The notes under the pieces: model-generated
The model's database searches: none
The model's input: only the letters and a program-made list of their open reading frames with translations
What the model was told of the DNA's origin: nothing
Made by a program: the position numbers and the translations under genes
Shown: piece after piece, positions 1-64,000 of the stretch
Position numbering within the stretch: the first letter of the stretch is position 1
How the letters are laid out: each line of letters begins with the position of its first letter
NCBI GenBank assembly: GCA_027972325.1
Contig: JAPMOS010000025.1
Span: forward strand, 186,001 to 250,000
Direction: 5' to 3'
Source: Paratrimastix pyriformis
Taxonomy: Eukaryota > Preaxostyla > Paratrimastigidae
DNA: 64,000 bases

Positions 1-2785
1 GTCGTTGTCGCAGTGCTTGCCCGAGATCTGGTAGAGCTTGTTGATCAGCGTGCCCAGGTCGCGGCCCAGCTGGCGCCACTGCTGGTGCTGGTAGTCCTCG
101 ATGACGTTGTACACGTCGTCATAGACGTCTGTCGGGTCGGGCGCCCAGGACACACCACAGATGAAGACGCGCGTTAGACCCGGCCGGGGCAGTGGGGGGG
201 ACGAGCCAGGGACGGGCCAGGGGCGCTGATCGATCAGTACGGACCGACGCCGGCGATGACGATCTTGACGATGGACTCGACGTTGATGGTGTGGAAGTGG
301 AGCAGCTTGACCAGGTTGTCGATGACGATCGACAGCTCGGGCACCCCGCAGGCCGTGACGCCCTGGCCGACCTCGTGGAGGCAGTCGGCGAGGTCCAGCA
401 TGGCCTTGGAGTACTTCTTGGCCTGGAAGTCGGCGTTGGCCTGCTCCAGGTACTTCCAGGCCCCGTCCAGGTCCTGCTCGCAGGCAACCAGGTGCGACAG
501 GACAACCTTCATGGCCTCCAGCATGCCCTCAACAACCTGGCAGGCTGTCGGGGGGGGGGGGGGGGGGGGGGGGGTGGGGAGGGGGGGAGGAACAGGGGGA
601 AGGGGCGATTCGTGAGTTGATGAGGGCACAGGGGGGGAGGAGGGGAGGGACAGACCGGGGGTGTGGCAGCCGATGAGGCGCAGGTCGGCGATGATGGCGC
701 CCAGGGCGGTGGCGGCCCGGGGGTAGTCCTTCTGGGACATGGCCGTGAAGAAGGCGTACAGGTCCTCGTACATGTCGACGCCCTCGACCATGACGTGGAT
801 GATGTCGTCCACGAAGGAGATGTTGGCCAGGCCCAGCTTCTGGGAGTACTCGACAATCAGGTGGCCGATGGTGGGCACCCCGCACGCGTCGACGGCGTTG
901 CCGAGCTTGGCCATGCCGCTGGCGGCCAGGTCGGTGGCGGCCTGGTACTGCTTGTTCTCCCAGTAGTGCTGGGCCTGGACAAGGTCGGCCCAGCCCGCGT
1001 TGACGGTGCTCTCGCACTGGCGCAGGTCGGGGATGGCCACGTGGAGGACGCGCAGGATGGCCTCGATGGCCACGCAGGCGGGCGACGAGCAGCCCGACTG
1101 CTGCAGCCGGGAGAGCAGAACGGCAAGGTCGCGGCCGAAGGCGTCGTAGTTCTTGGCGGCCAGGTCCTTGTACGCCTGGTAGATGTCCTGTGGGTCGAAG
1201 AGGGCGAGGGCGAGGGTGAGAGGAAGGCGGATCAGGATGTGCAAGGAGAAGGCGCTGGCGCAGAGCAAAAAGAAGGCGCTGGCGCAGAGCAGGGGAGTGC
1301 CGGGGCTGGGGGCCGGACCTGGTAGAGATCAACCCCATCGACGATGACATGGACAACGTCGTTGACGACGGTGATGTTGGCCAGGCCCAGGGCCTTGGCC
1401 TCGGCGACCACCAGGGCGGCCACGTCGGGCAGGCCGCAGTCGGAGACGGACTGGCCCAGGATGGAGAGGCCCTGGGCAAGCTGCTTGACGGCCGGGGCGT
1501 ACTGCTTCTGGGCGAACTGGGCGAAGGCGGCCTGGATGGTGTTCATGGCCCCGGTCATGTCAGCCTCGCACTGCTGCAGGTCGGGGATGATGATCTCGAG
1601 CATCTTCAGGATGCCCGTGACCACCTCGCACGACTGGGAGGTGCACCCCGTGGCGGCGATCTCCGTGACCAGGGTCGCCAGCCGGACGCCCATGTCGCGG
1701 TAGTTCTTGGTGGTGATATCCTGGGAGAGCTGGTACAGGTTCTGGTACACGTCAACACCTGTGCCCCACCCACCACAGTGCCCACCACCACAGTGCACAG
1801 TGAACGATCAGTCACCGGCGGACGAGGGGGGAGGCAGAGGGGGGAGGGAGGACGAGGATGGGTTCATGAGGCGGCGGACCGTTGACGAGCACCTTGACCA
1901 CCTGGTCGGAGATGACGACAACGTCGGCCAGGCCGAGCTTCTTGGCCTCGTCGGAGATCAGGCGGCCGAGGTCGGGCAGGCCACAGTCGTCGACGGCGTT
2001 GGAGATGGTGTACAGGGCTTGGGACAGCTGGACGACGGCGTCCTTGGTGTTCTTCTTCTGCATGTCGTAGAGGAAGGTGCCAAGCTGCTGCCAGGCCGAG
2101 TCGATGTCGGCCGTGCATTGCTTCATGTGGGGCAGCACCTGACCGAAGGCCTTCAGCAGGCCCTCAACGATGATGCAAGTCGGGGTGTTGCAGCTGGCGG
2201 CTTGAAGCTTCATCAGGAGGTCCGAAACGGCAACGCCGAAGTTCGTGTAGTCCTGAGAGGAGATGCTGTGGCAGAATCAGTTGAGAAGGAACAGTGGAGG
2301 GGGTAAAAAAGCAAACCTCTTGGCAATAGTCAAAAGATCGTCGTAAATGTTGGCGCCATTGACCAGAATCTGGACACCCTGGCTCAGAACGGTGATGTTG
2401 CTAAACAAAAAAATGAGACGCTCGGGAAAATTCGGCCAAAATAAACAGACGCAAGGTGGAGATCCTTGGCAACACCCTCAATGAGCTGGGCAACACCTTG
2501 CAGCTGGCAGGCGGAGAGAGCCTTGCCGGTGATATCGAGGGCATCTGCAAAGTCAAAAACGGCCTTCTGGTACTGCCGAGACTGGTACTCAGTAGAAGCC
2601 TTCTGGGCAAGCGCAATAGCCTGATCGACGTCGGTGAGGCACATGTTGAGATCGATCGAGAAACCAAGTCCCTGCAGCAAGCCTTGGATAAAACGGCACT
2701 CATTGGAAGTGCAACCATCGTTCATCTGACGCAGGGGCATCGCGAGCACAGCGGCCGCGAAAAAGGCGAAGAGAAAGAGCCGCAT
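1..2785 (-). CDS. Secreted tandem-repeat protein (3' end beyond window)
   Basis: Seven exons can be chained in phase: 2451-2785, 2317-2400, 1880-2265, 1319-1758, 656-1187, 245-544 and 1-128, the last running off the left edge. The protein opens with a signal peptide (MRLFLFAFFAAAVLAMPLRQ). It then repeats a roughly 145-residue, mainly helical unit at least four times, with a further copy entering at the edge. Each unit has conserved cysteines: a C-x-(S/T)-x-x-C pair near its start, a lone Cys about 30 residues later, and a CG(V/L)P motif before a hydrophobic stretch ending in a V-x-G-V-D-x-Y linker. Introns fall at or near the unit junctions, so the array probably grew by exon duplication. 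Paired cysteines and the signal peptide point to the secretory lumen or cell surface. I do not recognise the family and give no function. Exon structure is well supported. Confidence 0.8.
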
Positions 2786-3370
2786 TTCCGTGTGCAGTCT
2801 AGAGCCTTGGTTATTGAACGGCCTTTGTTCACTGCGAACGACCCTTTCGGTCTCGTGATCGAGCGACGTTTAATTTTTTTCTGAAATGAGAACAAGGTTG
2901 GTCAAGATATATCTCCAAACTGTGCCTCCGCGGAACATCGACACCGCACTGCATTTTGGGATGGACGGATGGGTGGGTGGCAATTTTGTTCCGACGGAGA
3001 CACAGAGACTCAGTGCAGGTGTCCCAACGAGGTCACCTTCTCTCTCTCTTCGGGATTTCGTGGCTGGATCGATGGCTGGTGGCTTGGCACCCGGTGGGCC
3101 TGGCGGAAGAGGTTCCCCCTCAAGGTCTTTTTCGGAAGTGCGTGCCGTGGCGCCTCTCTGGTGGGAGGGTCCCTCCAATCATCTGAACCCTTGGCCTCCA
3201 CAGCTCATCAGTCAGCCGGCTCTCCCTCCACCGCCATGACCGGGGCCGAGGGAACGGGCGAAAGTACACGTGGTGGCGCCGTCCCAGAGATCCAGGAGAT
3301 CGGGGGCCAGCCCTGTCGGCTTGGGTGAGAGCCTTCCACCGCAGCTCCGGCCATGCAGACATCGATTTCT
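2786..3370. other. Intergenic stretch, 585 bp
   Basis: This lies between the secreted-protein start and the DNMT2 stop, both on the minus strand. It should hold the secreted gene's promoter and the DNMT2 3' region. The short frames here show no family similarity and no splice-consistent chain. The AT-rich tract near 2870-2885 is the only compositional feature seen. Confidence 0.4.
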
Positions 3371-4861
3371 TCATTCCATGGAGAAGCCGGCCACGAGATA
3401 CCGGAACAAGACCCCCACCACTGCGGAGTTGAGCGAGTTGCCCAAAAGGCGGTATCGTTGCCGAAGCGTGACCTCCCCAAAATCAAGAGGGTGTCCGGGC
3501 ATGCCGGGCGGATCCTCGGGCGACAGGGGCCATGGAATCGATGGGGGACGGGGCACGTAGGGATCTTGTGGGGGTGGCGCTGGGAAGCAATGAAGCCGGG
3601 CAATTTCGAGGGGGTGGAAAAATCGGAGCTAAAAAAAGCAGCAGCACGATGGTCATCCCCCGGGCAATAGCAGCACGGACGTTGCCGTTGGCCATCCGAA
3701 ACACCGAGCCGGCCCCTTCCGCGAGCTTTGTGTATCCCTTCGTAAAGCAGCACGTGTGGTCATCCTGTGGCCCGACCAGGTCTGCAGGGCCGTCAGATTC
3801 AGGAGGCGGGCGCGGGGGACGGTCACGGACCCATGGCCTGGACTCGAGCGGCGAAGGCGGGGTAGGTTTCCAGCCAGAGGGACCGGTCGTCGTCATTCCG
3901 GCGGTCCATGAAAATCCCCAGGGGCGTGGCGCCCACCGCGTGGAGCCGGTATGATCCCCCGCCACAGCCCAAATCTCCATCACCCTCGGCCTCCTCCACT
4001 TCCTCCGTTCGTCCCGTCCCCACGGTTGTCTCTTCCCCCACGGGGATCGCAGCGGGGATCACGACCTCGGCGGGCGGAGCGGGGGCAGCCGAGGGGGGGA
4101 GCGAGGCCAGGAACCGTGCAAGGGTCTGGACCCACATCGGGGCGGCCGGGTCTGCCCAGCGAGGCAGCCCCGTTTGCACGGGGAGCGGTGGCCCTGGGTG
4201 CAAGGGAGGGATGGGCTGTGTTGGCTCCCGCTGGGGCGCAAGCGGGGCCGAGGCCACTCGCAACTTGGCCTATAGGCGGGCAGGAATGAGGTCGGTCAAG
4301 GTCGAACGAGCAAACAGACGAGAAGGAAAAAGCGGAGCCGGCTATTTGGGACCCCACAATCGACGGGGCTGATCAAATAAGCGCGAACGGTATATCCCTG
4401 AAGGCTGCGCGGTGACAAGGCCGATCCACAAATCAACAGACCTTCTCCAAGAGGGCCGAATACAGCATACTAAAACTCACGCTGCGCTGAAAAAGATGGA
4501 CATTCTCGAGAAGAATATATCTTGGCGGGTGGCACATCTCTCTGATACGTTGAGTGAGGCAGAGAAGGGCCGATGCCCGAATGTCGAGGTGGTCGCGCTG
4601 ATTACCCAATCGGGTGTAAGGTTGGCACGGGGGGCTCATTGTCCACACGTCTGCATCCCATGCGTCCAACTTCTTTGTGGTGAGAGAGCAGATGTCACCT
4701 GCGCGAGGGGTCTCCCCGAAGGAGGCCTTGTAAGCGGTATTTGCGACAGTGTTGGTATCGAATGCGCAAACGATATGGGTTGGAATCCCACTCAATTCAA
4801 GACCCATCCGCATCCCACCTATTCCGCTGAAGAACTCTAGCACCCGCAAAGGGGTTATCAT
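3371..4861 (-). CDS. DNMT2: DNMT2-type tRNA (cytosine-38 C5) methyltransferase
   Basis: Five in-phase exons: 4442-4861, 4320-4397, 3831-4269, 3681-3781 and 3371-3628, giving about 431 residues (human DNMT2 is 391). DNMT2 uses SAM to methylate C38 in tRNA anticodon loops. Motif I is FFSGIGG, motif IV has the catalytic Cys in SPPCQPYTR, motif VI is ILLENV, and motif VIII is CGVPNSR with LRFF after it. The DNMT2-diagnostic CFT signature is present as CCFTKGY. LRFFHPLEIARL then leads to motif X, YRLLGNSLN. All catalytic motifs are intact. The extra length is a Pro/Ala/Glu-rich insertion between motif VIII and the CFT motif. Donors are GTCTG or GTCCG; introns are 44-52 bp. The gene is divergent from RAD1, with 178 bp between the start codons. 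Family assignment is very secure. Confidence 0.95.
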
Positions 4862-5039
4862 CTATGATCGATGGACAGAGATAGGGGGGGCAGAAGGAGA
4901 AAAGAGGACAGAAGGAGAAAAGAGGGTTCCCAACCCGAAAGGTCCTATCAGCAACAGACCTGTCAACCGCTCCTCTGGACCGGATGTCGGCCACCGCTTC
5001 CTCTGGCCCCAGTAGCGGAGCACCGAGTGAGATCCAGCA

Positions 5040-7266
5040 ATGCAAGGTCTCATTTTTGCCGAAGAAATCCGCATCTTCTGTTTGGTACAGTTTCTTTGTA
5101 AATGCCGTTCCGCCAAGGAAATTGCCAATATTTTTGATGCAATTCATTTCAAAAAGGATGAGGTCTTGATATTGGTTGAATTTTCCTGAATCTTTTCCAG
5201 TTTGTGAGCATCCGCATCTGGGATCAGGGTCTTCGGTTCACCTTTGAAGAGGCCCACTCTCTCCAAGGGGTCGCGTTCATTAGAAAGGAGATGTTTGATG
5301 AGTATCATTTCTCCGAGCAAGAACCCCTTGATGTCCGTCCATCCCTCAAGCCATTCGTCCTCGACACTCCCGATTCTTTTTTCCCCTGCAGATGAACCTC
5401 AATCTCACATACATTCTGGATTCGCTCATGGTTTTCAGTGGCCAACCCGCCTCTCTCCAAATCTGCTATAAAGAGATCGGAGGTCCCTTGGTTTTCATGT
5501 CTGTCCGCCACCCACCCTGCTCCGGCCCCACCACGGTTGGCCACCTGGCAGGCTCCAGGACGGTTCTGTCGTGACGGATGCCTCCATCCAGACCCAAGAG
5601 GCTGAGGAACCCTCGGACTTTGGGTTTCCGGCGGAAGAAGTCGCCAACGAAGCCACCATCGAGGTGCGTCCTCTCGCGTTGCCATTTTTCTCACCCTGTT
5701 TGACTCACCGCTGCCCCCGACCCCGAGCAGTCTTCGTATCTGGCGGCACTGGACTGTGGCGAGGGTGCCAAGGGGACCATGACGATCTACTTCTGGGCCG
5801 AGGGGATCCGCATCAGCACCGTCACCGACCACGGCTCCTTCGAGGTCCGCTCATCCCCCCGATCGCGGCACTCGGCTCACGGCTTGCCTCGTCACCTTAG
5901 GTGGACTTCCCGCGCAGTTGCTTCGCACAGTTCGACTGTCACGTCGAGCAGGCCATGTCGTCTGTCGGCCCCCCCTCCTCATTCCTCCTCATTCTTTCTC
6001 CCATCTGCCATGGCCTGCTCCAGGTACGGGCAGCAGCTCTTCCAGCCCACCCTGAAGGCCGTCCCCAAGGCGGTGCACACGTGCATCCGGCTGAGCACGG
6101 CGGGCATCCTCTCGGTCACCCACCGCATCCGCACCGACGCCGAGACCCGCCAGGCCTTCGTCGAGTACTTCCTGCTGCCCACCGCCCCCTCGGTCGAGGA
6201 TGGCCCGGGGGCACCGGCCGGCGGGGCGGGGCCCCGTCCATCCCGCAGCTGCCTGCCGCCCTACAGCGGCGCCCCGCCACCTCCACTCGCAGCCCCACCG
6301 TGCCCCTGCCCCCGCCCAAGCGGCACCCCCTCGAACCGCCCCAGACACTGTCGCCTCCGCAGCGTCCGTCGAGCCCCCTCGAGTCGACCCCGCCGCCGCA
6401 GCTACCCCAGGAACAGCCCCAGCAGCCCCAGCAAGAACCACAGCAACCCCAGCAAGAACCACAGCAGCTCCAGCAACCCCAGCAGGAGCAACCCCAACCG
6501 CAGCCGCTGCCTGGCGGTGGAAGCGCGGCGGCGGAGGTGGTCGCCCCGTCGCAGGTGAAGTCCGAGCAGGACGCCCCGATGGAGGTCGAACCTCAGCTCA
6601 TCGCAGGCACCCAGCCGCCATCCCCCGCAGCCGCGCCCCCGTCGCCGCCACCCCCGCAACCTGGGGCGCTCCGAAGGCCCCTGCCCGCGCCCCTGCCTGC
6701 CCCATTGCCGCAACCTGGGGCGGCCAAGGTTGGCGACGACTCGTTGCAGTGGACGCCCCCCCAGCAGCTGGCCCCGGGCGAAGAAGGCTTCGAGGGCGTC
6801 GCGGAGGCGGCCGTGGTGCCGGCATCCCCTCCAGCCCCCGAGGACGAAGAGGGCCGCCCCGTGGCCCCACCCAGCCCTTCCTTCCTCCAGCGCCGGTTGG
6901 CGGGGGCCCAGTGGGCCGAGGGGTGGGATCGGGTCGACGAGGAGGACCCCCAGCCCCAGCCCGAGGTCGTCCCGGCCTCGCCCCGCCCCGCCCCCGGCCC
7001 CCCCTGCGGCGGCCCCACAGCCACACCCCGCCCAGCGCAGCCGCCTGTCCCCGCCGTCTTTGACGCCATCCCCCTCCCCCTCCCAGCAGCCAGTGCAGCC
7101 ACTTCAGGCTCCGCGCGCCGCTCCCCATACACCCCCACCCTCCGCTCAGCCCCAGCCCCAACAGTACCAGCCCTCGCCCGGACAGCCTCCCCCCAGCAGC
7201 GCGAGCCAGCGACAAACCCGTCACCCCCCTCGCGCCACCCCTCCCCCTCCAGCGCCAGCCCAGTGA
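5040..7266 (+). CDS. RAD1: RAD1-like 9-1-1 checkpoint clamp subunit with Pro/Gln-rich tail
   Basis: Exons 5040-5162, 5201-5332, 5392-5498, 5552-5663, 5731-5844, 5901-5959 and 6024 onward chain in phase into a PCNA-fold clamp protein. RAD1 partners RAD9 and HUS1 in the ring loaded at DNA damage to activate ATR-type signalling. Matches to RAD1 include the N-terminal DAIHF block, LRFTFEEAHSLQGVAFI, MNLNLTYILDSLMVF, the LQDG-x-VVTD strand followed by a TQEAEEP segment, and a C-terminal SVTHRIR...FVEYFLLP ending. RAD1 normally stops at that point. Here the frame stays open into a Pro/Gln/Ala-rich tail of several hundred codons, but the coding frame changes at least twice after about 6190 and I could not fix the splices. 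One candidate stop is at 7264-7266. A further coding-like stretch in another frame runs to about 7850. Core assignment is secure; the 3' end is not. Confidence 0.82.
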
Positions 7267-7950
7267 CGGGCCGCCCCAGGTCCACGGGTCGCCCCTCTCG
7301 CCCCTTGCGGGCCCCACCTCGCGGGGCGGCTTTGTGCCGGGCTCCCCGCCCCAGCCCGCCCTGGGCTCGCCCCTGATGCCGGGGGGCATGCTCTCGTCAC
7401 GCTTCTCCTTCCCCGCCCCCGAGCCGGCAGCCGCGCCCCCGACATCCCACATCGCCCAGCAGGCGGGCCGCCTGGGGGGGCCAGGGTCGGGCCCCAAGCG
7501 GCAGATCCAGCTGCCCCGGCTGGAGCCCCTGCAGGCCCTCGCCTACGGCACCCGCCAGCCCGCACCTCCCCAGGGCAGCCCCGCCCTCGACCCCGGCCGG
7601 CCGGATGCTCGCAAGCGGCCACGGACCGACCCGTCGCCAGCCGCCCCCCAGCCGGCCCTCCCCCTGCCCGAGAGCGGCTCGTCGCCCGAGAACAACACCC
7701 CCGACATCGTCTACGAGCTTCTCGGAGGCCGCCGCGGGCCGGCCCCCCGCACCACCACCCCGCCACTCCTCCCCTCCCCGAGGGAGCGCCCCGACGCAGA
7801 TGACGATCCGGTATGGGCGGAACCCCTTTCGGGGGAAGCGGCCGCCCAGAGAAAAAGCGGGGCCCGAGCAGGGGGGCGGGGACGGAAAACACCTCCCCCC
7901 CACCTTCCCTCCTCCCACCCCCCACCACCCACCCCACTGCGGAAAGATCT
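7267..7950 (+). other. Coding-like Pro-rich stretch, possible continuation of the RAD1 tail
   Basis: One frame is open and protein-like. It contains a basic, NLS-like DARKRPRTD segment and an acidic NNTPDIVYELLGG block, then loses protein character near 7850. It could be the spliced 3' end of the RAD1 tail or the last exon of a separate small gene. No start codon or splice pair clearly decides. It converges on the minus-strand gene ending at 7990. Confidence 0.35.
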
Positions 7951-7989
7951 CTCTATGTACAGCCGAAGGCCCCAGCTCAAAGGCACAGC

Positions 7990-8958
7990 TCATTCGGGGT
8001 GGGCGAGGAGGGGCACGGGCGAGGTGGACCCGCCCGGGGTCGCGTCCTCGTCGGCCGTCCGCAGGAGGGCCATGAAGGCCTTCTTGTCGCCCTCGGGGGC
8101 GGCCGGGGCCCACTCGAACCCCTCGAACGAGAGCCGCGTGGCGATGAGCCGCAGCCGGCGCGGCCCGGACGGCAGGACAGCCGGGCTGGTGCGGGCCAGC
8201 GGCGGCACGAAGAGGGGGGCCGTCGGGGGCGCAGCGGGGGCCTCCCGAATGGCGGCCGCGACCCGGTCCATGAGGGCCCGGGGGGATTCCCACGCGGGGG
8301 CTGCGGCCGTGCCCTCGGGCAGCTCGAGGGCCCGATCCAGGGCGAAGGTGGCCTGGAAGCGGACCGTCCACCGGACGAGGGGGGCGATCGTGCGCATGGC
8401 CTTCAGGTGGGTCACCTCCACCGACCCCGTGGCCGGGTCGGCCGGCAGGCGGCACTCGATGTCCCATCGGCCCCCGTCCACGAACGGGAACTTGGCGAAG
8501 ATTGCCGTGTGCAGGTTCTCGATGAGCGCGTGCGGGAAGACCTGGCTCCAGACCTGCCCCGGGGGTGGTGGGGGTGGGGGTGGGGGGTGGGGGGGGGGGG
8601 TGCGGAGAGATGGCGATGCGACCGGGTCGGGGGTGGGAGCTTGGCGAGCCAGCAGGGTGGGGGCGGTGCGGACTTTCAAGAAGAACCGGAAGGGCGAGAC
8701 CGGGTCGACGAACGCGTCCAGCCAGCCCCCGAAGGTGACCGCCTGCATCATCTCGGGCCGCCCGTGCAGGTGCTCCATCACGGCCTGCCGCAGGGCGCCC
8801 GTCCGCTCGGGCTGGACGACCTCTGACAGAAGAATCAGCATCGCCGAGACGATGTTCTCCTGCGGGGGGCGTTCGGGGAACCGCCCCAGGAAATCGGCCC
8901 CGCTCTCGTCCAAGATGGACGTGTGCGGGAAGAACCGAGGCACATCCTGATCAATCAT
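7990..8958 (-). CDS. Unrecognised conserved-looking protein, about 282 aa
   Basis: Two exons, 8674-8958 and 7990-8553, join in phase across a 120-bp intron with donor GTCCGC and a C-rich tract (G-rich on the given strand) before the acceptor AG. The start chosen is the ATG at 8958 (MIDQDVPRFF), because the longer upstream frame would overlap the first exon of the divergent gene at 9007. The protein looks globular and mixed alpha/beta. It has a helical first half (ENIVSAMLILLSEVV, GALRQAVMEHL), a central segment with SVEVTHLKAMRTI, and a C-terminus with RRLRLIATRLSFEGFEWAP. No catalytic motif, signal peptide or membrane segment is visible. I do not recognise the family. Confidence 0.65.
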   Translation of the reverse strand: MIDQDVPRFFPHTSILDESGADFLGRFPERPPQENIVSAMLILLSEVVQPERTGALRQAVMEHLHGRPEMMQAVTFGGWLDAFVDPVSPFRFFLKVRTAPTLLARQAPTPDPVASPSLRTPPPHPPPPPPPPPGQVWSQVFPHALIENLHTAIFAKFPFVDGGRWDIECRLPADPATGSVEVTHLKAMRTIAPLVRWTVRFQATFALDRALELPEGTAAAPAWESPRALMDRVAAAIREAPAAPPTAPLFVPPLARTSPAVLPSGPRRLRLIATRLSFEGFEWAPAAPEGDKKAFMALLRTADEDATPGGSTSPVPLLAHPE

Positions 8959-9006
8959 GACGTTAGTCGGAGGAGGGGTGAAGAAAAACAACCTTCTCAG
9001 TTGAAT

Positions 9007-12000
9007 CATGGCCGAGCATATTGAAGACCTTCTTCGTCTCCTCTTCAATCCAGAGGAGATCAAGGTGCGGAGGTCCACGAAGGTGGGCGGCGGCGGCAAT
9101 TTTCTGGAGAGATTGAACTTCTGTACATTTTGGCCTCCTCGAACTGGACGGAAAGCACCCCATCGCCTCACAAAAAAAAGCAACTGATCGAACTCTAATT
9201 ACACTACACTGGGATTTACCGACTAGTTCGGGCCAGTCTTCACCCGCGAACACATTCTTGCTGGCTTCTCTGGCATCACTCCCGCCAAAGCAACGCGATA
9301 AAATCCTTGCGCTCTTGTTGCAGAAGGGAGTCCATTTTTCCCAGGATCCTACTGGGAATGTTGTTGTATCACTCCCCGTTCCTCCCGCGGCAGAAGCAGC
9401 TCGCCAACAACCAGAACCCAGGTTTGTTCACGAGGAATCCCGCATCTTTTTGCGACATTTCCCGTCCCCCTGCCGTTTAGACAACAATCTGCACCTCAAC
9501 AACCCTTGCGGACGAGTCGGCGCTCCGTGGCCCTGGCCCCCTCCGCCAGCCGGCGCTCTGCCCCCAATAAAACCCCACCACCACCTCGTTCTCGATCTTC
9601 GGGCGCTCCGGCCTGGCATCCCTCGCCCCGGACCTCTCGCCCCCAGGCCTCTCGCTCCCCCGCTCCGCGCGCCCCTGTGACGGCTTCGCGGCCCCCGCGT
9701 GCCTTGCCGACCCTCCCGCCGTCATCCACGCCCCGCCAGCCATTTTTGTATTCCCAACCGCAGCAGCAGTCCCCGCCCGCTTGGTCGCCCACCGCCCCAG
9801 TGCCGAGCGGGGCGGCCATCTCAGTGCCCTCCCTTCCCCCGGCCTCCCTCCCCCCGGCCTCCCTTCCCCCGGCCCTGCCGACCCTCTTCCCCAACCCCAA
9901 CGCGGGCTCGGGCTTCTCTCTGGTGCCGTCCGCGTCGCCGTCCGGCCCGGCGGGGTGGGGCGGGCCGCGACCCATCTTCTCCTCGACCCCCATGATGGGC
10001 CCGCCCGCCGCCGAGGAGACCTTCCCCCGGTCGGCCCCGCCCGCCCCGCCCGCCCCCAGCAGCGGCCTGTTCCGCGAGAGCCCGGCTTTCCCGCTCCTCT
10101 GGCCGGGTATCATGGGCGCCGCCCCCGCTGCTCCCACCGAGGCCGACCGGGCCGCCCCGGGTCCGCTGGGTGGGCCGCCTGATGGCCTGGGCGCGGGCCT
10201 GGGACTGGTGCTGGGCGACCCGGAGTGGACCACGGGCCCTGCCCCCTCGGCCGCCCAACATCCGCAGCCGGCGGGTGGCCTGGCGGTGCCGGCGGGCCCA
10301 TCCCCGACCGGCCAGCCGCCCACCCCGGCCCAGCTGCTCGACCTGGGCGGGGCCCCGCTGCCTGATGCGTCCGTCCGGCCCCGTGCCGCCCATGCCCCCG
10401 CCCTGACCCCCCGCCCCACACCCCGACCGCCCGCCAATGTGCTTCGCCTCGCCCTCCACCCTCCGCTGGTCCCCCCCCCCCCCCTCGCATGCACCGCAGT
10501 GAGACGATCGTCGTGCCGCCGGCCGACTCGGCCGACCTGCCCGAGATGAGCCGCTACCGGACCTTCCGAGCCCTGATCGGCTCCGCCGAGGGCCCCATGC
10601 GGGTCCGTCTGGCCCCCGCCTCTCCTCCCTCTCCTCCCCTGCGCCTCCTCCTCGCGTCCTCACCCACCCCCCACCCTCCCCACTGCCTGGCCTGCAGGTC
10701 AAGTGGCGGCCGCTGGGGTGGCTGGTGCGGCAGGTGGAGGAGATCTACGATGCGCTGACCCCGCCGGGGGCCGCCTCGGGCCGTCCCACCGGCCCGGCCG
10801 CCTCGGGGCTGCTCTCCCCGCCCGCATCGCCCGCCTCCCGCCCCGCCCTCTCGCCCTCGCCGGCCGGCTTCCCCTGGGACGCCCCGGCCCCGGCCCCGGT
10901 GGGGCCCGATGGGTATCCCCCCTCGGGTGTGGCCGTCGTGGTGGACTCGGCCCCGGGGCCGCTGCCCCCCGCGGCGACGGTGCCCCACCACCTGACGGCC
11001 CCCTACGTGCGCTTCCACGAGGCCCTCCAGCAGCTGGCGGCCCTGCAGCAGGCCGCCCAGGAGCGACAGGGGGCCGGGGCCTCGGGGACCTACTGGGAGG
11101 GCATGCGGGGCCTGATGGCCGGGCTGGCCTGCCCCCGGCTGCCCCACCTGGAGGCCATGCCCCATCTGCTCATGCGCCACTTCAGCAAGCGCTACGGGAT
11201 CCGCTCCCTCGTCGAGCAGGTCGGATGCCCCCGCCAGCAGGCACGCGATCGCTCCCCACCCCCCGAGCGGCCTCGTGGGTCGGCGCGGTCGGGCGCAGCA
11301 GCGCGAGCAAGGGGCCCCATCCTGACGGGTGCGAGGGGGGGTGCGCGTGGGGCGCAGAGCTGCTGGGACCTGCTGGCCAACGTGGAGGCCCACCGTGCGG
11401 GCAGCCTCGAGGCCGAGCTCTTCGGCCGCTTCCTGGTCGGCCCCCCCGCCCCGCCTGCACGCCCCTCCCCGCCCCACCGGCAGCACCCGTCGCCCCCGCC
11501 TGCCCTCGACGCCTTGGTCCTGCCTGACTCGGATCCCGTGTGGCTTTGGACGGTGTGTATCGGTGTGTCTGTCTCTGTCTGTCTGTCTCTGTCTGTCTGT
11601 CTGCCTGTGCCGGTCGGTGTGGGGGTGGTGCGCGCGTCTGCAGAACGAGGACCTGGCGGGGCCCGACCTGCTCTTCTACCTGCACGCCCGGCTGGCCCTC
11701 CTGGGGGCCGTCAGGCGCCTCTGCCCCAGCAGCTTCGCCCCGGCCGCCAGCAGCCCCGCCCGCCGCAGCCCGGCAAAGCCCCGCGCCGGGCCCACAAGCG
11801 GCCTCACCCCATACGCACTCGTCAGCCCGCCCGCCCGCTCCCCGATCCACCCCGGTGGGCAGGCCAATCGATTGCTGCACCGCCTGCCTGCCCGCCTGCC
11901 TGCCTGCCTGTCCGCCGCCTGCCCGCCTGCCCGTCGGTCACCATGGTTGGGGCTTCCGGGGGCTGGTGGTCGCAGCGGCTGCACGCCACCTGGCTGCCCC

Positions 12001-14084
12001 GGCGGCTGTGCGTGCACCTGGCCCGCCAGCTGATGGGCGTCCGCACCGACTGCACCAAGGCCCGCACCCCGGCCAACCCTTGCCCCTCGCGCCCCTCGCG
12101 CCCCTCTTGCCCTTGCCGCTCTTGCCCCTTGCCGCTCTTGCCCCTTGCCGATCTGCATGTCATTCCGACGACGCAGCTTCTCATCCGGCACATCGACATC
12201 CCCCGCCTCGTCCCATCATCCCATCCCCCTATATCCCATCCCATCCCATGGCACGCAGATTCTCATGCGGCACATCGACATGGACGCCACCGACCCGCCG
12301 CCAGCCCTCTCGCCCCGCCGGTCCGCCCCGGCCTGCCCATCCCCACCCCCGGCCGCAGCCCCATGACCCGCACCGGCCCTGGGCACCTCACCTCCCGCTC
12401 CTCCGCGCAACCTCCCCCCTCCTCCTCCTCCCTCCCTCCTGCCCTCCTGCCCACCCCCACAGCCGCTCGGTCTCTCCCTCGGCCGCCCCGCACAGCCTCG
12501 CCGCCCCGTGGGCCGATGCTCGTGGGTGCCGTGGAGAGCCCGCCCGAGGAGGGGCTGCCCCTGCCCCTGGGCGAGGCGGGGGGCCCCGAGCAGGGCGCCC
12601 TGCCGGCTGCGCTCTTCCTGGGGCTGCTGGTCGAGGTGCACCACGGCTCGCTCTGGCCCGCCCTCGCACACGAGCGGGACGTCTGGCTCTACGAGCGGTA
12701 CATGGCCACCGGTCCGCCCGTGCCCCCATGTCCCCATGCCCCCATGTCCCCATGTCCCCATGTCCCCATGCCCCCATGCCCCCATGCCCCCATGCCCCCA
12801 TGCCCCCATCCTCGCCGTGGGCCCGTGGGGGGGGACGGGAGGGCGATGCACCTGCCGGAGGCCCAGCTGCTCACCCGTGCGGCGGGTGGCTGGGCGACTG
12901 GTGGCTGCAGGGGAGGGCCTGCCGCCCGTGATGCCCCCGGGGCCGCTGACCCTGCCCGCCCTGGCCACGCGCCAGCCCGCCGCCCGCGGGTTCTCCCTCG
13001 GGTCCGGCGGCTCCCCGCAGCCCCCGCAGCCGCAGCCGCAGCCCGCCGGCCCTCCTGCCCCCCGCCCGCGGGCCCTCGCCGTGGCGGAGCCGGAAACTCC
13101 GCCCCCCAGCGGCGCCCCGATGGGCCTCCCGGGGGCACCCGCCGATGGGGCCCTGCAAGCCGAGCCGCCGGCCCTGGGGGAGGTGGCGGGGCCCACCCAG
13201 CCCCCCGGCCCCCCCACCGCGACGGCCGGCCCGCCGCCCTCGCGGGTCTCCCAGCTGGCCCGGCTGCTGCGGGCCCTCAACCTGCCGCCCCGCCCCGGGG
13301 CCGAAGACCTCGGGCCCGCCGAGGGCGAGGCCTCCCCAGCCGGCGACCTCGCTCCCACCCAGGGGCTGCCCGCCGCCCCCGAGGAGGACCGGCCCGAGGA
13401 GGAGCCGCCCCAGTCGGCGCGCCAGGAGGGGGCCCCCGTGGGCCCCGCCGGGCAGCAGGAGCCGCCCGAGGGGGGCGGGGGCGGGGGCGAGGGCGAGGGC
13501 GTGCCCATTGAGGGAGCCGAGACGGCCCCTGCCCAGCCGGCGGACCACCCCGGGCCGCCACCGTCGGCCTCCGGGCGCCACGAGGAGGACCCGATGCTCT
13601 CATGGGTCGGCCCCGCCCCCCACCTGTCCATGCCCATCCCCATCTCGTCACTGTCCTCGTTCTGCCCGCCCAGCCCCTGCTCACCCGTTCTCTCATCGGC
13701 GCCCTCCTTTCCGCCTTGGCGTGCAGTTTGTGCGTCGGCTGGGGGAGCTTTCCAAGGCCCAGCAGCAGGCCGACCCCGCCCGGCCGGGGCTCGACGCGGG
13801 GGCCATCATCCGCGCCCTGCAGGCCGACCTGGCGGGCCGCGCCTCGAGCGGGGCCGACCCCCACGAGTGGGAGCCCCTGGCCGAGCCCAAGGAGGTGGCA
13901 GAGGCCGAGGAGCCGCCGGCACAGGGCCCGCCGCCCACCGAGGAAAGGAAGGTCCGAAAAGAGCGGTTCAATGCGCTTTTTTTTTTTGAGCCGTCCCATA
14001 ATTTTTCCGATGTGCCTCCAAAGTGCCCTTATAAGGGGCGCCGGGTTTAGTGCTTCCTCGGAACCCCTTCGGGGGTCATCCGCA

Positions 14085-14115
<31 letters not shown>

Positions 14116-15426
14116 GGCCCCTGCGCAAGGATGACCTAATGTACTTCGAGAAAGGTACTCAATTTTTTTCGCCTTCATTTTTCGGAATCCATCTCCCAGC
14201 CGGACGACAACCCCATTTCGGTGCCCCTGCCCAGCCCGCAGCCCCCGCTCGCCGCAGTCCGGCCGAGCTCCCCGCCTGCCCCCGCCCCTGCCCCCGTTGC
14301 TGCCAGCGTGCCCCCCCGGGAGGCCGAGTTCGGGGAGGAGTTCCAGGAGGGGCTGGCCCGGGCCTGCGAGGCCTTCCTGGAGATGCTCCTCCGCACCGCC
14401 CGGGGCGCCCTGGCCCGGCTCCTGCGGCGTTCCGTGCCGGGCTGGGCGGCGCCCGCCGCCGACCGTCCGCCGGAGGAGCTGCTCCCCGAGCCGATCAGCC
14501 GCGCCATCCAGGCCGAGGCCCGCCGGGCCACCCAGGTCGGCACGCGGGGGAGGGGCCGCGAGAGGAGGCTGGGGAGAGGCTGGTGGAGAGACGGGTCCAA
14601 TCGGGGTGGTGGTGGGGCCGTGCCGTGATCGGGCGGGCGTGCGGGCTCACGCACCCGTCCCTTCCCTTCTGCCCCCTGCTGCTGCTGCTCCCGGTGGTGG
14701 CCCCCCACCTCCCCCTCCTTCCCCCCCAGGAAGCAGTCGACCAGGTGGTGGCCTCGCTGCTGGCCAGCCTGGCGGCCCTCCCGCCCGAGGCCAACGAGGA
14801 GCCTCAGCGGCCCCCATCCCGCACGCCCCTGCCGCCCGCCCCCGGGGCCGCCACCCTGACCCAGGACGATGTCGGCACCCCACCCACCCACCCACCCCCC
14901 ATCCCGCGCCCACCCCGCACAGCCACGCGCGCCCGACATGCTGCGCGCTGTTTGGCTTCCTGCCTGCTCATTCGGCTGCCCGTCCATGCGTTCCTCTTGC
15001 CCTTGGGGTGCGCAGCTGCGGGCGCACCTGTGTGCCCTGATGGCCCGCTGGGGCCAGGTCGGGTCCGCGCCGAGCAGCGGGCCCCCCTGGTGGCCCGGCT
15101 GGAGGCCCTGCAAGTGTATCGTCGCGGTCCGCACCCACCCCTTGCCCCTCCTCCCTCGTGTCTCGAGGCCCCACCTGACCGCGCGCTGCCTCCTCTGCGC
15201 CCCCCCCCCCCCCCCCCCCCCCCAGGCCGCCCCGGTGCGCCAGGCGGTGGAGCCGCTGGTGGCGTTCCTTTACACGCGGGCCTGCGAGATCCTCTTCGGG
15301 GCCGCCACCCCGGCGCCCTCGCCCGCCCCCTCGCGCGCGGCCTCCCCTGCCCTGGCGGCGCCCTCGCCCTCGCCCTCGCCCGCCCCCACCACCCCCATCC
15401 CATACCCCGTGAACGCCGCCGCCTGA
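9007..15426 (+). CDS. Large Pro-rich, helical protein of unknown family; host of the U6 gene
   Basis: The start is MAEHIEDLLRLLFNPEEIK at 9007, only 48 bp from the divergent gene at 8958. Supported segments include a LASLPPKQRDKILALLLQK block, a long Pro/Ser-rich region (about 9480-10380), YRTFRALIG followed by LGWLVRQVEEIYDAL, a YGIRSLVEQ / CWDLLANVEAHR / AELFGRFL module, the FLGLLVEVHHGSLWPAL region (about 12620), another Pro/Glu-rich stretch, and C-terminal helices with FLYTRACEILFG, ending TGA at 15424-15426. The FRALIG-to-FGRFL arrangement vaguely recalls coiled-coil axonemal proteins of flagellates; that is memory, not proof. Introns use GTCCG or GTCTG-type donors, and one of them (13952-14199) contains U6 snRNA. 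Several internal exon borders are unresolved, so treating this as a single gene is an inference from continuous coding character. Confidence 0.6.
12724..12815. repeat. Minisatellite of CCCCATG(T/C) units
   Basis: An imperfect array of short units reading CCCCATGCC or CCCCATGTC. It lies in an intron that begins GTCCGC just after the YERYMAT codons of the host gene, so it is not expected to be translated. Confidence 0.8.
13993..14004 (+). promoter_or_regulatory. PSE-like snRNA promoter element
   Basis: GTCCCATAATTT lies 57 bp upstream of the U6 start. The same 12-mer lies about 50 bp upstream of U5 at 35139-35150. Two copies upstream of two unlinked snRNA genes argue for a proximal sequence element bound by a SNAPc-like factor. 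Confidence 0.65.
14029..14035 (+). promoter_or_regulatory. TATA-like box of U6
   Basis: TTATAAG lies 21 bp before the U6 start. A TATA box downstream of a PSE is what marks U6 for RNA polymerase III in other eukaryotes; U5 lacks an equivalent at the same place. Confidence 0.6.
14050..14168 (+). ncRNA. U6: U6 spliceosomal snRNA
   Basis: The sequence begins GTGCTTCCTCGG with a 5' stem-loop closed over CCCCTTCGGGGG. It then matches U6 almost base for base: AAATTGGAACGATACAGAG with the ACAGAGA box, GATTAGCATGGCCCCTGC with the AGC catalytic triad, and the internal stem-loop bases GCGCAAGGATGAC. A short 3' hairpin (GTACTTCGAGAAAGGTAC) precedes a run of T that serves as the Pol III terminator. U6 forms the spliceosome's catalytic core with U2 and pairs with the 5' splice site. 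The gene lies inside a sense-strand intron of the 9007-15426 gene, about 100 bp after the donor. All catalytic positions look intact. Confidence 0.96.
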
Positions 15427-15706
15427 TCTCGCTCCCTTCCCCCCTTCCCCACCCCACCCCCACCCTATTTGCGCCATCTTGGTCGGTGGCATTGGCGTCC
15501 AGGTGGGGCGCCTCCTCAAGAACGCGTTGGCTGGCTCCCAGTCAGGAGCGGGCCAAGAGGGGGCGGGGGGCGAGGTTCCGAGTGGTTCATCTACAGCGGC
15601 GCGTGTATTTGCGGCACGCCCCTTCCACCCCTCGGCCCCTTCCCTCCCAGCGCAGCAGTAAACAGCCATGACAACGACAGCGCAGCGCAACAGCCGGGGG
15701 GCGCGG
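15427..15706. other. Convergent intergenic spacer, 280 bp
   Basis: Tail-to-tail spacer between the large plus-strand gene and PSMD3. It is C-rich at the left. No RNA gene or further coding exon is apparent. Confidence 0.4.
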
Positions 15707-18090
15707 TCACATGGGCTCGTCCATGTCGCCGTCGAAGTCGTCCAGGTGGGCCACCTCCTGCTCGAGCTCCTCGCGCTCCTTGCGGGCCTGCTCGTCCTCC
15801 TCGTCCCGGTCGCGGACCCCCAGGTAGCGCAGAGACTGCAGCCGGGGAGGGACGGAGGGCGGTGCGAATGAGCAAACAAGGGGGCTTTGACACACCCGGG
15901 ACCCGCCACCGCCACCACGACCTGGGGCAAGCCACCGGGGACAGGCGGCGGACGGACCTTGAGGAGGTCGGTGCGGGCCTCGATGCACTGGGTGATGCGC
16001 TTGTGCATCATCTGCTCGGGGGCGAAGGTCTGGTAGAGGTCCTCCTGGGGCAGCGCGTGCAGGAAGCCCGTCTCGTGGTTGATGGTCGCCTGCACGACGC
16101 CCTCGCGGATGGCCTGCGATGCCCCCCGAGGAGAAGGCAGACAGACCATTAGCGGGGAAGGCAGCGGGGGAAGGCAGCGGGGAAGGCAAAGAAAGCGGGG
16201 GGGGAAGGCAGCGGGGGAAGGCAGCGGGGAAGGCAGCGGGGAAGGCAGCGGGGAAGGCAGCGGGGAAGGCAGCGGGGAAGGCAGCGGGGCAGCGCAGCGG
16301 GGACAGGGGCGGGGGCTGGCTCGGGGGTGCAGGCCGCCACGTGCAGATGCTCGAGTAGGCAGGCCCGTGTTGAGCACGTTGTGGCGCAACCTGCAAGGGA
16401 CGGGAGTTGTGAGTATGCTGCGGGTGTGGATGGACGATGGCAGACCTGATGACGAGGTTGAGGACCTCGTCGTGCTCGAAAGCCTTCTCGTAGTCGTCCA
16501 TGACCCGCTTGAAGGAGGCCAGGCGTCCCTCGCGGACAGCCTGGAGGACGACAAAAGAACCGGTGAGAGATGCCGCCGAGGGATGGCCCCCATCCAACCC
16601 AACCCAAACCGAGGGCGGGCAGACCCGAGCCAGCTCGAAGTAGGGCTTGAGACCCTTCTGCCGGAAGACCTGACGCTGGGGGATGTCGCCAAGCAGGAGC
16701 TCCACAAGGCAGAGCAGTTTGTGGGTCTGCAAACGGTCCGATGCGAGTGGGAAACGTGACGGTGAGGATGAGGATCGGGGGGGATGGTGGAATTCCCGAG
16801 CAGGGAGGGCGAATCGCGGACCGCCAGCCGGAACCCCCGAGCCGAAACGGGCGACTTGTTCAGGGCCAGCTGGAGGGAGGTGGAGGCGTGCTGGTAATCG
16901 GACTGCAGGGCAAACAGGCGGCCTGACCGACAGGGGGGGGGGGGGATATTTTAAGATGAGTGAAGCAGCCGACCTCCGCGGGGAAGGAACAGACCCAGAT
17001 AGTAGAGGTGGCGAGCCTGCTGGGCGGGGGGGGCCGAGGCGGGGAAGTGGGTCTTCTCGGCGAAGATGATGGCGTCCCTGTTCTGATTGTCCAGCATCCA
17101 CGACCGGAGCAGGATGTTGATCAGCGTGACCTGGCCGAGCTCGTCCCGGTGCAGGCAGGCAACCCGATAGGCATCCAGGAAAAGCCTGCACAACCCCGGG
17201 AGGACGATGCGCGCAGATCCCAGACCGTGAGACGGTTGGGGTGCACGGGCGGGGTGGGGGCGGGGGAGGAGGCCAACAGACGGCCGGTTGGCAGAGAGCG
17301 AGCCAATGAGCTCGAAAATGCGAGAAAGGAAGAAGTAGGCCTGAGCTTGAACCTCCAAAAGGTCATGCCGCTTATTCACAGGAAGACGCCCGATCTTGGC
17401 AATGAGGTCGGAGATCACTTCGTGCGCCTGGAAATTATGAGCTCTCGAGATGCCGATCAATGAAACCAGAAAAAGACCTTGGGGTACTCCTTGAGGTCCA
17501 TGAGGAAAACACCGGAGAGGAGGGAGAGGTAGCTTTCCAGTTCGATGCCCCGGGTGATCTTGGGGGGCGACACCGGCGGGGGCTTGGGGGCCTCCTTTTT
17601 CTCTTCTTCGACCTTCTCCTTCTTCTCTTCGGGTTCCTCCCTCTTGCCGCCCTTCCGTTGTTTTTGTTCTTCAGCCTTCTTCCTGGCTTCCTCTGCCTCA
17701 CGAGCAGCCTTGGCGGCACGCTCCTGCTCCTCCTTGAGTTTCTCCTCGCGTTCTTTCTGTTCCTTTTCGAGACGTTCCCGCTCGGCCTCAGCGCGAGCGA
17801 GCTCAGCCTGCAAGAAAAGCGAGATGGATGTGTCTCCCTCGGAGAAAAGGGTAGCAGACATCCCAAGAGAGCGCAGTCACCAAAGTTTCGCGAATGTCAT
17901 GTTTCAGGACCTTCGAGATATAGGTTCCAAGTTGTTGCTTGGTACTGGTTCGCCGATAAACAGGAATTCGACGAATGAGGCGACTCAAAGGGGTTGTCTC
18001 GATGTCTGCGAGAGTGTGTACAACAGGCCCATCCTTCTTCTCGGCAGGCGTGGGCACTGGCGTGGGTGCGGGCGTAGTTTTCGACTCCAT
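15707..18090 (-). CDS. PSMD3: 26S proteasome lid subunit RPN3/PSMD3
   Basis: Start at 18090 (MESKTTPAP), stop at 15707-15709. Exons include 17881-18090, 17478-17817, 17282-17427 and one starting at 17185, with further exons to the stop. RPN3 is a PCI-domain scaffold of the proteasome lid. Family matches include SKVLKHDIRETL, SYLSLLSGVFLMD, the helical-repeat blocks, ARHLYYLG, LLCLVELLLGDIP, VRLRHNV-like RLRHNVLNTG, and the C-terminal VVQATINHETGFL with an acidic tail. A Lys/Glu-rich coiled-coil insertion of roughly 85 residues follows exon 1, longer than in typical RPN3. The winged-helix part of the PCI domain expected between RLRHNV and AIREGV is not found; a 12-bp tandem array sits there (16146-16300). 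The first donor is GTGACT, an exception to the GTC rule in this window. Confidence 0.92.
16146..16300. repeat. 12-bp tandem repeat inside PSMD3
   Basis: About a dozen copies of GGGGAAGGCAGC with minor variants. It lies where an exon for the RPN3 PCI winged helix should be. Assembly collapse and true intron expansion are both possible. Confidence 0.85.
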
Positions 18091-18240
18091 TCAGCAAGAG
18101 ATCAGCGAAGCAATGGACGCAGTGTCGTTCACCGAGGCGTGATATACTCAGGCCTGAAGGAAATGGTTTGGCTGCTCTCTCTCCGACAGGACTCATGACC
18201 CGTTCTAATTTTTCATTTTTATTTTTTATGTTCTTTTCAG

Positions 18241-18862
18241 TCGCTCCTCAATCTTTGCGATACGCTCGTGACGCTTCCCTATCGTCACTTGTACCGGTGC
18301 CCCAATATGCGCCTGCGGATCTCGGCCTCCCGCCCGAACCCCATGTTGATTTTTGCGGTCGCCGTTGTGTCGATCTATTTGATTCTTGCCGGCATTGTGT
18401 ACGATATCATCATTGAGCCCCCTTCGGTCGGAAGCACTCAGGTCCGCCGTTTGGTTGCTATTCGGATCCCCTGATTTCTTCTTTTTCGTGCAGGATCCGA
18501 CCACTAAGGCCGTGGGACCTGTCAGTGTTATGAAATACCGTATCAATGGACAGTATATCATTGAGGGTCTCTCTGCTGGTTTCTTTTACATTCTGGGTGG
18601 TCTGTTAGAACACTCAAAGAGTGCTGATTTCACCTGTCTCCCCACGGCACAGGTGCCGCCTTCATCATGATGGAGAAAGGCACGCCCATCTGGCTCTCCT
18701 CGGGTTTGGTGGCATTCCTGTTCGCCTCCTCTTTCACCCTTGTTTTCTTCCGGCTGGTCTGTTGGACACCCTGTGCCCGCTTGGCTCCCGTGGAGTTTGT
18801 TTCTTGCTCTCACACGGGTCTCCTCTCCCCGAGCGCAGAAGATCCCCGGGTATCTCCACTGA
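18241..18862 (+). CDS. OSTC: Oligosaccharyltransferase complex subunit OSTC (OST3/6-associated), first codons unresolved
   Basis: Exons 18241-18441, 18494-18599, 18653-18756 and 18839-18862 join in phase and end at TGA 18860-18862. OSTC is an ER membrane subunit that links OST to the translocon for co-translational N-glycosylation. Matches are YRCPNMRL, a first membrane helix around LIFAVAVVSIYLILAG, the signature IYDIIIEPPSVGS (here VYDIIIEPPSVGS), YRINGQYIIEGL with the second helix, a third helix around WLSSGLVAFLFASSF, and the C-terminal KIPGYLH (human KLPGYLMG). About 144 codons are accounted for. The initiator ATG must lie in a small upstream exon between about 18100 and 18230 that I could not place. 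All three internal introns begin GTCCGC or GTCTGT. Confidence 0.92.
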
Positions 18863-19139
18863 GGGCCCCGGTGTCGCCGGATCATCTTCCTCCCCGCATC
18901 GGGTGGTTCTCTCCACCACCCTCGCGGCCTACATCCGGCGCTCTGTGAAAACCTCGTCCCCTCCTGAATCGCCTCCTCTCCACCCCCTCCGCCTCTCCGT
19001 TCCTGTTCGGTCTCCCCCAACGATTGTTGTACATCGTCCGTGCCCCGTAGCGGCCGTGTTTCTTGCCAAAAAAAAGCATGAAGCCGCACCACCAGCGAGG
19101 GGCGGCGAGGAACAGAGGGGCGCCCCACAGCCACCTCGC

Positions 19140-20324
19140 CTAGAGGCTGGTGAGGTCGATGAGGACGAGGGTGACGTTGTCATCGGAGGACATCGATTTG
19201 GTGACCATTTTGCTGGCCACCGTCCTGATGTCCCCGCCCGCCGCGACAAGCTCGTCCTTGATGAACCGGGCGGCGTCCTGCGGTGGTGCGGATGTGGGTA
19301 TGCAGAGGAGGACGCGAGAGCGGCAGACCTCGTTGGAGAAGCAGTCCCACACACCGTCGCAGGCCAGGATGAGCGTGCTGCTCCATGGCTGCGCATGGGG
19401 GCCACACAGCGACGCGGGCGAAGGGGACGCGGGCAGCGGGGTGGGCACAGCCACCGAAGCGGCGGCGGCGGCGGCGGCGCCCACCACGGGGTGTCCCACA
19501 GGGGGCGGGCTGGGGCTGGAAGAGGAAGGCGACTCGTCGGGGGCCGCGGCCCGCCGGCTGCGACCTTTGCGCGGGGCTGGTAAGACAGCGGGCTTTTCCG
19601 GGGACAGCGCCACCACGGCCTCCGTGGGCGGGTGACGAAGGTTGTGCCGGAGCGGACCCACGGCCGAGGAGGTTCCCCGGCGGCGGATGGTCACAGTCGC
19701 GGACTCGGATGCGGCGGACGTCGGGCCCGTCTCCTCGGCAGGCTGGGAGTCGTCATCGATGACTTCGGTCTTGGTGCGCGCCAGAGAGGCGCCGCCCTCA
19801 CCGGCGGGCTGCGGCGAGTCGTCGTCGTCGATGATTTGGGTTCCCGTGCGGGGAAGGGGCGGTGGTGCGGCGGGCTCGCCGCTTGGGGTGATCTGGGTGG
19901 CACCGCGGGCAAGGGCCTGCGGTGTGGCGGGAGCGGCATCCGTGGGGGTTGGTACAGCGGTGTCAGTCTCGGTGGTGGCCAAGGCGCTTGCTGACTCGGC
20001 GGCCGTAGCCGCCGGCGGAGAGGGGGCGGGGACGGGGAAGACCGGCGGCGGGATCTGGAAATCCTTGGGCGTGTCCACCGGAAGGACCAAAGCCAGCCGC
20101 TTCAGAGTCTCGATGTGGTGGGCGCTCAACTCGGGCTCGTGGGACACGTAAGGCTTCAGGAAGCCATCCCCAAGGGCCCGAGCCGTCGCCAGGATGCCAT
20201 TGACACGATAGACACCGGCAAAGAGAACAGATCCGCCCAAGGCACCGATTCGAGCCCGCTCGGCCTGGGATTCGGGCTTGTGATCCGTCGTTCCGAAGAG
20301 GGCCTCACCTGGCGAGTGGCGAGG

Positions 20325-20356
<32 letters not shown>

Positions 20357-21184
20357 AGGTCAAACATACATACCAACAAAAGAACGGAACGGAGAACGGG
20401 GCTGGTGCTGGTGCTGGGGCTGGGGCTGGGGCTGGGGCGTACACGTCTGCCACTAATTCGGCTGTGCCCCCCACCATAGAGATATCGCCATCATCAAAAC
20501 GGACCATCGTGACAAATGACAGCCCGAGAGTCGCCGGCATGTGCCAAAAAGAGGTGACCCTGGCTCATCAGCGCCACAACAGCCGTGGTGCCACAATCAG
20601 GCTTCCGCCGGAACCGGCGAACCAGCCGATTGTGAATCTCCACCATCCCGGCGCGCAGGCGGTCGATCACATCGCCCAAGCCCATGGTCGAGCTCCGGTC
20701 TTCTTCAGTGAAACTGGTTGGGAGGGGCCTGTGACGGGCCGGAGGAAAAAGAGAACGGCCCAGACCTCCGGGAGAGACAGTCCACAAAATTTTGTGCAGC
20801 AAACTTCGCATACAGATCACCACCATGGCCATCAAAAACACCAAAAACGTGACCCTTTCCCGAGGTCCCGAGATCCAGTGGGGAGCAGACGTGCCCATCC
20901 TCCATGGAATCCCGCCGACCAATGGTTGAATAACAGAGCCACCGAGGCCCATCACCATCAAGATTCTCAACTTTTTCAATCGGGAAGTCAAAACCGCCCA
21001 GAGAATCAGCGTCAGAAAACGTCAGCTCACCAACTTCAGATTCCTCCTCATCCTCTTCCGTTTGCGGATTGATCCGTGAACGCGTCTTGCCGCGTCTCAG
21101 TTTGGGTTGCATGAAGAAGAGTTCTTCTGGATCTTCGGATTCTTCAGAACGGGCTTTCTTGGCTGGGATTCTCTTTTTTGGCAT
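19140..21184 (-). CDS. PP2C-family (PPM) Ser/Thr phosphatase with low-complexity insertion
   Basis: The start is MPKKRIPAKKARSEESEDPE at 21184, a basic/acidic N-terminus. Metal-dependent PP2C motifs follow in order: the RRDSMEDGH block, VFDGHGG, CGTTAVVAL, LAHAGDSRAV, a VYRVNGILATARALGD motif, ACDGVWD and SSDDNVTLVLI, ending at 19140. All acidic residues that bind Mg/Mn ions are present, so the enzyme should be active. Between the ARALGD region and ACDGVWD is a Pro/Ala/Thr-rich insertion of about 190 residues, lacking in typical PP2Cs. The roughly 210-bp intron near 20330 (donor GTCCGT) carries a long G homopolymer and GGGGCTG repeats. Targets cannot be inferred. Confidence 0.9.
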
Positions 21185-21616
21185 AAATCACCGGCTTCTG
21201 AACCGATCTTCTGAACCCCGGCTGCTGTACCGATCTTAAATTTATCCCAAGTGCAGGTTCGCCGGCTCAGGGCCCTTCGCCCTCGCCGAGGAGGCCAGCC
21301 GCCCGGAGATTCTCCCTGGCGACCTGAAGGGTTTCGAGCCACACGGGTGCGGCCCATTCTAGGCCTCAGGGTGCGACCTTGGCCCACACGAGGGCCAGAG
21401 GGTCATCCCCCCCTCCCCCTCCCGTCACCTCCCGTTGCCCCCCCCCCCCCGTCCCAACATCTCTCCCACCGAACAATCGGGTGACTCTGCCGTCACGCAA
21501 CCCACCACGGGGAGGCGGGGTTGCGGAGGTGACGACCTAAAAGAGAAACCAACATTCAATTGTCCGGAGCAACAGCGAGTAGCTCGAAAAAGAGAAAGTC
21601 CAATCAAGTGGCGCCC
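21185..21616. other. Intergenic stretch, 432 bp
   Basis: Lies between the PP2C start and the ZNF706-like stop, both minus strand. It holds a C-rich tract at 21410-21460. No coding exon or RNA gene can be supported. Confidence 0.4.
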
Positions 21617-21998
21617 TTACTGCTGTGCAAACTCGGCGGGGACGGTCTCCTTCGGATGCCGAGCCTGGTAGTGAGGAGCAACTTGGGAGGCGTGAGAGAG
21701 AGGAGCCTTCGAGAAGTGTGACGTGGAGGACAAGAATGAGGTTGTAATCAGACCATGCAAATCGGGCAAGTAACACGAGCGCAGTTCGCACGTTCGGCAA
21801 GTTGAGACTTGCCGCCCTTCACTATGGGTGTTGAAATGCAGGGTGAGGGACGAGATATGATGATATGTGGAAGAGCGGACGGGCAGCTTGGCGCTCCTGA
21901 TTCTTCCGCTGATTCTCAATCTTTTGCTTGCCACGAGACTATGTCCAAATCAAAGGTGGCGGTCAGGAAGTGTTTGAGAGCCAGGGTCGCCGGACCAT
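21617..21998 (-). CDS. ZNF706: ZNF706-like small C2H2 zinc-finger protein
   Basis: Four exons: a first coding exon consisting only of ATG (21996-21998), then 21881-21938, 21754-21821 and 21617-21706, giving 72 residues (human ZNF706 has 76). The N-terminus SRGKQKIENQRKNQERQAA is the basic 4F5-like segment of the family. It is followed by KGGKSQLAERA and one zinc finger, TCPICM...HYQARH, ending HPKETVPAEFAQQ. Introns are 47-59 bp with donors GTCCGG, GTCCGC and GTCTGA. The gene is divergent from importin-11, with 112 bp between start codons. Length, motif order and termini all agree with the family. Confidence 0.92.
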
Positions 21999-22110
21999 CT
22001 CGAAGTGAGTTCCACCGGTGTGGTGGAGGCTATCTTTTCTTGGTCCGTTTTTTTCCCCTTCTCGTTGTTGTTCAAGTCTCGTGGCGCACAGCTCTAATAG
22101 GGAGGTTCCC

Positions 22111-23814
22111 ATGTTTGCACAACTTCCGAACATTCTAAGCTCTTGCATTCTTGGCTCCCCCTCAACCATCCAAGAGGCCCAAACTCAGCTCACCGCGCTT
22201 GAAGGACAACCTGGATATTGTGTTGCCCTCAATGTCCGCCTTCTGTTTTTCATGGGACTTCATATTTTGGCAGAGTATCGCTGAACAACCAGGTGATTGC
22301 TCCGTTCAGCTCCTGGCGCTCCAGTGCCTTCGGAATTTCGTGCACGCTCATTGGAAGCCTCGCCCCAACAGGTCCGTTCTTATTATTATCACATGTCCCT
22401 CGATCAGCCTCTTCCCAGTGCTGTCACCCTCCAGGAGGCAGAGAAGGCTGCCCTTCGCGAGCGGCTGCTCTCGTCCTACCCTGCAGAGCAGGATAACCGG
22501 GTCCTTTCTTGATTTTCCGCCCTCGAATCGCCTCACCCCCGGCTCCCGGTCTTCCGTCTCGGCAGCTGGCCCTTCACCGGTCCCTCTTGATCGCCCGCAT
22601 CGCCCACGCCGACTGCCCCACCCAGTGGCCCCAGCTGCTGCCGGCCGTCATGGGCGCCCTGACCCCGGAGGCGCCCCTCCTCACGCAGGTCTGGCGATCG
22701 CCTGCTGGGCCTCCCACTGCGTCACTCCGCCGTCTCTTCTGGCCGAGCAGGTGCGGGCCGCCCAGACCCTGCGCTACGTGGTGGGCGAAGTGGCCTCGCG
22801 GCGGATGCCCGCTGATGTGGCCAGCATGGCCCCGGTCAGTGGGCCGCCCCAACACCGGGGTAGCTCGCAGTCTTTGGGGGGGGGGGGGGGGGGGGGGGGG
22901 GGTCGGCGGGTGGGCCCACGCCAGGCGGTGGGCTCGAGGTGGCACCGCTTGCCCACTCGTCATCGTGGGGTCGGATGGCCGCGCAGATGTGGGCCCCCAT
23001 GGCGCCCCGCCTGGTGGCCCTGTTCCATTCGGCGTTCCGGGAATGGATGGCCCTCCCCCAGGGCGCTCCCAGCAGCGAGGGCCACGTGATGCTGTCCGTC
23101 CCCTCCCCGCCGCCACAGAACGCCCCCCCCAGCTCCCCGCAGCTCGGCCTCACAACTCTCTCATATTCCGGAAAACCGAGCCACCGGGGCCCGTAAAAAG
23201 GGGAACCAAGGGGGAGAAGGGAAAATCAACCAACACACAAACAGTTGGCTGTCTCTCTCATATTCCGGAAACCGAGCCACCGGGGCCCGTAAAAGGGAAC
23301 ACGAGAAAGACCGAAATCACCCAAGACACAAAAAGGGAAAACAAAAGGGAGGGAGGACCCCACCACCCCGCACACCCCTTAACGGGCGCGCACGAGAAGG
23401 TTTCTCTCTCTCTCTCTCATATTCCGAAAACCGAGCCACCGGGGCCCGTAAAAGGGAACACGAGAAAGACCGAAATCACCCAAGACACAAAAAGGGAAAA
23501 CAAAAGGGAGGGAGGACCCCACCACCCCGCACACCCCTTAACGGGCGCGCACGAGAAGGTTTGCGTCGAACACCTCGCGCACTTGGCACGGGGGGCACGG
23601 GCAGCTCTCTCTCTCTCTCTCTCTCTATTCCGGAAAACCGAGCCACCGGGGCCCGTAAAAGGGGAAAGGGGGGAGAAAGGAAAATCACCCAACGCACAAA
23701 CAGTTGGCAGACGGGGAGAAAGGGATACATAGATTACCGGGGTTCACCCCTGGGTGAGGGGCTTACCCCCGGGCCGCCCCCCTGGTCACTTTGCCAGGGT
23801 GGGCAGTGGTGGGC

Positions 23815-23897
<83 letters not shown>

Positions 23898-24143
23898 CCG
23901 AGCCACCGGGGCCCGTAAAGGGAAAGGGGGAGAAAATCACCCAACGCACAAACAGTTGGCAGAAGGGGAGAAAGGGATACATAGATTACCGGGGTTCACC
24001 CCTGGGTGCCAGGGGCTTACCCCCGGGCCGCCCCCCTGGTCACTTTGCCAGGGTGGGCAGTGGTGGGCGGCACGTCGGTCAGGTGCAGGGCATCGAGGCG
24101 GGCACTCTCTCTCTCTCTATTCCGGAAAACCGAGCCACCGGGG

Positions 24144-24199
<56 letters not shown>

Positions 24200-25120
24200 T
24201 CCGGAAAACCGAGCCACCAGGGCCTGTAAAAGGGAACAAAGAGAGAAAAGAAATCACTTAAACTCTCCGCCGCCACCTCATCCATATGGGTCGGGTCGCA
24301 GGTGCGGGCTGATGGTGAAGACGCTGCGTCTGGTCCTGGCCGCCAGCCCCGATCTCCTCCAGGTCGGTGCCTATCCTCGGTGACACTCCCCCCCCCCCGC
24401 CACCACCACCACCACCGCACACACAGACCATGGACTGGTTTGCGCCGCACTCGCGCTCACCTCGGTTTCGCCGCCTGTGTGTGGGGTGGATCTTCGGGGC
24501 CCAGGCCGACGATGCGGTCCGGCAGTGGGTGCCCTCCTTCTGCCAGCAGGTGGCCCCCGCCGTCGCCCATCTGGTCGCATGTCCGCCCGCCGACCCTTCA
24601 CGCCGCGTCTCCCCGGCCCCGACTGCGGCATTTTCATCATCGGATGTAATCCGGATATGTGCTGCCTTCGGGGGGTGGATGCCTGCACGGCTTCTTCCGG
24701 GCCCGCCCTAGTCGGGGGCTGCTCGGCCGGCCTGGCCCACCGGGCGATGAGCGTCCTGAAGGCATTTGTCCGGCTGCTGGGCGACCTGCTCGATCACCAT
24801 GCCCTCCGGTTCGCCCCGTTTCTGCGGGAGCCCCTCCAGCTGGCCATCACGACCCTCGTCCGTGCCTCCATCACCCGTGGGCACTGACGGGTTCCTCCGC
24901 CCTTGTCTTCGAACGTACGTCCGGGTTCCGTCTGGCCCATAGAGCACATACTGCGGGGATGCCCGTGTCCGGGCGGCCATCCCCGAGGCTTTCATGGCCG
25001 CCATGATGCGCTTCCTCCGCGACGTGCTCTCCTGCCCTAACTACACCCGCCGCAGTGCCGGTCTGCTGCCCGTCCTCGCCCCCCTTCGCCACGACCTCAA
25101 TCCGCGTCTTCTTTTTTTGG

Positions 25121-25152
<32 letters not shown>

Positions 25153-28100
25153 GCCCCCTGGTGCCCCATCCAGACCCGGCCGGCAAGGCCGCCTCCCAGC
25201 TGCTGGCCGAAGTCGTCACAGCGGATGGTCTGCCGGCATTCCCCCGGCCCCGGGTGCTGACCGTTCCTCCCAAGTCACCACGGCCCTCCTGCACAACATC
25301 ATCAACTACGCCCTGATCTTACCCGAGGATGCGCTCGAAAAGTGGGAGAGCGATCCTTGCGCCTTCTTCATTGCCGAAGACACGCCCGGCCTCCCCACCA
25401 TCCGGGTCTGCTTTGGTGTGTGCGCCTTCCCAATGGTGACCGACTTTTCCTCTTCCAAAATAGTGTGCGGGTGAAAGTCTGGTTTCCGAGTTGGTCAAAT
25501 TCCAGCCGTCTGCGGGTCCAGCTTGCCTCGCCCAGATGATCACCGAGATGGCCCAAGGTCCGTTTCCGTTTGTGTGGATGAACCATATGAAAAAAAGTCA
25601 TGCGTCAGCAGAACTGCGGAAATCCGAGGATCAGAATGGCGGATGTTTGGTAGATTGAGTATTTGGTTGTTTGTTCGGCAACATTCCGGGATGACAATTT
25701 TGATGAAATCTGTATTGCGATCCATTCAGTGAGCGATGGATCGTTTGAAAAAATAAACAAGGTGGAACGAAGACATGAGGACTCGAGGAAAAAGGAAGCC
25801 AAAGGTGCAAGCCGAGTCTAGGGTACCCCTCAGGGTGAAAGCTCCTTTCGCGGTATTTCGCCGAACCACCAGGAGAAAAACCATGGGTGCTGGGTCTGGT
25901 TTCTTTGTGTTAGGGGTTCAAATTCTATTATGATTATGCAACAATAGGAAACCTCACGGCCTTCACGCTGGGCGCAAGCTCCAGAAGCACCACTGTGTTC
26001 AGCGCTGGCACGATAAGGAATACAAGAAGCACCACTTCGGTGCTGCCCTTAAGGCCAACCCCTTCATGGGTGCCTCTTTCGCCAAGGGCATCGTTGTCGA
26101 CAAAGTGTCAGTACTATCTCCCATGCACCATTCTCATAACATCATTCACTCATAGTGGTGTTGAGGCTAAGCAGCCTAACTCCGCCGTTCGTAAGTGCGT
26201 TCGCGTCCAGCTGGTGAAGAACGGCAAGAAGATTGGTGCCTTCGTCCCTTGTGATGGTTGCCTCAACTTCATTGATGATAACGATGAGGTCCTCGTTTCT
26301 GGCTTCGGTCGCCGTGGTCACGCCAAGGGTGATATTCCCGGCATTCGTTTCAAGGTTGTTAAGGTGGCCGGCATCTCCCTCAAGGCCCTCTTCCTCCACA
26401 AGAAGGAGAAGATCCGCTCTTAAACCCTTGAGTTGCTGAACACGAATCCCGCACCCACCTCTTCTTTCTGTACTCGATCCCACAAACAAAACAGATATCT
26501 GGTGTCAGGATTGTCTGGGAGGTAAAAGATAACGAAAGGGGATAAAGAAAAAAATTTCATGTGCTCACCTCACATCCACAAACAGTTCCTCTGGACAACA
26601 ATCCCGCCATCTTGCGAAGGGAGGCCCTCTATCTCGCCGTGGGCAGCTGCGCCTACGATATGCTGGACGCTCTTCCCTTTCAGAACTGGTTTGACTCGAC
26701 GCTGCGTACCGAGCTGTGGACTCCCACCACCACGTGCCGGAGGTCTGCCTCCCCCCTCCCCCGGGGCAGACTGATTTCCTCCCGGCGCAGCGTGAAAGTG
26801 CTAAGGAAGCGGATCGCTTGGCTGATCGGCTCCTTCGTCATGCAGATCCCTCCCGAGCACTGGCTGGTCTGCTCCTCCTCATCCCCTCCCTCCCACACCG
26901 CACGCCGCCACAAGCCGGGTCTGCTCGCCCTTCTCGGAATCCCAGCTTCCCTTCTCGCTGTCTCACTACCCCCGCAGTCCGACTACGGCGCCCTCCTGGA
27001 GCTGATGGCCGACAAGGACATGGTCGTCCGGCTTGGCGCTGCCATGGCCGCGCTGGCCCGTCTGTCTGCCCCCCGGCCACCCTGCCCTCCTCCACGTTTT
27101 CTGCCTTTCCCCGCTCTCAGTGCTGCAGGACTTCAGCTTCGACCCGCACCAGTACGGCAGCGTCCTCGAGCCCACCTTGAAGGCCCTCATGCAGGCCTGG
27201 GCCCAGCTGAGCGACCCCGATGTGCTCCTCGAGCTGCTCTCCGTTGTTGGGGCCGTCGTGGCGCACTGCCAGGACCGGGTCTGCGTCGAACCCTCCCTGA
27301 TGTTTCACCCTCCTTCACTGCCTTCTTCTCGCAGGCCCAGCAGTACGGCGAATCGCTGGTGTGGGGGCTGGCCAAGCTGTGGCAACAGTTCCCCGGCCAC
27401 TCGCTGCTGCGCTGCTCCGTCATGGACGTCCTGGGCAAGCTGGTCGACGTCCGGACCGCCCGCCCTGTGGGGATGGCGCTCTTCTTCATGGAAGCCCGGA
27501 CATCGGTCACTCCATTGGTGGTCCGCGGGGGGGATGGGGTTTGAATGAGGGCCTGCAGGCGCTCGGCGGGACGGGCGGGGCTCCCCTGAATGCGGTCATC
27601 GAGGCCACCCGGCAGGCCCTGGCCGACCCAACCCTGGCCGAGGAGGGCGTCGACCTCTGGCGAAAGGTCGGCCCTCCCACCAACCTGCCCCTTCCCATCC
27701 GCCCGAACAGCCTGGGGTGGGGTGGGGGGGGGGGGGGGGGGGGGGGAGAGCCACCGCCCATCGCCTCAACCGTTCGTCTGGGATGGGGGCGGGCGGGGGC
27801 ATGTGCAGTGCATCGAGAACGCGGCCGCCATGACGGACGAGCTGAGCAGCTTCCTGCCCCTCCTGACGCCCCTCTCGCGGACCGCCGCGACCCTCCTCAA
27901 GCCCCTCACGGCCATCCGTCCGCCTGCCCCTGTCTCCCCTGCCCTCCTCCCCCACGCTCTCCTCGGCCCCGCTTCACATGCCTCGCTCGGTCGCTTCGAT
28001 CTGCGCTGCTGCTGCTGCCCCCACCCCGCCCGGGCAGTGGAGAACTACCTGCTGATGCAGGCGCCGCCCGGGATGCTCTACCCGGAGGCGCTCCTCTTCC

Positions 28101-29506
28101 TGACGACCACCCTGCACCCCCGCCTGACGCCCCTCGGCCGGGGCGGCCCCGTCCCCACGGCCGCCCACCTGGTGTACCATCTGCTGGCCGCCCTGCCCGC
28201 CTGCCCCGGCTACCAGCCGCCCCCGCCCCTCGCCTCGCTGGCGGGCCCCCTGCCCCCCACGTCGCCTCTGCCCCCGCCCCTGTCGGCCGCGGCTCCGGCC
28301 CTGGCGGCCCTGCTGGGCGGCAGCGAGGGTCCCCTGGCCGGGGTGCTGGGCGCCTACCGGGAGAGCTTCGAGGTGGGCCCCGGGGACGACACCGAGACTC
28401 TGGCCCTCATCGGTCCGCCTCCCGGCCCGCCACCCCTTCTCACGCTTCGACCCATCGGATCGCACCGTCCCCCACGGATCTCTCTCTCCAGGGGCGTTGG
28501 ACATCATCCTGCAAGTGGCCGCCGAGCCGCTGGGGGCCTTCCTGCTGGGCCCCATGTCGGCCATCTGCGCCCATGTCCTCGTGCCGCCCACCGTCCCGCT
28601 GCCCACCGGCATGGCCCGTCCGACGGCACTCGGTCTGCCCCGCAAGCTCTTCCCCGGCGGAGGTGGGGGGGGGGGGGGGGGGGGGGCCGTTCCACCATCC
28701 GCTGATCCATCTGGTCGCCTCGCCGCCTCGCCGTGCAGCCCGGGCCCTGCTGTGCTACCTCCTCGGGAGGCTGCTGCTGGCCGCGCGGCCCCTCTTCGAG
28801 CTGGCCCTCTGCGGGGCGGCCCCCTTCGTCCGGGCCCTGGTGCCCTCGATGCAGGGCCAGCCGCTCCCCATCCCGGGCCAGCTCTTCCCGCCAGCCGGCG
28901 GCCCTCCGTCCTCCAACACCTGGCGGGCCCTTCTTGCGGGCGCACTTGCGGCTGGGGTCTGTCGTCCCGCATCGAGTGGCAGCACTTGCATTGGATGATG
29001 GCACGAGCCGCCCGGCCTCTTGGCCCCCTCTCGCCCTCCTCACGGCCGTCTCTGGCGCCTCGGCCAGATTCATATTCAGATTCAGATTCATATTCAGATT
29101 CAGATTCATATTCAGATTCATATTCAGATTCAGATTCAGATTCAGATTCAGATTCATATTCAGATTCAGATTCATATTCATATTCAGATTCAGATTCAGA
29201 TTCAGATTCAGATTCAGATTCATATTCATATTCCGTCGGCACCGTAGATTGTCGGCATCACGTCGACGGGGCAGAAGAAGGTGGTCGCACTGGCCTTGAT
29301 CGAGCTGCTCCCAGACGCGACGGTCTGCTGGCCGCACCGACGCCCATCCGCCGCCTTTCCATCGCCCCCATTCCAGCCGCCGCTTCCTGACCGCCCTCTG
29401 ACCTGCTGCTCTTTCGGCAGATCGTGGGGACCCCCGAGGTTTTGTTCCCCGTTCTGAAGTCCCTCGCTGCCACCGCTGACGAGGCCGCCGGTCTGCGGGC
29501 CTCCTA

Positions 29507-29537
<31 letters not shown>

Positions 29538-30238
29538 TCCTCCCTCCTCCTCCTCCTCCTCTCACCCTCTTCACCCTCTTCACCCTCTTCACCCTCTTCA
29601 CCCTCTTCACCCTCTTCACCCTCTTCACCCTCTTCACCCTCTTCACCCTCTTCACCCTCTTCACCCTCTTCACCCTCTTCACCCTCTTCACCCTCTTCAC
29701 CCTCTTCACCCTCTTCACCCTCTTCACCCTCCTCCTTGCGGCCCTCTTTACTCATACACCTCATGGCCATGTTGGGGGGGGTCGCCCACTATGTGGCAGG
29801 CGGGTCATCGGCCCACGGGCACGGGGCGGACTACTTCGAGGGGGTCGACGAGCTCGGGGCCGAGGAGCCCTTCGACGAGGACGACGACCGCCTGGTGAAG
29901 GTGGCCGCCTCCGACGCGGCCCGCAGGCAGATGGTCCGTCCCCAGGCCGCGTCGACATCACCCACCCCACGTCACCGCACACAGCTACCCGATGGTTGTG
30001 TCGGCCTACCTCACGAGATCCCCCTCTCACGCCTCCTCTCGCCCAGCTCCACCAACGGGACAGCAGCGCCACGACCAACCTGATGGCCGTCCTCCAGGAG
30101 CGCTTGCTGGCCCTCTCGGCCGACCAAGCTCTGGGGCCCATCTTCCGGCAGTCGACGCAAGGCCTCGATCCCGCTGTAGTGGATGGACTTGGGTTTGGCC
30201 CCCAGGGTGCCAGCCCCCGCAAACCAGGCCGACATTAA
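22111..30238 (+). CDS. IPO11: Importin-11-like karyopherin beta; host of RPS23
   Basis: The start is [20 protein letters not shown] at 22111; exon 1 ends at 22233, and the stop is TAA at 30236-30238. Importin-11 carries cargo, including E2 enzymes, into the nucleus under Ran control. The importin-beta N-terminal pattern is clear ([48 protein letters not shown]). Later blocks match IPO11 specifically: [31 protein letters not shown], the [12 protein letters not shown] segment, [17 protein letters not shown] and [11 protein letters not shown]. Many exons are separated by GTC-type introns. The intron at 25559-26585 holds the complete RPS23 gene, and a 1.1-1.2 kb intron (about 23.1-24.3 kb) holds a repeat cluster. 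Not every exon border was fixed. Confidence 0.9.
23160..24240. repeat. Composite repeat cluster in an IPO11 intron
   Basis: A motif beginning TATTCCGGAAAACCGAGCC and running into GGGGCCCGTAAAAGG recurs near 23164, 23261, 23420, 23627, 24118 and 24197, with a trimmed copy near 23895. The 23261 and 23420 copies start a tandem 159-bp duplication. A second block (about 130 bp, starting near 23690 and 23941) is duplicated 251 bp apart. CT microsatellites separate the units, the longest at 23818-23894. No terminal repeats or protein were found. Confidence 0.85.
25559..26585 (+). other. IPO11 intron containing the RPS23 gene
   Basis: The upstream exon ends in MITEMAQ plus one base, followed by GTCCGT. 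The next exon starts after AAACAG at 26585 and restores the frame as [10 protein letters not shown], matching the importin-11 alignment on both sides. The intron is 1027 bp, about twenty times the usual length here. Confidence 0.8.
25883..26423 (+). CDS. RPS23: 40S ribosomal protein uS12 (RPS23), nested in an IPO11 intron
   Basis: Exons 25883-25893, 25948-26106 and 26156-26423 give 145 residues (eukaryotic uS12 has about 143). uS12 sits at the decoding centre of the small subunit. The sequence is almost standard: [51 protein letters not shown] (the conserved KQPNSA loop), [13 protein letters not shown] and [20 protein letters not shown], ending HKKEKIRS. The N-terminus MGAGKPHG has two extra residues, from an 11-nt first exon. 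Donors are GTCTGG and GTCAGT. Codon use is less GC-rich than in neighbouring genes, as expected for a highly expressed gene. The whole gene lies inside an importin-11 intron, in the same orientation. Confidence 0.96.
29066..29232. repeat. Hexamer microsatellite (AGATTC/ATATTC)
   Basis: About 28 units of a 6-bp repeat mixing CAGATT and CATATT, within the importin-11 gene region. No importin-like sequence continues through it, so it is taken as intronic. Confidence 0.9.
29562..29731. repeat. 9-bp tandem repeat CACCCTCTT
   Basis: About 19 near-perfect copies behind a C homopolymer. It lies in an IPO11 intron that starts GTCTGC near 29491 and ends at GGCAG near 29802. The open Ser-Pro frame it creates is an artefact of the 9-bp period. 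Confidence 0.85.
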
Positions 30239-30603
30239 ATGAGATTTATCGGTTTCAGCCGAGATTCGAGAATCCTTCTAGCCAACATATTCTCGAAAGT
30301 TTTGGAGTTTCGCGCCCTTGACGGGAAGGGGACGCCTCGGGCAAGGCAAGCACTGTGTCGTCGGACTCCGAAAATGCCGGAAAAGACCGCTGTTCCCGCG
30401 GCGAGAGGCGCACAATTTTTCCTCGTGCCTCTTGTGATGGGTCTGCCTCCGAAATGTCCCGCGTCGCTCCATCAAATCGCACGTAGATCTCTTTGACACG
30501 GGAGTCGTCGGTCAATTTAATGGAATCGTAGCGCAGTTAACGGTTTGCTATCTTAAGGCACCCACCTCCTTTTCTCACCGTCCGACACGTTCTCGGCGAC
30601 CAG
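30239..30603. other. Spacer between IPO11 and Nup205
   Basis: 365 bp, less GC-rich than its surroundings. It should hold the Nup205 promoter and its missing first exon or exons. I could not find a start codon that splices convincingly to the first supported Nup205 codon at 30604. Confidence 0.4.
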
Positions 30604-33265
30604 AGCCTTCAAGCCGCTTCTACCAATCAGCAGATTACTGATCGGAAGCTCGCGGCCGATCAGCTCTTTTTCATCTGCCATCAGAACCGGGTCTCACTTC
30701 CGCCCTGCCCCTTCACAATCCCCCCTCACCACGGACCAATCCCCACTTTTCCCCCAAGGCTCCGGATGCCCTCCAAAAACTGGGCGTCGCACAGCTCACC
30801 GACATTATCGATCTTCTCAATGCCCTCGGGACCAAGAAGCGTGAGGAAGACCCGGAGCTGTTCCATGTCCGTCCGAGCCATCCCTTTCCCTGTCTTACGC
30901 GTTCGCGGCCCCGTCGCCAGGTTGCCCGGATTGTGATGTTTGCCGGGCTTGCCATCCTGGAGCCCGACCCGAGCCTGGTGCTGGACATCCAGGGGCGGCT
31001 CTTCGGGGGCCACCCCGACACGGACTTCCGCAGGGTGCTGCAGTTCTCCTGGCTCATCCAGGCGGCCATTTTGGTCCGCCAATTCGCCCCCGCGCCTGTG
31101 CCGGGGGGGAAGGGCCGGGGGAGGTGGACATCGCCCCGGGGGTTCGTCTCATCCGCTCCGTCGTTTGCCTCGCTCGCTCGCCCACTTCGTCTGCCCGTCT
31201 TCCGCTCTGCCGGGCCACCAGGACCTGCCCTCGAGCGACGCCATCGAGAGCCACCGGCGTGAAGTGACCACCATCGGCATCCTGACCCGGGTCTTCGGCT
31301 TCCTGCGGTCGCAGGTGCTGGGCGACCCGCTCTTCCACGAGGTCCGCGCTCCCTCCCCTCCCCTCCCATCCATCGCCCGCCTGCCCCTGTGGCTGCCGTG
31401 TGGGGCTGATTGGCCGGCTCATGTGCTCAGGTGGGCACACTCACACCACCCCGGGGTTTCCTCTTCCTTCCTGGCGTCCGGACCCCCCCCCCCCCCCCCC
31501 CACCGGCAGGACCTGACGTACAACGGGTTGTACGTGGGGCTGCTGGACGAGCTGCTGGCCCAGTTCATCGAACGCTTCTCGGGCAAGCTCTTCGACGACA
31601 TCAAGGCCCACTCGGACCGGCTCATCGGCGACACGGTGGCCGCCCTGCACACCGCCCGCCAGGCCGCCATGGCCCCGCCCCCGCCCCCGCCACAGGCCGA
31701 CTTCGCCCCAATGGGGTCGCCCTACCCGGGCGGCCCGGGTCCGGCGGCCGGTTACCCGTACCCCGAAGCGTCATACTCCGGGGGGATATACACGGGGCTC
31801 GGCTACCCGACCCGGTACATGTCCGGTGGGGCCGAGCAGCCCCCCGTGGGGCCCGGCGCAGCCTGGGGTGACGCCGGCGCGGGCCCTGGGGCCATGGGCA
31901 TGGGCATGGGCATGATGGGCACTGGGGCGGGCGGGATGATGACGCCCATGAACGGCGGCTCGGGCTATGGGGGCTTCCTGTCGGGCACCGGGGGCATGAT
32001 GGGGCCGCCGGGCACCGCCGGGCTGGAGGGCCAGCAGAGCAGCATGCGCCCGGTCCGGCTACGCCCCCTTGCCCCCCTTGCCCCCTTGCCCCCTTGCTGC
32101 CCAGTGGTCTTCGTGGCATCTCACGACGCCTGCCCACAGCCCGCCGGTCCGCTGCGTGTTGGGGCCCCGGGCGCCGCGGTGCCCTCGCTGCCCCCGGCTG
32201 CCGGGCCGCACTCGATCCCCTACGACGCGCCCGTCGACGGCTCCTCCAGCTACGCGCTGCTGTCCCCGCTGGGCTCGCTGGGCGGATCGTACCCCCTGCG
32301 GCGCCAGGCCCTGGTCAAGGGCATCGCCAACATCCCCACCGGGGCGGGCGGGGCGGCCGCTGCCGCTGCCCTGGCCCGGACCTCGACCTCGGCCATGGTG
32401 CGCACCACCACCGAGCTGCCCGGTCCGCCACCCGCCCCGGACGGCCAACCCAACCCATGCCCGCCGAGGGTATAGGCGGCGCGGAGGTGGTGGCTGTGAG
32501 GACCCATGCTCGTGGTGGTGGTGATCATATCATGTTTGCACCTTTCCGCGGGCTGGTTCGGACTGTGTGTGTGTGTGTGCGGGTGTGTGCGGGTGGGTGG
32601 GTGGGTGCGGCAGTGGCCACAGAGGACGATCTGCCGCTGGTGCCGGGGCCCAACCCGTTCATGGAGTTCACCCTGCTGCTGACCGAGCTCTACCGCAATC
32701 GGCCCCAGCTGGCCGCCAAGTACCTGTCCGCACGCGCCCTGGGACGAGCCACCACCCGCCCCCTCCCCCACTTCGACGCTCATCGGCCAAACCACCTGAC
32801 CGGCCCCTGCGCAGGTCGTACGCGATGGAGCCGACCCCTGCCCCCACGGCCCAGCTGGAGTGGCTCTACGCGGCCCGGCCGGTGGCCCCGAGCAGCCTGC
32901 TGGTGCTGGAGCCGCTCTCGGTGGCCACCTACCTCGACCTGCTGGCCGCCCTGGCCTCGGGCGCCCCCGAGTCCGACGAGGCCCCCGCCGGGCAGGCCAC
33001 CCCCGAGGGCGCCGTGTCCGATGGGGCCATGCAGCCCGAGGAGACGCCCCTCGCGGCCCCCAAGCAGAACGCTGACAGGGTCCGCCCCAGCTGCCCCATC
33101 CCCACCGCCATCAGATGCCGATCAGATGCCGCCCACCTCGTGCCACCCATCTCGTGCCGCCCATCTCGTGCCTCTCGCCTCAGCCGGGGGAGCGTGCACG
33201 CACATTGAATGCCACGATATGGTCCTCACTCACCTGGCGGTCGGTGGGGCGTTGGCTGGTGGTGG

Positions 33266-33303
<38 letters not shown>

Positions 33304-33722
33304 GTCTACGAGCTTGTCGAGGGGCTGGGCATGCTCAGCTGGGACCGGATGGCGGGCTTCCTGAGCTCCCTGGCCGCCGACAAGCTGCGCGAGATGAGCC
33401 CCCAGGCCCAGCCGGCCCCCCAGGCCCCCGCCGCCCCCCAGGCCGGGCCGTTTGGCTACCCACCATCCTCACCCGCCCTGGGCCTGGGCAACGCCACGCC
33501 CTACCCGGCCTACCCCGGCTACCGCGGCACCCCAGCGGGTCCCGGGGTCGCGGCCCCGTCGCCCTTCGCCTCGCCGTACTTCTCCGGGCAGCCGATGCCC
33601 TCCCCGGCCATGTCCCGCGGCCCCTACGGGAGCCCCGCGCCCTCGACCATGATGGGCCCCGGCATGGGCATGGGCATGGGCATGGGCGCCATCGTCCCCA
33701 CGGGGGGTCTCGCCGGCTATGG

Positions 33723-33753
<31 letters not shown>

Positions 33754-36700
33754 GTCATGGAGGCTGCGGCCATGGAGCGCGAGGGCGCCGCCAAGGGGGA
33801 GAGCGAAGGGGACGAGGTGCTCTTCCGGGCCATGCTGCACCTCATCGAGACGGTCCGCCCGCCCGGCCCCTCCACACGCACCCATCCCACATCCCACATC
33901 ATCACACATCACACATCACACATCACACATTACACATCCCATCCCCACATCCCGACGCAGGAATACAGCCACGCACAGCCACGGTCCATTCGCGCCGTCG
34001 TGACCCACTTACCATCATCCACCCCGCCATCCCCCCGCCACCCCCCACCCGCGGCCCGTGCAGGTTGTGCGGTACGGGTCCGAGCCGACCCGTGTGCAGC
34101 TCTTCGACCGGCTGGTGCGGCAGCCCTCGCCCGGCCCCAGCCAGGAGACCATGGGGCCGCTGCTCCGCCTGCTGCTGGTGGCCCTCAGCCCGGCCCTCAA
34201 GGGGGCCCTCATGGGCGTCCTGGGGGCGTTCGCGGCCAGCCCGGCCCTCGCGGAGAAGGTCCCCCGCCCGGCCATCTCCACGCGCCCACCCGCCCTTCGA
34301 CTCCTCGGGCTGGGGCTGGGGCTGGCCTCCTTCAGTCGCCTCCACCTGATGCCACGGGGCCGCTGTCTGGATGGGGCGCGACGGGGCGGGGCGGGGCGCA
34401 GGTGTGGGCGGAGCTTGAGCAGTCGCAGTACCTGCCCACCGGGGGCCCCCTGAGCATGGGCAGCCCATACCAAGGTCCGCCCGACCCCGCCCATCCCCAC
34501 CCCATCCCCGCTCGCGGTGCCCGCTCACGGTGCCCGCCCCGCTATGTTGCTCCCCCCCCCGGCCCTGACAGGGACCATCACGCACGACCTCGACCAGGCC
34601 GAGACCCGCCAGGAGAGCTACCCGTGCACCATCGCCTTCGTGGACATGCTCCGCCAGGTCCGCACGCCCCGCCCGCCCCGCCCCGCCCGCCCGCCCCGCC
34701 CCGCCCCGCCCCGCCCCGCCCCGCCCCGCCCCGCCCCGCCCCGCCCCGCCCCGCCCCGCCCCGCCCCGCCCGCCCCGCCCCCCAGGAGCAGGGGTGGAAC
34801 CAGCATCTCACTGCCATTATCACCCCCCTCCCCCTGCCCGGCCGCTGCAGTTGCTGGGAGCGAGCTTCCCCTCGCTGCTGGGGCTGCCCTACCGCGAGCC
34901 GGGCCCCCACCCGTACGTCTCCTTCATCCGGGACCACGTCTACCTGGAGGTCTGCCCCTCCCCCCCCTCCCTCCCCTCCCCGGCCTGAGGGAGGCTCATG
35001 GTGGTGCGGGGTGGGCGGGTGACGGGCTGGACAGTTCGATGTACTCCACTTCCGCTACCCGGGCGAGCAGTGCGCCCTCCTCGGCGCCGTCCTGCGCCTC
35101 TTCGTCGAGGTCCGTGCAAGAAATATTTTTTGCGTGTCGTCCCATAATTTCCCCGCGTGTTGGCGGGGATGAAGAGGGCGCTGGTTTTATGTGGTTTCTC
35201 ATTCGATTCACAGATCGAAAAAATCACTCGCCTTTTACTAGTGATTTCCGTGTGAATCGAACCAAGTGTACAAATTGCATTTGGTTCGGATTTTTGGAAT
35301 GGGGTAACCGCAAGGTGGCCCTCTTGGCATTCGATGTTCCTCATAAACTCCCCTCGGCTGTGTTAGCTGCGCGAGTTCGCGCTCGTATTACAACATGGCT
35401 CGCATGTCCTCAATCGGCCGCCGCGGCAGCACGCGGGGTCGAGAGGGCGCCCGGACGGGGGCCCTTAATTTTTTGTGTACATCAAAAATCAATCCTAAAA
35501 CAAGATCATCGATTTTGACCATTCCGTTCGACCACCCCGGCGGCACCACCACCACCACCACCACCACCACCACCACCACCACCACCACCACCACCACCAC
35601 CACCACCACCACCACCACCACCACCACCACCACCACCACCACCACCACCACCACCACCACCACCACCACCACCACCACCACCACCACCACCACCACCACC
35701 ACCACCACCACCACCACCACCACCACCACCACCACCACCACCACCACCACCACCACCACCACCACCACCACCACCACCACCACCATCTGGGTGGTGGTGG
35801 CGGCGGCACCGGTCTCCAGCCGCGCTCATGGAATCGGGGGCGGACGTCCGAGCAGTGCGATGATACTCTCCGGCACTCCAGGTGGCATCCGGGTGTGCTG
35901 GTGCGGGAAGAAAAGGCGTTGCACACAGCCTCCGCACGTTGGCTTTCCAGAACGGGAAAGCCTCTGAAGAGACAAGGAACAGACGCGACGAATGGTGGGT
36001 GGCACAACAGCAGAAGAAGCATCCTCATCATGCAGACGACCTCTCCGTGTTTGCCAAGATGTCCGGGAGCTCTTCTCCGTGTTTGCCAAGATGTCCGGGC
36101 GGGGCCCGCTCGCATGTAAGGGCATGCGCGCCGCATCATCGCAACACCTCCGGCATCCCCGCCCCCGCATCCCCACCCCGGCATCCAACCCATCATCCCC
36201 ACCCCCACCCCGCCATCCCCGCCCCGTGCAGATCATCGACCGGTTCCGGGAGTCGCCCGCCGCCATCCAGGGGACCATCGCCGCCTACCAACAGCACCAG
36301 CTGCTGCTCCACCCGCCCCCCACACCCGCCGGCGGCGCCCCCGCCATGACCCCGGCCGCCCCGGGGACCCCCCTGCGGGCCCTGGGCCCCATCACGGACC
36401 GCCTGGCGGGCGCCACGGGGGCCGCCAGCAGCCCCTACACGCTGCCCCTCTCGCTCCTCACCCCCGGCGCGGCCACCGCCACCCCCGCGCCCCCTGGTCC
36501 GCCTCGCCCGCCCGCCCTTTCTGGCTGTCCCCGGTCCCCGCTGGGTGAGGGCGATCGCCAGGACATTTTCTGGGGATGTATATCCGACCCTGGCCCTTCC
36601 TTCCTGTTTGGCAGCAGGGACCCCCGGCGTCAGTGCTGCGGCTGGGGGCCCGGCCGCTGGTGGGGCCCGGACCGACCTGGCCGTCTCGGAGCCGCTGGGC

Positions 36701-39700
36701 TTCCGGCTGATGCGGGACTTCGCCACCAACCCGCGGATGATGGAGAAGCTGCTGCTGGTCCTGCGGATGGGCGCCATCCTCCTCGAGGACCCCGCCAAGG
36801 TGCCCCACCTGGCCGGCTGCGACATGGTGCTCTTCCTGGCCCTCAGGGTCCGCCCCCCGCGCCCATCACGCCGCCACCACCACCACCAGTCCATCACGCC
36901 GCCGCCATCACCATGAGCCCGCCATCACCGCCACCGCCCTTCCATCGCTCACACACCCGGGTTGTGGGGCGGGCCTGTGGGGTGTCCGGGGGCTGGGGCT
37001 GGGCAGCTGCTGGAGTCGCTGCTGGGTGCCGAGCAGGCCTTCTCGGCCATCCTGCGGGTGCACCCGTCGCCCCACGTGGTGACGATGCCCTCGGCCCGGC
37101 TGGCCAAGGAGCACGCGCACATCGTCAACCTGGCCCGGCTGGTCGACTACCCCCACCCGGCCCTGCCCCTCTACGCCGTCCGGGTGCTGGCCCTCCTGGG
37201 CACAAAGGTCGGTCCCCCCCCCCCCCCCCCCCCCCCCGCACACCCAGTCCCCCGTCGCCTCACCTTCTCATCTCATCATCTGCGACCGCCTTCTCATCAT
37301 CATTCATCTGCGACTGTCTGTCTCTGTCTGCTGCGGTGTGCCGCCGGACGGGCAGGTGCCGGCGCTGGTCTCCATCCTGACGCCCCATCGGGCCGCCCTC
37401 ACGGAGGCCTTCGCGCACGCCCTCACCCAGCCCCCCGTGGCCCTCGATTGTCTGGCTCCCCCGCCCCGGCACGGCACACACGGCACACACGGCACACACG
37501 GCACACACGGCACACACGGCACACACGGCACACACGGCACACACGGCACACACGGCACAGCCACTCGCTCCTCCTCACGGGATCGCCAACCCCGCTGCTC
37601 CCCGGGGCCCCACAGACGAGCAGAGTCCCTTCCCGGGCGCCCTGCCTGCCGCCCCCGAGGAGCGCTCCCTCTGCGCGACGGTCCTGCGGCTACTGCTGAG
37701 CAACCTGACCGACCCCGCGGCCGCGCCGGCCCCCAACCTGGCCCACTTCCTGCTCGGCTTCGACCGGCCCCGCGCCCCCAGCGCCACCCTCAGCCTCCCC
37801 GCATGTCCGTCCCTCCTGCCCCTCCTGCCCCTCCTGCCCCTCCTGCCCCTCCTGCCCCTCCTGCCCCTCCTGCCCCTCCTTCCCAGCGAGGTCAGCTTAC
37901 GTCTGGTGGGGGTGGTTTCCTGTTGGGCTGCAGCGCCCTGCCTGGAGGGCCTTGTCTCGCTGCTCGCCCAGGAGGCCCCGGGCCCCGATGCGCCCCTTGC
38001 CCAGCAGGAGGTCCACGGGCTCTGCGCCGAGCTGGGGCACACCATCCTCTGGCGCCTCTGCGCCGACCAGCCCACGGCCCGGCCCGTCCTGGACTTCCTC
38101 CGCGAGCGGGGCGGCCCCCAGGAAAACGGTCCCCTGGCGCGCAGCCATCCCCCCGCCATCCCCCACATGCCGTGCGGCGCCGTATCCCCCCCCCCCCCCC
38201 CCCCCCCCCCCGCCGACGACGAGCTGTCCCTCAGCTCGGGTTTGTTTGGGGCCCGTGGGGCGTTTTGGGGCTGCAGACTACTTTGTGGCCCACCTGGCAT
38301 CGCTGACCGCCCCGGGGCCCGTGCCGCCCAGCCCGCCATGCGCGTCGCGGCCCTCAACACCGCGCCTCCTTCCTCAAGGCCCGCCACCCCCCCCCCCCCC
38401 CCCCCCCCCCCATCAGCCCGGCCCACCCCACCACCCCATTCTCTTCGCTCGCTCACCGCCCCATCCGGCCCGTCGGCCCCGCCCCGCCTCATCCCCCCCG
38501 GGACAGACCTTCTCGCTGGCCCTGTGGCTGAGCGAGGCGGCCACCATCAAGCAGCGCTCCATGCTCGAGCGCCTCCTTCGCGAGCTCTTCCGCGAGCCCG
38601 GTCCGCATCCGCCCCCCCCGCCACCCCTTTGGACTGCCCCCCGGCTGGTTGGCGGTCCCTCGGGCTCAGGTCTTGTGGGGGTGTTCGCTGGGCGATAGCC
38701 GAAGGGTCCGACTCGCTGGTGGGCCGTCCCGCCCCGGCCGATGGGGGCGCCCCGGGGGCGGGCGAGCAGCGGGCCCTCGAGCAGGCCCCCATCCCTGTGC
38801 TGGACATGCTGCTGGCCATCGACCAGGCCCCCCCGCCCGCCGAGGGTCCGCCCGCCCGCTTCGTCCCACCCCTCCCACCCTCTCGCCCCCCGGAGGGAGG
38901 TCCCGAGGGGAAGGGCGGCGGCCACATCATCACGGCATGTTCTGCGGCTGCTGTCTGGCCGGCGACAGGGGAGGACGGGGCCGGGCTGGCCGAGGGCGGC
39001 GAGGGCTCCGCGGAGGGGGCCACCGAGGGCGCGGGGCTGCTGACGGCCCAGCTTGGGGCCCTGGACGGGTGGCGCCAGCTGGTCGAGGTGGGCCTGATGC
39101 GGGCCCCCATGGCCCTGGCCCCCGACGCCCTGGTGGCGGTCCTCTTCAAGCTCCTCGTGCCCCTCCTGCACAAGTCCGCAGCCCCCCCGGGGTGGTGACG
39201 ACTCACCCGGCTGTCCCTCCTCCCCATCTCCGCGCGCATGTGTGGGGGTGGTGCTTTGCCTTGGGCAGGATCGGCTCCTCGCTGACGGCCGTCCCTGTGG
39301 CGACCATCCTCAGCCACACGGCCCTCTTCATCCTGACCCGGCTCCGGGAGAGCCCCGCCCGGGGCCTCGAGGAGATGCCGCCCCCGCCGGCCCCCTCGGC
39401 CCTGTACGCGTCCCCCTTCCCCTCGGCCCCCTTCGAGAGCGCCGCCCCCGCACGCCCCCAGCAGGCCGCCCTGCAGGCCGTCCGTCCCCCCCGGCCTCCA
39501 TGCCCACCCGGCCTCCCCTCCCCGGCCTCCATGCCCACCCGCCCAGCCAGCCCGGCCCTCTCACGTTTTCTTCATGCCAATGCGCTCTGGGGGATGGGGG
39601 CTGTCGTTCTCTCCCCCCGGACAGCCGCCCTTCGCGATGGTTCCCATCGGGCTGTGCCACTCGGTCCTGCGGGGCCTGGTGGCGGGCCTGCTGCGGCGCC

Positions 39701-40043
39701 AGTCGTCTGAGGTGCTCCGGGGGACCCTCTCGGCCGGGCTGCTCTCCTACCTGCACCACACACACCGCGACATGGCCGCCCGCTGCCCCGCCGAGGGCTC
39801 CGAGGTCCACCACACCACACCGCACCACCACGCCACATCATCACGCGACACCACACCGTGCACCGCTGCCATCACCTGGACACGGGCACCAACTCGCGCG
39901 CGTGGCCTCCACGCCGCCTCATTCCCTCCCCAGTCACCATCGCCCCATCATCGCCCCATCATCGTCTCGCATGAGCGCAGCAGCAGCCTCGCATGATCAC
40001 CACACAGTCATCCCCACATCCTCGCCGCCCAGCCATGTTGACG

Positions 40044-40074
<31 letters not shown>

Positions 40075-43000
40075 CCCCCCAGGATGCCGAGCGGCTTGCC
40101 CGGGTGCAGCAGGGCAACGTGTCCATCCTGCGGCAGACCGAGGGCCGCCTGGTGGACGTCGTCCTGGCCGAGCTGGGCGCCCCCGACGTCTGGCAGGCCG
40201 TGGTCCGTCCCCCGCCCCGCCCCGCCCCGCCCCTCGGGAATGCGCAACCTGGTCGGTCGGTGGTCGGCCGCGAGAGAAGGTCGCCACGTTCCGTCCGATC
40301 TGCGGGCGAAAGGGCGGCTGAGGCTCTCCGATGGCCATCCCCTTGCCGCCTCGCCTGGGAAGTGCCATCGACCCGCCCCGCCCCGCCCATGTTGAGGCCT
40401 CCCTTGCTTGTGTTGGGCTGGGCAGGCCTTCAGCACGCTGGAGGCGCTGGTGCGGATCGACGGGGCCCACTGGCGGGCCCTGCTGGCCATGCACGGGCTG
40501 CCCCAACAGCTGCTGGGGGTCCTCTCGCGCCTCGACAGGGACCTCCTGCGGGCCGTCCTCAACCCCGGTCCGCACGGCCCGCCCGCCGCCCGCCCCCACT
40601 CGAACACCCCCCCCCCCCCCCCCCCCCATCGCATGCCGGCTGAGGTGTCTGTGGGTATGCTCGCCTCACCCGCCTCCCCCCGTGGGCTCCCCGGGGCCGG
40701 CTGCCGCCGCCGCCGCTGCAGATTCGCTGAAGGCGCTCTTCGTCTACGAGTCGCTGATGGGCCTCCTGTTGCGCCAGGCCCAGGGCCCCCAGGGCGCGGC
40801 CGCCCTCGTCGAGCACGCCCTGGTCCGCCCGCCCTCCGCTCCGCCCCGGCACCTCCTCCCCCCTCCCCCCCCCACCCCACCCCACCCCCGCCTTCTGCCC
40901 GCCCTTCGGTCGAGGACTCGGGAGCGCCGCTCATGGTCTTTTGGCATGCGGCTCTGCTGCTCGGCGGGGTGTGTGGTGGCATGGCATGCCGCTGCGGCCC
41001 CAGCTGCCCCAGCTGGCCTCGCTGCAGTTCCTCGACCAGCGGCCCCACGCCCCGAGGGCGCCCCATGGAGAGCGCAGGTCCGCCCTGCCCACCTGCCCAC
41101 CTGCCCACCTGCCCGCCTGCCCACCTGCCCACCTGCCCACCTGCCCATCCCCAAATAAGCCAGCCCCAGCCCCAGCCCCAACACCCGCCCTGCCCCGCCT
41201 GATGGGCGCACTGTCTGGGGGGTCGTCCCAGGAGCCCTGGATCCCGCCAGCCACGGAGCGCTACCGGCAGCTGCTGCTGCCCCTGCTGCGCCTGGTGGTG
41301 GCCGTCCTGAGCACCCACCGCCAGAACGAGGCCGTCGTCCGCCAGGTCGGCGCCATCTCCACCCCCAACTCCCCAACTCCCCAACCCCCCAACTCCCCGA
41401 TGGTGTGACTCCCCCGTCGCGCCATCTGCCCGTCCCCGCACTCCCGCACCTCCCCTCCCTCCCCCTTCCCCCCCCCCCCCCCCCCGCCCTGCCCTGCCCT
41501 GCTCGATCATCGCCACATCGGGGCCTCACCCTCCTCCTCCTGCCCGCTGGTGATGCTGGCGTCTGTGGCGACTCGCCCCCCGCCAGGCGCTGGACTTCCT
41601 GGCGGCCCACTACCACCCCCTGGTGGCGACCCTCAAGCAGGCCACCCCCGCCATCAGCCTGGGGCTCGCCTCCGAGATGGCCCTCGTCTGCTGCCCACCC
41701 CCTCCACTCCCATCCCATCCCATCCCTCCTTCCCATCCCATCCCCTCCTTCCCATCCCATCCCCTCCGGGGGGATGAGACCTCTTCCTCTGCATGGGGGG
41801 GCGGGGGGGATGGATACTTCCCCCGCGGGAGTGATGCATGGGGGTGGGGGGACGGACTTCGGTGATGGAGACTCTGCGACATGGGCGACAGGGGGGGGCG
41901 GGGTGACGGAGGCCTCTTCCACTGCACGGATTCTGACGGGCCCTCCGCCTTCCCTCCCGTGGGGCGGGTTGGCCCTGCAGGTGACGGGCCTCGTGGCCCA
42001 GCTGGGCCCCCACCCGGGGCTGCTCTACCAGAAGCTGCACCAGCGGGCCCCCAAGCTGCACTACCGCATGCTGGACGTCCTGGCCAGGCTGGTGCAGTGG
42101 CCCGCCAGGGCGGTGCTCCTCCAGACCGCCGATGGGCCCCTGGGGGCGGCCGCGGGCCCCATGTCGGGCCGGCCGCTGGTCGTGGAGGGGGCCGCCGACG
42201 GGGGGCCCTTCACGCTGCCCCCGGGGAGCGTCCTGGCCCCGGGCGGCGAGGGCGACGAGGCGCAGCAGCCCGCCGTGCCGGGCGCCCGCCAGGCCGATGA
42301 GGCCACCGGTCCGCGGGGCACCCGCTGCTGCCGTCCATCCCGCGGAGGAGCAGAGACGGGCCGGGGCGGGGCGGAGGGGAGCCGGGGAGGAGAGCCTGCC
42401 TCGTCCCCCTGGTCGGGCCTGGTTGAGTCAATCCTAAAACATTTTCATCCATCTCGGGGGGCGGCTGGCTGCTGCTGCTGCTGTGCAGAGCTGACCCGGG
42501 CCGTCCGGAGCTGCACCCGGAACGCGCTGCGATACGCGCGGCTGATGATGGACACCTCGGCCGAGGGCAAGGTGGCCCTCTTCACGGCCGACCTCTCCCT
42601 GGGCGACTCCAAGGGTCGGCCGTGCCCCCTGCTCTTGTTCCCCCTCAGCACTGATGGGCGGGCCGCGCGGGGATGGGGGATGGGGGATGGGGGATGGGGA
42701 TGGGGATGGGGATGGGGATGGCCATCCGGGGGGTCCGATTGCTGACAGTGCATTCCGTCTCCCCCGGGGGGTACGTGCGGCGGACAGTGGGCCGGGAGGG
42801 GCGCGTACCGACGCTGGGCTGCCTGCTGTGGCACCTCAACGCCGCCGCGCTGTGCCTCTTCGAAGGTCGCTCCTCCGCCCCTGCCCAGCGCCTCCTCGTC
42901 GGCTGAGCCTCCCCCCCGTTGGGTCGGCATCCCCCGGCTCATCCATCCATACATCTTTTCCCCGCAGCCATGCCGGCCCGAGGACCCCTCGGGAGCGGCC

Positions 43001-43710
43001 CCTTCCCGACCCCCCTGGCCGCGGGCCCGGTCCGCTTGCCTCCTCCTCCTCATCCTCCTCCTCCTCCTCCCCCCCCCCCCCCCCCCCCCCCGGATGGGGG
43101 GCGTTGCGGAAGATTCTCTGACGGGACGCGGCGTGTCTGCTTGCCTTGGTTGGGGGTGGGGGAACACAGCCTGCGCACCTGGTGGCCTCGACGCCCCTCG
43201 ACCAGGCCATCCTCATGGGTCCGCCCGGGCTCCCCCCCTCCTCCTCCCCCCCCGCTCACCACTCCCACCGCTCCCACCGCTCCCAATGCCCCCCGCCGCA
43301 CTCGCCCATCGTCGTGCCGCCGTCGCGGTCATGCGCGCAGACATTGTGGAGCACTGCCTGGTGCTGCTGCACAACCACCTGCCCATCTACATCGCACACG
43401 CACCCGCGGCCTCGGGCCTGGTGATGCCTGGTGGGCCTTCCCCCGCGGCGAGCACCCCTTTGAGCGGGACCCCCTCTGCGGGGGCCCTATGCGCGGCGCT
43501 GCAGAGGCAGCTCGATCCCCTTTTGGACCGACTTCCCCAGCTCAGCCAGGTCCGCCGCTGGCTCATGGCCTCAAAGGGCGGGGGGATGTCCTCTGCCCTT
43601 TACTCACGACTTCGCTGTTGTTTGCGGGGCAGGCCGACTTCCTGGGGTGCCTGTGCCGCAAGATACGCGACCTGCTGGCGACCCACTCCACCCCTTCGGG
43701 CCCTGTTTGA
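30604..43710 (+). CDS. NUP205: Nup205/Nup192-like inner-ring nucleoporin; host of U5
   Basis: First supported exon 30604-30690, next from 30759; the stop is TGA at 43708-43710. Nup205/Nup192 is a large alpha-solenoid that joins Nup93 in the inner ring of the nuclear pore. Order and spacing match Nup205: an N-terminal TDRKLAADQLFFIC region, VLQFSWLIQAAIL, PFMEFTLLLTELYRNRP, YLDLLAALASG, PYVSFIRDHVYLE, NLAHFLLGFDRP, GWRQLVEVGL, FVYESLMGLLLRQAQGP, ERYRQLLLPLLRLVVAVL and a C-terminal RKIRDLLA. Gly/Met-rich repeats near 31880-32040 and 33655-33770 are unusual insertions. Introns are numerous, mostly GTCCG-type, several with long C or G homopolymers. The intron 35110-36231 holds U5 snRNA. The initiator codon is not located. 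Confidence 0.9.
34668..34785. repeat. CCCCG-rich 5-bp microsatellite in a Nup205 intron
   Basis: Repeated CCCGC units begin just after a GTCCGC donor. The intron ends at CGCTGCAG near 34849, before LLGASFPSLLGLPY. Confidence 0.85.
35139..35150 (+). promoter_or_regulatory. PSE-like element of U5
   Basis: GTCCCATAATTT, identical to the element upstream of U6, about 50 bp before the U5 body and 29 bp after the host donor. Confidence 0.65.
35186..35322 (+). ncRNA. U5: U5 spliceosomal snRNA
   Basis: The body reads GTGGTTTCTC, a stem strand GATTCACA that pairs with TGTGAATC downstream, the CAGATCG internal-loop bases, then an upper stem AAATCAC/GTGATTT closing the U5 hallmark loop 1, CGCCTTTTACTA. 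TTCCGTG follows as in other U5s. The Sm site is GATTTTTGG near 35288-35296, followed by a short hairpin with a GCAA tetraloop (ACC GCAA GGT). U5 holds exon ends at the catalytic centre through loop 1. Both stems are complete and compensated relative to animal U5, supporting a functional gene. The exact 5' and 3' ends are estimates. It lies in the sense strand of a Nup205 intron. Confidence 0.94.
35545..35785. repeat. (ACC)n microsatellite, about 80 units
   Basis: An uninterrupted trinucleotide run of about 241 bp in the intron that hosts U5, starting about 220 bp after it. It creates false poly-Thr, poly-Gly, poly-Trp and poly-Val frames. Confidence 0.95.
37469..37562. repeat. 9-bp tandem repeat GGCACACAC in a Nup205 intron
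   Basis: About ten perfect copies inside an intron running from GTCTGG (near 37450) to CCCACAG (near 37613). Confidence 0.85.
37811..37882. repeat. 9-bp tandem repeat CCTGCCCCT in a Nup205 intron
   Basis: About seven copies, pyrimidine-rich on the coding strand, following the NLAHFLLGFDRP exon. Confidence 0.8.
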
Positions 43711-43911
43711 AGAAGAGTACGGCGGCAGCATCACCCTATCTTAAGATTTTTCAAGTCCGAGAAGAACGTGCGGTTTTCCTGAACGGCCATTTTTTTTTTT
43801 TTTTAACCCGCAGTTAAAATGATGACCCCTTCTCGAAAAAAGAGTCCGCTGCGCCGCATGTTGTTCCAGCGAAGGTAAAGGGAACCAGGAAGAGATTTTT
43901 TCAAACGGAGC
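43711..43911. other. Convergent spacer Nup205/RPL10
   Basis: About 200 bp between two stop codons. It includes a T run near 43789-43804 on the plus strand, suited to transcript ends. Nothing else is seen. Confidence 0.4.
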
Positions 43912-45083
<1,172 letters not shown>

Positions 45084-48000
45084 TCAAGGACGCAGCCCGG
45101 CCTGGCTCTTGGAGGGGCGCTGCGGGGCGAGCACCGTCTCGGGGGGCAGGGCAGGATGGGCATGCTCCGGGTAGACGCGGAACCCGTCCTCGCCGTGGAT
45201 GCGGGCCACCAGGTTGAGCCACTCCGTCCGCGGCTGGGACGGCGACGTGGGCGTGGCGGGCGTGGCGGAGCTGGTGGGGGTGGTGGTGCCTCGGGAGAGG
45301 GTGGGTGACATGGCCGAGAGCAGGGGCGGAGTCGGGGGCATGATGGGCGCGTCCAGAGGCTGAGCCTGAGCCGGGGGCACAGCCGTCGTCGTCGTCGTGC
45401 GGGCCCCCGAGGGGGCGGCCGGGGATGATGATGGGAGCCAGGTGCGCTGGAACGCGGGCGCTGTCAGCAGGGGGGACAACCGCACGGGGATGGGGTGCGG
45501 GATCGGCCGTAATGGGGGCGACGGGGCCTGGGCGGCCTGTGGTTGGTGGCCGGGCGAGGGCCGCGGGGCGGCCGTGACGCGGGCGCTGATCAGCGGGGCC
45601 AGGACAATCCCCTCCGCCGCGGCCGGGGCCGCCCCGCCCTGCAGAACGGGCCGAGCAGACACGATCATCACCTCGGCACCGTCGGCTCCCGGCATGTCCG
45701 TCGGGGGCGGCTGCTCTCGCAGGCGCGGCTCCTCTTCCGACCCATCCTCCCGCCCGGGCGCCCCTGCCGCTGTAAGGGCCGTCGGGGCCGGAGCCGGAGG
45801 ACTGCCGCCGGGCGACTTGGGGGGCGGGGCGGGGGTGTCCAGTGGGCCCTGCTGCCGCGGGGGCGAGGGGCGGGTCCGGGGCGAGGACCCGGGGGGCGAC
45901 GGGGAGCCGCTGCGGAGGCGGTGGTAGTCCGACCAGAGCTGGGCCCGGTTGCGGCGGGAGGCCTGGCCTTGGGCCCACGGGCGGGGCACCACCGGGTTGG
46001 TGTCCTAGCGCCGCCCCCCAGCAAGACGCCGCCGTGAAGAGAGGCGCGGCGATGAGGGTTGCGCGACTTGCCTCTTCCTGAAGCTCCTCCCGCGTCCCGT
46101 CCTGACCCCCCAAAGCGGCGCAAGAGCGCCACGCCCCCGATGCGGACCGGGGCGCGTCCCGTGGCGCAGCGGCCGATGGCCATCCGGAATGCCTGCATGA
46201 AGACCTCGTCCATGTTGCACACGGTGATCGTGCGCAGGGTCGAGGTGACCACCCGGCTGCGGCACCCCTGGGCCGGGTTCTGGCGGCTCTGGCAGAAGTC
46301 CACGATGGCGGCCGCCATGCCCGTGGCGATGTCCCGCTCCTGGGAGGTGGGCGTCTGGGCGGCCGCGGTGGGGTCCGACCGGTCACGGTGGGTGTAGTAG
46401 GCGCAGCAGGGCATCACGATCGACCGCCAAACCGAGCCGGCCCGCAGCAGGCACTGGAAGGTGGCCTCGTAGGCACACGCGGTGGTCACCTGGGGTCAGA
46501 GCCGCCACAGGGGCGCGCCGGCACGTGCGGGGGAGGGGGCAAGTGGGGCAAGGATGCTGATGAGCGAATTTCACACACGGCGACGCCCACGCAGGTCTCC
46601 AGGCGCAGCATGTTGACAGGGCGGGCGGGCAGGAGCGGACCTGGGGGCAGTAGGTGAAGTAGAGGCACCGCCAGGTGAGGGGCCCCTCGAAGGGCGCGTG
46701 GTTTTCCTGGAGGAGCAGCTCGGCCCGCGACTCGCGGCTCATCACGTGCGGCCCGCCCTGGCCGGCGCTGCCCCGCTTGGTGCTGGGCGGCCCCCCCGGG
46801 GCCCCGTGCTGGGAGCGGGGCGTGTGGGTCCCCACGCTGTGCAGGCCGGGCGATCGGGCCGTGTCGGGGGCCCCCGTGGAGGCTGAGCCGGCCCCCTCGC
46901 GGTGGGCGCCGGGCCCGCGGGCCGAGGGGCGCGAGGATGCGGCCGAGGGGGCATGTTGCGGGGGCGAGGTGGACGGGGTGGGGGAGGGGGCCGCGGGGGG
47001 AGGGGGCGACCGGGGTGGTGGCGGCGAGACGGTGTGGGCCGGCGGCGCGACCTCGGGTGCTGCCGACCCCTCGCCGGTGGATGGCGTCGGGTGCTGGGGC
47101 TGCGGCGGCGGCTCCGACCCATCCGCCGAAGGGGCCAGCGATCGGAGCGAGCGGGGCGAGCGGGGCGTCCGCTGGGTGCGGGGCGGGGGCGATGGCGGCA
47201 TGAAGGGCGGGGGCCGCACGTGGGCGGGCGGGATGATGGGTGTCGGCGAGAGCGAGCGCGACGAGCGTCTGCGGGCGCGGCTGGCCGAGGGGGCCGGGAT
47301 GAGCGAGGCTGCGCTCTCGAGGGCGGACAGCAGGGAGCCCACCGGATCGCGGCGTTCGCAGCCGGATGGCGGCGAGGGGGTGCCCCTGGAGGGCAGAAGG
47401 GAGGCCGTGGAGACGCCGGGGGTCATCCTGGGCAGGAGGCGGGAGGAGACTCCCGGCCGCAAGGCCAGCACGGGTCCGGTGGGGCTGCCGGGGCTGCCGG
47501 GGCTGCTGCCGGGTGTCCAGAAGGACCCGTATGGGGAGGGCGGGGTGGGGGGCAGGGGCAGCCGCAGGGGCGGCACACCGGGTGGTGAGTGCAATGGCGA
47601 GGGGCGGCCTCGCTGGAAGTGCGTACTGGGAGTGGGGGCGTCCAGGGGGGACGGGGAGCGGTCCAGAGAGGACTCGGGCCGGGACGAAGGGACGGGTGAA
47701 TGCCGGGGGGGCGACGACCCCCCACCCTGCCCTTGGTGTTGCTGTAAGTGATTGGCATCCCAGGGGAGAAAAATGGGCGGCACGGGCTGTGGCGTCCGGC
47801 GGACCGCCAATTCCGGAGCTCGGAGCGAGCGACGGGGTGGTGATGGCGTGCGGGACGGCTGAGGGGGCGACTTGAGGGGAACGGCAAACACTAAGTACTC
47901 TGGTGGACAGAAGTGATGCTCTGTGACAGGTAGAGGGTCCAGTGGGATGCCTGTAGCGCGAAGGAGCGATAACAGCAAGGGATGCCGTTGGAAAGCATGT

Positions 48001-48244
48001 GTATCGGGGTGAAAACTAATAGGAACCATGATACCATCGGCACGAAAGGTTCTGATATCACAGTGCGCGACATCAATACGCGTTCCACCGAGCTCCAGAG
48101 GAAGAGGAGCAATTGGCGGAGGAATTTGAGCCTCTCGTTCGGCTGACTGGCCTGGCCGCAAATTGGAAGGCGACCGAGCCTCTGGGACAAGCCTTTTCGG
48201 CTTGTTTTGACCGGGGACGGGAGGGAGGCGTAAGGGAAGAATCA
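45084..48244 (-). CDS. Pro/Ser-rich protein of unknown family
   Basis: The start chosen is the ATG at 48244 (MILPLRLPPVPGQNKPKR); the stop is at 45084-45086. The N-terminal part has a folded-looking stretch (GGTRIDVAHCDIRTFRADG, LLLSLLRATGIPLDPLPV). A long low-complexity Pro/Ser/Arg region follows (about 46750-47880). A second folded block starts near PFEGPLTWRCLYFTYCPQ, then crosses an intron with donor GTCCGC to VTTACAYEATFQCLLRAGS, and includes DIATGMAAAIVDFCQSRQN, STLRTITVCNMDEVFMQAF and RIGGVALLRRFGG. The C-terminal 300 residues are again Pro-rich. I recognise no domain; it could be a regulatory scaffold. The splices joining the last two parts were not fixed. Confidence 0.6.
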
Positions 48245-48314
48245 TGACGACATCGCCGAACCAGTTTCTAAAACCCCATGGTCCCAGCGGCGTGACGGCA
48301 AAAAAACTGCGGCG

Positions 48315-48690
48315 ATGCCACCTGAATGCAGGGGGTTCAACGGCGTCCAAGTTGCTGAGGACGTACTTCTTTTAGATCTGCTCAGTGTCACAGCCCGTAT
48401 TGCCGACTTCTCCTCTTTCATCGTTCTTCTCCGGGCCAACACGTTTCCCCCCCTTTCTCGGCTGTCTCCTGAAGAAACTGTCGTATTCCATTTTCGACGA
48501 TCTGCCTTTGTGGGTTCCATGGATGATGACCAAGAAAGAAGCTCGCGTGGTTCAGCGCATCCTCGGCGCACCAGCCAACAAACAACACAACTCCCAACGC
48601 ATCCCAGCCCACTCTTCTGCGACCAACTCCCCTGACACTCCGAAGTTCGTTCCTCCATCGCCGAGACCTTGTCCCCAAACATTCAGTTAG
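48315..48690 (+). CDS. Small unknown gene, frame uncertain
   Basis: Coding-like sequence lies on the plus strand between a divergent and a convergent neighbour. The ATG at 48315 could be joined across a very short 31-bp GTCCAAG...TTTTAG intron to a frame containing LLKKLSYSIFDDLPLWVP and KKEARVVQRILGAPANKQ, with its stop at 48690. Alternatively translation starts at an internal ATG (48385). An intron of 31 bp would be the shortest here. No family is recognised. Confidence 0.4.
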
Positions 48691-48747
48691 ACGAGAATAA
48701 TAATGTAAAACGGCACGGCGGCAAAACAAAAAACAATGGTTCGCCGT

Positions 48748-49335
48748 CTAGAAATAGTCGCCAATATCCCGATCGTCGAAGTGCTTCTTCGAAGAGGTGG
48801 CACCACTGGCTGTTCATCGGGAGAGCGTGTCAGAAAAACATAAGGTTTTGTTGAAAGACCCTTCTTCTTGTTGCGGCCACTCTTTTGGTCTTGAAGTCTT
48901 TGGTTGGTGATGGCGGTGACAACCCCACCGATTTCCTTCAGATCTTCAACTGACATCTGAAGATCGTTAGAAAGCCCCCGAAGAACTTCAAAGAGCATCG
49001 GCTTGAAGTTCTCGTTTTTTTTCTAAAATGATTAACGAAGAAAGTCGTAAGCGAGACAGAAGCAGTCATTTCCAGACCATGGGCATAAACTTGGCAATGA
49101 GAAGATGGGCGAACTTGGTGTACTGGGAGGGAGTTGTGGGATTCATCATCAATGTTTCCTCATCGAGGGCCTCTGGGACAGGATCAGCCGCCAAAGGATC
49201 AATCGCTGTCGGGAGGGCAGTCGCAGAGGGGCGAGTTTCGACCTCCACGTGAACTGGGGCGGGGACTGAAACAGGCTTCTCCTCAGGCTTCTCCTCACCA
49301 ATGGCAACGTGTTCCTCGGTTTCCCAGTCGTCCAT
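48748..49335 (-). CDS. EIF3J: Translation initiation factor eIF3 subunit J
   Basis: Exons 49078-49335, 48860-49022 and 48748-48809 give 160 residues. eIF3j (yeast Hcr1) binds the 40S decoding centre and aids eIF3 loading, subunit recycling and rRNA processing. The N-terminus MDDWETEEH is a typical acidic eIF3j start. The helical core is ALDEETLMMNPTTPSQY...FKPMLFEVLRGLSNDLQ followed by VEDLKEIGGVVTAITNQR. It ends with a Lys-rich linker (GRNKKK) and a conserved tail HFDDRDIGDYF, like the acidic C-terminus of the family. At 160 residues it is shorter than human eIF3j (258). Introns are 55 and 50 bp, with donors GTCTGG and GTCTTT. It is divergent from the gene at 49433. Confidence 0.85.
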
Positions 49336-49432
49336 TCTACGCCGACATTCGAAAATCAGCAGAACAGAGACGCGAGCACAGACTTGTTCACTTTCCCCGG
49401 AGCTAGAGGTCATTCGTAAGGAAAACGCCACG

Positions 49433-50373
49433 ATGCAGCCCGTCTATCAAGTGATTGCTGTGAACCCCTCTCAGGTCTGTCTTGACCCCGTGACCTCTCA
49501 ACACATTCTTTTGGGGGGTCGATCGGCCAAATCATAGGATGTTTCCTCCGCTGCCCAGGTTAGCCGACGGCGGAATGGCGCCATCCGCCGCCAGCGCCAA
49601 AATCAGGCTCGAGGAATGCAGCAAATTCCGGTTCAGATTCGGGTTGCTCGGACTTTCAACCGTCCCCAGCGTGTGCGCCCAACAAAGATCGCGTCTGTAA
49701 AACCTCTTCCTTCTTTTCCCGTTTATATTTTTTTTTCTCCCGCCCCTACCATCTCCCCCCATTTTGTCGGTCATAGGGCTCAAAGGTCAGTGGATGATAA
49801 CTGCTTCTCGCGACCATTGCTAACCTTCATCGCCTCTCATACCCCCTTCTCTTGGCCACTCCAGCTTTGTGCCCGTCCAATACATTCAACCCGGCCAAAT
49901 TCGGGTTGTGACTGCTGCGCCCGGCAAGCGCGTCGTTACCACCACCGCTGTCCAGCGCCGCCGTCGTGCCGCCAAGCAGGCCGCCCAGCAGCAGCAGCAG
50001 CAGCAGGCCCAGGTGCAGATGCAGATGCAGGCGATGCCCCAGCCCGTCATTTTGATGCAGGCTCCAGCCCAGGCCGCAGTTCCTCGGCGTCGGCGCATCC
50101 CCCGACAGCAGCAGCAGCAGGCCCAGCTTCCGCAGCCGGCCTTTGTGCAGGTCCCCCAGGGCTTCATGGCCCAGCCCCAGTCGGTGGTGCTCCCCGTCAT
50201 GCAGCAGGCCCAGCGGCCCAGGTCGTTCGTGGTCGGTCGGGGTGGCCGCGGCCGGCGTGTCCGTCAGGCCCGCGGTGGCATGGTCTGTGGTTGGGCCTGG
50301 GAGGTGCTCCGTCCCGCCTTCTTCTTTGCTCACCTCTGTCCCGCCTTCTGCTTCGCAGATTGGCTACATGTGA
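49433..50373 (+). CDS. Basic Arg/Gln-rich protein, 202 aa
   Basis: Exons 49433-49474, 49559-49692, 49865-50282 and 50359-50373 join in phase. The start is MQPVYQVIAVNPSQ; the last exon encodes only IGYM. The protein is strongly basic: a VSRRRNGAIRRQRQNQARG segment, then QRRRRAAKQAA running into a Gln run, an RRRRIPRQQQQQ block and a C-terminal GRGGRGRRVRQARGG. Such Arg/Gln/RGG composition is typical of RNA-binding or mRNA-export adaptors (for example FYTTD1/UIF-like proteins), but no diagnostic motif is seen, so that is only a suggestion. All three donors are GTCTGT. It is divergent from eIF3j, with 97 bp between start codons. Confidence 0.75.
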
Positions 50374-50845
50374 AGACGCCTACCCGACCTCCTGGCTGCC
50401 CACATGCCGCCTGTTGGCCCGCCTTCCCGCCGGACGCGGGGAGCGGCACACGATACCTGTGTATGTAGGGATAATCTGTTAATGGTCTCATGGTGCTCCG
50501 ACTCGTGGGTCGGAAGATGAACACGACGAGACTCACTGGGTGGGTGGGGCGAGCATAAGGAGGGAAACACAGGGGGGGGGGGGGGGGGGGGGGGGGTAGA
50601 CAGGCGGCGTTCGAGCAGCCCAAGAGAAGCGCAACCCAACGCGCCATCCATACAAAGACACGGCGGCCCACGGGCACGCGGCACGCGATGAGACCAACCA
50701 AAATGGCCCAAAGACCAAAAACAACAACAATTTATGGGCACGCCAGGGGGAGGAGAGAGCGCGCGAGAGAAGGGGAGGGAGGGGCGCCGAGGAACGGGCG
50801 TAGCGTGCTCGACGCGGGGCGTCGGGAGAGGCATACAGGGCACAG

Positions 50846-50879
<34 letters not shown>

Positions 50880-51128
50880 GGGGGAGGGGGGGGGGGGGCA
50901 AGGGGCGGACCGCCAACAAATCGCATATCGGGCGGCGCAAAAGGGTTTGAGGCGCAAGACGGACGGATCGTGCCGCCTTGATCGATGTGTTTGTGTGTGG
51001 GGGAGGGGGAGGGAGGGGGGGGGGGGGGGTGCCGAAGCGCATGTGCGGGGCGGTTGTTGGCATCCCCCTGGGCCACCCAACGATGGCGGGCGAACCAGAT
51101 GAGGCAGCTGCTGCCCCGACCGAGGGCC
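50374..51128. other. Convergent spacer, 755 bp, homopolymer-rich
   Basis: Lies between the basic protein gene (+) and the UNC93-like gene (-). It contains G homopolymers at about 50572-50596, 50849-50898 and 51015-51029 and a GA-rich tract near 50740-50800. No coding exon or RNA gene is supported. Confidence 0.45.
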
Positions 51129-52965
51129 TCAGACGCGTGCCGGGACAACGACGAGCTCCTCCTGGGGCAGCGACTCGTCGGGGTGGCGCCGCCGGTGGGA
51201 CTTGATGTCCAGCGCATGGACGGCGTAGTGCAGGACGAAGAGGCACACCACGGCCACCACCGAGACGGCCACGAAGACTATCAGGTAGGTCAGGGGCGCC
51301 AGCGAGGCCGCCCCGCCCATGAAAAAGGCCCCCGACGTGACCGAGCGCAGGAAGCTGTACGCCGCCACGCCCACCTCGGCCTGGTCGGGCGTCAGGAAGC
51401 CGATGATGGCAAACAGCTGCGCCCGCACAAACACACACACAGACACAGACACACACCCAGCCACGAGAGGAGCGCGCCTGATGAGACGAGGGCCCAACTC
51501 GGTGGGAGCGGCCAGGGCACGGGGGGCGGCGGGGCGAGGATGGCTGCCGGGGGCGGACCTGGGTCCCGAAGCAGGCCTCGTAGAGGCCGAACAGGGCGAA
51601 GGCCGAGTAGAACAGCACCAGCTGGGTGGTGCCCGCGGCCCCGATGGCCAGGTGGCCCAGGACGGAGCCCCCGATGCCCACCGCGTGCATCAGGGTGGTC
51701 ACCGAGAGCCGCCCCGTGCAGTCGGAGAGCCGCCCCAGGATGGGCGACATCAACACGTACACCGCGCCCCGCTCTGCGACCCACATACAGGGGGTGTCCG
51801 GAGTGGTGAGGGTGTGCTGCCGGGATGCGGAGCGGCAGGGGCGAGGGCGGGGATAGGCGAGAGGCGGACCGAGGAAGAGGGTGCTGACGTGCTCGATGGG
51901 CGCGTAGGGCGGGTAGACGCCGCTCCAGTAGGGGGGGATGAGCCCCACGGCCAAGAAGGTGGGCAGGAGCAGCAGGTACGACGGGGTGAAGATGATCCGC
52001 ACCACGGGCAGGAAGGTCTTCCCCAGGAAGGACCCCACCCGCCGGCAGCAGGAGGGCCGGGCCGCATCGGCGGGGCTGCCCTTGGGCGGGCTCGTCGCGG
52101 TCTCCGTGGGGGTATCACCCCCCCGTGGGGTGGACGGTGGACTGGCACCACCCGTCAGGGGCACCTGCAGGGCCTGCAACGGGGACGGGGTGATTCGCTC
52201 CGCACCCCGCCGGGGGGCGGGCGGCCGTGGGGGCGGCCGGGGAAGCAGGGCAAAGGCCAGGCAGCCCACGCCCCCGATGGCCGAGAGGACGATGAAGCTC
52301 AGCTGGTCGTTCTTGAGCTGGCCCCGGATGATGGTCATCAGCAGGTTCCCTGCGGGCAAGCGGTGAGGGTGGTGTGCGGTGGAGAGAACCCCGGTGACAC
52401 CGACCGACGACTCCCGAGGCGGCGAAACAGAAGAAGAAGGTGCCCGTGTAGAGGCCCAGCCGGGCAGGGTCGGGGCAGATTGCGTAAAGGTATTTGCCCT
52501 GCCCGCACCAGATGATCGAGGCACCGAGCCCCAGTAAGATCGAACTTGGGAGCACAAGATCTGCGACAACGCGAAGGGTGAGAAACTCCGGGCAACGATG
52601 TCACAGACACTGCTCCTTAAAGATACTGGCAACAGAGAAGAAAAGAAATGGGAGAGAGCCCAAGAAGATGGAAAGCCGGGGCCCAACGAGCTCCGTCAAA
52701 TGAGGGGACCACAGTGCGGAGACAGCAACCACAAAATAAGCTATAATGTTCGTTTGTGAGTAAACGCAGTGGTTTCCTCGCAACAAACCATAAGACATGG
52801 ACATAAAACCAAAAGAACCATAAATCGTGGTCTATGAGGAGATGATCGCCCGGTTGCTGAAAACTGAAAACAAACCATAAGATTTTCGGTAGCATATTCG
52901 GCTGAGTAGGAGAGCAAAAACCCAATGCCCAGCCACACACACTTGGCGATCGGCGGGACCCGCAT
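51129..52965 (-). CDS. UNC93-like major-facilitator membrane protein
   Basis: Start MRVPPIAKCVWLGIGFLLSY at 52965, stop at 51129. The first helix carries the UNC93-type ending SAEYATENL. Small exons then give TTIYGSFGFMSMSY and AYFVVAVSALWSPHL, followed by GPRLSIFLGSLPFLFFSVA. The hallmark block GASIIWCGQGKYLYAICPD leads into GLYTGTFFFCFAASGVVG. Further helices lie in FIVLSAIGGVGCLAFALL, YLLLLPTFLAVGLIPPYWSG, AVGIGGSVLGHLAIGA, LFAIIGFLTPDQAEVG and YLIVFVAVSVVAVVCLFVLH. About 11-12 membrane segments are expected, as in the family. A cytosolic Pro/Thr-rich loop splits the two halves. UNC93 relatives act in channel regulation or trafficking; the substrate here is unknown. Some internal borders are unresolved. 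Confidence 0.8.
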
Positions 52966-53040
52966 TTCGCCCGGGACAGTCTGTCGCGGCCTGAGGGATG
53001 ACGACGATCGATCTTTTCCTCCAAAAGCCGCAACCTTGCT

Positions 53041-56000
53041 CTAAGTCGTCGAAGATCGGGTGGGGGGAAGAGGAACTGGAACTGGGGAAAGAGGAACTGG
53101 GGAAAGAGGAGGGAGGGTTGGTGGTGGTCGGACGGAGGTGGTTGGGATGAGCGATATGCCCTCGCCCGAGGAGGTGCCTGGCTGGGTCTGGACCACCGCA
53201 GGCGAAACCTGCGGAGATTCGATCAACAAAGAGGGCACTGGGGAGTACGGCGACAAGCAGACAGCCCCGGCGGTGGTGCTGGTGGCGGTGGTGGTCGGCG
53301 AGGGGGGCATCGAAGGCAACGGGTCCAGCGGCTCCCCCCCGGAGGGGTCCACCCGCCAGACATGAGGCGGGGGCGCCGCCGGGACGTAGGGCGACGACGC
53401 AGCCGGGCCGCCCCCACTGCGGAGGGCGTTGAGCCGCTGGGCGCTGGAGGTGTGCCGCAGGGCGGCCTCCACCACAGGCGGGGCGGGGACCGGGGCCGAG
53501 GGGGGCGAGCAGGAGCCGCCCTCGACCTCTTTGGATGCGCCAGCAGCGCCCCCTGGAGCCCTCCGGAAGAGGGCCGGTGGGGCCCGCCCGTAGGTGAGGG
53601 GCGGAGAGGGGCTGCCCGTTGCCCGGGCGAGGGAGGAGGGCGACCGGGTGACGCCCCAATGGCGGGGGCGCCCCTGGAAGAGGGGGCTGAGGGGCATGGT
53701 GGGGGACGGGCTGATCATACCACGAGGCAGCGAGTTCGCACCGTCGCCCGGGGGCGGCGGGGAGATTGCCGGGGAGCCCGCGCCGGGTGGGGAGGTCTGC
53801 TTCTCCCCGGGCGGGGCGGGCGCGTTGTTGAGGATGTTGGGCGGCAGCGGGTACCCCGATAGGAAGAGTGAGTACCGCAGGGCGGCCGCGGGCCGGGGGG
53901 CCGCTGCTTGGGCGGGAGGATTCTGGAGGGCGGGTGGGAGCGGGGCGGGCATGGGCGGCGTGGGGGCGAAGATGGCCGCGTCGATGTAGCTCGAGCTGGC
54001 GGGGGAGGGGTTCGAGGTGGTGGTGCTGGGCCCCCCCGCGGAGCCCGTGGTGGCGGCGGCAGGGGCGGCGGCCGACCCGGCGGCGAGGCCGGGCTCGCCG
54101 ATCTGGGTGGGCAGAGACGACTCCGACGACGACGAGCTCGTGGTCGCCGAGGACGTCGAGTTGGGGTCGGGGGCAGCAGTGGCGGTGGGGGCCGTGGAGG
54201 CCGTGGAGGCCGTGGGGGCCGTGGGGGCCGTGGGGGCTGCGACCCGGGGTGGTCCACCCGACATGACACCGAACAAGGTCAAGGGGCTGTCGTAGGACAC
54301 TTTGGCGGGGGGCAGGAGGGCAGGGCCCGTCGGTGGGGCCGGCAGCACCGGGGCGGGGGACAGCACCGAGCTGCCGATGACGCCCCCGCCCCGGCTGGTG
54401 GTGCTCTCGTCGGAGAGGGGCCCATCGCGGGGCTCCTCGGACCCCCTTGGCCCCCCGCTGGCCGCCGCCGCCGCCGCTGCCGTCCCAGCCACGTCCCGGA
54501 GAGAGCCCATGGAGGCCTGCCTCGCGGCAGCGCTCGCACCCGAACCCTGCGGCGGCCCGGCGGGCTCCTTGGCGGCTGAGGGGAACAGGGCGGTGGCCTC
54601 CAGGTCGCCCATCGGGGGGGCGGCCAGCTCGGGGGGCAGGTCGCCGTCCTCGGTGCTGGAGGTGCTCGAGGCCGAGGCCGAGGCCGCCCGGAGGAGCGGG
54701 GGTGCGGCTGCCGTGAGCGGCCCCGCGGCGGCGGCGAGTGCCGAACGGTTTAGCCCGTCGGCCGCCGCGTTGGTGGGCGGGGTCATGACGGGCGCGGGGG
54801 GCGGCTCCACCCCGATGGCGGCGCTGAGGGCGGCCCCCAGGGCGGCCACGGGGGCGGCAATGGGCTGCGGGGCGGTGACGGCGGCCGCCTCGGCGGGCCG
54901 GGGCCGGAGCACCTCGACCAGCGTCGAGACGGGGCGCCGCTCGGTGGTGGGGCCGGGCGCCCATGTGGCATGGGGGAAGTGCATGGGCGGCTCCTTCTCC
55001 GCCTCCCTCTCCCCGGCCGCCTCCCTTTCGGGCTCGGCGGGCGCCGAGAGGACCGCGGGGGGCTGGGGGCTCGTCGAGGGCGGCGGGCCGGCCAGAGGGT
55101 CGGCCCGGGGCGGGGCGCCGACGGAGGACGAGCGGGGGCGGCCCGGGAGGGGCGGCAGGACGGGCAGCGGCTGGGGGTGCGACGCGAGCCGCTCCGAGTC
55201 CGTCTGCAGCGGGGAGGGCCGCTCGGGGGCCGGGGTCGCCGGCGGGGCGGCGGGGTGGGGCGAAGCGGCTGCCTGAGCGAGGGCGGGCGAAGCGGCTGGG
55301 GTGGCGGCTTCGCCCCCAGGCGATGGCAACGGTGTGGTGACAACAGAGGCGGGGGCAGGGGTGGCGTCTTGAGGGGGCTGGAGGGGCAGCGCCCGCTGCA
55401 TGCGAACCAGCGAGGCGGGCGGGGGCGGCAGCGGGGGCAGCGGGGGCATGGCCAGCCGGATGGAGGGCGAGGGCAGGCTGGGGGCGGCGGCGGGCCGGGG
55501 CTGCTGCTTGGCGGTCGGCAGGCCCGAGGTGGAGGCGCAGGTGGCGGGCGGGGCAGGGAGGGGCAGGGGCAGGGGCAGCTGCTGGAAGAGGGGCGCCCCG
55601 GGGACGAGGACCGAGTGGACCACCACGGGCGAGGGGGGCGAGGAGGGCAGCTGCTGCGGGGGCGGCTCGACGGGCAGCGGGGGCGAGGCCACGGCCCCCA
55701 TGACCGAGGGCATGGTCAGGGTGGGCGAGGAGGCCGTCGTGCCGGGCGGGGAAAGCTCCTGGGCCGCGGCGGCCAGGCCGCCACCCGGGGAGGTGGCACC
55801 CGTGGGCTGGCGGACCAGGGCGACCACGTCGTAGTAGGGCGGCGGCTCCTGCGGGCAGGCCAACAAACCGCAAAGGTCCCGAACCGCACACGGCCCAATG
55901 GGGGAAAGAAAAAGAAAGAAAAGGGGGCGAGCGGGTCCCAGGGCAGGCAGCACAACCCGTGGGGGCGCAAAGGAAAGCGGTGCCGGCAGGTCCCAGAGGC

Positions 56001-58263
56001 GAGCAGCAGGCCGCGCGGACGTCGAAGGGCCGCCGCAGGGAGTCGGGCAGGTAGGGGCCGTGCACCTCGGCGGCCTCGAGGCGTTTCATGACCTCCTCTG
56101 CGCACATGGGAAGGATCAGGCGCCGCCGTCATCCGGGCCTGGGACGGACCGTGGTGCAGGGCGGCCAGCCGAGCCCGCACCTCGTTGACGTACCGGGCGC
56201 GCTCCTCCTGGACGGCCTGCCGGCGCTGCAGCTCCTGGAGCAGCCCCTCGTAGGCCGAGAGGAAAAGGTCGTACCTGCACCAGAGAGGGCCCGCCCCCAA
56301 GTTGGTCCATCGCCCCATCCCAATTCCGCGACGCCACCACCACCAGGCAGCGCCCAGGTGCGAGGGGCCGGGGGCCGGGGGCCGGAGGGCGCGGACCACA
56401 CGACAATGTTGTGCATCTCCTGCAGTTGGCCCAGGATCTGTTCGCGCGCTCGGAGGAAGGCGTCCTGCCCACATGGGACGCACCACCGCCAGCCACAGGC
56501 AGGCGCCGCGGGGTGGGGGGGTGGGGGGTGGGGGGTGGGTGGGGGGGTGCAGGAACCAGTCAGGAAGCGAGTCGCAACAACCCGCCCCCTTCGCTCGTCT
56601 CCCGCATCGTCGCTCGTGGCGCACAGGCGACACACGCGCGCAAGTTGCGACGACCGACCTCCAAGGGCGGGAGGGAGGCGTTGAGGTGGGCCGTGCACAG
56701 GGCGTCGAACTGCTCCAGCTCCCGGCCCAGGGCGGTGCCCGTTTCGGCCCCTTCGTGCTGCCTGCCCGTCGCCAAACGAGACCCCGACGAGACCCCGAAG
56801 CGTCAGGATGGCGGGCGGAGGCGGAGGCGAGTTGGGGGAAGGGCCGGCAGCGGACAGTCCCAGGGAGGCCTCGATGGTCTTGGCCTCGCCCAGGACCGTC
56901 TGCAGGCTCTCGAAGATCCGCTGCAGCACCTGGGGCAGCTGCTCCATCTCGTGCTCGATCTCTGCCCCGTGCGATCCGACGGGACGGGCGGAGGTGAGAG
57001 GGCGCCAAATGCAAGGGAATCTGGGACAGACCCGAAGCGCGCGTCAGGCTGATACAGAGCGGGGCGCTGCGGGGGGCACATGGAGAAACAACGAAAATGG
57101 CGACCGCAGGTCGTTTGGAGCCGAACCTGTGCTGCCCCCGGCTCCGCTCCCCCATTCCCCAACCCCCACCGCCAGGCGGCGCATCCCCTCTGGGGCTACG
57201 GACCTGGAGAAGGCCACCACCCGGTCCTGCAGGTCGCTCATCTGGTTGATGAGGGCCGTGATGGAGCTGATCTCGGCCAGTTGGCGCGAGTACCGAGTGC
57301 GCCCGTCCAACGATGCGCTTTCGGCCTGTTGGGGTGGTGCAAAAGAGGCGGGAGGCGGGAGATGAGGACGCCAGAACCCGGGGCGAGGAGGGACAGTGCG
57401 GCAGAGGGCGGGTCGCTGGCGGACTTGAGGGAGTGCTGCGAGTCGGCACGAGAGGTCGTCAAAGGTCGGCTGCGCCGTGGAACGCAGCGCGGTCGCTTGC
57501 TCGACGAGCGGCTGGGCAAGGAGGAGGGTGAGAGCCTCAGGGTCGGGCAGGCGGCAGACATGCAGCTCCGTGATATGTGCCCGGATCGACGCTTCTAAGG
57601 CATTGGCAGATTCGGAGTCGACAAAGTCGAAGAGGCATTGCGGCGGCGCGCTGATGGGCTGCGCTGCTGGCCCTCCGTCTGGGGCAACCTGAAGGCTGGC
57701 ATGGAGGGGCTGAGCACGGAGTTGTCTGGGAACGGAACCAAAAAAAGAGAGCGTTAGGAGTGCTCAACGGGACGATCCAACAGACTGAAAAACCGTGGCC
57801 AAGTCGGAAGAGAAGCCTTGCGAGATATCCTGAAGTTCATCATAAGACGCCCCAAATGCTTGAGATCTTGTGGATAGCTCCTCCAAGTGTTGCGATATAT
57901 AACCCAAAAGTTGTTGTAGAGCCTCGCGCGCCTGACCAAATCGGACCGAGGTCTGCTCCAGTAGAAGGCAGTGCTGACGGGACTTTTGTGTGGCTGAGGT
58001 GGCGGTGGTCAAATAGCTATGAGCTTGGGTAATGACACGCGCCACAACCTCAAGCTCATTTTCCATTCGAACGGCACCGATGCTGTCGGATTCGGTCTGG
58101 GAACTGGATGAAGTGGAGATCAGTCGTGCTCTCCTTTGGGGGATTTTCCACAAAATTTCGTTTCGAAACGAATAAAAACAAGCTCATTTTATGGCTTTTG
58201 GCAATCGAACGGAGATGCCACGGGTGCCAAAACACCTTCAACACGACTCAGGACGGCAGCCAT
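53041..58263 (-). CDS. ATG17-like autophagy scaffold with long Pro/Ala-rich tail
   Basis: The start is probably the ATG at 58263 (MAAV...), spliced to TESDSIGAVRMENELEVV; the stop is at 53041. The N-terminal 450 residues or so are coiled-coil: SYLTTATSATQKSRQHCLLL, ALQQLLGYISQHLEELS, INQMSDLQDRVVAFSRS, MEQLPQVLQRIFESLQTVL and AYEGLLQELQRRQAVQEERA. These lead into AAEVHGPYLPDSLRRPF, DEPPPYYDVV, the LP-x-x-L...PP-x-Y ending of the ATG17/ATG11/FIP200 superfamily, which scaffolds the Atg1/ULK1 kinase complex. After it the single large exon at about 53041-55860 encodes some 940 residues rich in Pro, Ala and Ser, with no domain recognised. Such a tail is unusual for ATG17. Family call is moderate; exon joins near the C-terminal junction are well supported (donors GTCCGT and GTCCGC). 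Confidence 0.6.
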
Positions 58264-58368
58264 CTCAACGGCTCGGCAGAGACCTACACGTCGAGATTGG
58301 TAGCTGTCACCGAGTTGTGGCTGAGCTGAAAAAACATCCACGGGCATCCGGCGAAGACAGTCGTAGCC

Positions 58369-61013
58369 CTACAAAGATCGATCATGAGAACTGGAGCCTA
58401 TTGGCTCGCCACAGACAATGCACGATCCTTCATCCGTCACGCACCGAATCGCCTGTTCTTTGAGATGGGCCAAACAAAGCGCGGTCAGACTCCCCGAATC
58501 GCCGAAAGGGGGTCGGTGCCCTGCAGGGAGCCACGAAGCCGCCAAGGGCCCGCAGGAGCGGACTAGCGCCTCGGCCGGGGCCTCCAGAGCCTGGCAAAAG
58601 AGCTCCACCGCCTGGCGGAAGCGGATCCGCGCGGAAGGGCCTTGATATGCTGCGAGACTTGGTTCGAAAGCCGGCTTCAAGGAGCGAGTGGTACAGACCG
58701 CAAGCCGGGATCTGCGAAAGGTCGACCTCTTTTACCTGGTTTTAACAGTCAGACGACAAACAAGTGCCGCGAATCGCGCGGACCTTCAAGCGCACCCAGG
58801 CGGCCATGCACCACTCCATGGCGCCAGCCCCGGCGACCAACCTCAGAGAGACTTCCCCAAATGAGACCTCGCGCGCCCAGCTGAGGCCGGGGCCCGGCAT
58901 TTGCGGCTGGGCCCTCAGCTGCTGCTCGCGAAGGGCCTGCGCGTGTCCGTGCTGCTGGCCCAGAACGGTCCAGCACTGGGCCACCGCGGCGGCCAACTCG
59001 TCCAGCCTGAAGGACGAGCAGTGGGGCGATGCTGCACCAAGCCGGCACGCACAGACCTGTTGGCGGTCGGTGCGCACAACATGAGAGAGACCTGTGGGAT
59101 GGTTTGCATCGGACTGGGGGGCGACCCTCGGGCCCATGGGGAGGCGAGCAGCGCCTGGTAGCGGGTTACGATCCGAGAGGCCAGGTCGCCCACAGGCGCC
59201 ACGTAAAGGAACCTGCATCATCGTGGAGGGAGATGAAGGGATCGCGAATGGGGGGCAAGAGACGTGGCGGTGCGGCAAACCGTTGGGTCGACTGGGACGG
59301 GGCAACGACTGCTACCCCGCCTACCCACCCCAGGTGGGGTGACCCGGGGTCCCACGGAGAGGCGTTGACGCGCTCTCTTCGGGCCTGCTCGACGAGGCTC
59401 GGGATCCGGGCGGCACTGAGAGGGGCGGCCCCAAGGAGGCGGGCCAGCGGGAGCAGGTACCGCACACCAACTCGTTCGACGGCCAGGATCCCCTACGAGG
59501 TCGTTACGAGATGAAGAGAGGACTTCCCCAATGAGTCGGTCGCCTCCTCAGGAGGGGCGCTTCTCCACTTGATGTCTCCCCAATGTGCCGGGGCAGAGGG
59601 GGTGGTGGGGTGCCAGACCGAGGCCCCGAGAACATTCTGAATTGATTCGTGGATCCTCTTCTGGGCGAAGACAACTTCCACGCCGCCTTGCTGGAGCCAC
59701 CACAACAAGGCACCGGCCCATTCGCGGTGCCGCTCCTCGAGGCCAAGCTGCACCGCCGCATCGGGACCCTCCACGATGACCCGTCGCATTCCCTCGTCCT
59801 CTTCGTCCCACCCCATCGGCCCCAGCGCGCCCTCCACCAGTATGGCCCGCCGCTCGAGGCCTGGTTCGGGGGGCCGGGGGACCGGAGAGGCCGGCCGCAT
59901 CTCGAGCAACAGCGGCAGGGGCGTATCGAGCAGGAGACCCTCCACCACACGGCTCTGGGACAGAGGCGGACCGACCACCCGAACCACGGTGGGGTGCGAG
60001 AAGACAGCAGTGGGGAGAAAGCCCCACTGAGAGGCATCTCGAGGGCTTTGAACCGTCGCAAGAGAACGGTACGGAGCAAGCGGACATCGGCGGGACCTGA
60101 GGAATGCCTGCAAACAAAGGTGAGGTGGGGTGAGGGCGGGAGCCAAAAGACGGTAAACCTCGACAACAGTGAGCGCCATGCCATCGACAGATGCGCCTCC
60201 ATCATGGGGGGACGATTGGCGGGGTGACCATCCGATGGCGGGCTTCGTCGAGAGAATCCCCCGCACCAGAGACACCACGGGTTTCAGTGCCCCGGGGGCG
60301 ACGGTTCGCTGTAGGCCGTGTGAGAGATTCTGGCGAGAAGCATAAAAGCAGGCGCAGACAGTGCAGGGGCCCTGTGGCTTGTCAAGCAACTGTAGGCACC
60401 ACTCCAGAGCCAGCGCATTGGCCGCGCCCAGAAGCTGAGGGTGGAAGCCAGAGTCCATTCCGAGCTGCCACAGACTGAATCGAAGGTAAACATGGTGCCC
60501 TTCAAAAACAGACCGAGTCGCGAAATGGATCAGAAAGAGGATCCCATCATCCGGCCTCTGCTCGGCGAAGCTGCCCGTAATGAGAGAGAGGAAAAGCTGC
60601 TGCAAAGCAGAGTGGGACCCTGCATGAAGCTACTTCAGGAGATACAAGGAATTGAAAAACCCGGCCTGGCAGACCGACTTGAAAATTCGGGACGAAACCG
60701 AAGATATGACAGGGGTCGCGCGGGGAAGATCGGCAGAAAGGAGCTTAAGTCTAAAGAGATGAGTGATTGATAGGACCTTCCTTTCGACCCCATTTCAGAC
60801 CGGCCTCGGGGCCCACGGGCAGTACGCGCGAACTCTGTGAAGATGTCCAACTCCGTCATGCTCAAAGAACCCCAAAAGGAACTTCAGGCTGGTGCGCGAC
60901 AGGCGCATGTCTAGCCCACCATTGCCGATGCTCTGGACATGCCTAAACACTCTGCTGGAGGCACTGAATTGATAGTAGTCAAAATCATCGGCGAAACCGA
61001 TTCTTGTTCTCAT
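58369..61013 (-). CDS. Degenerate group II chaperonin-like protein (BBS10/BBS12/MKKS type)
   Basis: The probable start is MRTRIGFADDFDYYQFSASS at 61013; the C-terminal exon ends at 58369. Chaperonin landmarks run in order: an apical approach SFAEQRPDDGILFLIHFATR where CCT subunits have GDGTT; LGMDSGFHPQLLGAANALAL like the HP-x-x-I-x-GY helix; then RVVEGLLLDTPLPLLL and RRAILVEGALG, AAVQLGLEERHREWAG, and VVFAQKRIHESIQNVL. The closing part is SLRLVAGAGAMEWCMAAWVRL followed, after a GTCTG intron, by FRQAVELFCQALEAPAEALV. The ATP-site GDGTT motif is lost, as in Bardet-Biedl chaperonin-like proteins that assemble the BBSome, a ciliary trafficking coat. Which of BBS10, BBS12 or MKKS it is cannot be told here. 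N-terminal exons are tentative. Confidence 0.55.
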
Positions 61014-61460
61014 AGAGAACAATAATACTCCGCACCACGGGCCATTGCCCAATGAAGCGGCGGCAACAGAAAAACAACAGAAAGATCGAAAAAATCGGGG
61101 GAGGGTTGGGTGGGGAGGGGATGCCGGAACGATTCGGAGAACTCTCTTCACCGCAGCTCGTGTGGATCCCCCAAAGAGATCAGTTATATTCTATTCCTTT
61201 TTGGGGGGTTCGTCATTCACGCCGCTCTTTCGTCGAGTTTCTCCCCCCAAATCTATTGATGATGGCCCCCCTCGGCATCCACGATTGCCTTTGGCACTTT
61301 TCTGTGTTGCCCACCTACGCCCACCTACGCCCAGGGGCAACATGTCTTCTACTCGTCGACGCGTGTTGCGTCCGTGTAAAAGGAGAATGAAATGGATGCG
61401 TTCATTGCCTCGTCAACGCAGGCTGCGCAAGAACCGGGCCAGGCGTCGTCCAGTTGACCA
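61014..61460. other. Divergent promoter region, 447 bp
   Basis: Lies between the chaperonin-like gene (-) and the J-like gene (+). It includes a short upstream frame on the plus strand that opens MDAFIASSTQAAQEPG (61392-61458) and stops just before the chosen ATG at 61461. This could be a short upstream reading frame. No RNA gene is seen. Confidence 0.4.
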
Positions 61461-64000
61461 ATGTCGACGAGCAATCCTGTGCCCCAAAATCCGTCACAGT
61501 CCCAGCCCCAACTAACGCCAACACTCCCAGTCGATTGGGAAAAGCGCAAGCATGATTACTATTACCTTCTCAGTGTACCCAAAACGGCGACCGGGCCGGA
61601 GTGCTTTCAATCGTATTATGCCATCCAAAAGGATTTCACAGCCACGAACCCTGATTTTGTGCAAGGTTCGCCTTCTCTCTTCACACCGTTGGTCACTGAA
61701 CACCGGGCTATTCTTCACCAGCGGCCGGGAAAGCTTACCTGACTCTCTCCGACAAGGCTAAAAAGAAAGTGTACGACGAAACCGGCGAAGTCGAGTGTCC
61801 GTGTGGAAACCTCATCCCTCACACCATGTCTTTTTTCGATCTTCTCAGCAAGCGACGAGGAGGAGGAGGAAGAGGAAGAGTACGATGGCGCGGAAGTTGA
61901 GGAGGAGGAGGAAGAAGAGGAGGAGGAGGAGGACGAGGAGGGTGATGAAGAGGGTGATGAAGAGGTTGCCGGCGAAGAAAGCGACGCCGAGTGCGAGGAG
62001 GGCGAGGAGGGCGAGGAAGACGACGACGAGAGCTCGTCCCACTACTACATGTGCCACGAGTGTGGGTCTGCACGGGGATCTCAGCCACTTGTCCCCCCCA
62101 CCCACCTCCCGACTCTTCTGCGCGATCTCCGCGCCCTTCTGTTCGATCTGTCTTTCCGCTCCTCATCACCCCCCCCCCCCCCCCCCCCCGCCACAGGAAG
62201 CGACACAAAAAACGCGATCGCGATATCCGCCGCTCCGCCAAGCGGGACGAAGCGGCGCGCGTGCGGTTGGAGGGCAAGGCCTTCCCCCAACTGCGGCAGG
62301 AGATCTCCGCCCTCGAGATCCAGATGCGGCCCCCAAGTACTCCAAGGGAAGGAGAGAAGCCGGGCGGGCCAGAGGCAGCCGACGCCATCAAGAAGAGAGT
62401 CGAAGCCTTCCGAACCATGTTCCGACGCATCACCGATCGTCCGTCGCCCCTTGACCATCGCATCCCTCACTCTCAGGTCGTTTTGTGCCGGGTGCTGACC
62501 ATCCCTCCCCTTCCCTCCCCTCCGCGGCACTTCGGCCTGCTCCAGGGGATGTGGCCCAGGTTGTCATGGACGAGCCCGAAGTGCTCAAGACCATCGTGCA
62601 CGGCATCGAGGAGGGCAAGCAGTCCGACGAGATCTGCGTGCATGCGTGCAGGCTGCTCATGCATCTGTGCAAAGGTCTGGACATGTGGAGGGTGGTGCGA
62701 CCAGTGGGGCGGGCGGCGGTGTCTGTTCCTCACGGCCCTGTGACAAAAATCGCCTTCTCGGCTTCTCTCCTGCAGTGCCTCGGCACCACGAGGTCATCCC
62801 ACTGACGGAGGTTTTTTCGCGCCTCAACCGGGTCATCGAGGTCTGCACCGACCAGAACGTGGCCTACGCCTCGTTGAGCTGCTTCGTGGCCATGCTCAAC
62901 CGTGGTCCGTGCCCTCTCCGGCCCAGGCCCGCCTCCGAACTCCGCCGCCTCTCCTCCTCCTTTCGCAGCCCATTGCACGCGGATCTCGGAGGCGATCGAA
63001 AACATCAAGGTGACCCGCCAGCGACTCCCGCAGCTGCTCAGCATCGCCTTTCGCAGCCTCAGGGATGCTGTCCAGTCGCTGCCCAAGGGCGCCGCTCCTG
63101 CCGCGTCTTCCGCTGCCGCTGCCGCTGCCGCTGCCGGGTCCGCCGGAGCCGCCAGTCGGGCGGCAGCCCAGCCCACTGCAAGCCCGCCCTCGGCCGCCAA
63201 TCCGGTCCAGTGGGCGTACTATTGCAAAATGGTCACCGTCATCTTCAAGCTCTTCTCTGTCGGCTCACTCTACCGTCCGTCCTTGGTTCCTGCTCCTGCT
63301 GCCATCTCGTGGTATTCGGCACACCTGCCACTCACGCCCACTCATACCGCTACACTTGGTTTGATGTCCCTTCAGCTGGCTTCCGGTCGCGGTACTGCAC
63401 TGAGGCTGCCATCAGCGGCATCATCGAGTTCGCGACGCTGCCCCTTCCTCCAGCCGAGGTGGCCGCCCGCATGCGCACCGCCGCCGCCACCTCTGCCACC
63501 TCTGCCACCGCCGCGACCGCCACCAGCCCACCCATGCCTGGGGCCACCCTGGGGCCCTCGACTCTGGCCAACAAGATCGGGTCGTTCGCGGTGTTCGATG
63601 CCGACGCGGCCATCTCGGTCGTCGTCACCGCGGCCGAGTGTCTCCTGGGCCTCGTCCAGCAGGGCGCCCCGACCGGTCTGTGGCCCGGGGGGATCGGTGC
63701 CGCATCCACTCGACCTTCTCTCCTCGCAGATCCCTACATGATCCTGCTGGGGAACAAGGCCAACTGCGCGCTGCTCGTCGACAAGGTGCTCCTGGCCTCC
63801 CCCTGCAACTCCCCCATGGCCGCCATCATCGCCCGGCTCGTCTCCGAGCTGTACTCCAGTCCGTGCCGCCCAGCACCCTGCCCCCCGCCCAACCTCTAAT
63901 GCTGTCCCCACGTCGTTTCTCCTCCCGCGCAGAGCTCCGGGTCTTCCCGCCCATCCCGCTGACCGCCGGGCTGGTGAGTGTGCTGGCGTACGTCTCCCTG
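61461..64000 (+). CDS. J-like domain protein with acidic stretch and helical-repeat C-terminus (runs off window)
   Basis: The start is MSTSNPVPQNPSQSQPQ at 61461. Residues from about 25 read DYYYLLSVPKTATGPECFQS, helix I-II of a J domain. After an intron, AYLTLSDKAKKKVYDETGEV gives helix III and the YDETGE end. The HPD tripeptide that stimulates Hsp70 is missing (IQKDF in its place). After a GTCCG intron comes a run of some 45 mostly Glu/Asp residues, then MCHECGKRHKKRDRD, a C-x-x-C segment followed by basic residues. In-phase splicing continues into ALEIQMRPP, DAIKKRVEAFRTMFRRIT and DVAQVVMDEPEVLKTIVHG, then armadillo-like helices (ICVHACRLLMHLCKGLD, QNVAYASLSCFVAMLN, AISVVVTAAECLLGLVQQG) to the window edge. 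The family of the second half is not recognised, and the two halves could still be separate genes. Confidence 0.55.

Follow-up and report, generated by a model that had tools for sequence, protein, structure and literature searches.

In the flagellate Paratrimastix pyriformis (Preaxostyla, Metamonada), the 5' splice signal and the U1 snRNA that reads it appear, judging by their sequences, to have switched together: the sampled donors are mostly GTC and every full U1 copy found carries a matching change. Major-spliceosome introns of this organism have very probably moved from GURAGU to GUYYGY, with GUCUGY and GUCCGY as the main forms, and the sole U1 detected has switched too. The donor picture was drawn from 14 genes, some of them in the window (the whole stretch of 64,000 nucleotides analysed here), and from strict genome-wide patterns.

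Donor sequences of the sampled introns

Introns were placed by spliced alignment blind to positions +3 to +6, which gave 74 introns in 14 genes, and a high-confidence set of 57 introns in 13 genes. Outside the window the sample consisted of eight CCT genes on eight contigs, METTL16 and SNRNP27; a ninth chaperonin-like locus, on contig C51, was left out. In the window, the following genes and introns were placed.

3374..4861, minus strand: DNMT2 gene, five exons; the published protein P0121 maps over 431/431 aa
4398..4441, minus strand: DNMT2 intron, donor GTCTGT (P0121 mapping)
4270..4319, minus strand: DNMT2 intron, donor GTCTGT (P0121 mapping)
3782..3830, minus strand: DNMT2 intron, donor GTCCGT (P0121 mapping)
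3629..3680, minus strand: DNMT2 intron, donor GTCCGT (P0121 mapping)
43915..44661, minus strand: RPL10 gene, three exons; the published protein P0001 maps over 218/218 aa
44533..44579, minus strand: RPL10 intron, donor GTCTGT (P0001 mapping)
44240..44285, minus strand: RPL10 intron, donor GTCCGT (P0001 mapping)
26107..26155, plus strand: RPS23 intron, donor GTCAGT (spliced alignment to what we take to be the human RPS23 sequence)
18442..18493, plus strand: OSTC intron, donor GTCCGC (spliced alignment; boundary ambiguous by protein alone)

An earlier note on this DNA had claimed that GTC donors dominate, and this was borne out. Among the 57 high-confidence donors, 50 had C at +3, 52 a pyrimidine at +4 (C in 20) and 54 a G at +5, and G was present at -1 in 47. 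GTYYG was found in 49 of the 57 and GTRAG in none, the consensus GURAGU thus not being encountered; the exceptions at +3 were six GTT and one GTA. Outside the window, 43 of 50 high-confidence donors had C at +3. In the sequences that hold these introns, C followed GT at a frequency of 0.344 (1640 GT dinucleotides), against which the 50 of 57 had a binomial p of about 1e-16. The background frequency of G (0.347) was comparable to that of C, yet G was at +3 in 0/57 donors.

The donors that the note had listed for DNMT2 (GTCTGT and GTCCGT, twice each), RPL10 (GTCTGT and GTCCGT) and the second of the two for RPS23 (GTCAGT) were re-derived at the positions above; the first RPS23 donor and those of eIF3j and the basic protein at 49433 fell outside the re-derived set. 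Of the three OSTC introns in the note, the GTCCGC one could be placed, but its exact boundary could not be fixed by protein (score drop 0), so that it fell outside the high-confidence set. RAD1 gave a single weak tblastn match (5532-5663) and the ZNF706-like gene a weak alignment, both too weak for intron placement. A Pfam scan of 20 window ORFs yielded no intron sample; it found only PP2C above the cut-off and one ATG17-like match below it.

All 57 high-confidence introns had GT-AG ends in a run restricted to GT or GC donors and AG acceptors. When the donor dinucleotide was left free, GT was still found in 48 of 49 high-confidence introns, and in 64 of 78 overall. The seven introns of CCT4 all matched a transcript-derived protein (460/460 residues) described as coming from the P. 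pyriformis transcript assembly GAFH01 (PMC3596361). Similarly, six of six DNMT2 and RPL10 introns matched published P. pyriformis proteins, reported to derive from gene models with RNA-seq hints (PMC10703272); this identity also places the window in that species. Five Fisher tests for compensating strength elsewhere in the +4 C donors found none (lowest p 0.23). Minor (U12-type) donors read RTATCCTT; the 74 introns showed 23 different donor hexamers, and a GTATCC start was seen in 0/23 of these, AT-AC ends not being allowed.

As strict genome-wide patterns, AAGGTCYGT...TTYYAGG had 15 sites (including one identical and one near-identical pair) versus 2 in the reversed control, and AAGGTRAGT...TTYYAGG 1 site versus 2. 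Annotation-free counts of words and intron-like segments were mixed. The four AGGTCYGY words were supportive in the window (28 versus 5 reversed) and weak on 200 kb of contig C441 (63 versus 45), where AGGTCTGT occurred 3 times versus 16 reversed. The crude intron-like scan was non-specific: in the window, AG/GTCYG gave 5 matches versus 4 reversed and AG/GTGRG 6 versus 0, and on C441 AG/GTCYG gave 10 versus 4. Under a second-order Markov model of 264 kb, AGGTCCGT was observed 24 times versus 6.0 expected and AGGTCTGT 8 times versus 6.2; GGTGGGT and GGTGTGT were also enriched, probably from microsatellites.

U1 and the other spliceosomal snRNA genes

An altered U1 5' end was the first of two explanations proposed in the earlier note, the other being recognition by U6/U5 or proteins, and it is what the U1 genes carry. 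All eight full copies found start AUACAGACCUUG instead of AUACUUACCUG: nt 5 is A for U and nt 6 is G for U, giving AUACAGACCU, and the 5' arm contains ACAGACC in 8/8 copies, ACUUACC not being encountered. The purines that the note had suggested looking for opposite +3 and +4 are there, G6 facing +3 and A5 facing +4, and the reverse complement of the U1 end, CAAG/GUCUGUAU, fits the donors. In human and yeast U1, the UU at nt 5-6 are pseudouridines.

The eight matches came from a covariance search (Rfam RF00003) that scored only 41 out of 992 candidates from a first look. They span model positions 1-166 with E values of 3.7e-13 to 2.0e-10, at 50.8-60.2 bits, under the Rfam curated cut-off of 69.5. 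Three of the eight were aligned full-length to the model and showed several non-standard pairs; one copy had a fold z of -2.84, but in its minimum-energy structure some of the 5' arm is paired as well. A pattern left open at U1 positions 5-6 recovered the same eight sites, all AG, and 0 in the control, and searching the DNA for the U1 body returned the eight full copies and one 32-base fragment. A CCCATAA element lies upstream of all eight U1 genes, and also at the window U5, the four U6 copies and the one U2 copy read; by hand count, U1 starts 59-60 bases from the element and U2 starts 59 bases from it. Because 0/8 U1 contigs carry aligned genes, the link of U1 to this genome rests on the promoter; contamination as the source of U1 was rejected, the element being that of the window's own U5 and U6. 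A single zf-U1 match was obtained, which looks like WBP4/FBP21 and not like U1C, and LUC7 matches were found at two loci.

Two other snRNA genes lie in the window.

14061..14167, plus strand: U6 snRNA gene, ACAGAGA box intact (GAUACAGAGAAG) (Rfam RF00026, 96.7 bits)
35194..35313, plus strand: U5 snRNA gene, loop I GCCUUUUACU intact (Rfam RF00020, 57 bits; one copy read)

The four U6 copies found in the genome are identical over 107 nt, with ACAGAGA in all of them. U2 had nine full matches, and the copy read has GUGUAGUAUCUGUUC, which we take to be the canonical pairing sequence. For U2, U5 and U6, every copy that was read keeps its canonical pairing sequence. U6 reads GAUACAGAGA; therefore, AUACAGA is common to U1 and U6. 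Contig C332 encodes the methyltransferase domain of METTL16, which contains NPPFF, and contig C9 encodes SNRNP27K, with the residue aligned to what we take to be human Met141 kept.

Predicted pairing of U1 and U6 with the donors

The native U1 end paired better than the canonical one with 48 of the 57 donors, equally with 8 and worse with 1, G-U being counted as a pair. The mean duplex energy, calculated for unmodified RNA, was -9.2 kcal/mol for native and -4.3 kcal/mol for canonical U1. When the 16 possible pairs of nucleotides at positions 5-6 were ranked by mean pairs, AG came second and UU thirteenth. GG fitted the donors better than AG (8.33 versus 7.98 mean pairs) because of the 20/57 donors in which a +4 C stands opposite A5 and mismatches it.

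Judging from complementarity, U1 would bind in its normal register, with C9-C8-A7 on G-1/G+1 U+2, G6 on the +3 C (or on U by wobble), A5 on +4 U, C4 on +5 G and A3 on +6 U; where +4 or +6 is a C, it would be tolerated opposite A. The donor would then be passed to the U6 ACAGA box, which would pair with the same +3 to +6 bases because U1 has the letters of U6 (AUACAGA), both RNAs being predicted to pair there in one register. We lean towards the view that the U1 arm became a copy of the U6 ACAGA box through two substitutions, so that U1 and then U6 read one set of four donor bases with identical letters, in a like-for-like strand exchange, and that introns genome-wide moved with the snRNA, METTL16 and SNRNP27K being retained throughout.

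U6 might instead be the main driver of donor choice, the U1 change being secondary or minor, since +3 to +6 CUGU perfectly complements U6 ACAG. If pairs are simply counted, G-U included, GUCUGU makes four U6 pairs at +3 to +6 versus two for GUAAGU, three or four pairs form in 41/57 donors, and U6 itself is unchanged. The oxymonad Streblomastix is described as conserving A, U and G at +3 to +5 (PMC1501061), and therefore +4 U may predate +3 C. However, U1 differs from canonical at exactly both facing positions in all eight copies, which would be unexpected if U1 pairing were irrelevant; the G at -1 fits U1 or U5 as well. We regard a mainly U6-driven choice as possible but doubtful. Such a role of U6 is compatible with the joint switch and moves weight within it; altered U1 and recognition by U6, U5 or proteins can hold side by side, because U6, too, is able to pair with +3 to +6 of these donors. 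A shift at +4 caused by loss of the U6 m6A machinery, and not by the U1 change, has a precedent in yeasts, where +4 U is connected with loss of METTL16 and SNRNP27K by Parker et al. 2023 (PMC10581693). Here both genes are encoded, and such a loss was rejected as the cause, being most improbable.

It is also very unlikely that a second, undetected U1, canonical or with G5, serves part of the introns. A G5 would pair with the +4 C of 20 donors, only a fraction of the first-look U1 candidates was scored, and the diplonemid S. specki is described as having both a variant and a canonical U1 (PMC12621601). Against this, the open nt 5-6 pattern, which was anchored to the common promoter element, found AG at 8/8 sites, and the U1-body search added only the fragment; with GTRAG missing from the 57 donors, a coexisting canonical U1 was rejected. 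Finally, a GC-rich composition or a by-eye choice of junctions could in principle have produced the donor pattern. The window has 60-74% GC per 4-kb block, C is frequent after GT at these loci, and the mixed annotation-free counts would fit. But G is as frequent there and is missing at +3, the alignment was blind to +3 to +6, and GT was recovered with any dinucleotide allowed. The CCT4 transcript match and the U1 change already contradict this explanation, which we consider extremely unlikely.

Comparison with known systems and implications

The U1 sequence ACUUACC is commonly regarded as fixed. Engineered U1 suppressors (Zhuang and Weiner 1986, cited in PMC11732430) reportedly showed compensatory pairing between U1 and donor; theirs was a laboratory allele, whereas in P. 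pyriformis the switch is natural and runs across the genes sampled. As in the canonical U1/GURAGU system (Rfam RF00003), the U1 body is found by the model, the 5' arm has the form AUAC..ACCU, the pairing register by sequence is the same and the genes are multi-copy. In contrast, canonical U1 has UU at nt 5-6 and GURAGU donors, and P. pyriformis has AG, GUYYGY donors and a bit score below the cut-off.

GUAUGU donors, as in budding yeast, Giardia and Streblomastix, share +4 U and +5 G, but have A at +3, where P. pyriformis has mostly C with a changed U1. Oxymonads, including Streblomastix, are placed in Preaxostyla like Paratrimastix (PMC10703272, PMC1501061). U1 is reported to stay ACUUAC in Giardia (PMC3510501), and a search of the Saccharomycotina and outgroups is reported to have found ACUUACC (PMC10581693). 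S. specki also has a natural change in the U1 5' arm, but its C-stretch variant is described beside canonical U1 and canonical donors (PMC12621601), whereas in P. pyriformis all eight full copies found and most donors differ together. Cyanidioschyzon merolae likewise has an snRNA change facing +4, in its U6 ACAGA (cited in PMC10581693), but there U6 is changed and U1 genes are given as absent (PMC11732430), whereas P. pyriformis has canonical U6 and a different U1. Within the literature covered, to which supplements, most subscription papers and preprints did not belong, we found no report that Paratrimastix uses GTC donors or has an altered U1.

Parker et al. proposed that a U1 nt 5 change from U to A could offset a +4 change from A to U, and report U1 as invariant in the Saccharomycotina and outgroups examined (PMC10581693). 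P. pyriformis shows the proposed nt 5 change, together with its neighbour nt 6, in all full U1 copies found and with matching donors; the joint switch would imply AUACAGACC as the dominant U1 5' end. It provides a natural compensatory experiment on donor recognition, which can help to separate the contributions of U1 and U6. In lineages of this kind, gene prediction that was trained on GTRAGT may break down. The order of events is testable in relatives, P. eleionoma and the oxymonads: AUACAUACC U1 together with GTATG donors in oxymonads, if true, would support a stepwise route.

Donor sites in genes aligned to proteins

To place introns, a protein-to-genome spliced aligner was used, in which GT or GC donors and AG acceptors carry equal cost and positions +3 to +6 of the intron are unscored. 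Fourteen genes were aligned: the eight CCT subunits (on eight contigs), RPL10, DNMT2, RPS23, OSTC, SNRNP27 and METTL16. They contained 74 introns, 57 of which were kept as high-confidence (forbidding the donor lowered the score by 5 or more, no gap lay nearby, and there were at least two identities upstream and at least three downstream); the other 17, including all those of OSTC, were excluded ahead of the main count. Position +3 was C in 50 of the 57 donors (T 6, A 1, G 0) and +4 was T in 32 (C 20, G 3, A 2), followed by G at +5 in 54 (A 2, C 1) and T at +6 in 30 (C 20, G 5, A 2); position −1 was G in 47. GTCYG accounted for 44 donors and GTYYG for 49, and none of the 57 was GTRAG. The claim of the earlier note that donors follow GTCYG is thus borne out by an aligner blind to +3 to +6. 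Across all 74 introns, +3 was C in 61, T in 8, G in 4 and A in 1, and GC donors numbered three, none within the 57. When any donor dinucleotide was permitted, the acceptor being kept as AG, GT was found in 64 of 78 donors, and in 48 of the 49 high-confidence ones.

The CCT4 join matched the CCT4 protein record P0241 (transcript assembly entry GAFH01001239) at 460 of 460 residues, with all seven introns placed as by homology. The GAFH01000000 series is described as a 454 transcriptome of Paratrimastix pyriformis, under its former genus name Trimastix (PMC3596361). The seven donors were GTTTGT (three times), GTTTGC, GTCTGT, GTCCGC and GTCTGC; the +3 U minority is therefore also real, since GTTTG donors are among those backed by the transcript. 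Along the gene, GTTTG donors came in the first four introns found and GTCYG in the remaining three, the transcript-derived protein agreeing on all seven. With both ends left free, six of seven introns kept their boundaries and one moved a single base where a G is repeated. The RPL10 join was 100% identical to a P. pyriformis protein across the 200 aa queried. When the published proteins of RPL10 and DNMT2 were mapped to the window, 218/218 and 431/431 residues were recovered, and the donors that these proteins fix were GTCYGT in six cases out of six. The source of both proteins is described as gene models with RNA-seq hints (PMC10703272).

Genome-wide, AAGGTCYGT followed by a spacer of 22–52 and TTYYAGG occurred at 15 sites, versus 2 for the reversed pattern, and the AAGGTRAGT version at 1 versus 2. 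Word counts made without gene models gave a mixed picture. In 264 kb, AGGTCCGT was found 24 times versus 6.0 expected and AGGTCTGT 8 times versus 6.2, GGTGGGT and GGTGTGT being likewise over-represented. AGGTCYGY words numbered 28 in the window, versus 5 for the reversed words, and 63 versus 45 on contig C441, where AGGTCTGT went in the opposite direction (3 versus 16). A crude scan for intron-like segments gave, for AG/GTCYG, 5 versus 4 in the window and 10 versus 4 on C441, and for AG/GTGRG, 6 versus 0 in the window. What carries the case is therefore the set of donors from aligned genes, together with the agreement with the transcript and the U1 genes. TG and GGT microsatellites are dense in the window and at loci L013–L032, and GGTGGTGGT was counted 231 times on both strands of the 264 kb, versus 4.8 expected. 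Another gene of the window is:
Window 19140-20540, minus strand: protein phosphatase 2C gene (Pfam PF00481, E 2.2e-23)

U1 genes and their pairing with donors

The assembly searched (56.06 Mb, 495 contigs) may be a filtered form of the published one, given as 56.6 Mb in 633 scaffolds (PMC10703272). The window occupies G000:C168:186001-250000 in the assembly searched. The Rfam U1 model detected at least eight loci (L001–L008; E 3.7e-13 to 2.0e-10, every score under the curated cut-off, with 41 of 992 first-look candidates scored). All eight, two of which are read on the opposite strand, start with AUACAGACCUUG. Searching the DNA with the body of U1 as query returned the same eight loci plus one 32-base fragment, and the pattern CCCATAA, spacer of 40–68, ATACNNACCTNG returned eight sites, NN being AG in all, versus none for the control. 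The earlier note had proposed that U1 be located by covariance model and its 5' end examined; nt 5-6 are AG at all eight loci, placing G6 opposite +3 and A5 opposite +4.

CCCATAA also precedes other snRNA genes, namely the window U5, all four U6 copies and the single U2 copy read, a shared feature that links the U1 genes to this genome:
Upstream of window U6 (14061), window U5 (35194), L001-L008, L033-L036 and L045: CCCATAA element, often inside CGTCCCATAATTTTTCC; in U1 and U2 it precedes the gene by about 60 bases
By manual count, the element lies 59-60 bases ahead of the RNA start in U1 and 59 ahead of it in U2; the U1 start therefore sits where the promoter would predict. The four U6 copies have an additional TTATMAGG box closer to the start. 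The U1A-binding loop of U1 stem-loop II is UUGCACUC. In one folded P. pyriformis U1 copy this loop is of GAAA type (CUCGAAAGGG), and because of this difference U1A binding may be lost.

The reverse complement of U1 nt 1-12 is CAAG/GUCUGUAU. Counting G-U, the native end forms more pairs than the canonical one in 48 of the 57 donors and fewer in 1, with a tie in the other 8 (mean 7.98 versus 6.21), and the mean duplex energy computed for unmodified RNA is −9.2 versus −4.3 kcal/mol. On all 74 donors it is better in 58, equal in 11 and worse in 5. These figures are in line with the poor fit to standard U1 that the earlier note expected of such donors. G6 accepts C or, by wobble, U at +3, that is, 56 of 57 donors. 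A5 pairs with U at +4 and is mismatched with C; +4 is T in 32 of 52, a modest enrichment over its background among GTCYG words (p 0.025). A hypothetical U1 with G5 would fit the donors better than the actual A5, and therefore U1 pairing alone leaves part of the donor pattern unexplained.

U6 and splicing factors

U6 reads GAUACAGAGA, unchanged in the four copies found, and at the level of the gene sequences U1 and U6 share the letters AUACAGA; A5, suboptimal in U1, is the exact U6 letter. The register of U6-donor pairing is known from other organisms, and in it C at +3, U at +4, G at +5 and U at +6 would all be able to pair with ACAG of the U6 box. For +4, this register is described in PMC10581693. 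By this count, GUCUGU would form 4 such pairs versus 2 for GUAAGU, and the 57 donors 4 (17 donors), 3 (24) or 2 (16). As to function, we infer that U1 would have come to copy the U6 box, donors then being selected twice by identical letters.

METTL16 is the U6 m6A writer, and it is encoded in this genome:
G000:C332:38824-39153 (L010): METTL16, Pfam match with NPPFF motif
The Pfam family has bacterial members too; the protein was aligned across introns over 283 positions to the human sequence. Its presence in this metamonad is in contrast to the Excavata species among the 33 species sampled by Parker et al., for which none is reported (PMC10581693). SNRNP27K is encoded on contig C9, and the residue aligned with human Met141 is kept. 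In yeasts, loss of METTL16 and SNRNP27K is described as accompanying +4 U (PMC10581693); such a loss is unlikely to have caused the donor shift here, because both are encoded. LUC7 matched two loci. A six-frame search that ignores introns did not identify a U1C gene, its sole zf-U1 match (L046, G000:C86:24809-24916) being one that we take to resemble WBP4/FBP21.

Precedents and a candidate route

In the literature examined, no published description of GTC donors or of a changed U1 in Paratrimastix was found. The nearest precedent found is a diplonemid, described as having a second, C-rich U1 alongside the canonical one (PMC12621601), whereas in Paratrimastix AG is present at nt 5-6 in all eight U1 loci.

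P. pyriformis is a member of Preaxostyla, within Metamonada. For Streblomastix, an oxymonad of the same group, A, U and G are described as conserved at +3 to +5 among 21 introns (PMC1501061). Paratrimastix has mostly C at +3 in place of A, with mostly U at +4 and G at +5. A plausible route would lead from GURAGU to GUAUGU and then to GUCUGU; U1 nt 6 would change at the second of these steps, and nt 5 at either one.
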